Part shown: positions 1 through 64,000 of the stretch, one piece after another
How the letters are laid out: each line of letters begins with the position of its first letter
Numbering within the stretch: the stretch's first letter is position 1
Origin: Isoetes taiwanensis
Lineage: Eukaryota > Streptophyta > Lycopodiopsida > Isoetales > Isoetaceae
Direction: 5' to 3'
DNA length: 64,000 nucleotides
Assembly: GCA_021234155.1 (NCBI GenBank)
Contig: JAJEKV010000040.1
Span: 11,615,072-11,679,071 of the forward strand
Program-made: the position numbers and the translations under genes
Notes under the pieces: generated by a model
Seen by the model: only the letters and a program-made list of their open reading frames with translations
The model's database searches: none
What the model was told of the DNA's origin: nothing

Positions 1-180
1 GAAATTTAATGGAATCTAGATAAAATTTAGAGAAATGCTCACGAACCCTTTAAGAGAACCTTGGTAGAATCTTAGAGAATCTATGAATTTAGAGCATTCT
101 CAAGAGATTCTTTTACAAGAACTTGCACGTACGAACATGCTAAAACTCGAACATGCACTGTAGGATGGATTAAATTTCTT

Positions 181-226
181 GTATATATATATATATATAT
201 ATATAATTTTTTTTTTTTTTTTTTAG
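181..226. repeat. (TA)n microsatellite followed by T tract
   Basis: Alternating TA for about 26 bases, followed by about 20 T. It lies in AT-rich DNA (1-340) in which I see no gene. Confidence 0.9.
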
Positions 227-265
227 TTTCGCGTAAGCGAAACTGAAGGTTTCGCTTACGCGAAA
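227..265. repeat. Perfect 17-bp inverted repeat (hairpin)
   Basis: TTTCGCGTAAGCGAAAC at 227-243 is followed by a 5-base loop and its exact reverse complement at 249-265. Each arm also contains a smaller palindrome (TTTCGC GTAA GCGAAA), so the site can fold as one long stem or two short ones. It directly follows a (TA)n/T-tract. It could be the end of a small foldback element; no target duplication was resolved. Confidence 0.85.
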
Positions 266-349
266 TTTTTTCGACGCCGGAAATTTTTTTTGACGTATTT
301 TTGACGTATTAAACGTTAAATTTGTGCCATATCTTTCGAAAAATACGTA

Positions 350-610
350 TTACATATAAAACATATATAGTATTGAACCTATCCCTAATTCTGCAAATGG
401 TAAATCGTTGCGTTGCCTGATAAGTTTGAAAAGTTCATAGTATCTGAAATTGGACTTCCATGAATGATTGATCCCTGGTGTAGAAATAGAATTAAGGCAT
501 TTTCGGTCCCTGTCATCAAGATTATCAAAAACCATCTTGTCAAACAATGATGGCCACTGATAAAAATCTCCAGAAGCTATGACATCTAGTCTGTTGAATG
601 GGATGTTCAA
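350..610 (-). pseudogene. PIF1-like helicase fragment
   Basis: The minus strand is open for about 86 codons. It contains a sequence like the PIF1-family motif GDFxQLPP (here GDFYQWPS, near residues 14-21) and, near residues 60-72, YELFKLIRQRNDLPFAEL, which resembles the conserved block 'YELTEIMRQ..D..FAELLNR' of PIF1-like helicases. The Walker A motif and everything after FAEL are missing, so this is a short internal piece. PIF1-like helicases occur as host genes and as the Hel domain of autonomous Helitrons; either source is possible. Recognition is by motif memory only. Confidence 0.6.
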
Positions 611-1342
611 TCATGCTGTGGTGGAAAGATAAAAAACTAATGAAATGATACATGTCCTCAACAGCACATTACTTACCTGGCCTTTTAGGTGCAGTAACAG
701 CACAGACAAGCACAGCAGAGCAGAGCAAACCGATTGCTTGCAAATAAGATAAGTTACAATGGTGGCATTTGGAGTAAGAAATAAAACACCGCAGAGACAA
801 GAAATATTCAAATAAAATCCTTATCAGGTGTCCGAGGTGAGACCGTCAGAAACTGAGACATGGGGTTGTGAAACCAGACCCAGGAATTGGAGCCACACTG
901 CCTCAGGCACTGCCAAGGAAGGCAATCTCCACCTTCCACCAGGCTCACCCATAGAAACCACACCCTCTAACCGTCAGTATCTCTCATTACAAGCCCAAAA
1001 AGTCAACAACCATCCATGAGGAATGTTCGAAGTTATTTTAACATCTAGGCCATCTATACCATACTTTGGCATAGAACGGAATAGTTTTTGGAATGGCAGG
1101 CCTTAAAGAACGAGTACGGAATGGAACGAAAATTAAAAAAAAAACCACTTAAAATAATTAGAATATGTAGCACAATAACAGGGGGTTACTTTTAGATTTT
1201 TATACGTTTTTTCACATGGTTTTTCTATGATTTCGTTGTTGTATTCGTTGAGGTGTACTAAATAGTATTTCTAGAGTGCACCCTTTATGGGCCGTTGATT
1301 TTCGTTGGTTGGAACAATCCGAGGGTTGTTGTCTTTCTCTGC
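611..1342. other. No recognisable gene
   Basis: Short open frames exist on both strands but none carries a recognisable domain. The motif 'ggcatagaacg' near 1070 recurs near 3300, which may reflect one dispersed repeat. Confidence 0.5.
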
Positions 1343-1550
1343 ATGTGTTTGTGCATGAACACTGCGCATGTGTATGCATGTGCATGTGCACATGCATGTG
1401 CATGTGCATGTGTGTGCATATGCATGTTCATGTTCATGTGCATGTGCATGTATATGCATGTGCATGTGTATTGTGCATGTGCATGTGCAAGTGCAAGTGC
1501 ATGTGCATGTGTGCATGTGTGTGCATGTGTGCATATGCATGTGTACTTGC
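1343..1550. repeat. TGCATG-type hexamer microsatellite
   Basis: About 200 bases of degenerate TGTGCA/TGCATG repeats (CATGTG, CATATG, CAAGTG variants). The repeat has no stops in several frames, so it gives Cys/Met/Val-rich frames on the plus strand and His/Met/Thr-rich frames on the minus strand. These are by-products of the repeat. Alternating purine-pyrimidine sequence of this kind can in principle adopt Z-DNA. Confidence 0.9.
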
Positions 1551-2174
1551 ACTCTTGGATTCTTATTGCCCGAGTGGATTTTACTACCACAAGATGGATT
1601 TTTTGCTCACACTTACAAAGGTATTTGTTTTTTAATGTTTCTTCAGTTAGCATAATGTTTTTTTTTACAAGGTATTGGTTTCCTGATTCTACAATGTAGT
1701 GCTGCAAAATCCCCTTTTGTTTCCTTCCTAAGATTTGCTGCAGATTCAAAAAGAGTTTACAGTTTAGGCCCTTTGTTTGCTTCCAACTCTTGGATATTCC
1801 TGGCTGCCGGATTGTTCATAGCAGCCAGCCTTTAGCTTCAATCAACAAACGGATTCTTATGCACACAACAGGCGGATTATTCCACGCCCTTTTCCATGTC
1901 ATGCAGATCAATCAAACAGTGGCCACAAGAATGCATTTATATTGTAGGTTTGGAACTTTAATCGAACCATAAGGTGAATCATGCATTACCTTTAAGCTAG
2001 AGATGGAGCATCCAAAATCATATGGATTGATAAACAATGGTGTCATTGTGAAAGAGAAATAGTTATAGCGGTTACTTATGTTCTATTTGTTTTATTGTGA
2101 TCAAATTCAAAAGCTACAGGTGATGAAAGCCTCAAATCAATTCTAGTTTTTTTCTGGTTTGAATTCTAAAATTT
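1551..2174. other. No recognisable gene
   Basis: Unique-looking AT-rich sequence. No domain, RNA gene or repeat was recognised. Confidence 0.5.
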
Positions 2175-2307
2175 TTGTCACACCAGGGGGGTGACGTTCT
2201 TAAGGCCCCGAAGGGGCCAAAAAATTTTTTTTGCAACACAAACCATTAACATCCAACATATAAAAATTAAATCCCCTAACACATAACAACCATTGACATT
2301 AACAACC

Positions 2308-2742
2308 AACACATAACTACCGTTGACATTAATTAACACAACCATTGGGTCCAACACATTTAAATTAAAATCCCCCTTAAACCTCCTTTGGTTTGGGTGC
2401 ATATTCACACGGGGGTGACGTAGGGCAGCGAGAGCCCTCATAATTGTATTTTGCACGTATGAAATCAACACCATATAGTATTCCGCTTGAAATCTTATAG
2501 TATTTTGTGAATCTTGTTACACAGTATAGCAAATTTTGTACTTGCATACCCCACAAACGAGGAACTTTACGTACGGTATAGATTAAGGAATACGGGGTGA
2601 ATATGCCTATCCAACAGCTCTCGTTGCCCGGAGTCACCCTCCGTGTGAATATGCACCCAAACCAAAGGGGGTTTAAGGGGGATTTTAATTTAAATGTGTT
2701 GGACCCAATGGTTGTGTTAATTAATGTCAACGGTAGTTATGA
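2308..2742. mobile_element. Foldback/MITE-like element with ~117-bp arms
   Basis: About 117 bases at 2310-2427 return as a near-perfect reverse complement at 2622-2740; only a few mismatches are seen. Both arms contain the strings 'ggtttgggtgcatattcacac' (in either orientation) and 'gacattaattaacac'. The centre is about 195 bases without a coding frame of note. Left of it, 2270-2310 repeats the motif 'cattgacattaacaacc'. Long arms around a short non-coding centre are typical of foldback or MULE-type MITEs. A target duplication was not resolved. Confidence 0.7.
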
Positions 2743-4529
2743 CCTGTAAACATAATATTTACAACAACACATTCTTAAAATTCATTAAATGTAGACTGTT
2801 ACTTATTTCAGTATTTGTTACTTTGTTACAATATTTCAGAATGGGTTCGTCTAATTTTTTTCAAGCTCACAAAACTTATGCTTAGCTGAGTGAATCTTCG
2901 AAGTATTATTTGAAATCGATTGGAGAAGAAGATTTAAGGCAAGAGTAGCCAAACGCTATACAAATCCCGCTACTCTAAAACAAAATGACAAAATCACCTG
3001 CTAAAATCTTGCTGAAATTTTGCGCTGAAATCCTGCTATAGTTGTGCAGAATCAGAAGTGCATAAGCCCATTCCAGATCGGTTTTCCTTTCTAAGTCCCA
3101 ATTTAGGTCTCCCCAAGAATTGGATGCCTTATTTTTTGGAGCTCAAATTAGGATATGGCGTTTTTGCCTCAGAGGACGGCTAAATTTTGGGACAGAACGC
3201 TGCTGAGAACGATGTTCTTGCTAACAAAGAAAAAGCCCTAAATTTGAACGGGAACATGGTACACCAACACAGCAAGCTTCCCATTCTGCCGTTCTAATAT
3301 GGCATAGAACGCCGTTCTATGCCAACTATGATCTATACGTCCCTCCCCCATCATCCCAATGGTTACCCTCTATGGGCAACAAAAAAAAAAGTAAAAAAGT
3401 CATATTCATATATTTGAACCGGGTATTGATAGTTAATCACTACAAGAATTTGTTGCCGCGGTAGTCGCAGCAGCCATTTTGTTCTTTTTAGTGGATTCTT
3501 TGAATAGCAATATTTTGTACTTAAGATGTACTTAGTGAGATTGTGATACAAAAAACTCTCTATAATATTGTACTTCATAAGAATTGTGCTTGAGGTGTGA
3601 TGAATACATCTCTACCGACTAGCATTCTTCTGAAAGCCCATTCAATAACTGTGATGAGTACATTTCTATAGGCTAGTTTATATGTCATATAGACGCCTTT
3701 GTCCTAATGACGGGGTACCGAAGTAATTATTGTACTACAAATGAGTACCTCAATGCTAAGTTCTATTACTTTGTGCATTCAATTCATGGGTTAGACTGTT
3801 AGACTGACTGCAATATGTAAACAAATGCGAGTTCTAGTTTATGCTCCTATAATTAAATTAATTCACCTGTATGAAAGATGTAGATGAAGGGAGATCAAAA
3901 TAGGGAATGGCATAATCATTGATGCTAGCTTAACTAGGCAATCTAAAGTTATTAACAAAAACAATATTCTGACAATCAAGTTTCTTAGAGTTAACATAAT
4001 TCCTCTTTTGAGAACTATCAGACCATTGCAAGTGGAAGATGGCACCATGTTTCAAAGCATTATGTGCTAAGAAAGCAATACATTTTAAAAACACGACACT
4101 CCTAGAAGCAAAATTATGCATGAAGAAAGCAGAATGTAGATTTGATTTTACCTGTTGCAAGAGTAGGAATGTCAATTGCGGCGCATGTAGCACCTCTAAA
4201 TATTAGGTAGTGCTTGTCAAAACTTTGCGTCGTAACATTTGAAATATCTTGCAGCACATGTAAAGCCTCTGAATTTTAGCTTAGTCCTTGTAAACCGGCT
4301 TTAATTTGATTGCTAAGGAATTCTGAATATGAACCAAAGGCATCTTCTTACTTTCAATACAAATCAAATCCGTCTTCCTAGCTTCCAAACAAGTAACATG
4401 TATCTAGTTGAGTTAAACTAGAATAAATTGCAGACATATATGCGGAGTGAAGCATATTTTAACTTCCGTTCAATGTTCTCTTTCCTGTCTACTTCTTTTT
4501 CCATCTCTTCCTTTTCCACTCTTTTCTCC
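2743..4529. other. No recognisable gene
   Basis: AT-rich sequence. Open frames are short and unrelated to families I know. A 'catagaacg' motif occurs around 3305. Confidence 0.5.
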
Positions 4530-5974
4530 GACATACTACTGCAGCAGTGCTGAATGGGAAATAAATACAGTTTGACAATAGTTCCCTGGCTGCAAATAAA
4601 ATGAGAAGGGGTTGACACCAAACAAACACCAGACAAATACTGTTAGACAACAATCTTCTGGCAGGAAATAAAATAGGCAGGGGAAAATATTACTACTGCT
4701 GCACCAAGTTGGGCAGAATAGACACCAAGCAGAACAAACACCAAACAGGAAATAAACCCAACAGCAAACAGAAACAACAGATCAAAAGAAACAACCAGGT
4801 AGCGGACAGCTTGGTCCTTGTTCTACATTCAAATAAATCAATTCTATTCCGCTCCTCCTTATCTCGCTGCTACAGTTCTCCTGATTCCTGATAGAGGATG
4901 CTCCGTAGGCCACCATGCATCTCTAAATCGGGCAGTGGTGGATGCTCCTTCTATTCCATCCGGCAAACTAAACCTATTCGACTTTGGGTCGATGGATGCC
5001 TACTCCTCCCTTTCATATCAGCGAGAAGATAAATTAGAGCTCTCCACAATAATCCAGAACTCCGCCGAAGCAAAGATCTAGTATTTGGCATGTTGCCAGT
5101 GCTTCACAAGAAAAGGCCAATTTGTTGGACGTCCGTATTTAGAGTCCGGGATGTGGTATTTCTGGGCTTTTTTAGTGGTATTTATGGACATCCATTATCA
5201 GCCAGGTGGTATTTCCGGCCAAAAAAAGTGGTACTTCCGGGCCAAAAAGTGTGGTATTTCCAGCCAAAAAGTGGCAGTTCTGGCCAAAAACCAAGCGCGA
5301 AACTGGGCGGCGGAGCTAAGATCTTTGGTCGGATCGTTCTTGCAGCTCCATGGGCGGCTTGAACTGCTTCAAAAACCCTTCTAATCACTTTGTCTACCTC
5401 TTTAACTTTGGTTTGATGAAGAGAGGAAGCGATTTGAGCTCAGATAGAGCCGGATTGATCCAAAAACGCCCCAAAATAGTTGGTTCCGGGCTTGAGGCTG
5501 TGAAATGTACAGTGACTGATAACGGGTGTCCAGAAATACCACAAAAAAAGTCCGAAAATACCATATCTCGGACTCTAAATACTGCGGGCCCAATTTGTTG
5601 CATGGTCTACTCTTCTGCCAATTGAACATTCAAACCAATTTAGATGAGTAAAGAACCAAATATTGTCTAACTATCGAGTTCGCAGGTAGCACAACACGGC
5701 CAGACAACTCCTTCCTATTAAGAGGAGCTGTTGAAAAGCTTCCAAAGCGTCTGGTTCTAATCCAAAACATGCTTAAATATCCTGCTGCTACTTAAATACC
5801 ATGCCATTGCTCAAACCCATCACAGATAAACTTGGCTGCTGCCTTGCCCTTAAATATGCCGCCATATAACTCACAAATGTTTCGCTCTTCACACAACGGC
5901 TCACTCTTATAGCCATAAATTGTCTCTTCTAGAATCTTCCAGCAGATCTTGATTTTAGGGACGAGCTTCTTGAA
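4530..5974 (+). repeat. Outer direct repeat A, left copy
   Basis: This segment returns in the same orientation at 62007-63444. Shared landmarks are the start (gacatactactgca), the Ile/Phe-rich stretch near 4826, 'gtagcacaacacggccagac' near 5685, and the end (gggacgagcttc). Outside these limits the flanks differ. The left copy carries an extra 462-bp insertion (5128-5589). The last ~58 bases (5917-5974) are also the start of the palindrome arm. The repeat does not begin TG or end CA, and no primer-binding site follows it, so it is not an ordinary LTR. No gene was recognised inside. Confidence 0.8.
5128..5589. mobile_element. MULE-like MITE in repeat A
   Basis: The ends are inverted copies over roughly 75 bases: both read inward as 'gtatttagagtccg' followed by 'tggtatttc' blocks, then 'ttatcag'. 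The insertion is flanked by the 11-base duplication ccaatttgttg (5117-5127 and 5590-5600). The other repeat A copy has one ccaatttgttg at the matching place (63066-63076), so the empty site is visible. Long terminal inverted repeats with a 9-11-bp duplication fit Mutator-like elements. There is no transposase; the element is non-autonomous. Confidence 0.8.
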
Positions 5975-6096
5975 GAAACGAAATCTTCCACAACGGTTTC
6001 TAGAAATTACTCCATCCTTTAGAATCTTCTACTAGCTTCCATTACAGGCACCATTGAATTTTTTTTTTTAATGTATAATTATAAAACATTCTAGAA
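5927..6096. promoter_or_regulatory. Cluster of heat-shock-element motifs
   Basis: The heat-shock element is a run of alternating GAA/TTC pentamers bound by HSF trimers. A perfect three-unit element (TTCTAGAATCTTC) lies at 5927-5939. Two-unit elements TTCnnGAA or GAAnnTTC occur at 5967-5974 (followed directly by another GAA), 5998-6005, 6022-6029 and 6089-6096. Five sites within 170 bases is dense even for AT-rich DNA. The cluster straddles the outer palindrome boundary and returns inverted at about 61828-61995; the first element also ends repeat A at about 63400. No downstream heat-shock gene is visible. Confidence 0.45.
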
Positions 6097-6121
6097 TCTA
6101 CCCTATTATAATTATACATTA
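6069..6121. repeat. 15-bp AT-rich inverted repeat
   Basis: TAATGTATAATTATA and its exact reverse complement enclose about 23 bases that include a TTCTAGAA site. The mirror copy lies at about 61801-61853. Confidence 0.6.
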
Positions 6122-6741
6122 GAGATAAAGCATCATAAAAATATGGTAAAAAAATTTAAATTGGTATGTTTATACCAAGTATATTTATCACGTTGTGTAT
6201 TGATAATTAATCAGTATAAAACATCATGAAAAATTATGCAGTTAATTTTATTATGTCAAGATACTAGGGAAGATAAATGTGCTCAAATACCAATCCCCTA
6301 AACTTGGCATATAAACATTAGTACATATCATGTACTCTAAGTATTTATAAAAATTAATTAAACCTACCATATTTCAATACCATGTCACAAAACAATGTTG
6401 GTTTATGACATTAGTAATATATATATTGATGAACCATCCTACATAACCAGACATAGTTTGTAAACTTTTGAAGTTGCACGTATTGATTTATGGCTTCAGT
6501 TTTCACTAACAAATCATTAAAATAAAGTCATATTGATTCAATTTTGGGGGCCTTGTGTCATCATGGTCCTTCATTAGACTTCATTGTCCCATAACCAGAC
6601 TTCATTACACCCGTATGGCCTATCGCCAGACTTTATTACACCCACATGGTCCAGTTTTGCAGAGCAAAATTGTGCTAAGGAAGTGCTGGATTTTTTTTTT
6701 TTTTTTTTGTACAGCACTATTAACTATTGACCCAATTGGCC

Positions 6742-7005
6742 ATCAGATTAGGACAAGTACATTCTAATTTTGTCTAATTGAATATTCGGATGCATATATT
6801 GCCCAACATGTGGTCCATAGCCACACCACCACCCCGGTGTCACGGGTTCAAACCTAGGCAACATTGATCTAGTAATGGAGACCTTAAAAATCCATTCCCT
6901 TGGAGTCACGGGTTCAAGTACGACCAACCAGTCCTGAGGTAGAGACCTTAAACTAGTCCTGAGGAGTTCGAGTTTGTGGTTTGAGTGTGTGTAGTTAGTT
7001 TGTTT
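6742..7005. repeat. Dispersed repeat shared with 45345-45525
   Basis: The block starting 'gattaggacaagtacatt' and including 'cacgggttcaaacctag' and 'gatctagtaatggagacc' occurs here, inverted in the right arm (about 60970-61200), and at 45345-45525, where it abuts the 5' side of the minus-strand LINE. On the minus strand its edge reads TKLECTCPNLMANW, close to TKLKCTCPNQMNEW of that LINE, so part of it is a LINE endonuclease-region relic. The string GGTTCAAACC fits a tRNA B box, so the other part could be a tRNA-derived SINE head. A T tract ends it near 6690-6708. Confidence 0.5.
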
Positions 7006-7105
7006 TTCTTTTTGGAGAGTTTTGGAGTTCGTTTTCTTAAGGACACTTTTTTAAGGACCTCTTTAAGGACTTAGTCTAATGCTGCAAAGTCCCTCAGCGG
7101 CGATG

Positions 7106-7212
7106 GGGGAAGCGCCCCCACCTCACTCATCCTGCTCGAGGGGAAGCGCCCCACCTCACTCATCGACCTCACTCTCGAGGGGGAAGCGCCCCCATCTCAC
7201 TATCTCACTCAC
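7106..7212. repeat. ~35-bp GC-rich minisatellite, 3 units
   Basis: Three degenerate units of 'ctcgaggggaagcgcccc' plus 'cacctcactcatc'. The mirror copy is at about 60725-60835. Confidence 0.7.
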
Positions 7213-7354
7213 TCACTTTTTTTTCTTCTTTTTAGTTGTTGTTGTTTGGGGTTTTATGCATGGTACCATTTTGTATACATTTTCAGCAGATTATACATGC
7301 CTGTAAGCAGAGAGAAAACGGGAAGAAAAGAGGCATGAAAAATTTTGGTGCACA

Positions 7355-7470
7355 ATAGAAGGAAGGAAGGAAGGTACTTTTATCGGGGGGAAATGCTACG
7401 AGGGAGAAGAAAGGTTAAAAAAAAAAAATCGGGGGGAAATGCTACGAGGGAGAAAAATTTGAGTTAATTT
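7355..7470. repeat. (GGAA)n run and 34-bp tandem duplication
   Basis: A short GGAA microsatellite precedes two copies of 'tcggggggaaatgctacgag', separated by an A tract. The mirror copy is at about 60460-60580. Confidence 0.7.
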
Positions 7471-7646
7471 AGGCGGGAGGCGCTTCCACGGACGGAAAAA
7501 GCCACGCACGGGAAAAGTGGCATTCTCAAAAATAACCTAATTTTCTGACATAAACCGAAATTAAATGAATGATGGTTATATTAAATTTATGAAAAGGAGC
7601 CTGAGATGAACAAGTTTTCGTCCACAAAGATTCCAACTTATACCCA

Positions 7647-7662
7647 GCAATGCTGGGCACCA
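7647..7662 (+). mobile_element. 3' hairpin of an older Helitron, interrupted
   Basis: cccagcaatgctggg followed by cacca is the hairpin near the end of a Helitron whose last bases (ttactag, 12160-12166) now lie beyond the younger Helitron inserted here. The intact version stands at 20521-20547 (hairpin cccagcaacgctggg, then caccattaCTAG, then host T). Right-arm copies are intact at about 60254-60280 and 57100-57127. A hairpin of about 15 bases, roughly 12 bases before CTAG, fits the Helitron 3' rule (hairpin, then CTRR, then host T). The 5' end of this older element was not found. Confidence 0.6.
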
Positions 7663-8099
7663 TCTTCTTATTTAAAAAGGCAAGGCCTTGGTTTTTGTGC
7701 CGGAACGCCGCATGTTACGCCGCTTGCGGTCCCCTTCCGGGACTATTTTGAATTTCGTCCCTCCACTTGCTATTCGACTTTCGTAGTTCAGACCGGATGA
7801 AGGTTGCTATGGTGTCGACCACATTCTATCCTAATTCTTAGCTTCGTCAAACATGCATGCCACACAAGTACGTTATTTTGGCATTCATTTAGAAAGGCAA
7901 AATTATCAAGCTAGATTTCGCCCCATTCGCAAGAGTTACTTCTTTTGAGGAGAATGTGAAATCTTCAATAGGTAAGGAAGCTTCTGACAAATGTGAGCTT
8001 CTTGCTGGCTGATAAATCTTGAATTGGCGGTCTCTTACTTATATATTGGAGACAATATGCTGCTATTTTCTAGGTGCATTCTGTTTTTTTCCCTTTTTT

Positions 8100-8280
8100 T
8101 TGTAGTATGCGCCAAGGCATCTGGATCTGTTCAAAGTCGAACTATGAAGGCTTGAAGATATTGGAACTGTTGTGAGGGTTACTATACTGCTGAAGGTCTT
8201 CCATTGTTTGTAACTAGAGATGTTCTGAAGCAAGAAAATCAGATCGATCATCTTTGGATCGCCACATTACAAGGTTTGCT
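8100..8280 (+). pseudogene. Unidentified captured exon fragment
   Basis: After a pyrimidine tract ending in tgtag, the plus strand reads CEGYYTAEGLPLFVTRDVLK in one frame up to about 8270. The codon pattern and acceptor-like start suggest an exon carried by the Helitron. I do not recognise the family. Confidence 0.35.
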
Positions 8281-9029
8281 TTTTTACATTAAAATTTTTT
8301 GGACGGTGCTTATGGCATTTTCAGACGATGTTTTTACGCTCGGGCAGTTATTAATGTGCAGATGCTTAATTGAGAGCCGATTAGATCTTCATAAGCAGAG
8401 TGCTCAACATTCCTCTCCTCTGCCTTTCTACGGTTCCTTCCAGAGCTTGAAAACGGCAGAAGTAAATAAAATGCCGGAGTCCGCGGGCAGCAGCATCCGA
8501 CATTAGCACCCGTTAGAAGATGTTTGCTGATGATGGTGGCAGCGTTGTGCAAGATTTGTGGCTGCAGAACAAATACAAGGTAGATTACAGTTTACTATTT
8601 TTCTAACACAGCTCTTTGTTTCTAGGTTTCTTTTTCCTTTGCATAGAAGTACTTTGTGTCTGAAACTCTTAGCCCTTGCAATATACCATAGTCAACATTT
8701 GCTTGCCGCAGGACATTTTTGAATCTAGACAATCTTGCAATTTAGATTGGTACTGTGCTTCTTTGATGCAGGAAAACTTTAAATATGCAGTCCAAAGGTA
8801 AAAATGTCAGTACATGTTTTTATTGCTATTTTGATTTGTATAAGGTTTATAAAAATTTTATCTAATTTTTTCCCAGAGATGTTCACTTAGCTGAAGGAAC
8901 AAACAGCATTTACAGTTTTGTTGATGTCAACATTTAGATTTTCTTTAAAGCACTTTGTGCATTCTGAATTCGATGCTTGCAGCCTATAGTCTAATCCCCT
9001 CAAGTGCCATTGTTCACTTCCACTGAGTT

Positions 9030-9330
9030 CTAAATGAGGCAGCGGAGCTCAAAATGCCATTGTCTGATGGTGGAATCATCTCTTCCATCTACAACGCCAT
9101 GCCTAAGTTTGGAGTGGAGGGATGGTCCTTCTCAAGGGAATCTGATTTTGTATGGCTTGATATGCTCTAAGATCTTTATAGAATAGTATTGTTAGAAACA
9201 TAATGAAGGCATGTTGCACTTATTTTTTGCTATATGCAGACAGGTCAAGACTCCATTGGGACTTGGAAGCACCCAAATGACATGATTTTTGCAATGGCAT
9301 ATGGGGCTTTTGTCATGTTTCTTGAAATAG
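9030..9330 (+). pseudogene. Two unidentified captured exon fragments
   Basis: The frame at about 9033-9140 reads LKMPLSDGGIISSIYNAMPK and continues FGVEGWSFSR. After an intron-like stretch ending in 'gcag', a second open frame at about 9239-9330 reads GQDSIGTWKHPNDMIFAMAY, then GAFVMFLEI, before a gtaggt donor-like site. Both look protein-coding in origin but I do not recognise the family. They are internal to the Helitron. Confidence 0.4.
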
Positions 9331-9444
9331 GTAGGTTTATGCTAATTATCTGTTATGCATTATAACCCATAACATTTTCTATTCAACCATTGGTAATAGG
9401 TCTAATTTTTACTTTTGATGTTGCAGCTTCCAAAAATAGGTTCT

Positions 9445-9594
9445 TGGGGATTTGTTGAATGGATACCTACCAATATTAAGTCCTCGGTTTGTGATATTCC
9501 TCCGAAGAGTCTCAAGATGCCTGCTACCTTTGTTGGCAAGTCTACTTCCATCTAAGAGATGCTTAGACATGTTAATGAAAACAGCTTACTGCCA
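9445..9594 (+). pseudogene. Captured beta-tubulin fragment
   Basis: The frame from 9445 reads [20 protein letters not shown], then [16 protein letters not shown], a stop, then EMLRHVNE. This follows the C-terminal part of beta-tubulin (...[18 protein letters not shown], ...FIGNSTSIQEMFRRVSEQ). The stop replaces the usual Gln of SIQEMF (CAA to TAA), and the upstream residues are frameshifted. Only about 45 residues remain, with an acceptor-like 'ttgcag' just before. Gene-fragment capture is a known habit of plant Helitrons. It cannot make tubulin. Confidence 0.8.
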
Positions 9595-9699
9595 TGCTCC
9601 GGTGCAACAATTCGATGGATGCACTTACAATAAAGCAAAGATACTTCTATGGTAAGTGATGCTGCCCTTTCTTTTTTCTGCTTTTTGTTTTTTATGTAT

Positions 9700-9842
9700 A
9701 GAGTGCAGAGGAGCGATATGCATGCAGGGAACAGTTGACAAAAGTGGCAATATGCAGAATGTGCAAACGTGGATATCATGCCCAAAAAGTACTAATAAAT
9801 GCCGCAATTGCATTGGAGCCATTGGAATGATACTATTCAGTC
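9700..9842 (+). pseudogene. Unidentified captured exon fragment
   Basis: One frame reads AEERYACREQLTKVAICRMC, then KRGYHAQKVLINAAIALEPLE and a stop, followed by 'caggtaac', a donor-like sequence. It is probably an exon of a captured gene. I do not recognise it. Confidence 0.35.
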
Positions 9843-10079
9843 AGGTAACTACAACTTTAGTGCTACATGGTACTCTATACCTGCTCTGTTAAATGGACAT
9901 AACCATTTATTTGTGTAACAAATAGATACAACAATAGTCTCTTTACTCAAATTTGTGCATAGCTAATTGTGATGCCTATTATTACGTTATCTTCTGCATA
10001 AAGCTTTGTGCTTATACATTGTAATACTTGCTGTTTCGCTTCTATTGGGTGCAGGTTTGTTAGAAATATAGTTTGGTGA

Positions 10080-10200
10080 ATGCTTGGTCTTTACAAGTGG
10101 AAAGCTTTATCAACTGAAGAGCATAGGATGTTGAGTGATGCAAATAGCATGATGGAAATGGTAAATGATGTTCAGAACAGCAGACAAAGATTTGGTCAAT
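10080..10200 (+). pseudogene. Unidentified captured exon fragment
   Basis: The frame reads LYKWKALSTEEHRMLSDANS, then MMEMVNDVQNSRQRFGQF. It is polar and helix-like, without a known motif. It follows 'gtgcag', which resembles an acceptor site. Origin unknown. Confidence 0.35.
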
Positions 10201-11099
10201 TTATGCACTTTGATTTCTTCATATGTGCATGCAATCAAATCCATGTCATTTCTTCCTTCTGGCTTCTGTACAAACATTAATGACAATAGCCAACTGCCAA
10301 CAGCTAGAGGAGAGGAGCTATGTGCTACAACCATTCATGTCATAGAATGTATTTTCAACATCTGTATGGTCTCTATATTTTCAACATTTGTACGGTCTCT
10401 TTGAATTGAAATTCAATATCAAACACCCTTAGAGTTGTTATTAGCTCGAGAATTCGTTGACTTCATTTTAACCCTAAACCCTTATTTACAAACTCTAGGT
10501 TTACGGAGCGCCAAAAAATAAGTAGCAGTTACACCGACTTCCATATATTATTCTACATTACTGGTGTACTACCAATGTACAAAATATCATGCATTGTCTA
10601 TAGTTTTAAGCGTGGATATGCTAAAATACGTACATCTTATTCTACATTTTATTCTGTCTTTGGATGCAATATATAGGCACAAAATTATTATTTTTTTTCA
10701 AATCGATATATGCGCTTAATTATATATTCAGGATTTTTCAGGCAAATAAATTCGTAACCAAAGCCAAGGGTTCAGTTTACACTCATTATTATTGTGATAC
10801 CTTTTGCAAACATGTCTAAATTTGAATGTAGGAAAATCGTTCAAATAATTTTGCATCTTGACGTGCAAACAACAGTAAAACATGCACTTTGTTGTTTAAA
10901 TTCTTGGCACATGGTTTTCAATAATAACATGTAGGTTATAAATAAGAAGATTTTGTAAGTGAGAAGATTGCTAAATAAGATGTGAGTGATTGTCATTTTT
11001 ATATTCTCTAAACAATAATAAATATTTCATGGTTATGTGAACAATGCTACATATGTATCTTGGAAACATACCTTATGTGATAGGCATGGGATACTCTTA

Positions 11100-11327
11100 C
11101 CTTGGTTTCGGGGTTCCTAGAGGTGTTCTCTCGACTCGAGAGACCGACCCCCCCTCACAGTTTGCACAATATGGGTGCAAAATTCTAGACCCTTATAGAG
11201 ATTTGGGCTTTCTGAGGTGTACCCAGCGCCCGCAATATGGGTGCAAAATTCTAGACCCTTATAGATATTTGGGGCTTTTGGGATGTACCCACCACCCCCA
11301 AAAAAAAAAAAAAAAAAAAAAAAAATT
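11100..11327 (+). repeat. Tandem 72-bp duplication ending in poly(A)
   Basis: Two copies of a ~72-base unit containing 'caatatgggtgcaaaattct' and 'agacccttatag' (from about 11166 and 11233) are followed by about 28 A (11299-11326). The 3' A tract suggests a short retroposed sequence (SINE or LINE tail) carried inside the Helitron. Confidence 0.5.
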
Positions 11328-11592
11328 CCAAAGAATCGAATGGGACTAGTTTCGTACTGGTAGGAATTGAGTGAGTACCTTCATGGGGAGAGAGCTCTAT
11401 CCGGCAAAAAATGGCCCCAAACTATGCAGTAACTGCTGTGAGATCTCAAAGAGGGGGTTTATTTTTCGATGATACCGAAGGCTAGGAACCAAACTAGAGC
11501 AAAGATATCTTCAACTGCTATGACAGGAATTCAATTTTTGCAAGTCTAAACCGAGTTTCACTGTCACGCATAAAAATCCGTCATGTGCCAAA

Positions 11593-11660
11593 TCATCTAT
11601 TTATTTAGAAATGCAAGGTGTTGGATTTTCGTGCTCGGAACGACCCATGTGACCATGCAT
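11593..11660 (+). mobile_element. Internal Helitron 5'-like terminus
   Basis: TCATCTATTTATTTAGAAATG then 'ggtgttggattttcgtgctcggaacg' (split here for length) resembles the true 5' end at 7663 (TCTTCTTATTTAAAAAGG, then '...ggtttttgtgccggaacg') and the terminus at 34081. It follows an A, as a Helitron start should. The 567-bp stretch 11593-12159 could thus be a complete short Helitron whose 3' end was adopted by a longer upstream unit. Confidence 0.55.
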
Positions 11661-12166
11661 GCAGCATCTCCTCACCCCATGTGCCAGATTTTCATTTCAA
11701 CATTCACGGCTAATCATTTAAATCTCTAAAGAACCCCATAGACAATTTGGTCTCTGCGAATGTTAAAAATGAATTCGACTCAATTCCTTTACAATGTATG
11801 CAAATATTATATAGAATAGAATATAATAGAATTGTATTTAATATTACATTGTCATGAAGGAAGAGGAGATGTGATATCACTATAATATGTGTATTGTAAC
11901 ATCTTCATGAGGATTATGTCCAGCCTCATACATATTTTGGAAGTAAAATTTTGAATCTAAAGTAGAAGAAATATAGTAGATACAACGTTTTGTTTCGACT
12001 TAACTGCTTCACTTATTCTCTTAGTCTTCGTTGTTGACCACATGATGCATCTATGCCCTCCATTATCTATCTATTACATCCATCCATGCACTTCATTACA
12101 TCCCAGCCATTTCACGCATGCATGAGTAATGCCCGGCATCGCCGGGCACACGTGCCTAGTTACTAG

Positions 12167-13178
12167 TTATTGACGAAGCTTGTGGAGTGGGTTGTCCTGG
12201 TTACTGCCTTTCTGAAATGGATTAGAAACTTGATCATCAAACCTCCAGGTGTCACAAGCAATAGTTTCCTCGATTTCCTTGATGAAAACAACCTCTTTAT
12301 CTCCAATGTCAAAAAAATTGCCTTGTGGTATCTGGATCCATAGAAATAGAGTCACTATGCAGCATCTCCGTCCGAACATAAACCGCTTGAAAGGTCAATT
12401 TTTAGCCAAGCTAAATGAAACTGCAATGGCACACAAAATAGAAAAGGGGCTGAAGTATGATAGAATGTGGGATAATGTAGGCTTCTTTTGGGGTCTTTTT
12501 AAATTCTTTACTCTTTTTTTGCGGGATAAAGAAGGATCTGTGAATTCAGCTTTGGGTCTTCAGGCTGGACCTTTGGCGAATCATCAGCTAACCTTTTCCT
12601 TCCTGTCATTTAGTGCAGCTCAATTCAACAAACTTGGGGCGCAAGGGTCTTACTGAATCTTCAATCAAGAGGCACAAATGACTCGGATGGAGATTGGGGA
12701 TACTCTGGTTTCCCTGAAGGCTTACATCATCAGGGCGAAAGTACTGAGGAGGATTCTGGAGGAGGTGGACTTATGGCAGCATACTCTCAAGCCGATGTTT
12801 AAGAAGCTATTTCAAGAACAACAGAGACAGAGGAAAGCCTTGTCCATTATGGTGTTGGATAACACCATGCATACAATCCAAGAGTTAGATGACTGGCTTC
12901 AAGAATAATATAGATGAATTAGACCTTGGAGACCTGATCCAATCTAAACTTGAAGTCTTTTGAGTCTGAAACTTAGCTACAAGCTTCTTACTTAAAGAAA
13001 CTTTATTGGTATCTAGCTATAGCTAATCTAAAATTACATCCGTTTTTGACAGAACGTCTGATGATCTCTTTAATTTTCCTATCTCAAGAGATCCCTTTTG
13101 ACATGGGCTACCTAGTGCATCCTTTATTTATGTATTTCTAGTTCTAATGAATACAAACCCCTGCCTTGATTTAAAAAA
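12167..13178 (+). pseudogene. LINE 3' end (ORF2 C-terminus), unit 1
   Basis: Frames at 12249-12656 and 12678-12905 match the C-terminal end of the minus-strand LINE at 41889-45401: W[IK]HRN, then ...LKGQFLAKL...MAHKIEKGLKYDRMW, and later LKPMFKKLFQ...TMHTIQELDDWL against LKPLFEALFH...SYTIDELDYML. The two frames are separated by a shift, and reverse transcriptase is absent, so it is a 5'-truncated relic. It ends with 'ccttgattt' plus A(10) at about 13168-13178, then a CA-rich microsatellite. The 5' limit coincides with a Helitron 3' terminus. Confidence 0.75.
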
Positions 13179-13209
13179 AAAATACACACAAACGCGCACA
13201 CACACATAC

Positions 13210-13956
13210 ACACGTCGAAATTCTATTGGCTAGACCATGCATAGGCTGGAATATTAAAAGAGGAGGCCCCAATGGATCCACGCTCTATCCTGGACCGTCG
13301 ATTCAATAAGGTGATTCTCCCCTCCGAAATCATCAATGCAGGAGGACCCAGGTACCCACAACAATGGGATTCCAAAGGTCGGGATACCAGAGGTGGAATC
13401 CCGGCCTCTGGGATTGCTATGCTGATAATGGTCATGGGATCTCAGAGGCCGGAATAACTGAGGCTGATAAAAGAAGCGTGATCTCGGAGGGCGGGATTAC
13501 ACAGGCCAATGGTGTGGCATGTCGTCCAGGTCAGCCACGGATGCGGGATCCTAGAGGGCGGGATCCAGGAACACTGTGGTTGATGGCGTGGCATGTCGAC
13601 CAGGTCAGCCACAGACGCGGGACCGCCGAGGATCACGGAGGCCCACTGTGGCTGATGGCGTGGCATGTCAGCTATGCCATCACGGAGGCGAGATCCTGGA
13701 GGGCGGGATCACGCGATCCCGCTGCTGGGGATCCCGAAGACGGGGATGACGGTGTGGATAATGGAGTTGTTGGAGTTAGAGCCCCTGGTTGGTATATTCA
13801 TAGCGCCTCCAACATCCATGTTTCTTTGCTGCTTGGGGCTCCTCCCCTTGTTCTCTATTGTGATTTCTTATGGGGCATAGTCCCGACTTCTGTTGGGGCT
13901 CATGCCCTCCTTTTCTGTTCTGGTCCCATAACCCGTTGAGTTTCCATGGACACTAA
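13210..13956 (+). repeat. GC-rich repeat segment, unit 1
   Basis: This segment is rich in degenerate 'cgggatcc' and 'gatggcgtggcatgtc' repeats, which leave a 191-codon frame (13364-13939) open. The product is repetitive Gly/Arg/Trp-rich sequence without a domain, so I do not call it a gene. Copies occur at 21630-22420, 55250-56030 and 58440-59200. The end, 'ggtcccataacccgttgagtttccatggacac' (two pieces of under 20 bases joined here), resembles the 3' tail of the minus-strand LINE relic at 37769, so it may be the 3' UTR of a LINE. Confidence 0.5.
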
Positions 13957-13961
13957 GAAAC

Positions 13962-15603
13962 TGTGACGCTCCCTGCTAAATATACGGCGCCCGGCCGTAC
14001 ACTCGGCAGGAAATCCCCCATCCGGTCCATCAACCGCATGGGCCCTCCGTCTAACCCGCACTCTGAGAGAATCCTAGTGCGGGCAGGGGACACGAAGGTG
14101 TCTTGCGCGCCCTTCCCCTATGGGCTCCTATCACAGCGGAAGCATAAACAACGTCAGAACTAGCAATAACAATACAACATACTACCTCGAAGGGTAGTCC
14201 ATCACATATCCATATGAGCAAAGAAGATAATCATAAACCATAAAACATAAGAGCTCCTACCCATGGCTCCGAGCTCATAAGGAGGAGGATGGTAGCTAGG
14301 CCTCAAGATAGAGCGGACCGAGTCATAACAATGGCGAGGGCTAGCATAAGACAATGGCTAGGGTTGACCACTCCATCCGCCCCTCCTGTGCATACTTTGC
14401 GGATGGGCTCAATCGGGCTCGGCATGACTCTAGCCTTTCGGATCACGCAATCCCATGGCATCACCCATCGGGACTACTCCGTGTTGCATCTCCACGGGTC
14501 CGAGGCGGGGAAGGGTTGCATCTCCCCTTCCCGGGGTCTAGAGGTTCCACGGGCGGCTAGAGAATCGTGGCGACACCGCGATTCGTGCACCGGATGAACC
14601 CCCAAAACAAGAGCCAAGCCGACACTTGCAACTCTTGAGAGGCGGGTATGACACCATCGCCCGAGGAGGTGTCGGGACCCATGCTCGGCCCACACGAAGT
14701 GACCGACCATAAGCCTAGCCCACTATGGGATCCCCCGTAGCCCCCACTCGGCAGGGATCCTCCCTCCGCATTGCCTCTAGCCCCGTTGTGTAGTGCTGAG
14801 TCACATCATAGCCTCCATAGCCCGGTGGGTTCCTATGCACAGGCCGCATATAATAGGAACTAAGGGATCTACACTAGGAGCATACTACATATGGCTCTAG
14901 GTCTCTACCTCCCTTCCCAATACAAGAGGAGCAAACATGATCAACCATCATCACATAGCATCATAACATGATAATCATCATAAGAACATCTTAACCTAAT
15001 CATACATATCTAACTTACAGTTAGGGTTCCTTGATTAGGGTTTAAGATGTTGAATCTGAGTTCTAGGATGGCTCTACTTTAGATACGAAACACTAACCCC
15101 TCTGGAGTGCTAACTTCCAGATGGACTACTAAGAGCACTACTCCACATACCTGCTCCAGAAGCACTCCCTCCCAATCCTGGCGTCTCCATGATCTTCAAG
15201 GTGTTCGAGGTAGCTCCCACTCCTGCTGATGCGCTCACGCTCTGGGGGCTGCCACGCTATGTCGTCCCAAGAGACGGTTCAAAGCGGAGTTTTGAGGCCA
15301 AGAAGGTTCCCAGACTGTTGGAGCCAGAAAAGAGGCCTAGGGTTAGGGTTTAGGCCTTTATAGGTTAGGGTTCACATGTTATGCCACATGGCTCCAATAG
15401 GGTAAGACCGTGTGGCGGGTGCCCAATAGGTTAAGGCCACGTGGAAAATGGTCTTAACCTAAGGTTGGCTAAGTTATATGAATAACTTAATCATGCCCCC
15501 TAGTGCCACAATCTATGGTATACAAGGCTATGAAGATAGACTTGTATAGTGACGGGTCCAGGAATATACGTATTTATAGCGTATATTCCCCTGGAACGTC
15601 ACA
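13962..15603. mobile_element. Solo LTR, left arm only
   Basis: The segment starts TGTGACG and ends CGTCACA and is bounded by the 5-base duplication GAAAC (13957-13961 and 15604-15608). The right arm has a single GAAAC at the matching place (about 58434-58440), so this is a clean insertion of 1,642 bp. TG...CA ends and a 5-bp duplication fit an LTR; with no internal region or second LTR, it is a solo LTR left by LTR-LTR recombination. The last ~55 bases (15549-15603) form an imperfect hairpin. The family was not determined; strand is unknown. Confidence 0.85.
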
Positions 15604-15646
15604 GAAACTCTCATCTTTTCTTAGCTTAACTTATCTTATCTCTAGC

Positions 15647-15764
15647 TTATGTGTGTCTTGCTTTGGTATTATAGAGTAGGCATACATCCTTCCCTTCCAT
15701 GTATTGGGGCACGTGTATGTTGCAATCTTCAGCCGCACAAATAGGACCATTGAACCAAAAAAGC

Positions 15765-15797
<33 letters not shown>

Positions 15798-16063
15798 AGT
15801 TGAAAGAAAGTGAAAAATGTACACCAATGGAATAATTGTCTCTTGTGACACACTAGGATTAACTTTAGAATATAGATCATCTGCAAACCATCTAGAATGC
15901 GCCAGTCACAATTTGTACATAGTGATTGCTTTGTTTCTTTGTATCCTCTCACAACTTTGTACAATATTATGGTCATAGCCAACAAGTGCCTCCACCAAGC
16001 ATGAGCATTAAGAAGGAAGGCATTTAGAGAGAAAACTTCCGTGGTACTTGTGCAACAACACAC
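15647..16063 (-). CDS. Unrecognised ORF, one of four copies
   Basis: 138 codons, starting MCCCTSTTEVFSLNAFLLNA. The same frame recurs at 22444-22860 (minus), 54802-55203 (plus) and 57997-58413 (plus). It contains VVRGYKETKQSLCTNCDWRI, then LVCHKRQLFHWCTF, a poly-Phe run encoded by a T tract of variable length, then GPICAAEDCNIHVPQY. A frame that crosses a homopolymer of changing length is a weak coding candidate; the A tract on the plus strand may be a retroposon tail. No domain was recognised. Probably not a functional gene. Confidence 0.3.
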
Positions 16064-16150
16064 TTATAAGCGACTGCGACACAAATAATATATAGGTCTG
16101 TTCTAGTTTTCTAATTTTATCATCTTCAATCCCCCTCTGCAACCACTCTT

Positions 16151-16300
16151 CTCTACCCCAAGTCTACCCTACTACTAGTTTTTTAATTTGCATGCCTACG
16201 TGTTTACCGGTTGTTTACCGGCAGACTCTACCCCAAGTCTACCCTACTACTAGTTTTTTAATTTGCATGCCTACGTGTTTACCGGTTGTTTACCGGCAGA
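16151..16300. repeat. 75-bp tandem duplication
   Basis: Two copies of the unit starting 'ctctaccccaagtctaccc' and ending 'ttgtttaccggcaga' stand at 16151-16225 and 16226-16300. It sits at the left edge of the left-only insertion block. Confidence 0.8.
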
Positions 16301-17625
16301 CAAAGTGGAGGACACGTATAGGCACAAGTTCTACCACGTCGGGGATCATGGCCGTATAACCCCAGTAACCAACTCCCAAATATAAACATACACTGGCCGG
16401 GTTTGAACCCCCGACCAAGTGCACATTTATTTTGGCATTACTAAGCCTATACCAACTCACCACACATCCGTTGGGCAAAACTTTAGCCATACATGCACAC
16501 TTTGTAGGCAGGATAGAATCCCGCCTCAGGAAGTCGGGGAATTTTTAGGCAACAACCAGTATACCAGCCCAGTGTACATGGAAGCCAATTTTTACTGGTG
16601 CATACTCACACAATTATTGTGGAGCTTATGTGTACACGGAAGCCAATTTTTACTGGTGCATACTCACACAATTATTGTGGAGCTTATCCTGCTGCCTTAT
16701 GGCAGACAAAGTGGAGGACACGTATAGGCACAAGTTCTACCACGTCGGGGATCATGGCCGTATAACCCCAGTAACCAACTCCCAAAGCTAAACATACACT
16801 GGCCAGGGTTTGAACCCCTGACCAAGTGCACATTTATTTTGGCATTACTAGGCCTATACCAACTCACCACACATCCGTTGGGCAAAACTTTAGCCATACA
16901 TGCACACTTTGTAGGCAGGATAGAATCCCGCCTCAGGAAGTCGGGGAATTTTTAGGCAACAACCAGTTAACCAGCCCCAGTGTACATGGAAGCCAATTTT
17001 TACTGGTGCATACTCACACAATTATTGTGGAGCTTATCCTGCTGCCATATGGCAGACAAAGTGGAGGACTCGTATAGGCACAAGTTCTACCACGTCGGGG
17101 ATCATGGCCGTATAACCCCAGTAACCAACTCCCAAAGCTAAACATACACTGGCCAGGGTTTGAACCCCTGACCAAGTGCACATTTATTTTGGCATTACTA
17201 GGCCTATACCAACTCACCACACATCCGTTGGGCAAAACTTTAGCCATACATGCACACTTTGTAGGCAGGATAGAATCCCGCCTCAGGGGGTCGGGGAATT
17301 TTTAGGCAACAACTAGTTAACCAGCCCCAGCGTACATGGAACCCAATTTTTACTGGTGCATACTCACACAATTATTGTGGAGCTTATCCTGCTGCCATAT
17401 GGCAGACAAAGTGGAGGACACGTATAGGCACAAGTTCTACCACGTCGGGGATCATGGCCGTATAACCCCAGTAACCAACTCCCAAAGCTAAACATACACT
17501 GGCCAGGGTTTGAACCCCTGACCAAGTGCACATTTATTTTGGCATTACTAGGCCTATACCAACTCACCACACATCCGTTGGGCAAAACTTTAGCCATACA
17601 TGCACACTTTGTAGGCAGGATAGAA

Positions 17626-17665
<40 letters not shown>

Positions 17666-18470
17666 GAGAAAAGGAAGATTTATATTTATCATAAGAAAGT
17701 TACATCTGATACAGTATCAGAACCATTGAGGTTCCCAAAAAGTGCTCTTAGCACAGGAAAGAACAACTGAAAACCAACTGTAGGCAGGATAGAATCTCGC
17801 CTCAGGAAGTCGGGGAATTTTTAGGCAACAACCAGTTAACCAGCCCCAGCGTACATGGAAGCCAATTTTTACTGGTGCATACTCACACAATTATTGTGGA
17901 GCTTATCCTGCTGCCATATGGCAGACAAAGTAGGCACAAGTTCTACCACGTCGGGGATCATGGCCGTATAACCCCAGTAACCAACTCCCAAAGCTAAACA
18001 TACACTGGCCAGGGTTTGAACCCCTGACCAAGTGCACATTTATTTTGGCATTACTAGGCCTATACCAACTCACCACACATCCGTTGGGAAAACTTTAGCC
18101 ATACATGCACACTTTGTAGGCAGGATAGAATCCCGCCTCAAGAAGTCGGGGAATTTTTAGGCAACAACCAGTTAACCAGCCCCGGCGTACATGGAAGCCA
18201 ATTTTTACTGGTGCATACTCACACAATTATTGTGGAGCTTATCCTGCTGCCATATGGCAGACAAAGTGGAGGACACGTATAGGCACAAGTTCTACCACGT
18301 CGGGGATCATGGCCATATAACCCCAATAACCAACTCCTAAATATAAACATACACTGGCCGGGTTTGAACCCCCGACCAAGTGCACATTTATTTTGGCATT
18401 ACTAAGCCCATACCAACTCACCACACATCCGTTGGGCAAAACTTTAGCCATACATGCACACTTTGTAGGC
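16295..18470. repeat. 350-bp tandem array, ~5.6 units, left arm only
   Basis: Units start with ggcagacaaag at 16295, 16701, 17051, 17401, 17920 and 18257. Spacings are 406 (an internal ~58-base duplication), 350, 350, 519 (a 169-base retroposed insertion) and 337 (a 16-base loss); the last unit is partial. Units are nearly identical, pointing to recent expansion. Each holds GGTTTGAACCC (GGTTCAAACCC on the minus strand in some units), which fits a tRNA B box, and produces the same 77-codon minus frame. The right arm lacks the array. Confidence 0.92.
17628..17779 (-). mobile_element. Short retroposed LINE tail with 17-bp target duplication
   Basis: Within one array unit, GTAGGCAGGATAGAATC occurs at 17611-17627 and again at 17780-17796. 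Between them are 37 T and about 115 bases. Read on the minus strand, this is a body ending in a 37-A tail flanked by a 17-bp duplication, the mark of target-primed reverse transcription. The sequence next to the tail (aaggaagatttatatttat...) resembles the 3' end of the LINE at 41889 (aaggtaggttttatattcat), so it is probably a heavily 5'-truncated copy of that family. Confidence 0.85.
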
Positions 18471-19635
18471 TGTTCGTGATATGGTTTGTGAGCACTATGT
18501 AATATGGCAGTTTTCCTATGCAAGATTCTGAGGGTACGTCTATCAATATTGATATATGAGTAGACCTTTTCTGGTTGAGGCACGATAAATTATCATCTAA
18601 TGTTCGATAGATGTTATCAGTTTATGGCACATGATCAAGCACTTACCATTGAGCATCCTCCACATATGTCTTTGCATCATGATAAGCAGCATCATCATAT
18701 GCCGTAGTAATGTACCTTTGACTCCTAGATCTATGCTTCGCAACATCAGAACAACGCTCTAAAAAATTGCCAGCAACATGTTGGAATTATTATTTGGGCT
18801 TTGTCAAAAAGCTAGTGGATTGTGCTGCAGAACAGTCCCAAATAGTGGCTTCTGGCCTCTCAAATTAGGTGCGTATATAATCTCTTAATGAAGCAAAGGA
18901 CAAGTTGTCTCAGGTGAGTAAGAACTGCAAATGTTCTTTAGCACATTGCATCTTATAAAAGGCAGAGGTAAGCAACAAAGTTGTGGAAAAGTTGGCATTT
19001 TCTTGAAGTGGTAATTGGTGCTGAGAGCAGGATTCAATTCCCTATTGTCTGCAAAACAAAGCATAGAATATTCCGCCGGCTTAGGGAACTACCATGGCAG
19101 GCAGGAGCTCTTTTAGCGAATTAAGAATTGAACTCTCAAAGGCAGCCATTCTTGGAAGCTATCAGTAATCCTTATTCCAGTTTTAGTTGTGCATAAATTG
19201 TCATCAGTTAATCAAGATATGTTTCATATTTTAGAATTTTGTATCTTTGTCTTTGCTAACAACATGCAGCTATCCTTAGGTTTTATTTCTACGGTCATCT
19301 CATATCTGTATGCACTATTTATTAATCAGGGAAGACGAATACAAAGTTAAAAAGTAATCTCCATCCCATTTCAAGCTTGAGCCCTAGGGCCTAGGTTTGA
19401 TAAAGCAACATGAGACCTGTATATAGCAATTGCATACATGGGGCTTCTGTAGTTGCAGTAAGCTTCAATTATGACTTAATTACTATGATTATACCATCAA
19501 TACTTTCTGCGTCTTCACTGGCCTTATCTGTGCTAAAGAGATGGGTCATGCACCTTGAAAAAATGGCAAGTAAAGCATTGAACCTGGTAAATATCACGAG
19601 GTTTTATATTACCATCCTCTTTGGTTATTGGTCAA
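18471..19635. other. Left-only sequence, no gene recognised
   Basis: About 1.16 kb between the tandem array and the resumption of palindrome homology near 19636. Frames are short and I recognise no domain. The string 'ttttttaatttgcatgcctac...taccggttg' (~35 bases) stands on both sides of the whole left-only block (16170-16213 and 19636-19671), like a long flanking duplication. Confidence 0.5.
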
Positions 19636-20520
19636 ATTTTTTAATTTGCATGCCTACATGTCTACCGGTTGCCTATTCTCCCTCATCCTTAATTGAATTG
19701 ACACTTTTCAAGTATAGGATATACGATTGGAATGTCTTGCCATAATTTCCATTACTATGTGCTTAAGACTCAAAGACATTACATGCTTGTTATAAACTGA
19801 TGAGCATTGTGTGCTCTTGACTATGATCCAAGATGTTGCCTTGAAGGTAAACAAATTCCTATAGATGCATAGCCTTGCCATTTTCACTCATTCTTCACTT
19901 GCACCTATAAGAATGAAAGGTAAAAAGAGAGAAGAAATCCAAGTTGAAGATTGTATATGCATAAAGACGTGCTGGCTGATAACGGAGTAATCAAATTTTT
20001 GTGGCTACGATGGCGCCACGTGGCAAGAAATATCCTCCCCCCTTAACTTTATGTGAGAAAATGTTCGCCCGCAGGCCCTTACGCGGGGTGCGGACCAGGC
20101 TCGCCCTGCCGGGCTCGCCGGGGTGCGGGGTGCGGACCAGGCCCTGCCGGGTGTATGAACAAGAATTTCATGTGATTTTGAATGTTATTGAGCCTAGCAA
20201 TATTATTTACAGTAAGTGTGTCGAATTGGAACATCCTTTACTTATTTAGATACGAGATGACTAGTTGCTATACTTGGACAAGAATACAGCTATCCCTGAC
20301 ATTGCAAATTTGTGGTGGATGTGTTGAATTTGGACATCGATCTCATTGAAGGTGGATTTGTTTGGTGGAATAAAGCAAAAGACAAAGGAAAGGGGAAGGT
20401 TGTCGAATACATAAAAATCTATTATAGCCCAGCAATGCTGAACTTGGTTTTTATTATATTAAATTTATGAAAAGGAGTCTGAGATGAACAAGTTTTCGTC
20501 CACAAAGGTTCCAACTTATA
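19636..20520. repeat. Spacer of duplicated unit, copy 1
   Basis: Shared with 22980-23950 and with the right arm at 53640-54690 and 57130-57935. Landmarks are 'ctattctccctcatccttaa', 'gaatttcatgtgattttgaa' and 'gatcgatctcattgaagg'-like strings. It includes a truncated copy of the GC-rich hairpin (20060-20150). The segment 20375-20455 matches 38887-38965. No gene was recognised. Confidence 0.7.
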
Positions 20521-20547
20521 CCCAGCAACGCTGGGCACCATTACTAG

Positions 20548-21568
20548 TTATTGATGAAGCTTGTGGAGTGGGTTGTCCTGGTTACTGCCTTTCTGAAATG
20601 GATTAAAAATTTGATCATCAAACCTCCAGGTGTCACAAGCAATAGTTTCCTCGATGTCCTTGATGGAAACAACCTCTTTATGTCCACTGTAAAAAAAGAT
20701 TGCCTTGTGGTATCTGGATCCATAGAAATAGAGTCACTATGCAGCATCTCCGTCCGAACATAAACCGCTTGAAAGGTCAATTTTTAGCCAAGCTAAATGA
20801 AACTGCAATGGCACACAAAATAGAAAAGGGGCTAGAGTATGATAGAATGTGGGATAACGTAGGCTTCTTTGGGGGTCTTTTTAAATTCTTTACTCTTTTT
20901 TTGCGGGATAAAGAAGGATCTCGTGGATTCAAACTTTGGGTCTTCAAAATTTGGACCTTTGGCAAATCATCAGCTAACCTTTTCCTTCCTGTCATTTATT
21001 GCAGCTCAATTCAACAAACTTGGGGCGCAGGGGTCTTACTGAATCTTCAATCAAGAGGCACAAATGGCTCGGGTGGAGATTGGGGATACTCTGGTTTCCC
21101 TGAAGGCTTACATCATGAGGGCGAAAGTAACGAGGAGGATTCCGAAGGAGGTGGACTTATGGCAGCATACTCTCAAGCCGATGTTTAAGAAGCTATTTCA
21201 AGAACAACAGAGACAGAGGAAAGCCTTGTCCATTATGGTGTTGGATAACACCATGCATACAATCCAAGAGTTGGATGACTGGCTTCAAGAATAATATAGA
21301 TGAATTAGATCTTGGAGACCTGATCCAATCTAAATTTGGAGTCTTTTGAGTCTGAAACTTAGCTACAAGCTTCTTACTGATATAGCTATTTAAAGAAACT
21401 TTATTGGTATCTAGCTATAGCTAATCTAAAATTACATCTGTTTTAGACAGAAAGTTTGATGATCTCTTTAATTTTCCTATACAAGAGATCCCTTTTGACA
21501 TGGGCTACCTAGTGCATCCTTTATTTATGTATTTCTAGTTCTAATGAATATAAACCCTTGCCTTGATT
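20548..21568 (+). pseudogene. LINE 3' end, unit 2
   Basis: A second copy of the 12167-13178 relic, starting directly after an intact Helitron 3' end (20521-20547). Frames at 20700-21188 and 21064-21294 overlap in different phases. The A tract at about 21569 runs into a (CA)n/(CG)n microsatellite to about 21620. It differs from unit 1 by small indels and substitutions. It is non-functional. Confidence 0.75.
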
Positions 21569-21629
21569 AAAAAAAAACACACACACACACACACACGCGC
21601 GCGCACACACATACACACGTCGAAATTCT

Positions 21630-22420
21630 ATTGGCTAGACCATGCATACGCTGGAATATTAAAAGAGGAGGCCCCAATGGACCCACACTCTATCCTGGAC
21701 CGTCGATTCAATAAGGTGATTCTCCCATCCAAAAGCATCAATGCAGGAGGACCCAGGTACCCACAACAATGGGATTCCAAAGGTCGGGATACCACTGGCT
21801 GATAACAGAGGTGGAATCGGCCTCTGGGATTACTATGCTGATAATGGTCGTGGGATCCCAGAGGCCGGAATAGCCAAGGCTGATAAAAGAAGCGTGATCT
21901 CGGAGGGCGGGATTACACAGGGCGGGATTACACAGGCCGATGGTGTGGCATGTCGTCCACGTCAGCCACGGATGCGGGATCCTAGAGGGCGGGATCCAGG
22001 AACACTGTGGTTGATGGCGTGGCATGTCGGCCAGGTCAGCCACGGACGCGGGACCGCCGAGGATCACGGAGGCCCACTGTGGCTAATGGCGTGGCATGTC
22101 GGCTAGGCCATCACGGAGGCGAGATCCCGGAGGGGGGGATCACGCGATCCCGCTGCTGGGGATCCCAAAGACGGGGACGACGGTGCGGATAATGGAGTTG
22201 TTGGAGTTAGAGCCCCTTGTTGGTATATTCATAGCGCCTCCAACATCCATGTTTCTTTCTTTGCGTCTTTTTGTTCTTCTTTCCTTGTATTGGGGCTCCC
22301 CCCCCTTGTTCTCTGTTGTGATTTCTTATGGGGCATAGTCCCCGACTTACGTTGGGGCTTATGCCCTCTTTTCTCTGCTACGGTCCCATAACCCGTTGAG
22401 TTTCCATGGACACTAAAAAG
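21630..22420 (+). repeat. GC-rich repeat segment, unit 2
   Basis: A copy of the 13210-13956 segment with small indels, e.g. an extra 'gggcgggattacaca' repeat near 21905. Open frames differ in length from unit 1, which argues against coding function. Confidence 0.6.
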
Positions 22421-22443
22421 CTCTCATCTTTTCTTAACTTAGC

Positions 22444-22860
22444 TTATCTTATCTCTAGCTTATGTGTATCTTGCTTTGGTATTATAAAGTAGGCATACAT
22501 CCTTCCCTTCCACGTATTGGGGCACGTGTATATTGCAATCTTCAGCCGCACAAATAGGACCATTGAACCAAAAAAGCCAAAAAAAAAAAAGGGAAGCTGA
22601 AACAAAGTGAAAAATGTACACCAATGGAATAATTGTCTCTTGTGACACACTAGGATTAACTTTAGAATATCGATCATCTGCAAACCATCTAGAATGCGCC
22701 AGTCACAATTTGTACATAGTGATTGCTTTGTTTCTTTGTATCCTCTCACAACTTTGTACAATATTATGGTCATAGCCAACAAGTGCCTCCACCAAGCATG
22801 AGCATTAAGAAGGAAGGCATTTAGAGAGAAAACTTCTGTGGTACTTGTGCAACAACACAC
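22444..22860 (-). CDS. Unrecognised ORF, second copy
   Basis: Same 138-codon frame as 15647-16063. The poly-A tract on the plus strand is shorter here (about 12), and the reading frame after it differs from the first copy, which supports non-coding status. Listed because the first 100 residues are almost unchanged in all four copies. Confidence 0.25.
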   Translation of the reverse strand: MCCCTSTTEVFSLNAFLLNAHAWWRHLLAMTIILYKVVRGYKETKQSLCTNCDWRILDGLQMIDILKLILVCHKRQLFHWCTFFTLFQLPFFFFGFFGSMVLFVRLKIAIYTCPNTWKGRMYAYFIIPKQDTHKLEIR

Positions 22861-22979
22861 TTATAAGCGACTGCGACACAAATAATATATAGGTCCATTC
22901 TAGTTTTCTAATTTTATCATCTTCAATCCCCCTCTGCAACCACTCTTCTCTACCCCAAGTCTACCCTACTACTAGTTTT

Positions 22980-23905
22980 TTAATTTGCATGCCTACGTGT
23001 TTACCGGTTGTCTATTCTCCCTCATCCTTAATTGAATTGACACTTTTCAAGTATAGGATATACGATTAGAATGTGTTGCCATAATTTCCATTACTATGTG
23101 CTTAAGACTCAAAGACATTATTACATGCTTGCTATAAACTGATGAGCATTGTGTGCTCTTGACTATGATCCAAGATGTTGCCTTGAAGGTAAAAAAATTT
23201 CTATAGATGCATGGCCTTGCCATTTTCACTCATTCTTCACTTGCATCTACAAGAATGAAAGGTAAAAAGAGAGGAGAAATTCAAGTAGAAGATTGTATAT
23301 GCATGTGTCCTTTTGTCTGGCTATTTTTTTTTCCTGTTTGGATTCTTTTGTATCATTTTGTATAATGTTATGACATACACTTAGCAATGTTATTATAGCA
23401 ACCTTGTGTCCTTAGAACATCATTTCCAAATGTCTATTGACAATTTGTCAACAATACTTGAAGGCTGATTTGTTTGCAACATGTGACGATGGCAATGCTT
23501 GATGCAATTGTTGGTGCAATAAAGAAATCACCGAGTGTATGGACAAGAATTTCATGTGATTTTGAATGTTATTGAGCCTAGCAATATTATTTACACAAGT
23601 GTGTGGAATTGGAACATCCTTTACTTATTTAGATACGAGATGACTAGTTGCTATACTTGGACAAGAATCTGACTATCCCCGACATTGCAAATTTGTGGTG
23701 GATGTGTTGAATTTGGACATCGATCTCATTGAAGGTGGATTTGTTTGGTGCAATAAAAGCGAAACCCAATTGATGGAGAAGAATAAAGTTGTCGACATGG
23801 GAGACATAAAGACGTCTTTGGCCGATAGCGGAGTAATCAAATTTTTGTGGCTACGATGGGTTTCATGCGTGGCAAAAAATATCCTCCCCTTAACTTTTAT
23901 GTGAA
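22980..23905. repeat. Spacer of duplicated unit, copy 2
   Basis: The longer version of the 19636-20520 spacer; it keeps about 200 bases (23300-23500) that copy 1 lacks. The frame at 23695-23904 is a by-product. No gene was recognised. Confidence 0.65.
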
Positions 23906-23995
23906 AATGTTAGCCCTTGGCCCTTACGGTGGTGCGGACCAGGCTTCGCCGCCGCTTTCGCCAGGTCCTTACCCCGCGTAGGGGCGCTTAACATT
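23906..23995. repeat. Degenerate GC-rich hairpin
   Basis: The left-arm counterpart of the perfect hairpin at 53658-53755. It keeps AATGTT...AACATT ends and a GC-rich body, but the arms have several mismatches. Confidence 0.7.
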
Positions 23996-24447
23996 ACCTC
24001 TACCATAAAGGCGTGGGGTCGATCTAAAGTTGGACAAGCTTAAAAAGACGGTTTCTCTATCGGTTCGGTTCGATAATGTGAATGTTTAGCAAACGGATTT
24101 TTAACCATCACTCCTACATAAGCAGTATGAGAGTAAATTTTATCAGCATAAAATTTTGTGCCGACCTGGGGACATAAAGACGTGGAGCCGGAAAAGCCTA
24201 AATGACAGTTTGAACAACCGGGGAAATTCAGTCGTGGGTTGGAATTACTATCTAATAACAAGATCTGCTTTTCGTAGAGCCAAAAGACGCGCAATTGATT
24301 GATGCATGGTAAAAAGAACCAGCCTATGCGCACGATTCACAGCCTGGTTAGTTATACCAACCAATTAAGGGAGTACAGTTGGAGGTAATTAATGGAGAGG
24401 CTACAAATAAGACTAAGCGGAACAGGAAGCATCAGAAGCAGAAAATT

Positions 24448-24672
24448 ATGGTGAAGGCCGTAGCAGCAGTGTTTGTTGTTCTATTGGCAATGGCTGCGCT
24501 AGTGCAAGGCAGAGAATTGCAGTCTACAATCACTGCAAAAGGGGAAGAGAAGTTTCAGTTTCCGGAATTCTGGAGTTTCCCCAAACCCAAAGCCGGACCT
24601 GTTTTTGAAGGTGTTGCGGGTCCGGCTTTGGGTGGTGTGTATGATCATTTTACTCCTCCTCGTCATCACTAG
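24448..24672 (+). CDS. Small secreted peptide, candidate intact gene
   Basis: 74 codons. The chosen start (ATG GTG AAG) gives MVKAVAAVFVVLLAMAALVQ, a clear signal peptide with a likely cut after Gly21; an upstream in-frame ATG (24379) would put 23 polar residues before it. The mature part is about 53 residues: REL..., a basic/aromatic middle (KFQFPEFWSFPKPKAGP), then a Gly/Pro/Val-rich part ending YDHFTPPRHH. It has no cysteine. A signal peptide plus a short Pro/His-ended tail is the layout of plant peptide-hormone precursors, but I match it to no family. The right-arm copy is damaged. Intron-less; function unknown. Confidence 0.6.
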   Translation: MVKAVAAVFVVLLAMAALVQGRELQSTITAKGEEKFQFPEFWSFPKPKAGPVFEGVAGPALGGVYDHFTPPRHH

Positions 24673-25310
24673 ATCATTCTTTTTTTAATCCCAGCCTTCG
24701 CCTCTCTCCACTTTCTCATCAATAATGACATTATTTGCATACTTATAATCTCGTTTGTTGTATCCTTGCCCGCCTTGGGCTATCATATATCATAATTCTC
24801 TTCATTGTATTGTTTCCTTCTTTTGTTTTTGGGTGCCACGAACGTTCATCCTTTTTTCATTTCATGCTTGTTATATTTACAATGTAAGTAGTACTTCATT
24901 ATATTCGAATTATCTTCTCCATTCTCAACATTGGTCTTATATATAGTTTCCTGGTTGTCAACCTGTATCTTTTGTGTATTGGAACCTGGATTGGACAGTT
25001 GCTAATCATACTGTTTGTTAATTAACTTAACGCTCCTATCAAAATTGAGCAGCTAAACAACATCAACAATAAATTCTGAAGACATTATTGCCACTGAGCA
25101 AAAGGAACCGAATCAACTGCGTGAGAAGACATTAATTTCGCAATCATCAAAGTATTTGGAACAACGCCATGTTCCTCTGTGTAAGGCCTAGCCATACTCT
25201 GTTTTGTGACAATTGTATCCTATATCTAAGACATCAATGCAAAGATTCAAGATCATAACATCAATTCTTAAAAATTCTTGAGCCATTCTGATCAAAAATG
25301 ACAAACGGCC
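24673..25310. other. Intergenic, mirrored at 52336-52979
   Basis: AT-rich 3' flank of the peptide ORF, shared by both arms. No gene was recognised. Confidence 0.5.
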
Positions 25311-25472
25311 TTGCAAAACCACATAGAATCGATTTATTCGGTCATGGGGGCAGCAAGAATGGCTTCCCCAAGGGCGCTCCCCAATCCTACAGGTCATAGG
25401 GGCAGCAAGAATGGAGGCTTCCTCCATTCCATTCCCCATTACGTGCCAAAAGCGTTCCAACCACTATGGGCG
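25311..25472. repeat. Segment S, left copy
   Basis: This contains two copies of 'ggcagcaagaatgg' separated by 'cctacaggtcat' and ends 'ccaaccactatgggc'. It recurs inverted at 52180-52335 (arm partner) and again, in the right-arm orientation, at 45683-45840 in the spacer next to the inner palindrome boundary. Confidence 0.75.
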
Positions 25473-26716
25473 CAATTTTTTTTTTTGGGTTGCCCCTAGG
25501 GGGGCAATCCCTTGTTTATGTGGGTTTTTGGCATGTTCTGGGTATATGCTAGTATATACATGGAATATGCGGAAAACTGCTCCAAACTCCCAATCGGCCG
25601 CTATGCAAACCGTCTAACTTTGTTGGCTATCCAACTTTGTTGGTGCCGCTATGCAAAACCGCCTAACCGGCAAGAGCTTGCCATATCCATGCCAGTCAGG
25701 TCCGGTTGTCGGCATTGGAAAAATGTTATGAGTCGGGTTAGATTTTTAACGCATTACATGGCTCCACTAGAATATTCTCCTCTTTGTGGTAGCGAGGGGG
25801 CGGAAGAAGTCGCTAAATTTTTGTTTTAAAAGGCGGGATGTTTGCTCCGCATTGCGGGCGTGAGATATGGCTGAAGTAATAATTTTTGAAGGGGTGGTTG
25901 TGCGCAATGAGCCACCAATTTCAAGCTATCGTGTACTTATATTCTCCCGTTATTAGGCGGTTTACGCTTCCAATTGTAACATTGTAATGGTAATTTTGAA
26001 TATTGGCCCGATTCGGGGAGCTGATTTATTTGGAGCGAGACATGAGGTATATTTCGTTTTGATCCCTATGATCATATGGATAGTCAAACCGAAAGGGAGC
26101 GAAGTGTTTAGGTGCGAGGGCATCTTATTTAAGGGAACCCAATATCAATTCATTGAGAGGCCCACCACTTGTTAAAATGTTGATGTTCTTTCGGTTTCCT
26201 AGTCATAGGAGGATTTTGAGGAAGTCTGTCAACAAGAAGCCGAACAAGGAGGAAACTATCAGAATACATCAGCCCTAGATCACATTGGAAGAGCTTCAGA
26301 ATGTTGAGACTTCGAATGGAAAAGCTGCGGCTTTTGCATTCAAATTTAAGCAGGAGATGTTTATGCGGGCATTTGATAGCTACAGACCAGTTATTCAGTC
26401 CCCACTCCTTGAAGCTTTGCCCAGGTTGGGGGACTCAAGATTATCTGGCAGGAGGCGTGGCATAGTTGGTAGCTTCTACACACAAGGACACATACTTGAC
26501 CCACTTTTATTTAAAGGGACAACATTTAGGGAATTGTCATTTTACACGGCAGAGCAATTCTCTGATGATGACCATGGGATTATAGAAGCCAAGATGGAGG
26601 ATATGAAAGCATTTCGTCTAAATACAGGCAGTTTAATTCCATCCATAGCCTTTGGCATAGGGTCAAACACGCCTGAGCTCAAGAGCTCAATTTTATATGC
26701 AATCAAGGTCGGTCAT
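25473..26716 (-). repeat. Segment E, first left copy
   Basis: Direct repeat of 29941-31207; arm partner 50917-52172. It begins with a T tract followed by 'ggttgcccctaggggggcaa', so on the minus strand it ends in a poly(A)-like tail. It includes 'gctatgcaaaccgtctaacc' repeats and ends inside intron 1 of an aldo-keto reductase relic, exactly at the copia LTR. Compared with 29941-31207, many CAG/CTG triplets are CG-containing here (see findings). Frame 26285-26594 upstream of the AKR start has no recognised domain. Confidence 0.75.
26595..26710 (+). pseudogene. Aldo-keto reductase exon 1, first left copy
   Basis: Starting at ATG 26595 the frame reads MEDMKAFRLNTGSLIPSIAF, then [18 protein letters not shown], like the N-terminus of plant AKR4 aldo-keto reductases (F.LNTG..IPS.G.G, ...A...AI..GYRH.D). 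The exon stops at ATCAAG/GTC, and the copia LTR starts a few bases later in the intron. The remaining exons are not on this copy. Confidence 0.7.
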
Positions 26717-27337
26717 TGTTAGAATTCATGCCATAATTGAGATGGAAAAATATTCAAGGAAATTCTGTGACAGGTGAGAAAGTTGAGATAGCACCTAAAG
26801 CACATAAGATCCGATGATGAAGATTGAGTACCTAAAGCACACGCCAATAAGTCAAGGAATATTCGGATGAGCTCGAGAGATCCTTGGAGCCAATTTTCGG
26901 TTCAAATGAATCGATTCAATATGACGAAGACATGAAGAGCCAATCGGGTGGTCCGGCTTGACCGTCGGACTGCAAAGATAAATAAAGATGTAATACAGAG
27001 GTTTTGGTTCATTGGAAATTAGCAGGAGCAATCGTGAAGCAGGTATGAATCGATTTGAAATTGAATGACCTATTTGAAGTTTGAAGCTACAGTATCCTCA
27101 TCGATCTCATATGAACAGTAATGCTAAGATTATTTCCAATGGTTATAACTGCCAATGTTAATGATAAGTTGAAGAAGTAACTTGGCTAGTGTTATACAAT
27201 TGGTTTTTTGTTGAGTTGAATATAAAATCATCTTGTGCTATTAGATTGAGGTGTTTCTTACACATAGATGATTATCAATCTAAGAAAATCTAACATTGTT
27301 ACATGATATTAGTTCTATTCACTGCTTATTTCTAACA
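26717..27337 (+). mobile_element. Copia 5' LTR, left
   Basis: Starts TGTTAGAATTC, ends ...TTTCTAACA (TG...CA, with a short inverted TGTTAGAA/TTCTAACA). It is followed by a primer-binding site TGGTATCAGAGC (27339-27350), complementary to the 3' end of initiator-Met tRNA, as usual for plant copia. It is inserted after GGTCGGTCAT in an AKR intron; the uninterrupted intron is seen at 31201-31215. No 3' LTR is present. The right-arm partner is 50299-50916. Confidence 0.88.
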
Positions 27338-27354
27338 GTGGTATCAGAGCAAGG

Positions 27355-29937
27355 TTGAGACAAATTGCAAGCAGATTTGGTGCAGGCCTGTTGAGTGCCA
27401 TTGATGTTTTCAAGGGGGATTCAGGATTCCAAGTTTGGAAAGAAAAGATCAAGCATGTATTGCAAGTAGAAGGGCTATGGGATATTGTTGAACCTAAGAG
27501 CCGATTCTCTGAGGTTGCTGCTGAAGGAAGCTCGAGCTCAGTAAATGGAGCTGAGGCAGAAGCTGGCACCAAAGCAACAAAAAGAGGAGGCACAGTAGAT
27601 GTGGCAAAACTAAGAGAGGCTCAAGGCATTATAATGAGTAAGGTAAACTCAAGTATTGTGTTAAAAATAAGAGGATTGCATCCTAGCGAGATGTGGAGTT
27701 ATATGCTCCTTAATTATGAGGAGAAAACCTCCTCACAAATCGATGTGCTTGAAAATGAAATGAGAAGGCTAAGGTTTCATGATAAAGACAATGTCAATGA
27801 GTTTTTTCAAACCTTTGACAATATCATTGCTGACTTAGAGGGAGCAGGAGTGTGTTATTCTCAACAGCAGCAGGTGTTGGCCATTTCAAGGTCTGTTACC
27901 AGTCTTGGAAACATAGCCATGTTTATCAGAACCCTTGCAAGAACAAGGATTGAGGCAGAAAGAATGTTGAAGACAGAAATAGAGCAGAACAAAGTAATGG
28001 AAGAAGAAGATGCCACACAAGTCCTATTTGCAAAAGGAAAAGGTAAAGAAGAGAAGAAAAGAGGTAAGCTTGGCCCATGTTTTAACTGTAATCAATATGG
28101 TCACTTGAAAATAGACTGCCCTATGATGACTAAGGAAATAAATTGCTACAATTGTGGAGGGAGAGGACATTATGCATCCAATTGCTCATCACCTAAGAAC
28201 TTCTCAAAGGGGAAAGAAAGGGGAACGAGAGGATATTCTGCCACAAGGGGAAGAGGTAGAGGAGGATTCAGGAACAGTTCATATGCAGAAGCAAACATAG
28301 CAGAAGAAGTTATGCTTGAAGAAATTACGGAAGATGAAGAGGATAAGGTAAGAAAACATAAAGTTTTTACTGTTACTAATGCTGAAATTGATGATGATGA
28401 TGATTTTATGATTCTAGATAGTGGAGCAGAAAAATCCATTGCATGTAGTTCAAAAATCCTAAAAGAAAAAAGAGGAAGTCAAGGTGGTCATATACAAGTT
28501 GGAAATGGTGACCTCCAAAGAATTGAGGATGTTGGCATACTCGAGCTATTTGATCTGAATGGGAGAATTGTGAACTTACAAAATGTTTTATGTGTTCCTA
28601 GCTTAGTGAGAAATTTGATTTCTATTTCTCAATTAGTTGATATGGGATTGAAAGTCATTTTTGAAAGGACTCATTGTAAAATCTTTGATGGAAATGAATT
28701 AAAATTCCTTGGAAGAAGAGTTGGCAACCTGTTTGGTATAAATGCTCGATCAGTTGAAAGTATTAATTTGACTCTAACTCCAAATATTGCAATGTGGCAT
28801 GAAAGACTTGGGCACACAAATATGAAGAATATTGAACTTATGATAAAGCAGGGATTATTGGTGTCATCTGATAAAGCAATAGAAAATCATGTTTGCAGGG
28901 GTTGCATGTTGGGTAAGCACTCCAGATTGCCTTTTTCAAAGGCAAAAGGAAAAGCAAATAAAATTCTTGGATTAATTCACACTGACCTTTGTGGTCCATT
29001 GAATGTGACAGGAATAACAGGAAAAAGATATTTCATAACATTTGTTGATGATTACAGCAGAAAAATAAGACTCTACTGTCTGAGAACAAAAGACCAAGCT
29101 TTTGAAGCCTTCAAAAATTTTGCAGCAGAAGTAGAGTGTGAAACTGGAAAAAGAATCAAATGTGTAAGATCTGATCGAGGAGGAGAATACTTGTCAGGAA
29201 AATTTGTTAGATATTGTCAAGACAGGGGTATAAAGAGACAATTTACTTGCAGCTATACACCTCAGCAGAATGGTGTGGCTGAGAGGAAGAACAAAACAAT
29301 TCTGAATGCTACAAGATCTATGTTGAAGCATGCAGGTCTGCCCAATTTCTTGTGGGAGGAGGCAGTCAAGACTGCTGTACTCATACAAAATAGTCTGCCA
29401 TCAAAAAGCATAGAAGGTAAAATACCAGAAGTCATTTGGTCAGGAAAAACTCCTCATTATGAAATGTTTAAGGTGTTTGGGTGTTTGGGATACACACACA
29501 TTCCCCAGGAATTAAGACTGAAATTGGATGACAGGTCAAGGATAACCTATTTGGTTGGCTATGACATGCATTCCAAAGGTTATAGAATGTATGATTCACT
29601 TAAAAGGAAAGTGTTGGTAAGCAGAGATGTAATATTTCAAGAGAATGTTTTATACAGACCACTAATAGAAAAGAAGAATTCAAAAGGAGAAGGAAAACAC
29701 AATTCTGACAATATGATGAGTCCCAACAGTACAAAGGAAAAAACAATAACTCAAAATGAGATAGATGCTGAAGATTCTGATCACAGTGATGAAGAAGATA
29801 ATAATGAGGATGGAAAGGTTGCAGGGGAAGAACAGGAACATGAATCAGCAAAGGAAAACAATCAAAAAGATAATAATGAGGATGGAAGTGTTGCAGGAGA
29901 AGAACAGGAACGTGAACCAGCAAAGGAAAACAGGGCC
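27355..29937 (+). pseudogene. Ty1/copia gag-pol, truncated after integrase
   Basis: About 860 codons, open from 27355. Residues are counted from there: gag; two CCHC knuckles (CFNCNQYGHLKIDC at ~242; CYNCGGRGHYASNC at ~264); protease DSGA (Asp355); GAG-pre-integrase (WHERLGH); integrase with Asp544, Asp607 and Glu643 (D-D-35-E intact); integrase C-terminus (VFGCLGY...); then an acidic tail with a 20-residue repeat (NNEDG.VAGEEQE). Reverse transcriptase, RNase H and the 3' LTR are missing, because the sequence joins segment E at about 29938. No in-frame ATG occurs before about residue 94; 27355 is TTG. It could make integrase but not transpose alone. Confidence 0.92.
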
Positions 29938-31207
29938 GCAATTTTTTTTTTATTTTTTTTTTGGTTGCCCCTAGGGGGGCAATCCCTTGTTTATGTGGGT
30001 TTTTGGCATGTTCTGGGTATATGCTAGTATATACATGGAATATGCTGAAAACTGCTCCAAACTCCCAATCGGCCGCTATGCAAACCGTCTAACCTGTTGG
30101 GCGCTATCCAACCTGTTGGGCGGCCGCTATGCAAACCGTCTAACCGGCAAGAGCTTGCCATATCCATGCCAGTGCAGGTCCGGTTGTCGGCATTGGAAAA
30201 ATGTTATGAGTCGGGTTAGATTTTTGCACGTACATGGCTCCACTAGAATATTCTCCTCTTTGTGGTAGCAGGAGGGCGCCGGAAGAAGCTGCTAAATTTT
30301 TTGTTTTTAAGGGGCAGGATGTTTGCTCCAGAATTCTGGACGTGAGATATGGCCTGAAGTAATAATTTTTCGAAGGGGTGGTTGTCTGCAATGAGCCACC
30401 AATTTGAAGCTATCGTGTACTTATATTCTCCCGTTATTAGGCCGGTTTCTGCTTCCAATTGTAACATTGTATAATGGTAATTTTGAATATTGGCCCAGTT
30501 CAGGGAGCTGATTTATTTGGAGCAGACATGAGGTATATTTCATTTTGATCCCTATGATCATATGGATAGTCAAACTGAAAGGAGCAGAAGTGTTTAGGTG
30601 CAGGGCATCTTATTTAAGGGAACCCAATATCAATTCATTGAGAGGCCCACCACTTGTTAAAATGTTGATGTTCCTTCGGTTTCCTAGTCATAGGAGGATT
30701 TTGAGGAAGTCTGTCAACAAGAAGCCGAACAAGGAGGAAACTATCAGAATACATCAGTCCTAGATCACATTAGAAGAGCTTCAGAATGTTGAGACTTCGA
30801 ATGGAAAAGCTGCAGAAGCCGCTGCATTCAAATTTAAGCACCAGAGATGTTTATGCAGGCATTTGATAGCTACAGACCAGTTATTCAGTCCACACTCCTT
30901 GAAGCTTTGCCCAGGTTGGGGGACTCAAGATTATCTGGCAGGAGGCGTGGCATAGTTGGTAGCTTCTACACACAAGGACATATACTTGACCCACTTTTAT
31001 TTAAGGGGACAACATTTAGGGAATTGTCATTTTACACGGCAGAGCAATTCTCTGATGATGACCATGGGATTATAGAAGCCAAGATGGAGGATATGAAAGC
31101 ATTTCGTCTAAATACTGGCAGTTTAATTCCATCCATAGTCTTTGGCATAGGGTCAAACACGCCTGAGCTCAAGAGCTCAATTTTATTATATGCAATCAAG
31201 GTCGGTC
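29938..31207 (-). repeat. Segment E, second left copy
   Basis: Direct repeat of 25473-26716, here running on into the uninterrupted AKR intron. It starts with GGGCCGCAA followed by T tracts and 'ggttgcccctagggg'. The first bases extend the copia frame by about 30 chimeric codons (to 30027). The 30070-30150 part has tandem 'gctatgcaaaccgtctaacc' units. Arm partner 46446-47689. Confidence 0.75.
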
Positions 31208-31594
31208 ATAGTTTGCTGTCTCATTTCCATTCATTTTAGCTCTTTATTTGACAAGCATCTGCTTATATGCTGGCAGATTGGTTATAGGCATTTTGATACT
31301 GCCAGCCTTTATGGTACAGAAGCTTGCCTTGGAGAAGCGCTTGCAGAAGCATTCATAAGTGGGCTAGTAAAACGCGAAGAGTCTTTGTTATTACAAAACT
31401 CTGGTCTACAGACCATGATGAAGTTCTTGCTGCACTGAAAAGCAGTTTAGGGTAATTAATTCTTTGTAATTGAGCAAAAGACTGACCTCTTTGTTTGATT
31501 GTTCTTTTTCTCTTTGGCTTTTCTCAACCAGGAAACTGAAGCTGGATTATGTTGATCTTTATTTGGTCCACTGGTCTGTGAAGCTGAAAAAGAC
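31084..31594 (+). pseudogene. Aldo-keto reductase exons 1-3
   Basis: Exon 1 from ATG 31084 to about 31200; exon 2 from about 31278 ([20 protein letters not shown]...) to about 31452; exon 3 from about 31532 ([20 protein letters not shown]). This is the NADPH-dependent AKR4 family. All four catalytic residues can be found: Asp in HFDTA, Tyr in SLYG, Lys in ITKLW, His in LVHW. The Lys is only in frame if a one-base shift near 31380 is allowed, and the same shift is in the right-arm copy. The protein stops after about 40% of family length, where ABCC sequence begins. Non-functional. Confidence 0.8.
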
Positions 31595-31605
31595 AGCAAT
31601 TTTTT

Positions 31606-33482
31606 TTTATGCCAAAGCATAGCCTCCACACTTCCTCATCAGAATGTTCTGCAAGTGGATCAAGATTGTAACGCACGGTGCCTTCAAACATAGTTGGCTC
31701 CTGAGGAATGATGCTCAATCTGGAGCGCAAATCATGCAGTCCTATGGTACTGATATCTATGTCATCTATCATTATTGATTCTTTTGATCCTTCCACAATG
31801 CGAAAAAGAGCTTGTACAAGAGTCGATTTCTCCCTTCCAGTCCTGCTAACTATTCCAACCTTCTTTCCACCAGGAAAAGTACAGGTGAGATCGTGCAACA
31901 CAATTGGTGAATGTGGACTGTAACGGACCTGCATGTCAAAAACATCAACATGATGTTCGCATCCTACTAAAATGACATCAGGATAGAAGACGAAATTTTA
32001 AAGACATCAGATAGTAAGATGACCACCCATCTATGGTACCTGCAGACTGTGTAGCAGCACTTCTCCTTTAGAAGGCCAGCCCTGAGGAGGTTGTGAATCA
32101 TCTTTAAGCCACGGAGCCTCACTAGATATAGAACTGTATTGTTTCATGCGTTCTATAGAAATGATCTTGTTCTCTACATTGTAGAGGTTCCAAAGAAGCC
32201 CAGCCTGGAGCATGTTCAGGTCTATATGTAACAACAAGGCCTGTCAAGCCTGTATTCACACACCAGCTAAGTATCTTGCATCACAACAAGCATGCTTCCT
32301 TCACATAGTTGCCTGATGAATTAGGAAAAAGACATCCATCATAACATGGACTTACTTGGAGATATTGATCCAAACGGAAGGCTCACAAGTAGAATGATGA
32401 TAAAGGAAAATACTATGTTTGTCAATACCTCCAACCATAGACATATCCATTCCATTGCTGCAAAAGTGTGAAAAAGTGGACATGCGTAAGAATCGACCAA
32501 AGACATATTTTTATCCATGAAACGCTGCTCTTGATCAAAGCCTCTTAAAGTTGCTGCTCCAGTAAGCGACTCTCAAAAATGATGAATAATTAGAGCATTT
32601 TGTATTCCAACTAGTCTAGAGAGTTCTCTGGCTGTTAATATGTAATATCTCTGAAATATGCTAAGGAGACACATTTTAAGCTACAATGTAACAATCAGAC
32701 AGTACAGCTCTTGACAAGTACCTGTAGACGGAAACAAGCATATGTGATTGGCACAAAGACAAGGAAAACCTCCCATGCTGCTTGAGACATAACAACTGCA
32801 AGAGACAATAACTGGATTGATCTAAACCCTAATCCAAAAAGACTCCATGGAAGTTCCAAGTCTAAAGTGCTTTGATCAGTAGAAGCCTGGACAACCATAA
32901 CAATTAGCACGTAGAAAGCACCAAGGATAGATATACAATAATTTCCAACTTTCCTACCCAGTTTAAAATCCGACCAGTTGGTGTTGAGTCGCAAAAAGCC
33001 ATTGAGGCATGAAAGAGAGAATTAAGCATATCAAAATGGAACTTTTGGGCTGTTGCTAGTCCAACAACAGACACTAGGAGGGTTCTTATAAAGATAACGA
33101 TGGCACCTCTAAGAGATAATGCACAATAAACACCTAAAAGCATACTATTAGGGATCTTAGCTTGCTATTTTGATGAAGCAAGAGTTTGCTCAGCTATCCA
33201 CCAATTTCCTGCTATCTGGAAAATCTGAAAGCATATCTGTGCACCTAGCATCAATGGGACTAAAGCACCTCCATGGACTGCTGAAATGTAAGATCAGTAG
33301 ACCTCCATGCTTACCCTACCCTTCTGTCTTTCCTCTTCATCCACCAACTGTTTATTTGTATTTTTCTTATCCAACTGACTGCTCACTACTTCCACAATTT
33401 CAGTCGAATTATTTTTTAGGTCATCGTCATTGTCTTGGCTTGCCGAGAGCGCACCATAGCTGCAATATGTCATCTTAAACAT
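31606..33482 (-). pseudogene. ABCC (MRP-type) transporter, C-terminal half
   Basis: Minus-strand exons, from the N-terminal side: linker (33294-33482; ...QLVDEEERQKGRVSMEVY), second transmembrane domain (33143-33290 and 32700-33140; TAQKFHFDMLNSLF, DSTPTGRILN, ASTDQSTLDLELPW), the ERMKQY segment (32031-32240), and the start of nucleotide-binding domain 2 (31606-31930; [52 protein letters not shown]). Walker A reads GRTGREKST where the family has GRTGSGKST. A stop lies in 'ASSK*QAK' near 33160. ABC signature and Walker B are missing: the gene is cut at 31606 and joined to AKR. Confidence 0.88.
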
Positions 33483-34080
33483 GTGAACATCATGGACTCT
33501 ATAAACTTGCTTCCACTTACACTACGACGAGAGCCCTTCTTTTCATCAAAGGATTCCTCTAAACCATGGATCTTACCTGTACAGAAGCATCGATTGTCTA
33601 TTATTATTGTCATAGACGGGTTTTAGTACTCAAGTTGTGAAATTTTATTTGTTTTTTAATAGCAAGCAATTGATGCAGCAGCGCCCGGCAAGCAATTGTT
33701 CATTCATAGCAAGCAACCCTTGCAAGATGCCATGCCATCTCTGCTGTTTCTTGCATTTAAAATATGGCATTAAAGGCTACTGATGCTAATTGCTATGGTG
33801 GATGGTGCAAAGAAATGGCGGATGCAGTGATGGCTGTTGAAAATGTTATCTCTTCCATGTATCATGTGTTATTGAAGCACAAAGGACTTACATTTGCAGA
33901 AATAAGGAGGAAACTCAGATGTCCACTTTTTTGATGGGCATGGAGGTCATAGGTGAATATCCTTTTGATTTTTTATGGATGTGCATCCATCAGAACAAGG
34001 TATTGGTCCTTAGTTAGTAATGATGGAGAGGTGGCTTTCTTTTATGAAGTTTTTGAGTCTTGTTGCTTAAATTTTTTTTA
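33483..34080. other. No recognisable gene
   Basis: This may contain further degraded ABCC intron or linker sequence. Nothing else was recognised. Confidence 0.45.
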
Positions 34081-34230
34081 TCTTCTTTTTTAAAATGGTA
34101 GTGTGTTGGACTTTGTGCCCGGAACGCCGCAATGCAGACGCATGCGGCGTTCCTTTCTGGCCTGAGTTCCCCGTTGCGGCATCCTCTTCTGGCCTGAGTT
34201 CCCCCTTGCGGCATCCACGTTGCCAGCATT
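34081..34230 (+). mobile_element. 5' terminus of a second Helitron
   Basis: TCTTCTTTTTTAAAATGG directly after A, followed by 'ggactttgtgcccggaacgc', matches the 5' end of the left-arm Helitron (7663 onward). A GC-rich section with paired 'catgcggcgttcc' and 'ggaacgccgcaatg' strings follows. I could not find a convincing hairpin-CTAG 3' end downstream; the body may run through the relics at 34230-36100, or be truncated. Confidence 0.6.
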
Positions 34231-34469
34231 TATTTCAGAATTTTGAAGTTGGCCAAGCCGACCCCATTCAATGACGACGAATTTCTTGCACTACGAATTC
34301 GAATTCTGGACCAGCTTTCTCTCACAATACGAATCTCAAATTTCACTTTGGCGCTTCTGGCCTTTGCGCTGGGCCGGACCCTTGGAGCTGTGGAGCTCTT
34401 CAGTTGGGCGGCATCGTCATAGGTGAGCATGAAACAAAGCACGAAAGCAAAAATCCGAAGCTCCATCAT
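34230..34469 (-). CDS. Hypothetical 79-codon ORF
   Basis: MMELRIFAFVLCFMLTYDDA looks like a signal peptide; the rest is Arg/Ser-rich without a known motif and ends VGLANFKILK. It lies just inside the second Helitron terminus and could be a captured first exon. There is no independent support. Confidence 0.25.
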   Translation of the reverse strand: MMELRIFAFVLCFMLTYDDAAQLKSSTAPRVRPSAKARSAKVKFEIRIVRESWSRIRIRSARNSSSLNGVGLANFKILK

Positions 34470-35077
34470 ACCAAAACTAATTGCAATGCTGTTATTTTTG
34501 TAGGATAGAAGATTCGAGCTTCTGGAAAACTAATCTCTGGCTCTTCTGGAAAACAATCTCTGGCTCTCAAGGTAGAAGGTATAGAAGCCGACCATTGTTG
34601 TCTTCAAATCTGATCAAGTTTTATTCTTCAGGTCATTACTCTCCTACATTTTACTCACCAAGTAACGCAGGCTGTTCACTGGCAAGTTTTTGCCAGGTGT
34701 GTTGCACTACTATTTCTTTTCGTTTGTGTTAAGATCCATTCCAGTACGATATGTAAAATTTGAAGCAAAGTTTGCCCTTTGAGTTTGTGACATGGTAAAA
34801 ATAACTCTTGGGCTTCGTTGTGCATGCTTATCCGTTTTAACATATATGCTTTTGAAACAGTTCAACAAATTTCCCAAATTCGAAAGCTTCCAAAACTTAA
34901 CACAGTATTTTGCAAAGCACTTACAGCAGGTGTATTGGTAGCTTCCATGTGCCAACAGAATTCCATCCAAAATTATGGGCAAATGGAGCTTACATTAGAC
35001 GAGTCATTTTGCACAAAAACCAGTAATTATGACAGTACCTTAACTTTTGCCAAGTTTTACATCAGAGTCTACAATGC

Positions 35078-35275
35078 TTGACAGAAATAGTGTTCAGTCC
35101 AGTATTCCCAAAATATTCGAGTTTCGGAGGACCTTCTAATCCTCTTCTCACTGATGGTGGTTTGTCTACTACGATAGCAAAGGGCAAAGGATCTCAAGGA
35201 GATTTTGCTGCTTTGGGGAAATGGCAAAATCACGGGGGAAATTTAGATAGGGCACTTTTACAGGCCTTCGTCTAA
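35078..35275 (+). other. Possible captured exon
   Basis: 65 codons including [20 protein letters not shown], then [20 protein letters not shown]. The composition looks coding, but no family was recognised and the first part may be intron. Confidence 0.25.
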
Positions 35276-35809
35276 GAATATAAAGGGCATGTCGCAATCA
35301 CCTCAGAACGGAATCTGTAGACCAAAACGGACTATTTGCCATCTCTACTCCGTCTCTTCTTGTAATTCCTTTTGTGGATAGTTTTACCCCTTTTGTAATC
35401 GTTTCTCTGAATTTGGAGATTTGGCCTTCCAATTATGCTTTGTATTTATAGTACCGTGTTTATTCCATTCTTCACTGATATAGTCACATGGGAACATTGC
35501 ACATATTATTCCACTCTTTATGTTATTATTTACCATGGCACAGGAGATGTAGAATGTGACCTTGCAAATCTTTTTAAGATGTAAATTCTTTGCTATGATA
35601 TTATGAGATGAAAACTAAGATTACTTTTATGTCAAAGAGACCATATGTGGTAGGTAATGAAATCTATACATGGTCATTGTTATTTCCATTACATGAAAAA
35701 GGGCTATGGCATTACAACAAGCACCACTCATTTATGAGCACGGTGGATCTCTTGGACCGTTCCAGCTACCTGAGTAAAGGATCTCCTCAATTCCATTAGA
35801 CAAAATGAT

Positions 35810-36095
35810 ATGATGGATTGGATGTCCTTACTTAATTCTTGTAAGATGTATGATAATCTGCAAGTTGGAAGAAGTTGCTTTGATCAATTTGTTTTCCTAA
35901 ATTCTTATTGTGTTGTTGGATATGTGCTTATGGCAAAATAATATTATGAAGCAGGGTATTCTGAGTACAATGGGGGTCTTCTTGCTCTAGATGCGATGAA
36001 TCCATGAACAAAAGGGATAAAGCCTAACAGAGTTATTTATGCATGCATCTTGAAGGCTTGCAGCCACATAGATTCTGTTGAGAGCAAGTAAGAGT
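35810..36095 (+). pseudogene. Pentatricopeptide-repeat relic
   Basis: Broken frames read MDWMSLLNSCKMYDNLQVGR near 35810, GYSEYNGGLLALDAMN near 35955 and TKGIKPNRVIYACILKACSH near 36015, followed by IDSVESK. These match PPR repeats (G.KPN..TY..IL.ACS....). An in-frame stop separates AMNP from TKGIKPN. PPR proteins bind organellar RNA; this relic cannot make one. No PPR exon continues beyond about 36095. Confidence 0.75.
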
Positions 36096-36115
36096 TTTCT
36101 TCATCAATTTTATAT

Positions 36116-36246
36116 CCCATGTTGCATGTTGTTCTGATAATCAATTCTTTACGACAAGACATGTTGCTTATTGTTTTGATAATCAGTTCTTCACGACAAG
36201 ACATGTTGCTTCTTGTGCTGATAATTAGTTCCTCACAACAAGACAT
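36116..36246. repeat. ~43-bp minisatellite, 3 units
   Basis: Three units of 'gttctgataatcaattct' plus 'acgacaagacatgttgc'. It gives open frames on both strands that I do not treat as genes. Confidence 0.8.
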
Positions 36247-36619
36247 GAAAATGGATGTTCCGACTATATTGAGATGTTATTCTGCTGCTTTTTTTAGGGT
36301 CATTTCCCACTCGCCGTTAGGTTAGGTTAAATAGGTGTTTTCACACCGACACTTAGGTTATCACTAGTCAAGTCAACTTTGGTTAATTTTTAACTGCGAC
36401 TAACTTAACAAGGTTGACTTTCCCAGTGAAGATGGTTATATTACAATTTTAACCGGCCCTTTTTTTTTAAATTAAATTAAGGAAAAAGTTAATGGACCTA
36501 TAATTACGTCCACTGAACTTTTTTTTATTTTGGTTAATTATTAACTTAATGGTATAATGAGAAAAGGAAGAATGAATAAAGCAGTTAGGTTAAAGAAGAG
36601 AACGATTTTTTGAGAAAAA

Positions 36620-37590
36620 GAATGGGCCGACGAAAGAAAAATGATCGGGGTCGAGGAGCTCACGACTACTCAGGAAGGCTGAGAAGCCGTAATTCATCAA
36701 AAGTAGTAGTAAGCTTTATATTTTACCTGATGCAATTGAATTTGTTATCATTTTATATTAGTACTTGTTTCTTCATCCAATCGTATTTGCTACCATTCAC
36801 ATCATTTTGTATCAGTCTTCAAAGTGCTCTTCATTTCATGGGTTGTGCAAATTGAATCGGAATCCTCTGGGCAAGAGCAATTTGACGTGCATAAAGAGCA
36901 AGAGCACATTGATCTACATGAAACAACGGTATTTCATTTTTTATTCTTAATTATTTGATGTATAGATCTGTATTCTAGTTGTAGTATTGATAAAGAAGTT
37001 TTAACCAATAGCAAGCCATTAGTGAAGAGCAAGAAGTTGAATTTGAGATTGATGTGGCTGGTCCATCCTCGAGTGCAAAGTGAAAACGATCAAGAAATTG
37101 GAATCTTGATGAGGCACTCTGGCTTGTGGATTTGAAAAAGAAGGAGTGGTTGATTTAGAGCATAAAAATACAAGGGAGAAGATGGAGTATGCAAATTTGA
37201 AATGGACATAGCGGAGGAAATGCAAAAGCACGATTACAAGGATAGAGATGGAGAAGGTTGTAGGACCAAATGGGAGAATCTGATTGGGGAATACAAGAGC
37301 GTGAAGGATTTTCAGAAACAAACAGGAAATGCAGATTTTTTCTCTCTTTCAAGTGATGAAGGAAAGCAAAGAAAGTTGCAAATTTCCATCGTAGCATATT
37401 TGATGCCATGGATTCGTTTCAATCATCAAGACCCAATGTAAACCCACGTAACATAGTTGACACAAGCAGGGTAAACACGTTGCAACCAGATCAAATTGTT
37501 GTGCACCATCCACAAGGCAAAGGTGAGATAGGTTCATCCAGAAAAAGGAGGAAACCATTGGAAAGTGGAAAAAGAAAAAAGAAAAAGGGG
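36620..37590 (+). pseudogene. Trihelix-type transcription factor relic
   Basis: A possible exon at 36620-36705 (MGRRKKNDRGRGAHDYSGRL) and another near 36855-36930 precede the domain. From about 37080: RSRNWNLDEALWLVDLKKKE, a stop, then near 37195 KW..IAEEMQKHDYKDRDGE, then GCRTKWENLIGEYKSVKDFQ. This fits the trihelix/MADF layout (W...E...L...K..EW; KW..IA......R....CR.KWENL...YK.V.D). A frameshift near 37375 leads to DAMDSFQSSRPNVNPR. Several stops and a shift make it non-functional. Confidence 0.75.
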
Positions 37591-37768
37591 AATAGGGAAA
37601 GGGAAAAAAGAGAAAAGGGAAAGAGGGTGAGGAAAGGAGGAAAAAGGGGGCAGTAAAAAATATGGGAAACAGGAACATGGGAGGGAAAACGGGGAAAAAG
37701 GCACGAAAAAAGGGAAAGGGCAGAGAAAGGATGAAAAAGAAAAGAATAGAATAGAATAGAATAGTTTT
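37560..37768 (+). repeat. Purine-rich tract, left part
   Basis: Almost pure G/A on the plus strand (gggaaa, gaaaaag). The ORFs here (Lys/Glu/Arg-rich or Phe/Pro/Ser-rich) are compositional by-products. It ends in tandem 'gaata' units just before the LINE tail. Such tracts can form triplex DNA. Confidence 0.85.
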
Positions 37769-38463
37769 TTTAACGTCCACGGAGACCAATAGGTCATGGG
37801 ACCCATACAATGGGCTAGTACAATCATTACTACTAGGATTAAAAAACCCCTGCCTCGAAAGGTTTTCAAGGGAAAAACCTTTGCAGTAATGATGATACTA
37901 GACAAGCGGAGATAATGACTACTGAGGGCTCAGTAATTGCAGACGTTTATCTAGAACCTCAAGTATGTATAATGCCAAGTCATGCACAGATGGTGCTCTG
38001 AGAAGTTGTGGAAGCGTGGAATGGAATGCTAAGGTCAAAAAATGATTCCGGACTATCTCAAAAGTAGGGCAACTCAGAATTCATCTTCAATAACATGTAA
38101 CCGGGCAACAGCACATAAGTCCGCTCGCGGCAATTGCGGCCGCTCCCATCTACCTGTCTCAATCCGTAGCATGTGGGACCCCATGCGAATTGATGCAATA
38201 GCTACAAGCTTGTTCCTGGACAATGAAGCAAGCAAATAAGCTTGGGGCCCTGGTGCCAATGTGGGATTTATGTGTGCATGATAATGCCCAGTTTTCACTT
38301 GGGCCAAAGTAACTGCGTCCCATATCTTTTGAGAAAAACGGCCATTGAGATATTGTTGCAAAAGCTCAGGATCAGAACTGGCAAGCATCAAGCAGTGCTC
38401 TGGTTGCAGAGCCCAACGGGCAAACCATGTAGTGCAATGCTCTTTCCAACATCGTTTCAAACG
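37769..38463 (-). pseudogene. LINE ORF2 C-terminal relic
   Basis: The minus strand at 38074-38460 reads ...GSHMLRIETGRWERPQLPR, then ADLCAVARLHVIEDEFH. This matches the C-terminal zinc-knuckle-like region of some non-LTR retrotransposon ORF2 proteins (RIETGR....R..C..C....VEDE.H). The 3' tail ends at a 7-T run (37769). It sits between two purine-rich tracts, so it may have inserted into one longer tract. The family differs from the 41889-45401 LINE. Confidence 0.65.
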
Positions 38464-38885
38464 CCGAGGAGATGGGGGGAGAGGGGGGGGGGGGGAAGGA
38501 AAAGGGAAAGAGAAATAGGAAAACGGAGGGCATGGGATAAAGAGGAAGAGGGTGGGGAAAGGAAGAAAATGGGCGAATGAAAAGGACGGGAAAAAAGAGA
38601 TGAAAAAAAGGGCATGGGAAAAGGGAAAGAGAAAAGGAAGAGGAAAGGGAAAAAGGGCACGTGAAAATTAAAAAGAAAGGAGAAAGACTGAAACGAGAAG
38701 GGAAAAACTCCATCAAAAAGGGGGAAGGGAAAAAGGAAAAGGGAAGGGAATGGAAGGGGAGGGAGAAGGGGGTTAGAAAAAGAAAAAAGGGAGAAGGAAA
38801 AAATTAAGACGTATAGGAAAAATAGGAAAAAGGGAAAAGGAAAAAAGAAAGTGCGCAAGAGAAAGATGAAAAAAGAAAATGCGAG
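38464..38885 (+). repeat. Purine-rich tract, right part
   Basis: About 420 bases of G/A-rich sequence, starting with a G run (38478-38497). ORFs here are by-products. Confidence 0.85.
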
Positions 38886-38886
38886 A

Positions 38887-38963
38887 TAAAGCAAAAGACA
38901 AAGGAAAGGGGGAAGGTTGTCGAATACATAAAAATCTATTGTAGCCCAGCAATGCTGAACTAG
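38887..38963 (+). mobile_element. Helitron 3'-end-like segment
   Basis: Shared with 20375-20455 and 57200-57290 ('gttgtcgaatacataaaaat'). It ends gcccagcaatgctgaaCTAG, i.e. a short hairpin (cagcaatgctg) and CTAG at 38963, before G. The copies elsewhere read CTTG in place of CTAG. The hairpin is close to CTAG, so the Helitron assignment is tentative. Confidence 0.4.
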
Positions 38964-40227
38964 GTTTTTATTATATAACCATCATTCATTTAAATTGGGA
39001 TTATGTCTGTTCCAAAAGCACGCCACTTTTGCAAACCCCTTATTCAATATAATATTGTGGTGCTTGACATGTTGTTATGCAAGGTTACAAGGTTTGATCC
39101 ATATTTAGTAGACATTTTGATTATTATATTAAATACACGAAGGAAATTGATGTTTGATTAGCATTTGCAAACAATAGCACATTCATATACACAATATAAT
39201 AACGGAAATTATTATTGATTTTATATTGAGATATGTAAATATTATTTCAACAAATATCTCACTAAAAACCCATGGAACTAAGTCAAATTGAAGTTACTAT
39301 AGCAATACAAGAAAAAAATAGCCCAATAAAACCTTTATGAGACATTTATTTCTCAAATAAAATACAACATAGTAGTCTTTTTTTTCCTTAAAGCATCAAA
39401 GATGCTTCAAGAGTATGTTCCATGAAGATGAAATATAGGAGCGCCTTTTTCTCATACATTGCAGCAGTAATGCACGCCAAGCGTGCTTTGGCAAGGTATA
39501 TTTAGCAAAAAAGGAGCACGGAATCACACTGTTTGATTTTGGTAATTCACGCCAAGCGTGAATTAGCCTGCCTTCATGATCTATTACTTCTAAAAAATAG
39601 CTTTGAGCTGTTCTTTCCAAATCAGATAAACTCACAAAATCAGTCCAATAGTCAATCAAATCCAAAAAGATGCTCAATATCCTATTTCTCATTAACTAAA
39701 AACACTGATTTGGGGCTTTGAAGCTTTGACTCCTATGCTATAGAAGATCTGACCAAGGGGCTTTAATTCAACTGCATGGTAGTACTTTGCATGTAAAGCT
39801 CAGGGAATCCAATCAATTTGCCTATTATATATATGTGAAAGCACCATTTGTAGTCTTCAAGCTTTTCAATTGACTGCAGATGCCTGCCAGCAAGATACTT
39901 TGGCTTTGTAAAATCCAAAATGCAGAGTATTTGCCATACCAGAAGCTTACTTTTGCAAAGAATTGTTGATTTTCAGATGACAAAGGTCTACAAACAGAGT
40001 TTCGTTGTAGCCCATTGCATGTCTGTGCTTGGGTTTTCCAGAAAAACGTGGAATCATTATCCAGCTGCAAGCAAATTAAGAACCAAAGACCAAGAACTAG
40101 CCTATTAGATTAAAATAAACTCTAGGAAGAAACCAATAAGGATTAAGATTGCAAGGCAGTGGAGCTCTTACAAAAAAACCTTCTGAAAGGAGCTATAGCA
40201 TGTTGTCAATATAGTTGTTTCCATCCA
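38964..40227. other. No recognisable gene
   Basis: AT-rich. 38970-39030 resembles the repeat flank near 60350 (catcattcattt). Two 'cacgccaagcgtg' palindromes occur near 39475 and 39548. No domain was recognised. Confidence 0.5.
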
Positions 40228-40480
40228 AAATACGGCTGCCCATGCCCCAAATCCGGCTGCCTCTGCTCAAAATCCGGCTGGCCCTGCTCCAAATCCGGCT
40301 GCCTCTGTTCAAAATCCAGCCGTCTTTGCTCATGCCACCGCTTCTGCTCAGATCTCCTCCGGATTTTCTGGCCCAGTAGCTCGCCCACAGACCCATGCTC
40401 AAAATCCGGCAGCCCTCTTTCTGATTCCGGCCATTCCGGCTACCTCTGGCTCTTTGGCTTTTCGCCCATAACAAAGTATG
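40228..40480 (+). repeat. ~27-bp repeat coding Ala/Pro/Asn-rich peptide
   Basis: Tandem units 'aaatccggctgcctctgctc' in the frame that reads QNTAAHAPNPAASAQNPAGP, then APNPAASVQNPAV. It stays open to about 40467. Low-complexity linkers like this occur in gag and RNA-binding proteins. With no flanking domain it may be a coding remnant or simple repeat. Confidence 0.45.
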
Positions 40481-40816
40481 CAATCTTGGCCGATTTGCCT
40501 TGCCCCAGCCATTGCGACCTCCCTTCCTCCTTGCTCTGTTTTTTATTCTTCTGTTAGAACATATGGACCTTCGGCAGGCTCTATATGGAAACAACAGGAT
40601 ATGGCTATATAGGAGATGCCGAAGTTGCCATCACTAGAGTCGGAGCAGAGGTATGTCTCGGATGTATTCACCATCATTTTGTCCTGTAAATTCAATTGTC
40701 AACACATACCCACAAGCATATCATTCACAACAACCCTCTAAGACCTCTAAGAGACACTATACTATACACACCCTCTAGGACACCCTTTGGATGGCTACTC
40801 CAAAGGTGTCCTTGAA

Positions 40817-41605
40817 CCTATCTCGGCTACCCTTCTGCCTTCCGTAAATCTCCATTTAAAGAGAACCCTCGAATTATATCGGATTCGAGGTCGTTAGAAC
40901 TCGGCAGTGTTGTCACGTACTTAGTGTACAGTACTTGTATAGTACGTTTTCCAAGGTATTGTACCTTTTACGTACTTTAGAGTTTTTTAGTACGTTATGT
41001 ACGTTTGCCATGTGCTGTTCTGTTTTATGTATAAAACGTACAATACGTTACGTACGGGAAAAATATAAAGTTCTTTATGTACATTTTGCAAATTTTCACT
41101 TGAGGTTAGACTTTTTTGAGGATTTTCTATAAGATCTGAACTATAAGGAGTTGGTTAAGAGATCTGGCTGGTCAAATAAGAACCCACAATAAGAAGTTCA
41201 TGTAAATGGATTGAAATTAGTACTAAAGCAAAGAAATATAAGCACAAAAATTTTACCTGCTCTTTTGGAACACTACAAGAGCTAGAAACATACAATTAGA
41301 GTTTTTTTAGCCTTGAAATTGACATTTAGACATTAGGGAGGCACAAAATTGTCTTGAGGATATGATTTAAACTCATAAAAAAAAGGGGGACCCTACACTT
41401 TAGAGGTACAAGATGTATTGTACACTACCCAAGGTACTATAAGTACACAATCGTAGTGTATGGGTACTTAAACAACACTGGAACTCGGATCAATGTGGCT
41501 CCGACTTTATTAGAACCTATCTCGGCCACCCTTCTGCCTTCCGTAAATCTCCGTTTAAAGAGAATCCACGAATTATATCTGATTCGAGGTCATTAGAACT
41601 CAGTC
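40817..41605. repeat. ~90-bp direct repeat around a MITE
   Basis: 'cttctgccttccgtaaatct' and 'gaattatatc.gattcgaggt' occur at 40817-40896 and again at 41507-41600. The hAT element lies between them. The duplication is separate from the element's own 8-bp target duplication. Confidence 0.75.
40905..41480. mobile_element. hAT-type MITE
   Basis: 576 bp with inverted ends CAGTGTTGT...ACAACACTG, flanked by the exact 8-base duplication GAACTCGG (40897-40904 and 41481-41488). CAGTG-type ends and an 8-bp duplication define the hAT superfamily. The interior is rich in 'gtac' strings and has no transposase. Confidence 0.85.
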
Positions 41606-41888
41606 CAATGTGGCTCGACTAATTGTAGGGCATCCCCTACGCGCACCACAGGTCCATCCCCCTTGGATGTCTCCAAAGGTTTGTCAACAAAGCCCAATCA
41701 CATGATACGTAATCACTTCTAGGTGCATCTTATATGCACATGCTACTTTTGCTTCTTTGGCATGTGGGATATTGGTGTGGGATATTGATAGGTTTAGGGT
41801 TTTTGTGCTATTGGACTACTCTACCACGTATAGATCCAAAATTACTTTAACATTGATGAATACAAAATTCAAACGTAACATCCTTGGA
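41606..41888. other. No recognisable gene
   Basis: Short unique stretch between the direct repeat and the LINE tail. Confidence 0.5.
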
Positions 41889-44800
41889 TTTTTTTTTTTT
41901 TTTTTTTTTTTTTTGAAGGCAAGGTAGGTTTTATATTCATAATTAGAAAAGATATAATAGGACTCCAAAGGAGACCTATTAATTACAAAAAGTAGCTCCT
42001 CCATGATAGGGGAGGTACAACATGACTTTAAAATATCTAGAAGATAGTCATGTGTAGATTGCCAGTTTCTGAGTATATGATTCAGCATAGGGGATTTAGC
42101 TATTTTCTGGAATAGCTAATTGCTAAAATGCTGAAAGGTTTAACTGTTTGCTTCAATGAGATCCTGCAGGGATAAGTCAGATACACTCGAGTTACCAAAT
42201 ATATTGAGCATATAATCCAGCTCATCGATGGTGTATGAGGTGAAGTCCATCATCATGAGAACTCGGACTTCCCTTCTTTGTTGCCAGTGGTGGAATAAAG
42301 CCTCAAACAATGGCTTTAAGCTATTGTGTCTCCAAACAGCATGTTTATCCAGCAATTTCTTAATTGCCCTGGCATGAATAACTTCCTGTTTGAGCAGTAT
42401 CATGTTTTCTGCAACCATAGTCCAAGTCATCTCCTCGATTACCACCAGGTGATCTGAGCCTCTTGGTGGACAAGGGGGGTTCACAGTTTTGGGCGTATAA
42501 CCGATCTGCATGCACGGGAAGGGGGTTTTTTGGACCCATTTTCGTACATACACGGTCGGCAGGGGGTCCTTTTTCTGGTATTTTTTGCACTATCCTAGGT
42601 AATTTTTATTCGAAAGGGGTCAAAATTTGCTTTTAAAGATCCGTATACAGGGGGGTTTTTGCCACCCCATGCACGCAGATGGCATATCCCCCTTATACAT
42701 GAGTGAATCCCCCTTGTTGGTGGGGCTCCTACTTTCTGCATCCTCCTCTGATGATCTGTGTAATACACCATTAACATCTGTTAGAACCAAAACAAAAAAG
42801 TGATATAAACCCTGGAATTTCCCTATCCGATTCCAAGCTTTATCATATTTAGCCCCTTTAAGAGCCTTGTGGGCAGTAGCCGTGTCTTGTATCAGATTTA
42901 GGAGTTTAGCTTTGATCCAATGCAGGTTAAGAGATTTCTTTTCAATGGCAACCAAGTTCCTATGTTTCCAAATAATCCAGCAAGTCAAAATTCTGCAAGT
43001 GTTTATTACCCTGGAGCTGCCATTTATAAATTCAATAAGATTTGCAGGTGCTCCCAAGTTGAGTTATGAGGTCCAAGTCCAAATTTCAGCAATTTTTGGA
43101 CATAAAAAGACATGGTTCGAGTCTTCTGTCATTCCACATCCAAGGGGACAAAGGCTAGAGATATTATTGTCATATTTGGATTTGGAAATGTTTGTTTGAA
43201 GACTTTGATGTAGCAAGAGCCATCTGAAGGTATTGATCTTTGGTGCTCCATAGTTTTGCCAACCTTTAGCACATATAGTAGCTAAAGTACTTTCATAACA
43301 AGGCCATAGGGTACATGCCCTTGATTGTTTGTTTCCCAGAAGTGCAATATATATTTCTTTGACGGAATAAGTCTCCTTATTATTTAGACTCCAGTTGTTA
43401 GAGACAGCTGCCAATTCCTCATAAGTGTTGACTAGTCCAATAACCTTCTTGAAAATCACTTTATCCAGAGCAGATCCCTTTGTTTTCTGTTGTAGTTCCT
43501 CCCAGGTAATCCATTTGCTGTCATCCTCACTTCTCAAGTCCCCAAAATAATGGTAACCTGCCATGAACCATTGCATATACTTCTATGGATGTTGAAAAGC
43601 CAAACATCCAACTTCTTAAGGGGCCAGGGCAGGGTGCCAGAATATTTTTATGTCCCTACATCTACCATCCACCACTGGTGGTCTATAGCAAAGGGATGCC
43701 TGATTCCAAGCTTGCAACATTCTCCTTATAGTGGAGGAAGTGTTAGAACATGGAACTAGTTGAAAGAAGGCAGAATCATGCTTTAGGGTCTTGCTGCCAA
43801 CAAGATGGGATTCTTCCACCCAATATTTTATTAATTTCAATGCTGGTGAGGGGGAAGTTGCATATATGGCTCTGTAAATTATTTTAGCAGCAAGAGCTTG
43901 AGCTTGGAGGAACAGATCCTTACATCCAAGACCTCCTAACTTCCTAGGTTTGATAAGATCAGCCCAAGCCACTTTATGTTTACCCTGCCAGATAAACTTC
44001 ATGATAGCTATTTCTATTTGATTGTAAGAATTCTTATCTGCCACTATAGCTGAGGAGAAATAAACATGTGTACTGGCAATCACAGAGTTAGCAATCTCAA
44101 CCCTTCCAGCTAGAGACAAGGAGGAGGGGTATTGCAAAAGCTTCCTTTTAATTCTTGTAACTATGGGCTCCCACAGACCATGAATAGTGCTATTTAGTGC
44201 TAGAGGTATTCCGAAAATTTTTGTAGCAGCATCCTTCTTGAGTACCTGAATGTCAAGCATATTATTGGGCTGAGTATCCAATAAGATTGCACATTTAGCT
44301 CTATTCAACCAAACCCCAGAAACTTATCCAAATCTGTCCATAGCATCAAGGAAAGATCTGACACTATTGTCTCCATCTTTAAGAAAGACAAAAGTGTCAT
44401 CTGCATATTGCATGATGACAAAGCTGCCTTGATCTTTTGGGAGGGTCATGCAATTAATCTGAGCATGCAGATGGAGGGCTAGCCTTGTGACAATCTCTGC
44501 TACTATAAGGAATAAATAGGGTGCCAGAGGGCAGCCTTGCCTTACCCCCGTCTTATATTGAAAGAGTTTAGTGGGGGTCCCATTTATAAGTAATGCTGAG
44601 GCAGTTGTAGCATTAAAGCTCCAAACTTTGCTGTAGATCTTCTCTGAGAAACCTAGGTGAATCATGGCTTTTTGAAGGAACTGCCAGCTAATTGTATCAT
44701 AGGCACGTTTGAAGTCAAGTTTTAGCAGCATACATCCTTGGTTTGAGAGCTTGTTCCAGTGTAGTCCTTTTGAGGCCCCAAGGTAATTGTCCAAAATGCT

Positions 44801-45401
44801 TCTAGTAGGAAGGAAAGCAGATTGGCAGGGGTTTATCACCTTTTGCAGCTCAGGGCATAATCTATTAGCCAGGATTTTGGCTAAAACCTTGTAGGATGTA
44901 TTGGTTAATGAAATAGGCCTCCAGTCCCCTAAGGATTCTGGATTTTCCACTTTAGAATTAAGGCAATGTACCCTGCATTGATAGCAGGGGCCAATTTATT
45001 TGCTTTCCATGCACCTTGGACAAAGAAGGTTTGATCATCTTTCATGATCTCCCAAAATTCAATTTTGTCCCATGAGGGTAGGGACTTATTACAGATGTAG
45101 TATAATCCAGCAAACAATAGGTTCTGTTATCCCCTTTTCTTTTATTGCTCCAAGAGTAGACATTAGAGGAGGAAGGTGGGATGTAGCAGAAGTGTACCAT
45201 AAGTTGGTCCCAAACAACTTTTTCCTTTTTATTCATATTAATTCTTTTACCCAACTTCTGATCCCAGCTGGGAGTATTATTAAAATCCACTGCTAGTAAT
45301 AAGTTTGGAATATGCTTATTTCTAGATATCCACTCATTCATTTGATTAGGACAAGTACATTTCAATTTGGTCCAATATGTGGTCCATAGCCGCATCACCA
45401 C
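41889..45401 (-). pseudogene. L1-like LINE, 5'-truncated, frameshifted
   Basis: Read on the minus strand: an endonuclease remnant (45042-45401; LLLAVDFN for the usual GDFN); reverse transcriptase (44324-44950) with LDFKRAYDT (motif A), GVRQGCPLAPYLF (motif B) and YADD (motif C); thumb and linker (43616-44308; WQGKHKVAWADLIKPRKLGG); a zinc-binding-type region (43064-43576; APKINTFRWLLLHQSLQT); the C-terminus (42140-43057; WKHRN..A..., LKPLFEALF, YTIDELDYML). The 3' end is a 26-base T tract (poly(A) on minus). ORF2 is broken by several shifts, though the catalytic YADD remains. It is related to the four LINE 3' ends in the arms. Confidence 0.88.
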
Positions 45402-45525
45402 CCCGCTGTCACGGGTTCAAACCTAGACAACATTGATCTAGTAATGGAGACCTTAAAAATCCATTCCCTCGGAGTCACGGGTTCAAGTACGACCAACCAG
45501 TCCTGTGGTAGAGACCTTAAACTTG
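45345..45525. repeat. Dispersed repeat at LINE 5' edge
   Basis: Same repeat as 6742-7005, overlapping the LINE endonuclease remnant on one side. It contains 'cacgggttcaa' twice; the first (GGTTCAAACC) fits a tRNA B box. Confidence 0.5.
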
Positions 45526-45672
45526 TCATATTTACTCGATAATCACATGCAAAGCAGCTCCTAGCATATCGCGCCTAGGTAGTGGATTGTCTTCCATGTG
45601 TATATGTAGAATAATATGACATAAAATGTACTCATGATGTGATAATGAATAGAATGACATCCTTCAATTAAA

Positions 45673-45880
45673 GAAAAAAAAAATTGTGGCCCATAGTGGT
45701 TGGAACGTTTTCGCATGTAATGGGGAACGGAATGGAGGAAGCTTCCATTCTTGCTGTGCCTATGACCTGTAGAATCGGGAAGCGCCCTGGGGGAAGCCAT
45801 TCTTGCTGCCCCTATGACCGAATTCTGCAGGTCATGGGGGCAATAGAATGGCTGGCCCCATGCCGTTCTTCAATGTCAAG
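45673..45880 (+). repeat. Segment S, third copy, next to inner boundary
   Basis: An A tract, then 'attgtggcccatagtggttgg' (two pieces) and two 'ccattcttgctg' motifs, as in 52180-52335. The order A tract-S is the same as at 52165-52335, but here palindrome arm sequence follows instead of the peptide-gene flank. It marks a join made during the rearrangement. Confidence 0.7.
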
Positions 45881-45881
45881 C

Positions 45882-45974
45882 ACTATGTTTGAAGGCACTG
45901 TGCACTATAATGCCAACTATGTTTGAAGGCACTGTGCACTATGTTTGAGCCAACTATGTTTGAAGGCACTGTGC
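45882..45974. repeat. Triplicated 22-bp sequence at inner palindrome boundary
   Basis: ACTATGTTTGAAGGCACTGT followed by GC occurs at 45882-45903, 45916-45937 and 45953-45974. The third copy is the arm itself (it encodes TMFEGTV of the ABCC relic); the first two are extra. The linkers differ (actataatgcca; actatgtttgagcca). Confidence 0.85.
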
Positions 45975-46565
45975 GTTACAATCTTGATCCACTTGCAGAA
46001 CATTCTGATGAGGAAGTGTGGAGGGTATGCTTTGGCATAAAAAAAATTGTTGTCTTTTTCAGCTTCACAGACCAGTGGACCAAATAAAGATCAACATAAT
46101 CCAGCTTCAGTTTCCTGGTTGAGAAAAGCCAAAGAGAAAAAGAACAATCAAACAAAGAGGTCAGTCTTTTGCTCAATTACAAAGAATTAATTACCCTAAA
46201 CTGCTTTTCAGTGCAGCAAGAACTTCATCATGGTCTGTAGACCAGAGTTTTGTAGTAACAAAGACTCTTCGCGTTTTACTAGCCCACTTATGAATGCTTC
46301 TGCAAGCGCTTCTCCAAGGCAAGCTTCTGTACCATAAAGGCTGGCAGTATCAAAATGCCTATAACCAATCTGCCAGCTTATAAGCAGATGCTTGTCAAAT
46401 AAAGAGCTAAAATGAATGGAAATGAGACAGCAAACTATGACCGACCTTGATTGCATATAAAATTGAGCTCTTGAGCTCAGGCGTGTTTGACCCTATGCCA
46501 AAGACTATGGATGGAATTAAACTGCCAGTATTTAGACGAAATGCTTTCATATCCTCTCTATAATC
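45951..46565 (-). pseudogene. AKR exons and ABCC stub, right copy
   Basis: 45951-46040 (plus sense) reads [20 protein letters not shown], the ABCC stub. AKR exon 3 (46050-46115), exon 2 (46190-46370) and exon 1 (46446-46565) lie on the minus strand, mirroring 31084-31700. The same frameshift in exon 2 is present, so the damage is older than the inverted duplication. Confidence 0.8.
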
Positions 46566-47689
46566 CCATGGTCATCATCAGAGAATTGCTCTGCCGTGTA
46601 AAATGACAATTCCCTAAATGTTGTCCCCTTAAATAAAAGTGGGTCAAGTATGTGTCCTTGTGTGTAGAAGCTACCAACTATGCCACGCCTCCTGCCAGAT
46701 AATCTTGAGTCCCCCAACCTGGGCAAAGCTTCAAGGAGTGGGGATGAATAACCTGGTTCAGAAGCTATCAAATGCCTGCATAAACATCTCCGGTGCTTAA
46801 ATTTGAATGCAAAGCGGGTTCGCAGCTTTTTCCATTCAAGTCTCAACATTCAAGCTCTTCCAATGTGATCTAGGGCTGATGTATTCGATAGTTTCCTCCT
46901 TGTTCTTCTTGTTGACAGACTTCCTCAAAATCCTCCTATGACTAGAAACCGAAAAGAACATCAACATTTTAACAAGTGGTGGGCCTCTCAATGAATTGAT
47001 ATTGGGTTCCCTTAAATAAGATGCCCCTGCACCTAAACACTTACGCTCCTTTCGGTTTGACTATCCATATGATCATAGGGATCAAAATGAAATATACCTC
47101 ATGTCCGCTCCAAATAAATCAGCTCCCCGAACCGGGCCAATATTCAAAATTACCATTATACAATGTTACAATTGGAAGCGTAAAACCGCCTAATAACGGG
47201 AGAATATAAGTACAGGGGATAGCTTCAAATTGGTGGCTCATTGCGCACAACCACCCCTTGAAAAATTATTACTTCAGGCCATATCTCACGCCCGCATTCG
47301 GAGCAAACATCCTGCCCCTTAAAAAACAAAAATTTAGCGACTTCTTAGAGCCCTCCACGCTACCACAAAGAGGAGAATATTCTAGTGGAGCCATGTAATG
47401 CGTAAAAAATCTAACCCGACTCATAACATTTTTCCAATGCCGACAACCCGGACCTCGTGACCGGCATGGATATGGCAAGCTCTTTGCGGTTAGGCGGTTT
47501 GCATAGCGGCCCAACGGGTTGGATAGCCCAACAAAGTTAGACGGTTTGCATAGCGGCCGATCGGGAGTTTGGAGCAGTTTTCAGCATATTCCATGTATAT
47601 ACTAGCATATACCCAGAACATGCCAAAAACCCACATAAACAAGGGATTGCCCCCCTAGGGGCAACCAAAAAAAAAATAAAAAAAAAATT
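46446..47689 (+). repeat. Segment E, right copy paired with 29938-31207
   Basis: Ends in an A tract before TTGCGGCCC and the copia end. Compared with its partner, many CAG/CTG triplets are changed to CG-containing strings (for example near 47110, 47180, 47230, 47290). Confidence 0.75.
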
Positions 47690-50282
47690 GCGGCCCTGTT
47701 TTCCTTTGCTGGTTCACGTTCCTGTTCTTCTCCTGCAACACTTCCATCCTCATTATTATCTTTTTGATTGTTTTCCTTTGCTGATTCATGTTCCTGTTCT
47801 TCCCCTGCAACCTTTCCATCCTCATTATTATCTTCTTCATCACTGTGATCAGAATCTTCAGCATCTATCTCATTTTGAGTTATTGTTTTTTCCTTTGTAC
47901 TGTTGGGACTCATCATATTGTCAGAATTGTGTTTTCCTTCTCCTTTTGAATTCTCCTTTTCTATCAGTGGTCTGTATAAAACATTCTCTTGAAATATTAC
48001 ATCTCTGCTTACCAACACTTTCCTTTTAAGTGGATCATACATTCTATAACCTTTGGAATGCATGTCATAGCCAACCAAATAGGTTATCCTTGACCTGTCA
48101 TCCAATTTCAGTCTTAATTCCTGGGGAATGTGTGTGTATCCCAAACACCCAAACACCTTAAACATTTCATAATGAGGAGTTTTTCCTGACCAAATGACTT
48201 CTGGTATTTTACCTTATATGCTTTTTGATGGCAGACTATTTTGTATGAGTACAGCAGTCTTGACTGCCTCCTCCCACAAGAAATTGGGCAGACCTGCATG
48301 CTTTAACATAGATCTTGTAGCATTCAGAATTGTTTTGTTCTTCCTCTCAGCCACACCATTCTGCTGAGGTGTATAGCTGCAAGTAAATTGTCTCTTTATA
48401 CCCCTCTCTTGACAATATCTAACAAATTTTCCTGACAAGTATTCTCCTCCTCGATCAGATCTTACACATTTGATTCTTTTTCCAGTTTCACACTCTACTT
48501 CTGCTGCAAAATTTTTGAAGGCTTCAAAAGCTTGGTCTTTTGTTCTCGTGACGATGAGAGTCTTATTTTTCTGCTGTAATCATCAACAAATGTTATGAAA
48601 TATCTTTTTCCTGTTATTCCTGTCACATTCAATGGACCACAAAGGTCAGTGTGAATTAAACCAAGAATTTCATTTGCTTTTCCTTTTGCCTTTGAAAAAG
48701 GCAATCTGGAGTGCTTACCCAACATGCAACCCCTGCAAACATGATTTTCTATTGCTTTATCAGATGACACCAATAATCCCTGCTTTATCATAAGTTCAAT
48801 ATTCTTCATATTTGTGTGCCCAAGTCTTTCATGCCACATTGCAATATTTGGAGTTAGAGTCAAATTAATACTTTCAACTGATCGAGCATTTATACCAAAC
48901 AAGTTGCCAACTCTTCTTCCAAGGAATTTTAATTCATTTCCATCAAATATTTTACAATGAGTCCTTTCAAAAATGACTTTCAATCCCATATCAACTAATT
49001 GAGAAATAGAAATCAAATTTCTCACTAAGCTAGGAACACATAAAACATTTTGTAAGTTCACAATTCTCCCATTCAGATCAAATAGCTCGAGTATGCCAAC
49101 ATCCTCAATTCTTTGGAGGTCACCATTTCCAACTTGTATATGACCACCTTGACTTCCTCTTTTTTCTTTTAGGATTTTTGAACTACATGCAATGGATTTT
49201 TCTGCTCCACTATCTAGAATCATAAAATCATCATCATCATCAATTTCAGCATTAGTAACAGTAAAACTTTATGTTTTCTTACCGTATCCTCTTCATCTTC
49301 CGTAATTTCTTCAAGCATAACTTCTTACGCTATGTTTGTTTTCATGATATGAACTGTTCCTGAATCTTCCTCTACCTCTTCCCCTTGTGGCAGAATATCC
49401 TCTCGTTCCCCTTTCTTTCCCCTTTGAGAAGTTCTTAGGTGATGAGCAATTGGATGCATAATGTCCTCTCCCTCCACAATTGTAGCAATTTATTTCCTTA
49501 GTCATTATAGGGCAGTCTATTTTCAAGTGACCATATTGATTACAGTTAAAACATGGGCCAAGCTTACCTCTTTTCTTCTATTCTTTACCTTTTCCTTTTG
49601 CAAATAGGACTTGTGTGGCATCTTCTTCTTCCATTACTTTGTTCTGCTCTATTTCTGTCTTCAACATTCTTTCTGCCTCAATCCTTGTTCTTGCAAGGGT
49701 TCTGATAAACATGGCTATGTTTCCAAGACTGGTAACAGACCTTGAAATGGCCAACACCTGGCTGCTTTGTTGAGAATAACACACTCCTCGCTCCCTCTAA
49801 GTCAAGAATGATATTGTCAAAGGTTTGAAAAAACTCATTGACATTGTCTTTATCATGAAACCTTAGCCTTCTCATTTCATTTTCAAGCACATCGATTTGT
49901 GAGGAGGTTTTCTCCTCATAATTAAGGAGCATATAACTCCACATCTCGCTAGGATGCAATCCTCTTATTTTTAACACAATACTTGAGTTTACCTTACTCA
50001 TTATAATGCCTTGAGCCTCTCTTAGTTTTGCCACATCTACTGTGCCTCCTCTTTTTGTTGCTTTGGTGCCAGCTTCTGCCTCAGCTCCATTTACTGAGCT
50101 CGAGCTTCCTTCAGCAGCAACCTCAGAGAATCGGCTCTTAGGTTCAACAATATCCCATAGCCCTTCTACTTGCAATACATGCTTGATCTTTTCTTTCCAA
50201 ACTTGGAATCCTGAATCCCCCTTGAAAACATCAATGGCACTCAACAGGCCTGCACCAAATCTGCTTGCAATTTGTCTCAACC
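47690..50282 (-). pseudogene. Copia gag-pol, right copy, broken frame
   Basis: Mirror of 27355-29937, truncated at the same base against segment E. The frame is broken near 48215, 48545, 49270-49330, 49580 and 49775-49810. At 48545, 49320-49345 and 49775-49800 the change lies on a CAG or CTG of the left copy. Zinc knuckles, DSGA, the pre-integrase WHERLGH and integrase blocks are all recognisable. The shared truncation shows the element was already cut before the arms were duplicated. Confidence 0.88.
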
Positions 50283-50298
50283 TTGCTCTGATACCACT

Positions 50299-50916
50299 GT
50301 TAGAAATAAGCAGTGAATAGAACTAATATCATGTAACAATGTTAGATTTTCTTAGATTGATAATCATCTATGTGTAAGAAACACCTCAATCTAATAGCAC
50401 AAGATGATTTTATATTCAACTCAACAAAAAACCAATTGTATAACACTAGCCAAGTTACTTCTTCAACTTATCATTAACATTGGCAGTTATGACCATTGGA
50501 AATAATCTTAGCATTACTGTTCATATGAGATCGATGAGGATACTGTAGCTTCAAACTTCAAATAGGTCATTCAATTTCAAATCGATTCATACCTGCTTCA
50601 CGATTGCTCCTGCTAATTTCCAATGAACCAAACCTCTGTATTACATCTTTATTTATCTTTGCAGTCCGACGGTCAAGCCAGACCGCCGATTGGCTCTTCA
50701 TGTCTTCGTCATATTGAATCGATTCATTTGAACCGAAATTGGCTCCAAGGATCTCTGCGAGCTCATCCGAATATTCCTTGACTTATTGGCAGGTGCTTTA
50801 GGTACTCAATCTTCATCATCGGATCTTATGTGCTTTAGGTGCTATCTCAACTTTCTCACCTGTCACAGAATTTCCTTGAATATTTTTCCATCTCAATTAT
50901 GGCATGAATTCTAACA
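50299..50916 (-). mobile_element. Copia 5' LTR, right
   Basis: Mirror of 26717-27337, 618 bp, with the same TG...CA ends. The primer-binding site lies at about 50286-50297 on the minus strand. Next to it is ATGACCGACC, the reverse complement of the AKR-intron insertion site. Confidence 0.88.
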
Positions 50917-52172
50917 ATGACCGACCTTGATTGCATATAAAATTGAGCTCTTGAGCTCAGGCGTGTTTGACCCTATGCCAAAGGCTATGGATGGAATTAA
51001 ACTGCCTGTATTTAGACGAAATGCTTTCATATCCTCCATCTTGGCTTCTATAATCCCATGGTCATCATCAGAGAATTGCTCTGCCGTGTAAAATGACAAT
51101 TCCCTAAATGTTGTCCCTTTAAATAAAAGTGGGTCAAGTATGTGTCCTTGTGTGTAGAAGCTACCAACTATGCCACGCCTCCTGCCAGATAATCTTGAGT
51201 CCCCCAACCTGGGCAAAGCTTCAAGGAGTGGGGACTGAATAACTGGTCTGTAGCTATCAAATGCCTGCATAAACATCTCCGGTGCTTAAATTTGAATGCA
51301 GCGGCTTCTGCAGCTTTTCCATTCGAAGTCTCAACATTCTGAAGCTCTTCCAATGTGATCTAGGGCTGATGTATTCTGATAGTTTCCTCCTTGTTCGGCT
51401 TCTTGTTGACAGACTTCCTCAAAATCCTCCTATGACTAGGAAACCGAAAGAACATCAACATTTTAACAAGTGGTGGGCCTCTCAATGAATTGATATTGGG
51501 TTCCCTTAAATAAGATGCCCTGCACCTAAACACTTCTGCTCCTTTCAGTTTGACTATCCATATGATCATAGGGATCAAAACAAAATATACCTCATGTCTG
51601 CTCCAAATAAATCAGCTCCCTGAACTGGGCCAATATTCAAAATTACCATTATACAATGTTACAATTGGAAGCAGAAACCGGCCTAATAACGGGAGAATAT
51701 AAGTACACGATAGCTTGAAATTGGTGGCTCATTGCAGACAACCACCCCTTCGAAAAATTATTACTTCAGGCCATATCTCACGTCCAGAATTCTGGAGCAA
51801 ACATCCTGCCCCTTAAAAACAAAAAATTTAGCGACTTCTTAGGGCCCTCCTGCTACCACAAAGAGGAGAATATTCTAGTGGAGCCATATGCGTGCAAAAA
51901 TCTAACCCGACTCATAACATTTTTCCAATGCCGACAATAGGGACTGCAGACTGCATGGATATGGCAAGCTCTTGCCGGTTAGACAGTTTGCATAGCGGCC
52001 GCCCAACAGGTTGGATAGCGCCCAACAGGTTAGACGGTTTGCATAGCGGCCGATTGGGAGTTTGGAGCAGGTTTCCGCATATTCCATGTATATACTAGCA
52101 TATACCCAGAACATGCCAAAAACCCACATAAACAAGGGATTGCCCCCCTAGGGGCAACCCAAAAAAAAAAAA
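50917..52172 (+). repeat. Segment E, right copy paired with 25473-26716
   Basis: Keeps CAG/CTG where its left partner has CG strings (for example 51535, 51600, 51675, 51785). It includes AKR exon 1 (minus, to about 51040) and ends in an A tract (52161-52175). Confidence 0.75.
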
Positions 52173-52179
52173 AAATTTG

Positions 52180-52335
52180 CGGCCCATAGTGGTTGGAACG
52201 TTTTGGCACGTAATGGGGAATGGAATGGAGGAAGCCTCCATTCTTGCTGCCCCTATGACCTGTAGGATTGGGGAGCGCCCTTGGGGAAGCCATTCTTGCT
52301 GCCCCCATGACCGAATAAATCGATTCTATGTGGTT
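52180..52335. repeat. Segment S, right-arm copy
   Basis: Mirror of 25311-25472; see there. Confidence 0.75.
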
Positions 52336-52979
52336 TTGCAAGGCCGTTTGTCATTTTTGATCAGAATGGCTCAAGAATTTTTAAGAATTGATGTTATGAT
52401 CTTGAATCTTTGCATTGATGTCTTAGATATAGGATACAATTGTCACAAAACAGAGTATGGCTAGGCCTTACACAGAGGAACATGGCGTTGTTCCAAATAC
52501 TTTGATGATTGCGAAATTAATGTCTTCTCATGCAGTTGATTCGGTTCCTTTTGCTCAGTGGCAATAATGTCTTCAGAATTTATTGTTGATGTTGTTTAGC
52601 TGCTCAATTTTTATAGGAGCGTTAAGTTAATTAACAAACAGTATGATTAGCAACTGTCCAATCCAGGTTCCAATACACAAAAGATACAGGTTGACAACCA
52701 GGAAACTATATATAAGACCAATGTTGAGAATGGAGAAGATAATTCGAATATAATGAAGTACTACTTACATTGTAAATATAACAAGCATGAAATGAAAAAA
52801 GGATGAACGTTCGTGGCACCCAAAAACAAAAGAAGGAAACAATACAATGAAGAGAATTATGATATATGATAGCCCAAGGCGGGCAAGGATACAACAAACG
52901 AGATTATAAGTATGCAAATAATGTCATTATTGATGAGAAAGTGGAGAGAGGCGAAGGCTGGGATTAAAAAAAGAATGAT

Positions 52980-53207
52980 CTAGTGATGACGAGGAGGAGT
53001 AAAATGATCATACACACCACCCAAAGCCGGACCCGCAACACCTTCAAAAACAGGTCCGGCTTTGGGTTTGGGGAAAACCGTAATTCGGAACCGAAACTTC
53101 TCTTCCCCTTTTGCGTGTTGGTTGTAGATCGCAATTCTACGCCTTTGCACTAAGCAAATGACCATTGCCAATAGAACAACAAACACCGCCGCTACGGCCT
53201 TCACCAT
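52980..53207 (-). pseudogene. Secreted peptide, right copy, altered
   Basis: Mirror of 24448-24672. The start (MVKAVAAVFVVLLAM) and end (KPKAGPVFEGVAGPALGGVY, then DHFTPPRHH) are identical, but residues 16-45 differ through substitutions and compensating small indels (RRRIAIYNQHAKGEEKFRF). Most of the differing sites are CAG or CTG in the left copy. If those are consensus errors, the two copies encode the same peptide. Confidence 0.6.
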
Positions 53208-53657
53208 AATTTTACGCTTTCGATGCTTCTGTTCGCTTTAGTCTTATTTGTAGCCTCTCCATTAATTACCTCCAACTGTACTCCCTTAATTGGTTGGTAT
53301 AACTAACCAGGCTGTGAATCGTGCGCATAGGCTGGTTCTTTTTACCATGCATCAATCAATTGCGCGTCTTTTGGCTCTACGAAAAGCAGATCTTGTTATT
53401 AGATAGTAATTCCAACCCACGACTGAATTTCCCCGGTTGTTCAAACTGTCATTTAGGCTTTTCCGGCTCCACGTCTTTATGTCCCCAGGTCGGCACAAAA
53501 TTTTATGCTGATAAAATTTACTCTCATACTGCTTATGTAGGAGTGATGGTTAAAAATCCGTTTGCTAAACATTCACATTATCAGAACCGAACCGATAGAG
53601 AAACTGTCTTTTAAGCTTGTCCAACTTTAGACGACCCCACGTCTTTATGGTAGAGGT
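53208..53657. other. Peptide upstream flank, mirrored at 23996-24447
   Basis: Shared by both arms. It includes 'tctttatgtccccaggtcgg' and a 97-codon frame in both arms (24040-24333 minus; 53321-53614 plus) without a recognised domain. Confidence 0.45.
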
Positions 53658-53755
53658 AATGTTCGCCCGCAGGCCCTTACGCGGGGTAAGGACCTGGCGA
53701 GCCCGGCAGGGCGAGCCTGGTCCGCACCCCGCGTAAGGGCCTGCGGGCGAACATT
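53658..53755. repeat. Perfect GC-rich hairpin, 30-bp arms
   Basis: AATGTTCGCCCGCAGGCCCT... at 53658-53687 is matched base for base by its reverse complement at 53726-53755, with a 38-base GC-rich centre that pairs partly. Degenerate forms lie at 23906-23995 and, truncated, at 20060-20150. The outermost AATGTT/AACATT belongs to the inverted ends. Such compact foldbacks can be MITE remnants or replication-blocking structures. Confidence 0.88.
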
Positions 53756-54690
53756 TTCTCACATAAAGTTAAGGGGGGAGGATATTTCTTGCCACGTGGC
53801 GCCATCGTAGCCACAAAAATTTGATTACTCCGTTATCAGCCAGCACGTCTTTATGTCTCCCACGTCGACAACTTTATTCTTCTCCATCAATTGGGTTTCG
53901 CTTTATTGCACCAAACAAATCCACCTTCAATGAGATCGATGTCCAAATTCAACACATCCACCACAAATTTGCAATGTCAGGGATAGCTGTATTCTTGTCC
54001 AAGTATAGCAACTAGTCATCTCGTATCTAAATAAGTAAAGGATGTTCCAATTCCACACACTTGCTGTAAATAATATTGCTAGGCTCAATAACATTCAAAA
54101 TCACATGAAATTCTTGTCCATACACTCGGTGATTTCTTTATTGCACCAACAATTGCATCAAGCATTGCCATCGTCACATGTTGCAAACAAATCAGCCTTC
54201 AAGTATTGTTGACAAATTGTCAATAGACATTTGGAAATGATGTTCTAAGGACACAAGGTTGCTATAATAACATTGCTAAGTGTATGTCATAACATTATAC
54301 AAAATGATACAAAAGAATCCAAACAGGAAAAAAAAATAGCCAGACAAAAGGACACATGCATATACAATCTTCTACTTGAATTTCTCCTCTCTTTTTACCT
54401 TTCATTCTTGTAGATGCAAGTGAAGAATGAGTGAAAATGGCAAGGCCATGCATCTATAGAAATTTTTTTACCTTCAAGGCAACATCTTGGATCATAGTCA
54501 AGAGCACACAATGCTCATCAGTTTATAGCAAGCATGTAATAATGTCTTTGAGTCTTAAGCACATAGTAATGGAAATTATGGCAACACATTCTAATCGTAT
54601 ATCCTATACTTGAAAAGTGTCAATTCAATTAAGGATGAGGGAGAATAGACAACCGGTAAACACGTAGGCATGCAAATTAAAAAACTAGTA
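53756..54690. repeat. Spacer of duplicated unit, right copy 2
   Basis: Mirror of 22980-23905. No gene was recognised. Confidence 0.65.
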
Positions 54691-54801
54691 GTAGGGTAGA
54701 CTTGGGGGGTAGAGAAGAGTGGTTGCAGAGGGGGATTGAAGATGATAAAATTAGAAAACTAGAACGGACCTATATATTATTTGTGTCGCAGTCGCTTATA
54801 A

Positions 54802-55203
54802 GTGTGTTGTTGCACAAGTACCACAGAAGTTTTCTCTCTAAATGCCTTCCTTCTTAATGCTCATGCTTGGTGGAGGCACTTGTTGGCTATGACCATAATA
54901 TTGTACAAAGTTGTGAGAGGATACAAAGAAACAAAGCAATCACTATGTACAAATTGTGACTGGCGCATTCTAGATGGTTTGCAGATGATCGATATTCTAA
55001 AGTTAATCCTAGTGTGTCACAAGAGACAATTATTCCATTGGTGTACATTTTTCACTTTGTTTCAGCTTCCCTTTTTTTTTTTTTGGCTTTTTTGGTTCAA
55101 TGGTCCTATTTGTGCGGCTGAAGATTGCAATATACACGTGCCCCAATACGTGGAAGGGAAGGATGTATGCCTACTTTATAATACCAAAGCAAGATACACA
55201 TAA
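54802..55203 (+). CDS. Unrecognised ORF, third copy
   Basis: Same frame as 15647-16063 (133 codons here). The T tract is about 13. See first copy for content and doubts. Confidence 0.25.
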   Translation: MCCCTSTTEVFSLNAFLLNAHAWWRHLLAMTIILYKVVRGYKETKQSLCTNCDWRILDGLQMIDILKLILVCHKRQLFHWCTFFTLFQLPFFFFWLFWFNGPICAAEDCNIHVPQYVEGKDVCLLYNTKARYT

Positions 55204-55249
55204 GCTAGAGATAAGATAAGCTAAGTTAAGAAAAGATGAGAGCTTTTTA

Positions 55250-56030
55250 GTGTCCATGGAAACTCAACAGGTTATGGGACCAGAACAGAAAAGGAGGGCA
55301 TAAGCCCCAACAGAAGTCGCGACTATGCCCCATAAGAAATCACAACAGAGAACAAGGGGAGGAGCCCCAATACAAGGAAAGAAGAACAAAAGGCGCAGCA
55401 AAGAAACATGGATGTTGGAGGCGCTATGAATATACCAACAAGGGGCTCTAACTCCAACAACTCCATTATCCGCACCGTCGTCCCCGTCTTTGGGATCCCC
55501 AGCAGCGGGATCGCGTGATGCCCCCCTCCGGGATCTCGCCTCCGTGATGGCCTAGCCGACATGCCACGCCATTAGCCATAGTGGGCCTCCGTGATCCTCG
55601 GCGGTCCCGCGTCGTGGCTGACACGGCGACATGCCACGCCATCAACCACAGTGTTCCTGGATCCCGCCCTCTAGGATCCCGCATCCGTGGCTGACGTGGA
55701 CGACATGCCACACCATCGACCTGTGTAATCCCGCCCTGTGTAATCCCGCCCTCCGAGATCACGCTTCTTTTATCAGCCTTGGCTATTCCGGCCTCTGGGA
55801 TCCCACGACCATTATCAGCATAGTAATCCCAGAGGCCGATTCCACCTCTGTTATCAGCCAGTGGTATCCCGACCTTTGGAATCCCATTGTTGTGGGTACC
55901 TGGGTCCTCCTGCATTGATGCTTTCGGATGGGAGAATCACCTTATTGAATCGACGGTCCAGGATAGAGTGTGGGTCCATTGGGGCCTCCTCTTTTAATAT
56001 TCCAGCGTATGCATGGTCTAGCCAATAGAA
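55250..56030 (-). repeat. GC-rich repeat segment, right copy 2
   Basis: Mirror of 21630-22420. Near 55505-55515 and 55610-55630 small differences from the left copy change the frame. Confidence 0.6.
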
Positions 56031-56039
56031 TTTCGACGT

Positions 56040-56087
56040 GTGTATGTGCGTGCGCGCGTGTGTGTGTGTGTGTGTGTGTGTTTTTTT
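56040..56087. repeat. (GT)n/(GC)n microsatellite at LINE tail
   Basis: Mirror of 21569-21620. It directly adjoins the poly(T) of the minus-strand LINE copy. The corresponding tracts at 13178-13212 and 59205-59245 differ in length. Confidence 0.85.
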
Positions 56088-57099
56088 AATCAAGGCAAGG
56101 GTTTATATTCATTAGAACTAGAAATACATAAATAAAGGATGCACTAGGTAGCCCATGTCAAAAGGGATCTCTTGTATAGGAAAATTAAAGAGATCATCAA
56201 ACTTTCTGTCTAAAACAGATGTAATTTTAGATTAGCTATAGCTAGATACCAATAAAGTTTCTTTAAATAGCTATATCAGTAAGAAGCTTGTAGCTAAGTT
56301 TCAGACTCAAAAGACTCCAAATTTAGATTGGATCAGGTCTCCAAGATCTAATTCATCTATATTATTCTTGAAGCCAGTCATCCAACTCTTGGATTGTATG
56401 CATGGTGTTATCCAACACCATAATGGACAAGGCTTTCCTCTGTCTCTGTTGTTCTTGAAATAGCTTCTTAAACATCGGCTTGAGAGTATGCTGCCATAAG
56501 TCCACCTCCTTCGGAATCCTCCTCGTTACTTTCGCCCTCATGATGTAAGCCTTCAGGGAAACCAGAGTATCCCCAATCTCCATCCGAGCCATTTGTGCCT
56601 CTTGATTGAAGATTCAGTAAGACCCCTGCGCCCCAAGTTTGTTGAATTGAGCTGCAATAAATGACGGGGAAGGAAAAGGTTAGGCGATGATTTGCCAAAG
56701 GTCCAGCTTGAAGACCCAAAGCTGAATCCACAGATCCTTCTTTATCCCGCAAAAAAAGAGTAAAGAATTTAAAAAGACCCCCAAAGAAGCCTACGTTATC
56801 CCACATTCTATCATACTCTAGCCTCTTTTCTATTTTGGGTGCCATTGCAGTTTCATTTAGCTTGGCTAAAAATTGACCTTTCAAGCGGTTTATGTTCGGA
56901 CGGAGATGCTGCATAGTGACTCTATTCCTATGGATCCAGATACCACAAGGCAATCTTTTTTTACAGTGGACATAAAGAGGTTGTTTCCATCAAGGACATC
57001 GAGGAAACTATTGCTTGTGACACCTGGAGGTTTGATGATCAAATTTTTAATCCATTTCAGAAAGGCAGTAACCAGGACAACCCACTCCACAAGCTTCAT
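56088..57099 (-). pseudogene. LINE 3' end, right copy of unit 2
   Basis: Mirror of 20548-21568, with frames at 56362-56592 and 56468-56953. It is bounded on its 5' side by the Helitron hairpin at about 57100-57127. Confidence 0.75.
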
Positions 57100-57129
57100 C
57101 AATAACTAGTAATGGTGCCCAGCGTTGCT

Positions 57130-57935
57130 GGGTATAAGTTGGAACCTTTGTGGACGAAAACTTGTTCATCTCAGACTCCTTTTCATAAATTTAATATAAT
57201 AAAAACCAAGTTCAGCATTGCTGGGCTATAATAGATTTTTATGTATTCGACAACCTTCCCCTTTCCTTTGTCTTTTGCTTTATTCCACCAAACAAATCCA
57301 CCTTCAATGAGATCGATGTCCAAATTCAACACATCCACCACAAATTTGCAATGTCAGGGATAGCTGTATTCTTGTCCAAGTATAGCAACTAGTCATCTCG
57401 TATCTAAATAAGTAAAGGATGTTCCAATTCGACACACTTACTGTAAATAATATTGCTAGGCTCAATAACATTCAAAATCACATGAAATTCTTGTTCATAC
57501 ACTCGGTAATTTCTTTATTGCACCAACAATTGCATCAAGCATTGCCATTGTCACATGTTGCATTGCCAGACAAAAGGACACATGCATATACAATCTTCTA
57601 CTTGAATTTCTCCTCTCTTTTTACCTTTCATTCTTGTAGATGCAAGTGAAGAATGAGTGAAAATGGCAAGGCCATGCATCTATAGAAATTTTTTTACCTT
57701 CAAGGCAACATCTTGGATCATAGTCAAGAGCACACAATGCTCATCAGTTTATAGCAAGCATGTAATAATGTCTTTGAGTCTTAAGCACATAGTAATGGAA
57801 ATTATGGCAACACATTCTAATCGTATATCCTATACTTGAAAAGTGTCAATTCAATTAAGGATGAGGGAGAATAGACAACCGGTAAACACGTAGGCATGCA
57901 AATTAAAAAACTAGTAGTAGGGTAGGGGGATTGAA
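57130..57935. repeat. Spacer of duplicated unit, right copy 1
   Basis: Mirror of 19636-20520 but without the left-only block. Around 57555-57565 it lacks about 200 bases present in copy 2. Homology to the left arm is interrupted at about 57895-57930, the empty site of the left 3.4-kb block. Confidence 0.7.
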
Positions 57936-57996
57936 GATGATAAAATTAGAAAACTAGAACAGACCTATATATTATTTGTGTCGCAGTCGCTTATAA

Positions 57997-58413
57997 GTGT
58001 GTTGTTGCACAAGTACCACGGAAGTTTTCTCTCTAAATGCCTTCCTTCTTAATGCTCATGCTTGGTGGAGGCACTTGTTGGCTATGACCATAATATTGTA
58101 CAAAGTTGTGAGAGGATACAAAGAAACAAAGCAATCACTATGTACAAATTGTGACTGGCGCATTCTAGATGGTTTGCAGACGATCTATATTCTAAAGTTA
58201 ATCCTAGTGTGTCACAAGAGACAATTATTCCATTGGTGTACATTTTCACTTTGTTTCAGCTTCTTTTTTTTTTTTTTTGGCTTTTTTGGTTCAATGGTCC
58301 TATTTGTGCGGCTGAAGATTGCAACATACACGTGCCCCAATACGTGGAAGGGAAGGATGTATGCCTACTCTATAATACCAAAGCAAGACACACATAAGCT
58401 AGAGATAAGATAA
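57997..58413 (+). CDS. Unrecognised ORF, fourth copy
   Basis: Same frame as 15647-16063, of which it is the mirror. The T tract is about 15, against about 27 in its partner. Confidence 0.25.
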   Translation: MCCCTSTTEVFSLNAFLLNAHAWWRHLLAMTIILYKVVRGYKETKQSLCTNCDWRILDGLQTIYILKLILVCHKRQLFHWCTFSLCFSFFFFFFGFFGSMVLFVRLKIATYTCPNTWKGRMYAYSIIPKQDTHKLEIR

Positions 58414-58439
58414 GTTAAGCTAAGAAAAGATGAGAGTTT

Positions 58440-59200
58440 CTTAGTGTCCATGGAAACTCAACGGGTTATGGGACCAGAACAGAAAAGGAGGGCATGAGCC
58501 CCAACAGAAGTCGGGACTATGCCCCATAAGAAATCACAACAGAGAACAAGGGGAGGAGCCCCAATACAAGGAAATAAGAACAAAAGAAGCAGCAAAGAAA
58601 CATGGATGTTGGAGGCGCTATGAATATACCAACCAGGGGCTCTAACTCCAACAACTCCATTATCCGCACCGTCATCCCCGTCTTCGGGATCCCCAGCAGC
58701 GGGATCGCGTGATCCCGCCCTCCAGGATCTCGCCTCCGTGATGGCATAGCTGACATGCCACGCCATCAGCCACAGTGGGCCTCCGTGATCCTCGGCGGTC
58801 CCGCGTCTGTGGCTGACCTGGTCGACATGCCACGCCATCAACCACAGTGTTCCTGGATCCCGCCCTCTAGGATCCCGCATCCGTGGCTGACCTGGACGGC
58901 ATGCCACACCATTGGCCTGTGTAATCCCGCCCTCCGAGATCACGCTTCTTTTATCAGCCTCAGTTATTCCGGCGTCTGAGATCCCATGACCATTATCAGC
59001 ATAGCAATCCCAGAGGCCGGGATTCCACCTCTGGTATCCCGACCTTTGGAATCCCATTGTTGTGGGTACCTGGGTCCTCCTGCATTGATGATTTCGGAGG
59101 GGAGAATCACCTTATTGAATCGACGGTCCAGGATAGAGCGTGGATCCATTGGGGCCTCCTCTTTTAATGTTCCAGCCTATGCATGGTCTAGCCAATAGAA
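58440..59200 (-). repeat. GC-rich repeat segment, right copy 1
   Basis: Mirror of 13210-13956, with a 24-base insertion near 58575-58600 relative to it. Its end (about 58434-58440) is the empty site of the solo LTR. Confidence 0.6.
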
Positions 59201-59249
59201 TTTCGACGTGTGTATGTGTGTGTGTGCGCGCGTGTGTGTGTATTTTTTT

Positions 59250-60253
59250 TTTAAATCAAGGCAGGGGTTTGTATTCATTAGAACTAGAAATACATAAATA
59301 AAGGATGCACTAGGTAGCCCATGTCAAAAGGGATCTCTTGAGATAGAAAAATTAAAGAGATCATCAGACTTTCTGTCAAAAACGGATGTAATTTTAGATT
59401 AGCTATAGCTAGATACCAATAAAGTTTCTTTAAGTAAGAAGCTTGTAGCTAAGTTTCAGACTCAAAAGACTTCAAGTTTAGATTGGATCAGGTCTCCAAG
59501 GTCTAATTCATCTATATTATTCTTGAAGCCAGTCATCTAACTCTTGGATTGTATGCATGGTGTTATCCAACACCATAATGGACAAGGCTTTCCTCTGTCT
59601 CTGTTGTTCTTGAAATAGCTTCTTAAACATCGGCTTGAGAGTATCTTCGCCATAAGTCCACCTCCTCGGAATCATCCTCGATTACTTTTCGCATACGATG
59701 ATGTAAGCCTCAGGGAAACCGAGTATCCCCAATCTCCATCCGAGTCATTTGTGCCTCTTGATTGAAGATTCAGTAAGACCCTTGCGCCCCAAGTTTGTTG
59801 AATTGAGCTGCACTAAATGACAGGAAGGAAAAGGTTAGCTGATGATTCGCCAAAGGTCCAGCCTGAAGACCCAAAGCTGAATCCACAGATCCTTCTTTAT
59901 CCCGCAAAAAAAGAGTAAAGAATTTAAAAAGACCCCAAAAGAAGCCTATGTTATCCCACATTCTATCATACTTCAGCCCCTTTTCTATTTTGTGTGCCAT
60001 TGCAGTTTCATTTAGCTTGGCTAAAAATTGACCTTTCAAGCGGTTTATGTTCGGACGGAGATGCTGCATAGTGACTCTATTTCTATGGATCCAGATACCA
60101 CAAGGCAATTTTTTTGACATTGGAGATAAAGAGGTTGTTTTCATCAAGGAAATCGAGGAAACTATTGCTTGTGACACCTGGAGGTTTGATGATCAAGTTT
60201 CTAATCCATTTCAGAAAGGCAGTAACCAGGACAACCCACTCCACAAGCTTCGT
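59250..60253 (-). pseudogene. LINE 3' end, right copy of unit 1
   Basis: Mirror of 12167-13178. Frames at 59770-60177 and about 59520-59750 are broken by small indels, some near CAG/CTG sites (59645-59715). The Helitron hairpin follows at 60254-60280, uninterrupted. Confidence 0.75.
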
Positions 60254-60280
60254 CAATAACTAGTAATGGTGCCCAGCATT
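60254..60280 (-). mobile_element. Older Helitron 3' end, empty site of the 4.5-kb Helitron
   Basis: On the minus strand it reads hairpin cccagcaatgctggg, then caccattactag and T. The left arm carries the young Helitron between 'cacca' and 'ttactag' of the same string. Confidence 0.75.
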
Positions 60281-62006
60281 GCTGGGTATAAGTTGGAATC
60301 TTTGTGGACGAAAACTTGTTCATCTCAGGCTCCTTTTCATAAATTTAATATAAACATCATTCATTTAATTTCGGTTTATGTCAGAAAATTAGGTTATTTT
60401 TGAGAATGCCACTTTTCCCGTGCGTGGCTTTTTCCGTCCGTGGAAGTGCCTCCCGCCTAAATTAACTCAATTTTTTCTCCCTCGTAGCATTTCCCCCCGA
60501 TTTTTTTTTTTAACCTTTCTTCTCCCTCGTAGCATTTCCCCCCGATAAAAGTACCTTCCTTCCTTCCTTCCTTCCTTCTATTGTGCACCAAAATTTTTCA
60601 TGCCTCTTTTCTTCCCGTTTTCTCTCTGCTTACAGGCATGTATAATCTGCTGAAAATGTATACAAAATGGTACCATGCATAAAACCCCAAACAACAACAA
60701 CTAAAAAGAAGAAAAAAAGTGAATGAGTGAGATAGTGAGATGGGGGCGCTTCCCCCTCGAGAGTGAGGTCGATGAGTGAGGTGGGGCGCTTCCCCTCGAG
60801 CAGGATGAGTGAGGTGGGGGCGCTTTCCCCATCGCCGCTGAGGGACTTTGCAGCATTAGACTAAGTCCTTAAAGAGGTCCTTAAAAAAGTGTCCTTAAGA
60901 AAACGAACTCCAAAACTCTCCAAAAAGAAAAACAAACTAACTACACACACTCAAACCACAAACTCGAACTCCTCAGGACTGGTTTAAGGTCTCTACCTCA
61001 GGACTGGTTGGTCGTACTTGAACCCGTGACTCCAAGGGAATGGATTTTTAAGGTCTCCATTACTAGATCAATGTTGCCTAGGTTTGAACCCGTGACACCG
61101 GGGTGGTGATGTGGCTATGGACCACATGTTGGGCAATATATAAATCCGAATATTCAATTAGACAAAATTAGAATGTACTTGTCCTAATCTGATGGCCAAT
61201 TGGGTCCTATTTAATAGTTAATAGTGCTGTACAAAAAAAAAAAAATTCCAGCACTTCCTTAGCACAATTTTGCTCTGCAAAACTGGACCATGTGGGTGTA
61301 ATAAAGTCTGGCGATAGGCCATACGGGTGTAATGAAGTCTGGTTATGGGACAATGAAGTCTAATGAAGGACCATGATGACACAAGGCCCCCAAAATTGAA
61401 TCAATATGACTTTATTTTAATGATTTGTTAGTGAAAACTGAAGCCATAAATCAATACGTGCAACTTCAAAAGTTTACAAACTATGTCTGGTTATGTAGGA
61501 TGGTTCATCAATATATATATTACTAATGTCATAAACCAACATTGTTTTGTGACATGGTATTGAAATATGGTAGGTTTAATTAATTTTTATAAATACTTAG
61601 AGTACATGATATGTACTAATGTTTATATGCCAAGTTTAGGGGATTGGTCTTCCCTAGTATCTTGACATAATAAAATTAACTGCATAATTTTTCATGATGT
61701 TTTATACTGATTAATTATCAATACACAACGTGATAAATATACTTGGTATAAACATACCAATTTAAATTTTTTTTACCATATTTTTATGATGCTTTATCTC
61801 TAATGTATAATTATAATAGGGTAGATTCTAGAATGTTTTATAATTATACATTAAAAAAAAAATTCAATGGTGCCTGTAATGGAAGCTAGTAGAAGATTCT
61901 AAAGGATGGAGTAATTTCTAGAAACCGTTGTGGAAGATTTCGTTTCTTCAAGAAGCTCGTCCCTAAAATCAAGATCTGCTGGAAGATTCTAGAAGAGACA
62001 ATTTCG

Positions 62007-63444
62007 GACATACTACTGCACCAGTGCTGATGGGAAATAAATACAATTTGACAATAGTTCCCTGGCTGCAAATAAAATGAGCAGGGGTTGACACCAAACA
62101 AACACCAGACAAATACTGTTAGACAATAATCTTCTGGCAGGAAATAAAATAGGCAGGGGAAAATACTACTACTGCTGCACCAAGTTGGGCAGAATAGACG
62201 CCAAGCAGAACAAACACCAAGCAGGAAATAAACCCAACAGCACAGGAAAAATCTTATAATGCTTGAAGGATTTTTACACTCTGAGAAAATCCAAGTTTAT
62301 ATCCGAGAATATTTCTAGTCGCCACAGAAACAGCAGATCAAAAGAAACAACCAGGTAGCACCAGGAACTCCGTATATATCATCCGAGAAGTGGTTTTTTC
62401 GGACAAAACAGAGTGGTTAATCCGGACATCCGGTATAAAGCCAGGGTGGTTAATCTGGACATCCGATATCAGCCAAGTGGTTAATCCGGACGAAAAACTA
62501 GGCGTAGAACTTTTTTTTGGGAGGGGGGGGGGGGCAGAAATTTTGATCAGATCGCTCTTGCTGCTCCATGGGCGGTTTGATCCGCTTTAAAAGGCATGCC
62601 AATCGCTTTGTATGCCCCTTTTATGCTAGACTGATGAAGAGAGGAAGAGATTTGAGGCGAAATATAGCAGAATCGATCAAAAAAAGGGCAAAAACAGTTG
62701 GTTTTGGGCTTGAAATTTCGCGGTTCTTCATGGCTAATAATGGGTATCCAGAAAAACCACTTCTCGCTACATTCAAATAAATCAATTCTATTCCACTCCT
62801 CCTTATCTCGCTGCTACAGTTCTCCTGATTCCTGATAGAGGACGCTCCGTAGGCCACCATGCATCTTTAAATGGGGCAGTGGTGGATGCTCCTTCTATTC
62901 CATCCTGCAAACTAAAGCTATTCGACTTTGGGTCGATGGATGCGTACTCCTCCCTTTCATATCAGTGAAAAGATAAATTAGAGCTCTCCACAACAATCCA
63001 GAACTCTCCCGAAGCAAAGATCTAGTATTTGGTATGTTGTCAGTGCTTCAAAAGAAAAGCCCAATTTGTTGCATGGCCTGCTCTTCTGCCAATTGAACAG
63101 CGAAACCGATTTAGATGAGTAAAGAACCAAAGATTGTCTAACTATCAAGTTCGCAGGTAGCACAACACGGCCAGACAACTCCTTCCTATTAAGAGGAGCT
63201 GTTGAAAAGCTTCCAGAGCCTCTGTTTCTAATCTAGAACATGCTTAAATATCCTGCTGCTACTTAAATACCATGCCGCTGCTCAAACCCATCACAGATAA
63301 ACTTGGCTGCTGCCTTGCCCTTAAATATGCCGCCATATAGCTCACAAATGTTTCGCTCTTCGCACAACGGCTCACTCTTATAGCCACAAATTGTCTCTTC
63401 TAGAATCTTCCAGCAGATCTCGGCGTTAGGGACGAGCTTCCTGA
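62007..63444 (+). repeat. Outer direct repeat A, right copy
   Basis: Direct copy of 4530-5974. It begins directly after the inverted arm (junction 62004/62007) and ends 'gggacgagcttcctga', after which unique sequence starts. It lacks the 5128-5589 element but has two insertions of its own: about 90 bases near 62244-62325 and the element at about 62360-62770. Confidence 0.8.
62360..62770. mobile_element. Second MULE-like MITE, related to 5128-5589
   Basis: Inverted ends 'cgagaagtggtttttt' (62384) and 'aaaaaccacttctcg' (62752). Inside are 'gttaatccggacatccg' repeats, a G run (62522-62533), and a core close to that of 5128-5589 ('ctccatgggcgg', 'gatgaagagaggaag', 'gttggttt.gggcttgaa'). The terminal sequences differ from the left element. 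It stands at a different place in repeat A, so the two are independent insertions. Exact limits are uncertain. Confidence 0.6.
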
Positions 63445-63544
63445 CACACCAAAAATGATGCCCACGTCCTCCTTAAAATACCCCCGTTTAGAAATGGGGG
63501 ATTGACGAGCAAAGGATAATTTCTTGAGGAGAAGAGGATTCTCG

Positions 63545-64000
63545 TTCTATGTTAGGGGTACGGAGGGAGTAACAGGGGTATTGCAACTTAGAACATGGGG
63601 ATTTTCTATAAAAAATGAAGAATGGGGGATGAGGAGAAATGGGGTAGTCAGAGGTACTAGGGGTAATGAGGGAGTAATAGGGGGATTGCAATTTAAAACA
63701 TGGGGATTTCTATTAACAAAATGAAGGATGGGGGATGACAAGAAATGGGGTAATCTGGGTTAGTAGAGGTAATGAGGGAGAAATGGGGGATTACAATTTA
63801 GAACATGAGGATTTTCTATAAAAAGGGGGATGAGGAGAAATGGGGTAGTCGGGGGTACTGGGGGTAGTGAGGGACTAATAGGGGATTCCAATGTAGAACA
63901 TGGGGATTTCTACTAAAAAAAGAAGAATGTGGGATGGCAAAAATGGGGTAGTCAGGATCAGTAGAGGTAGTGAGAGAGTAATGGGGGCTTGCAATTTCGA
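63545..64000 (+). repeat. ~103-bp minisatellite, >4 units, runs off window
   Basis: Units carry 'gcaatttagaacatgggga', 'gaggagaaatggggtagtc' and 'aatgagggagtaat'. The 'agaacatgggg' motif occurs near 63590, 63694, 63797 and 63895, i.e. a spacing of about 98-104. Units are degenerate. ORFs on both strands are by-products. Confidence 0.85.

Follow-up and report, generated by a model that had tools for sequence, protein, structure and literature searches.

How did two long blocks of sequence come to face each other in inverted orientation within a repeat cluster of the quillwort Isoetes taiwanensis? The locus was analyzed in a window of 64,000 nucleotides (the whole stretch of DNA studied; positions outside it are given in the same numbering). 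Self-BLAST of the window placed the outer boundaries of the inverted repeat at 5917/62004 and the inner boundaries at 31700/45947, and so recovered the boundaries, the 16-26 kb arms and the 14-kb spacer of the first-pass annotation. Its label of near-palindrome was overstated, given a 14.2-kb spacer and unequal arms, and its alternative, a head-to-head join of two haplotypes, is disfavored by evidence given below. The similarity between the arms is far beyond chance, and the arrangement is an inverted segmental duplication inside a cluster. Its main parts are:

5917..31700, plus strand, left arm and inferred template (25.8 kb), both edges ancestral
31701..45946, unstranded, spacer (14,246 bp), carrying the remainder of an ABCC fragment, a third gene fragment reaching 34086, runs rich in purines or pyrimidines, and a reverse transcriptase of LINE type
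45947..62004, minus strand, right arm and inferred inverted copy (16.1 kb), both edges novel joints

The arms are colinear across five blocks:

Block 1, left 5917-7663, right 62004-60266
Block 2, left 12160-13962, right 60266-58435
Block 3, left 15603-16217, right 58441-57872
Block 4, left 19637-19962, right 57910-57582
Block 5, left 20147-31700, right 57506-45947

As had been proposed, the arms differ in length through sequence found on the left only, three stretches accounting for nearly all of the difference (9,555 of 9,726 bp):

7664..12159, plus strand, Helitron with 5'-TC, a 3' hairpin and CTAG-3', between A and T
13963..15602, unstranded, TIR DNA transposon with ends GTGACG...CGTCAC and a 7-bp target duplication, AGAAACT
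16218..19636, unstranded, 3.4 kb containing tandem repeats of 350 bp, with a short direct repeat on either side

Helitrons begin with 5'-TC, end with a hairpin followed by CTRR, and insert between A and T without target duplication. The first insertion runs from TC to CCCGGCATCGCCGGGCACACGTGCCTAG at an A|T target, and the right arm holds the exact empty site at 60266. Its ends are shared by dispersed matches, 10 starting at the 5' end and 5 finishing at the 3' end among the 60 genome matches listed (40 of 735 candidates scored), and its listed open reading frames are short. The empty site of the TIR transposon lies at 58435-58441 in the right arm, and a relative (83%) was found at -47225..-45602. 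The third difference is either an insertion in the left arm or a deletion in the right.

Ten open reading frames were put to Pfam. Five of them, a minority of the spacer's frames, lie in the spacer or reach into it; these yielded ABC_tran and RVT_1 above the cut-off and no transposase. A scan of the window with Rfam at gathering thresholds and for tRNAs gave no matches. The features of the inner arm and spacer are:

25478..31213, plus strand, LTR-like pair (25478-26720 and 29953-31213), not LTRs
31065..34086, minus strand, chimera of three gene fragments: AKR-like exons, an ABCC linker to NBD2 and a third piece
44327-44995, minus strand, RVT_1 (LINE-type reverse transcriptase) in the spacer

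The paired copies were considered as LTRs and rejected, because both end 9 nt past the presumed splice donor of AKR exon 1 and copia starts after that. They are two AKR-like 5' segments with a truncated copia element between them (ORF 27313-30024), the beginning of copia being placed by its start motif. The AKR name is tentative, the adjoining exon having matched Pfam below the cut-off (E 0.0027). The three-fragment chimera is also present on at least four other contigs, and the inner boundary at 31700 lies inside its ABCC exon. When duplicates of the spacer of at least 150 bp were sought from -50 to +134 kb, only LINE homology (70%) and pieces of older units at the right end were obtained. 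A 91-bp piece of the spacer (38886-38976) recurs in both arms by self-BLAST.

At both of its edges the left arm is continuous with the flanking sequence in independent copies. Position 31700 was crossed by all four dispersed copies examined, C1044, C948 and C1031 being continuous there while C974 reaches 31737 and then has a gap to 31841. The position of 5917 was crossed gap-free by 63059-63444 in self-BLAST, and by an older unit at -21456..-20681 that is without about 17 bp there (5904-5920). This already contradicts a reading of the whole structure as one very large transposon with terminal inverted repeats of 16-26 kb, for which the inverted ends at defined positions might speak. Such an element would also be expected to carry a target-site duplication; none was present at the outer ends, where the bases outside 5917 and 62004 differ and the left edge lies in continuous unit sequence, and with no transposase among the five spacer frames put to Pfam the reading is extremely improbable.

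The edges of the right arm are of another kind. The arm sits between two pieces of an older unit, and the older units are continuous over the positions of both of its joints. The pieces and the joint sequence are:

4527..5916, plus strand, old-unit segment A, outer flank of the left arm (self-BLAST and comparison of flanking units)
45684..45882, plus strand, old-unit segment b, inside flank of the right arm (old-unit matches)
45883..45946, plus strand, filler at the right inner joint, with two occurrences of a 21-bp stretch from the arm's terminal ABCC exon
62002..63444, plus strand, old-unit segment A', outside flank of the right arm, the same sequence as 4527-5973

Two other unit copies keep b and A' in this order and orientation, with 6.2 and 7.0 kb between them. 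A point against the copying account proposed below is that the pieces are short here, b measuring about 0.2 kb once a high-copy repeat is excluded and A' 1.4 kb. Segment b falls within 88-92% matches to -29945..-29572 and -2242..-1716, both of which stop at 45882, and old-unit homology on the far side ends at 63444. Directly before b lies the high-copy repeat 45398-45684. Of 43 matches (from 1,069 first-look candidates), 39 fall within it, and 37 of these cover nearly all of it. Shards at about 45.4-45.8 kb had been considered as template-switch debris from the arm; this was rejected in favor of the high-copy repeat and the old-unit segment. Segment 4527-5973 was likewise rejected as a mobile element because its homology with the unit at -24291..-22307 continues through 4527.

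Neither right-arm joint was crossed by more than 3 bases in any other scored genome match. The outer joint at 62004 was crossed by the window only among 40 matches listed (40 of 41 candidates scored), two other matches overrunning it by 3 bases. At the inner joint, position 45882 was passed by the window only among 43 matches listed (40 of 1,069 candidates scored), and bases 1-47 of the filler were covered by the window only among 42 (40 of 54 candidates scored). The overlap at both joints is only 1-3 bp: a 3-bp TTT microhomology at the outer one when the unit at -22.5 kb is taken as reference (segment A on the left has another sequence at that point), and 1 bp plus the reiterated 21-bp filler at the inner one, the start of the right arm itself being the third occurrence of the 21-bp stretch. 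Stepwise homologous exchange (NAHR, gap repair) among the older units, direct and inverted, with no single long fold-back copy, would draw on units that are multi-copy in both orientations and on the gene-c segment of the right arm, which is oriented as in the older unit. At neither right-arm joint does the homology exceed 3 bp, and this route is considered very improbable. As a separate observation, GGCACTGTGC stands in the filler copies and the right arm at a point where the left arm has GGCACCGTGC, a mismatch that counts against the left arm's presumed role as template.

The pair of arms is part of a larger cluster, with older direct units to the left. A third copy of 9.2 kb lies at 71180-80345, 7 kb beyond the window, in direct orientation relative to the right arm, which suggests more than one such copying event. 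At 19960, a break point of the left arm, it appears native, and a single step therefore does not suffice. The three copies are near-equidistant, with small-run substitutions of 22 in the left arm, 29 in the right arm and 27 in the third copy; this star-like divergence gives no support for derivation of the right arm from the left arm rather than from the third copy.

The arms appear to differ by about 3%, much of which is probably due to sequencing mistakes. The arm alignment gave 348 substitutions (2.19%) over 15,914 ungapped columns, plus 91 gap events, and the consensus quality is visibly poor. Divergence is patchy: of 34 alignment windows of at most 500 columns, 16 were at 1% or less, 11 at 1.2-3% and 7 at 4.3-7.8%. 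From this patchiness gene conversion was first inferred, as in an old palindrome kept alike by arm-to-arm exchange, the patches being conversion tracts; sex-chromosome palindromes of the willow W, with arms of about 20 kb, show conversion in the available portion of PMC7023750. That inference was set back by analysis of the clusters and of CAG/CTG. Most differing columns are clustered (145 transitions, 118 transversions and 218 indels, against 63, 22 and 29 among isolated columns), and about 0.5% substitutions are left when clusters are set aside. Among 27 three-way clusters with a clear odd copy, that copy has fewer CAG/CTG in 17, more in one and an equal number in nine; most are thus copy-private garbling at one motif, and CAG/CTG loss (17 lost, 1 gained) is the highest of 32 trinucleotide classes, followed by AGG (7/1). 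Given the nine equal clusters and 16 more that have no clear odd copy, the error reading does not account for every cluster. On these counts nanopore consensus error at CAG/CTG seems to underlie much of the apparent divergence, a swap of AKR-segment type between the arms may likewise reflect error clusters, and conversion as the source of the likeness is very improbable. In plant assemblies built on nanopore reads, patchy divergence between repeats can stem from base-calling artefacts and not from gene conversion.

The joints and copy number rest on one assembly, built from ONT reads with LR_Gapcloser gap filling and haplotig purging according to the available text of PMC8566536. Allelic haplotypes or a misfilled gap placed inverted would fit that procedure, the poor consensus, the presence or absence of two transposons and the residual 0.5%, a plausible allelic range. 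Against this, there are three near-equidistant copies and not two, the right arm is flanked by pieces of a single unit that keep their native order, the joints have 1-3 bp overlaps (one with iterated filler) unlike read-overlap joins, and not one N occurs in the 214 kb around the repeat. An artefact is accordingly judged unlikely, though it keeps the largest share of our doubt.

The structure is, in our judgment, probably a real, recent, interstitial inverted segmental duplication produced by fold-back or template-switch copying of the left arm; it appears to be a copying error of the kind made in repair of broken DNA. A break would have opened the right-hand old unit, and its left end (45882) would have moved, by fold-back or a change of template, to the ABCC exon 14 kb upstream. 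Synthesis may have restarted twice, leaving the reiterated 21-bp filler, before the left arm was copied inverted over at least 16 kb, out to 5917. Rejoining at 62004 with the far side of the break through TTT would have cost 6-7 kb of the unit, and the left arm would later have acquired the Helitron and TIR transposon. More speculatively, the cluster could be an active hub in which fold-back copying repeatedly flips and re-inserts the block (third copy plus, left arm minus, right arm plus), the joints recording polymerase restarts and the leftover CAG/CTG errors happening to trace where CHG methylation lies in the arms. A literature search found no paper joining nanopore, CHG methylation, basecalling errors and plants.

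Junction-level studies of large inverted duplications, in the part of the literature available, come from human disease, cancer and yeast. In human fold-back duplications, as described in the available portion of PMC3907307, spacers measure 766-70,466 bp and 5 of 21 joints carry insertions. The quillwort locus shares with them the order of source, single-copy spacer within that size range and inverted copy; its spacer is 14,246 bp long and, at 150 bp or more, is duplicated between -50 and +134 kb only through LINE homology and the old-unit pieces at its right end. It also resembles them at the joint of spacer and inversion, where fold-back copying leaves inverted microhomology of at least 2 bp or an insertion; here, with 1 bp of microhomology, it is the insertion. 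Theirs involve terminal deletions or dicentrics, whereas here no terminal deletion, dicentric, translocation or ring is seen, A' continuing beyond 62004; the copy is interstitial and rejoined on the far side, spans 16-26 kb only, and is nested in older repeats of a plant. Being interstitial, it works like a fold-back duplication yet is not filed as a classical member. As in MMBIR templated insertions (PMC8421209, in the part available), a template switch at microhomology would have inserted a copied segment, with template edges continuous elsewhere and microhomologies of 3 bp and 1 bp (the latter weak); the segment here, unlike theirs, is at least 16 kb. The willow W palindromes (PMC7023750, same portion) are also plant inverted repeats with arms of about 20 kb; the quillwort arms differ in giving no evidence for conversion, their apparent tracts looking largely like errors. 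The kind of event is already known and is here unusually legible: older paralogous units act as empty sites for reading the duplication in a plant genome, which makes it possible to distinguish the two joints, the template and the sequence that was replaced.

The arm boundaries of the first-pass annotation were reproduced by self-comparison of the window, which gave a left arm of 25,784 bp, a right arm of 16,058 bp and a spacer of 14,246 bp. The arms share five colinear blocks, which comprise 15,914 ungapped columns with 348 substitutions and, in addition, 91 gap events. The near-palindrome described previously was upheld as to its inverted arms and not as a structure standing alone, a third copy (T) and older direct units being present nearby. 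The features were as follows (window numbering, extended into the flanks).

5917-31700: left arm
31701-45946: spacer
45947-62004: right arm, inverted
71180-80345: T, 7 kb outside the window, oriented as the right arm
4527-5973: segment A, outer flank of the left arm
62002-63444: segment A', outer flank of the right arm
54336-57199 and 57562-60353: old internal duplication in the arms (self-comparison)
24352-24669: small secreted-protein-like ORF (no Pfam match above cut-off)
within the arms: copia element, truncated, in which several Pfam domains scored above cut-off

Flanking sequence was taken in from -70 kb to +144 kb, and the genome was searched as 1,658,258,908 bases in 1,110 contigs. The genome paper describes an assembly of 1658.30 Mb in 204 scaffolds and 909 contigs, made with ONT, Illumina/pilon, Bionano, LR_Gapcloser and purge_haplotigs (PMC8566536). 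No Ns occurred within the 214 kb of window and flanks. Misassembly is possible, as the arrangement was read from a single assembly sequence.

The inner boundary of the left arm at 31700, which lies in an ABCC exon, was crossed by all four dispersed copies examined, continuously on three other contigs (C1044, C948 and C1031) and on a fourth (C974) up to 31737, followed by a gap until 31841. The position of the outer boundary, 5917, was traversed gap-free by 63059-63444. The older unit at -21456..-20681 crosses it as well and lacks about 17 bp (5904-5920) right there. The flanks of the right arm, segment b (ending at 45882) and A' (starting at 62002), kept their order and orientation in two other unit copies, separated by 7.0 kb (-29572 to -22539) and 6.2 kb (-1716 to 4527). 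These flanks are short: b comprises about 0.2 kb apart from a high-copy repeat, and A' 1.4 kb, with unit homology ending at 63444. At the inner joint, query bases 1-47 were covered by the window alone among 42 matches (best 40 of 54 candidates scored, genome), and only the window continued past 45882 among 43 matches (best 40 of 1,069). Position 62004 at the outer joint was crossed only by the window among 40 matches (best 40 of 41 scored), two others overrunning by 3 bases.

The high-copy repeat (45398-45684, ~285 bp, with a GGTTCAAACC box), part of which recurs at 6796-6958, is presumably a tRNA-derived SINE. Two related MITE-like insertions (5128-5587 and 62243-62766, ~72-77% identical over matching parts) sit in the A segments of the left and right flanks, each at a different point.

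At the outer joint, TTT was common to the template ...GAGACAATTT and to the old-unit TTTTTTCGGACATAC in its version at -22.5 kb; the corresponding left A segment reads TTTTCTCCGACATAC, unlike that version. At the inner joint the old-unit ...GTCAAGCA passes into CTATGTTTGAAGGCACTGTGC, the terminal ABCC-exon sequence of the arm itself, which is found twice in the filler (45883-45946) and a third time within the right arm ahead of GTTACAATC. All three occurrences have CACTGTGC where the left arm has CACCGTGC. Such reiteration would be expected from a polymerase restarting on its template. The left arm was probably copied by fold-back or template switch into a break 14 kb off, which would account for the polarity, the two joints, the lost 6-7 kb and the spacer.

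The difference in arm length had been ascribed to left-only insertions, and two were confirmed, for both of which the right arm shows the empty site. The first (7664-12159; exact empty site) has a 5' TC, a 3' hairpin with CTAG, and A and T on either side; 10 of its 60 genome matches started at the 5' end and 5 ended at the 3' end (best 40 of 735 candidates scored). By the usual definition it is a Helitron. The second (13963-15602) has inverted ends GTGACG and a 7-bp target duplication. A further stretch, 16218-19636, is bordered by a short direct repeat and may be either an insertion in the left arm or a deletion in the right.

The arms carry part of a dispersed gene-fragment chimera, with ABC_tran above its Pfam cut-off and ABC_membrane and Aldo_ket_red under theirs. 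The chimera (31065-34086) is also present on C1044, C948, C974 and C1031 at 93-97% identity and consists of AKR-like exons, ABCC with introns retained, and a third piece; neighbouring fragments overlap by 2-4 bases where they meet, contigs C907, C1018 and C952 carry parent-like copies, and several copies have in common a TTTTTGGGTTGCCCC... end (hairpin and T-run). It looks like a candidate gene-fragment-capturing mobile element. The secreted-protein-like gene belongs to the local cluster, with further copies at -29, 52.9-53.3 and 70.8-71.1 kb; the right-arm copy has an open frame, its protein changed at CAG/CTG sites. Arm content gave no indication of a function for the duplication; small RNAs from inverted transcription are conceivable.

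Over ~9 kb, T was 97.6% identical to the left arm and 97.9% to the right. Older direct units span the outer edge of the left arm and also occur between -30 and -20 kb and around -2 kb, their blocks mostly 86-94% identical and the gene-c stretch 78-81%. A tandem array of ~2.9-kb units (96.6-98.3% identical) was observed at 95704-109304, outside the window. Neither the small-run substitutions, which were star-like (left arm 22, right arm 29, T 27), nor the native look of T at 19960, where the left arm breaks, gave the order of the three copies.

The arms were compared in 34 windows, each no longer than 500 columns; they differed by at most 1% in 16, by 1.2-3% in 11 and by 4.3-7.8% in 7, the excess being clustered. 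Isolated differences comprised 63 transitions, 22 transversions and 29 indel columns, and clustered ones 145, 118 and 218, respectively. Three-way alignment of both arms and T (9,050 columns) gave 130 difference runs, 43 with at least 3 differing columns. After 16 of these without a clear odd copy were set aside, CAG/CTG motifs were scarcer in the odd copy in 17 runs, more numerous in 1 and equal in number in 9 (sign test, 17 vs 1, p ~7e-5). This was the largest loss excess among 32 trinucleotide classes, AGG being next (7 lost, 1 gained); AAA/TTT showed the opposite trend (14 gained, 2 lost). Of the small runs, 87 in all, 8 were left out; among the others the motif was less frequent in 24, more frequent in 6 and equal in 49, and some isolated differences may accordingly also be errors. 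In 41 of the 62 clusters of the two-arm alignment, motifs were scarcer in one arm; counts were equal in all four clusters of the outermost block. In Listeria, nanopore errors at GCAGC and GCTGG were attributed to base modifications (PMC10687267), and short-read polishing is described as unreliable in repeats (PMC8812927). Nanopore consensus error, probably at CHG-methylated cytosines, is inferred to account for a large part of the apparent divergence, and this weakens the case for gene conversion. True substitution divergence would then be near 0.5% (85/15,914 columns outside clusters), which makes the duplication a recent one by comparison with the older units.

The genome paper raises the possibility of recent segmental duplication between scaffolds (PMC8566536). 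No account of the locus appeared among the listed hits of literature searches on Isoetes and on inverted or palindromic segmental duplication, which covered mostly openly accessible papers. Human fold-back duplications (PMC3907307) have spacers of the same size range, and 5 of 21 joints carried insertions; they involve terminal deletions, translocations or rings, whereas the Isoetes locus is without these. The type of event is already known, and the locus adds a useful plant example with paralogous empty sites.
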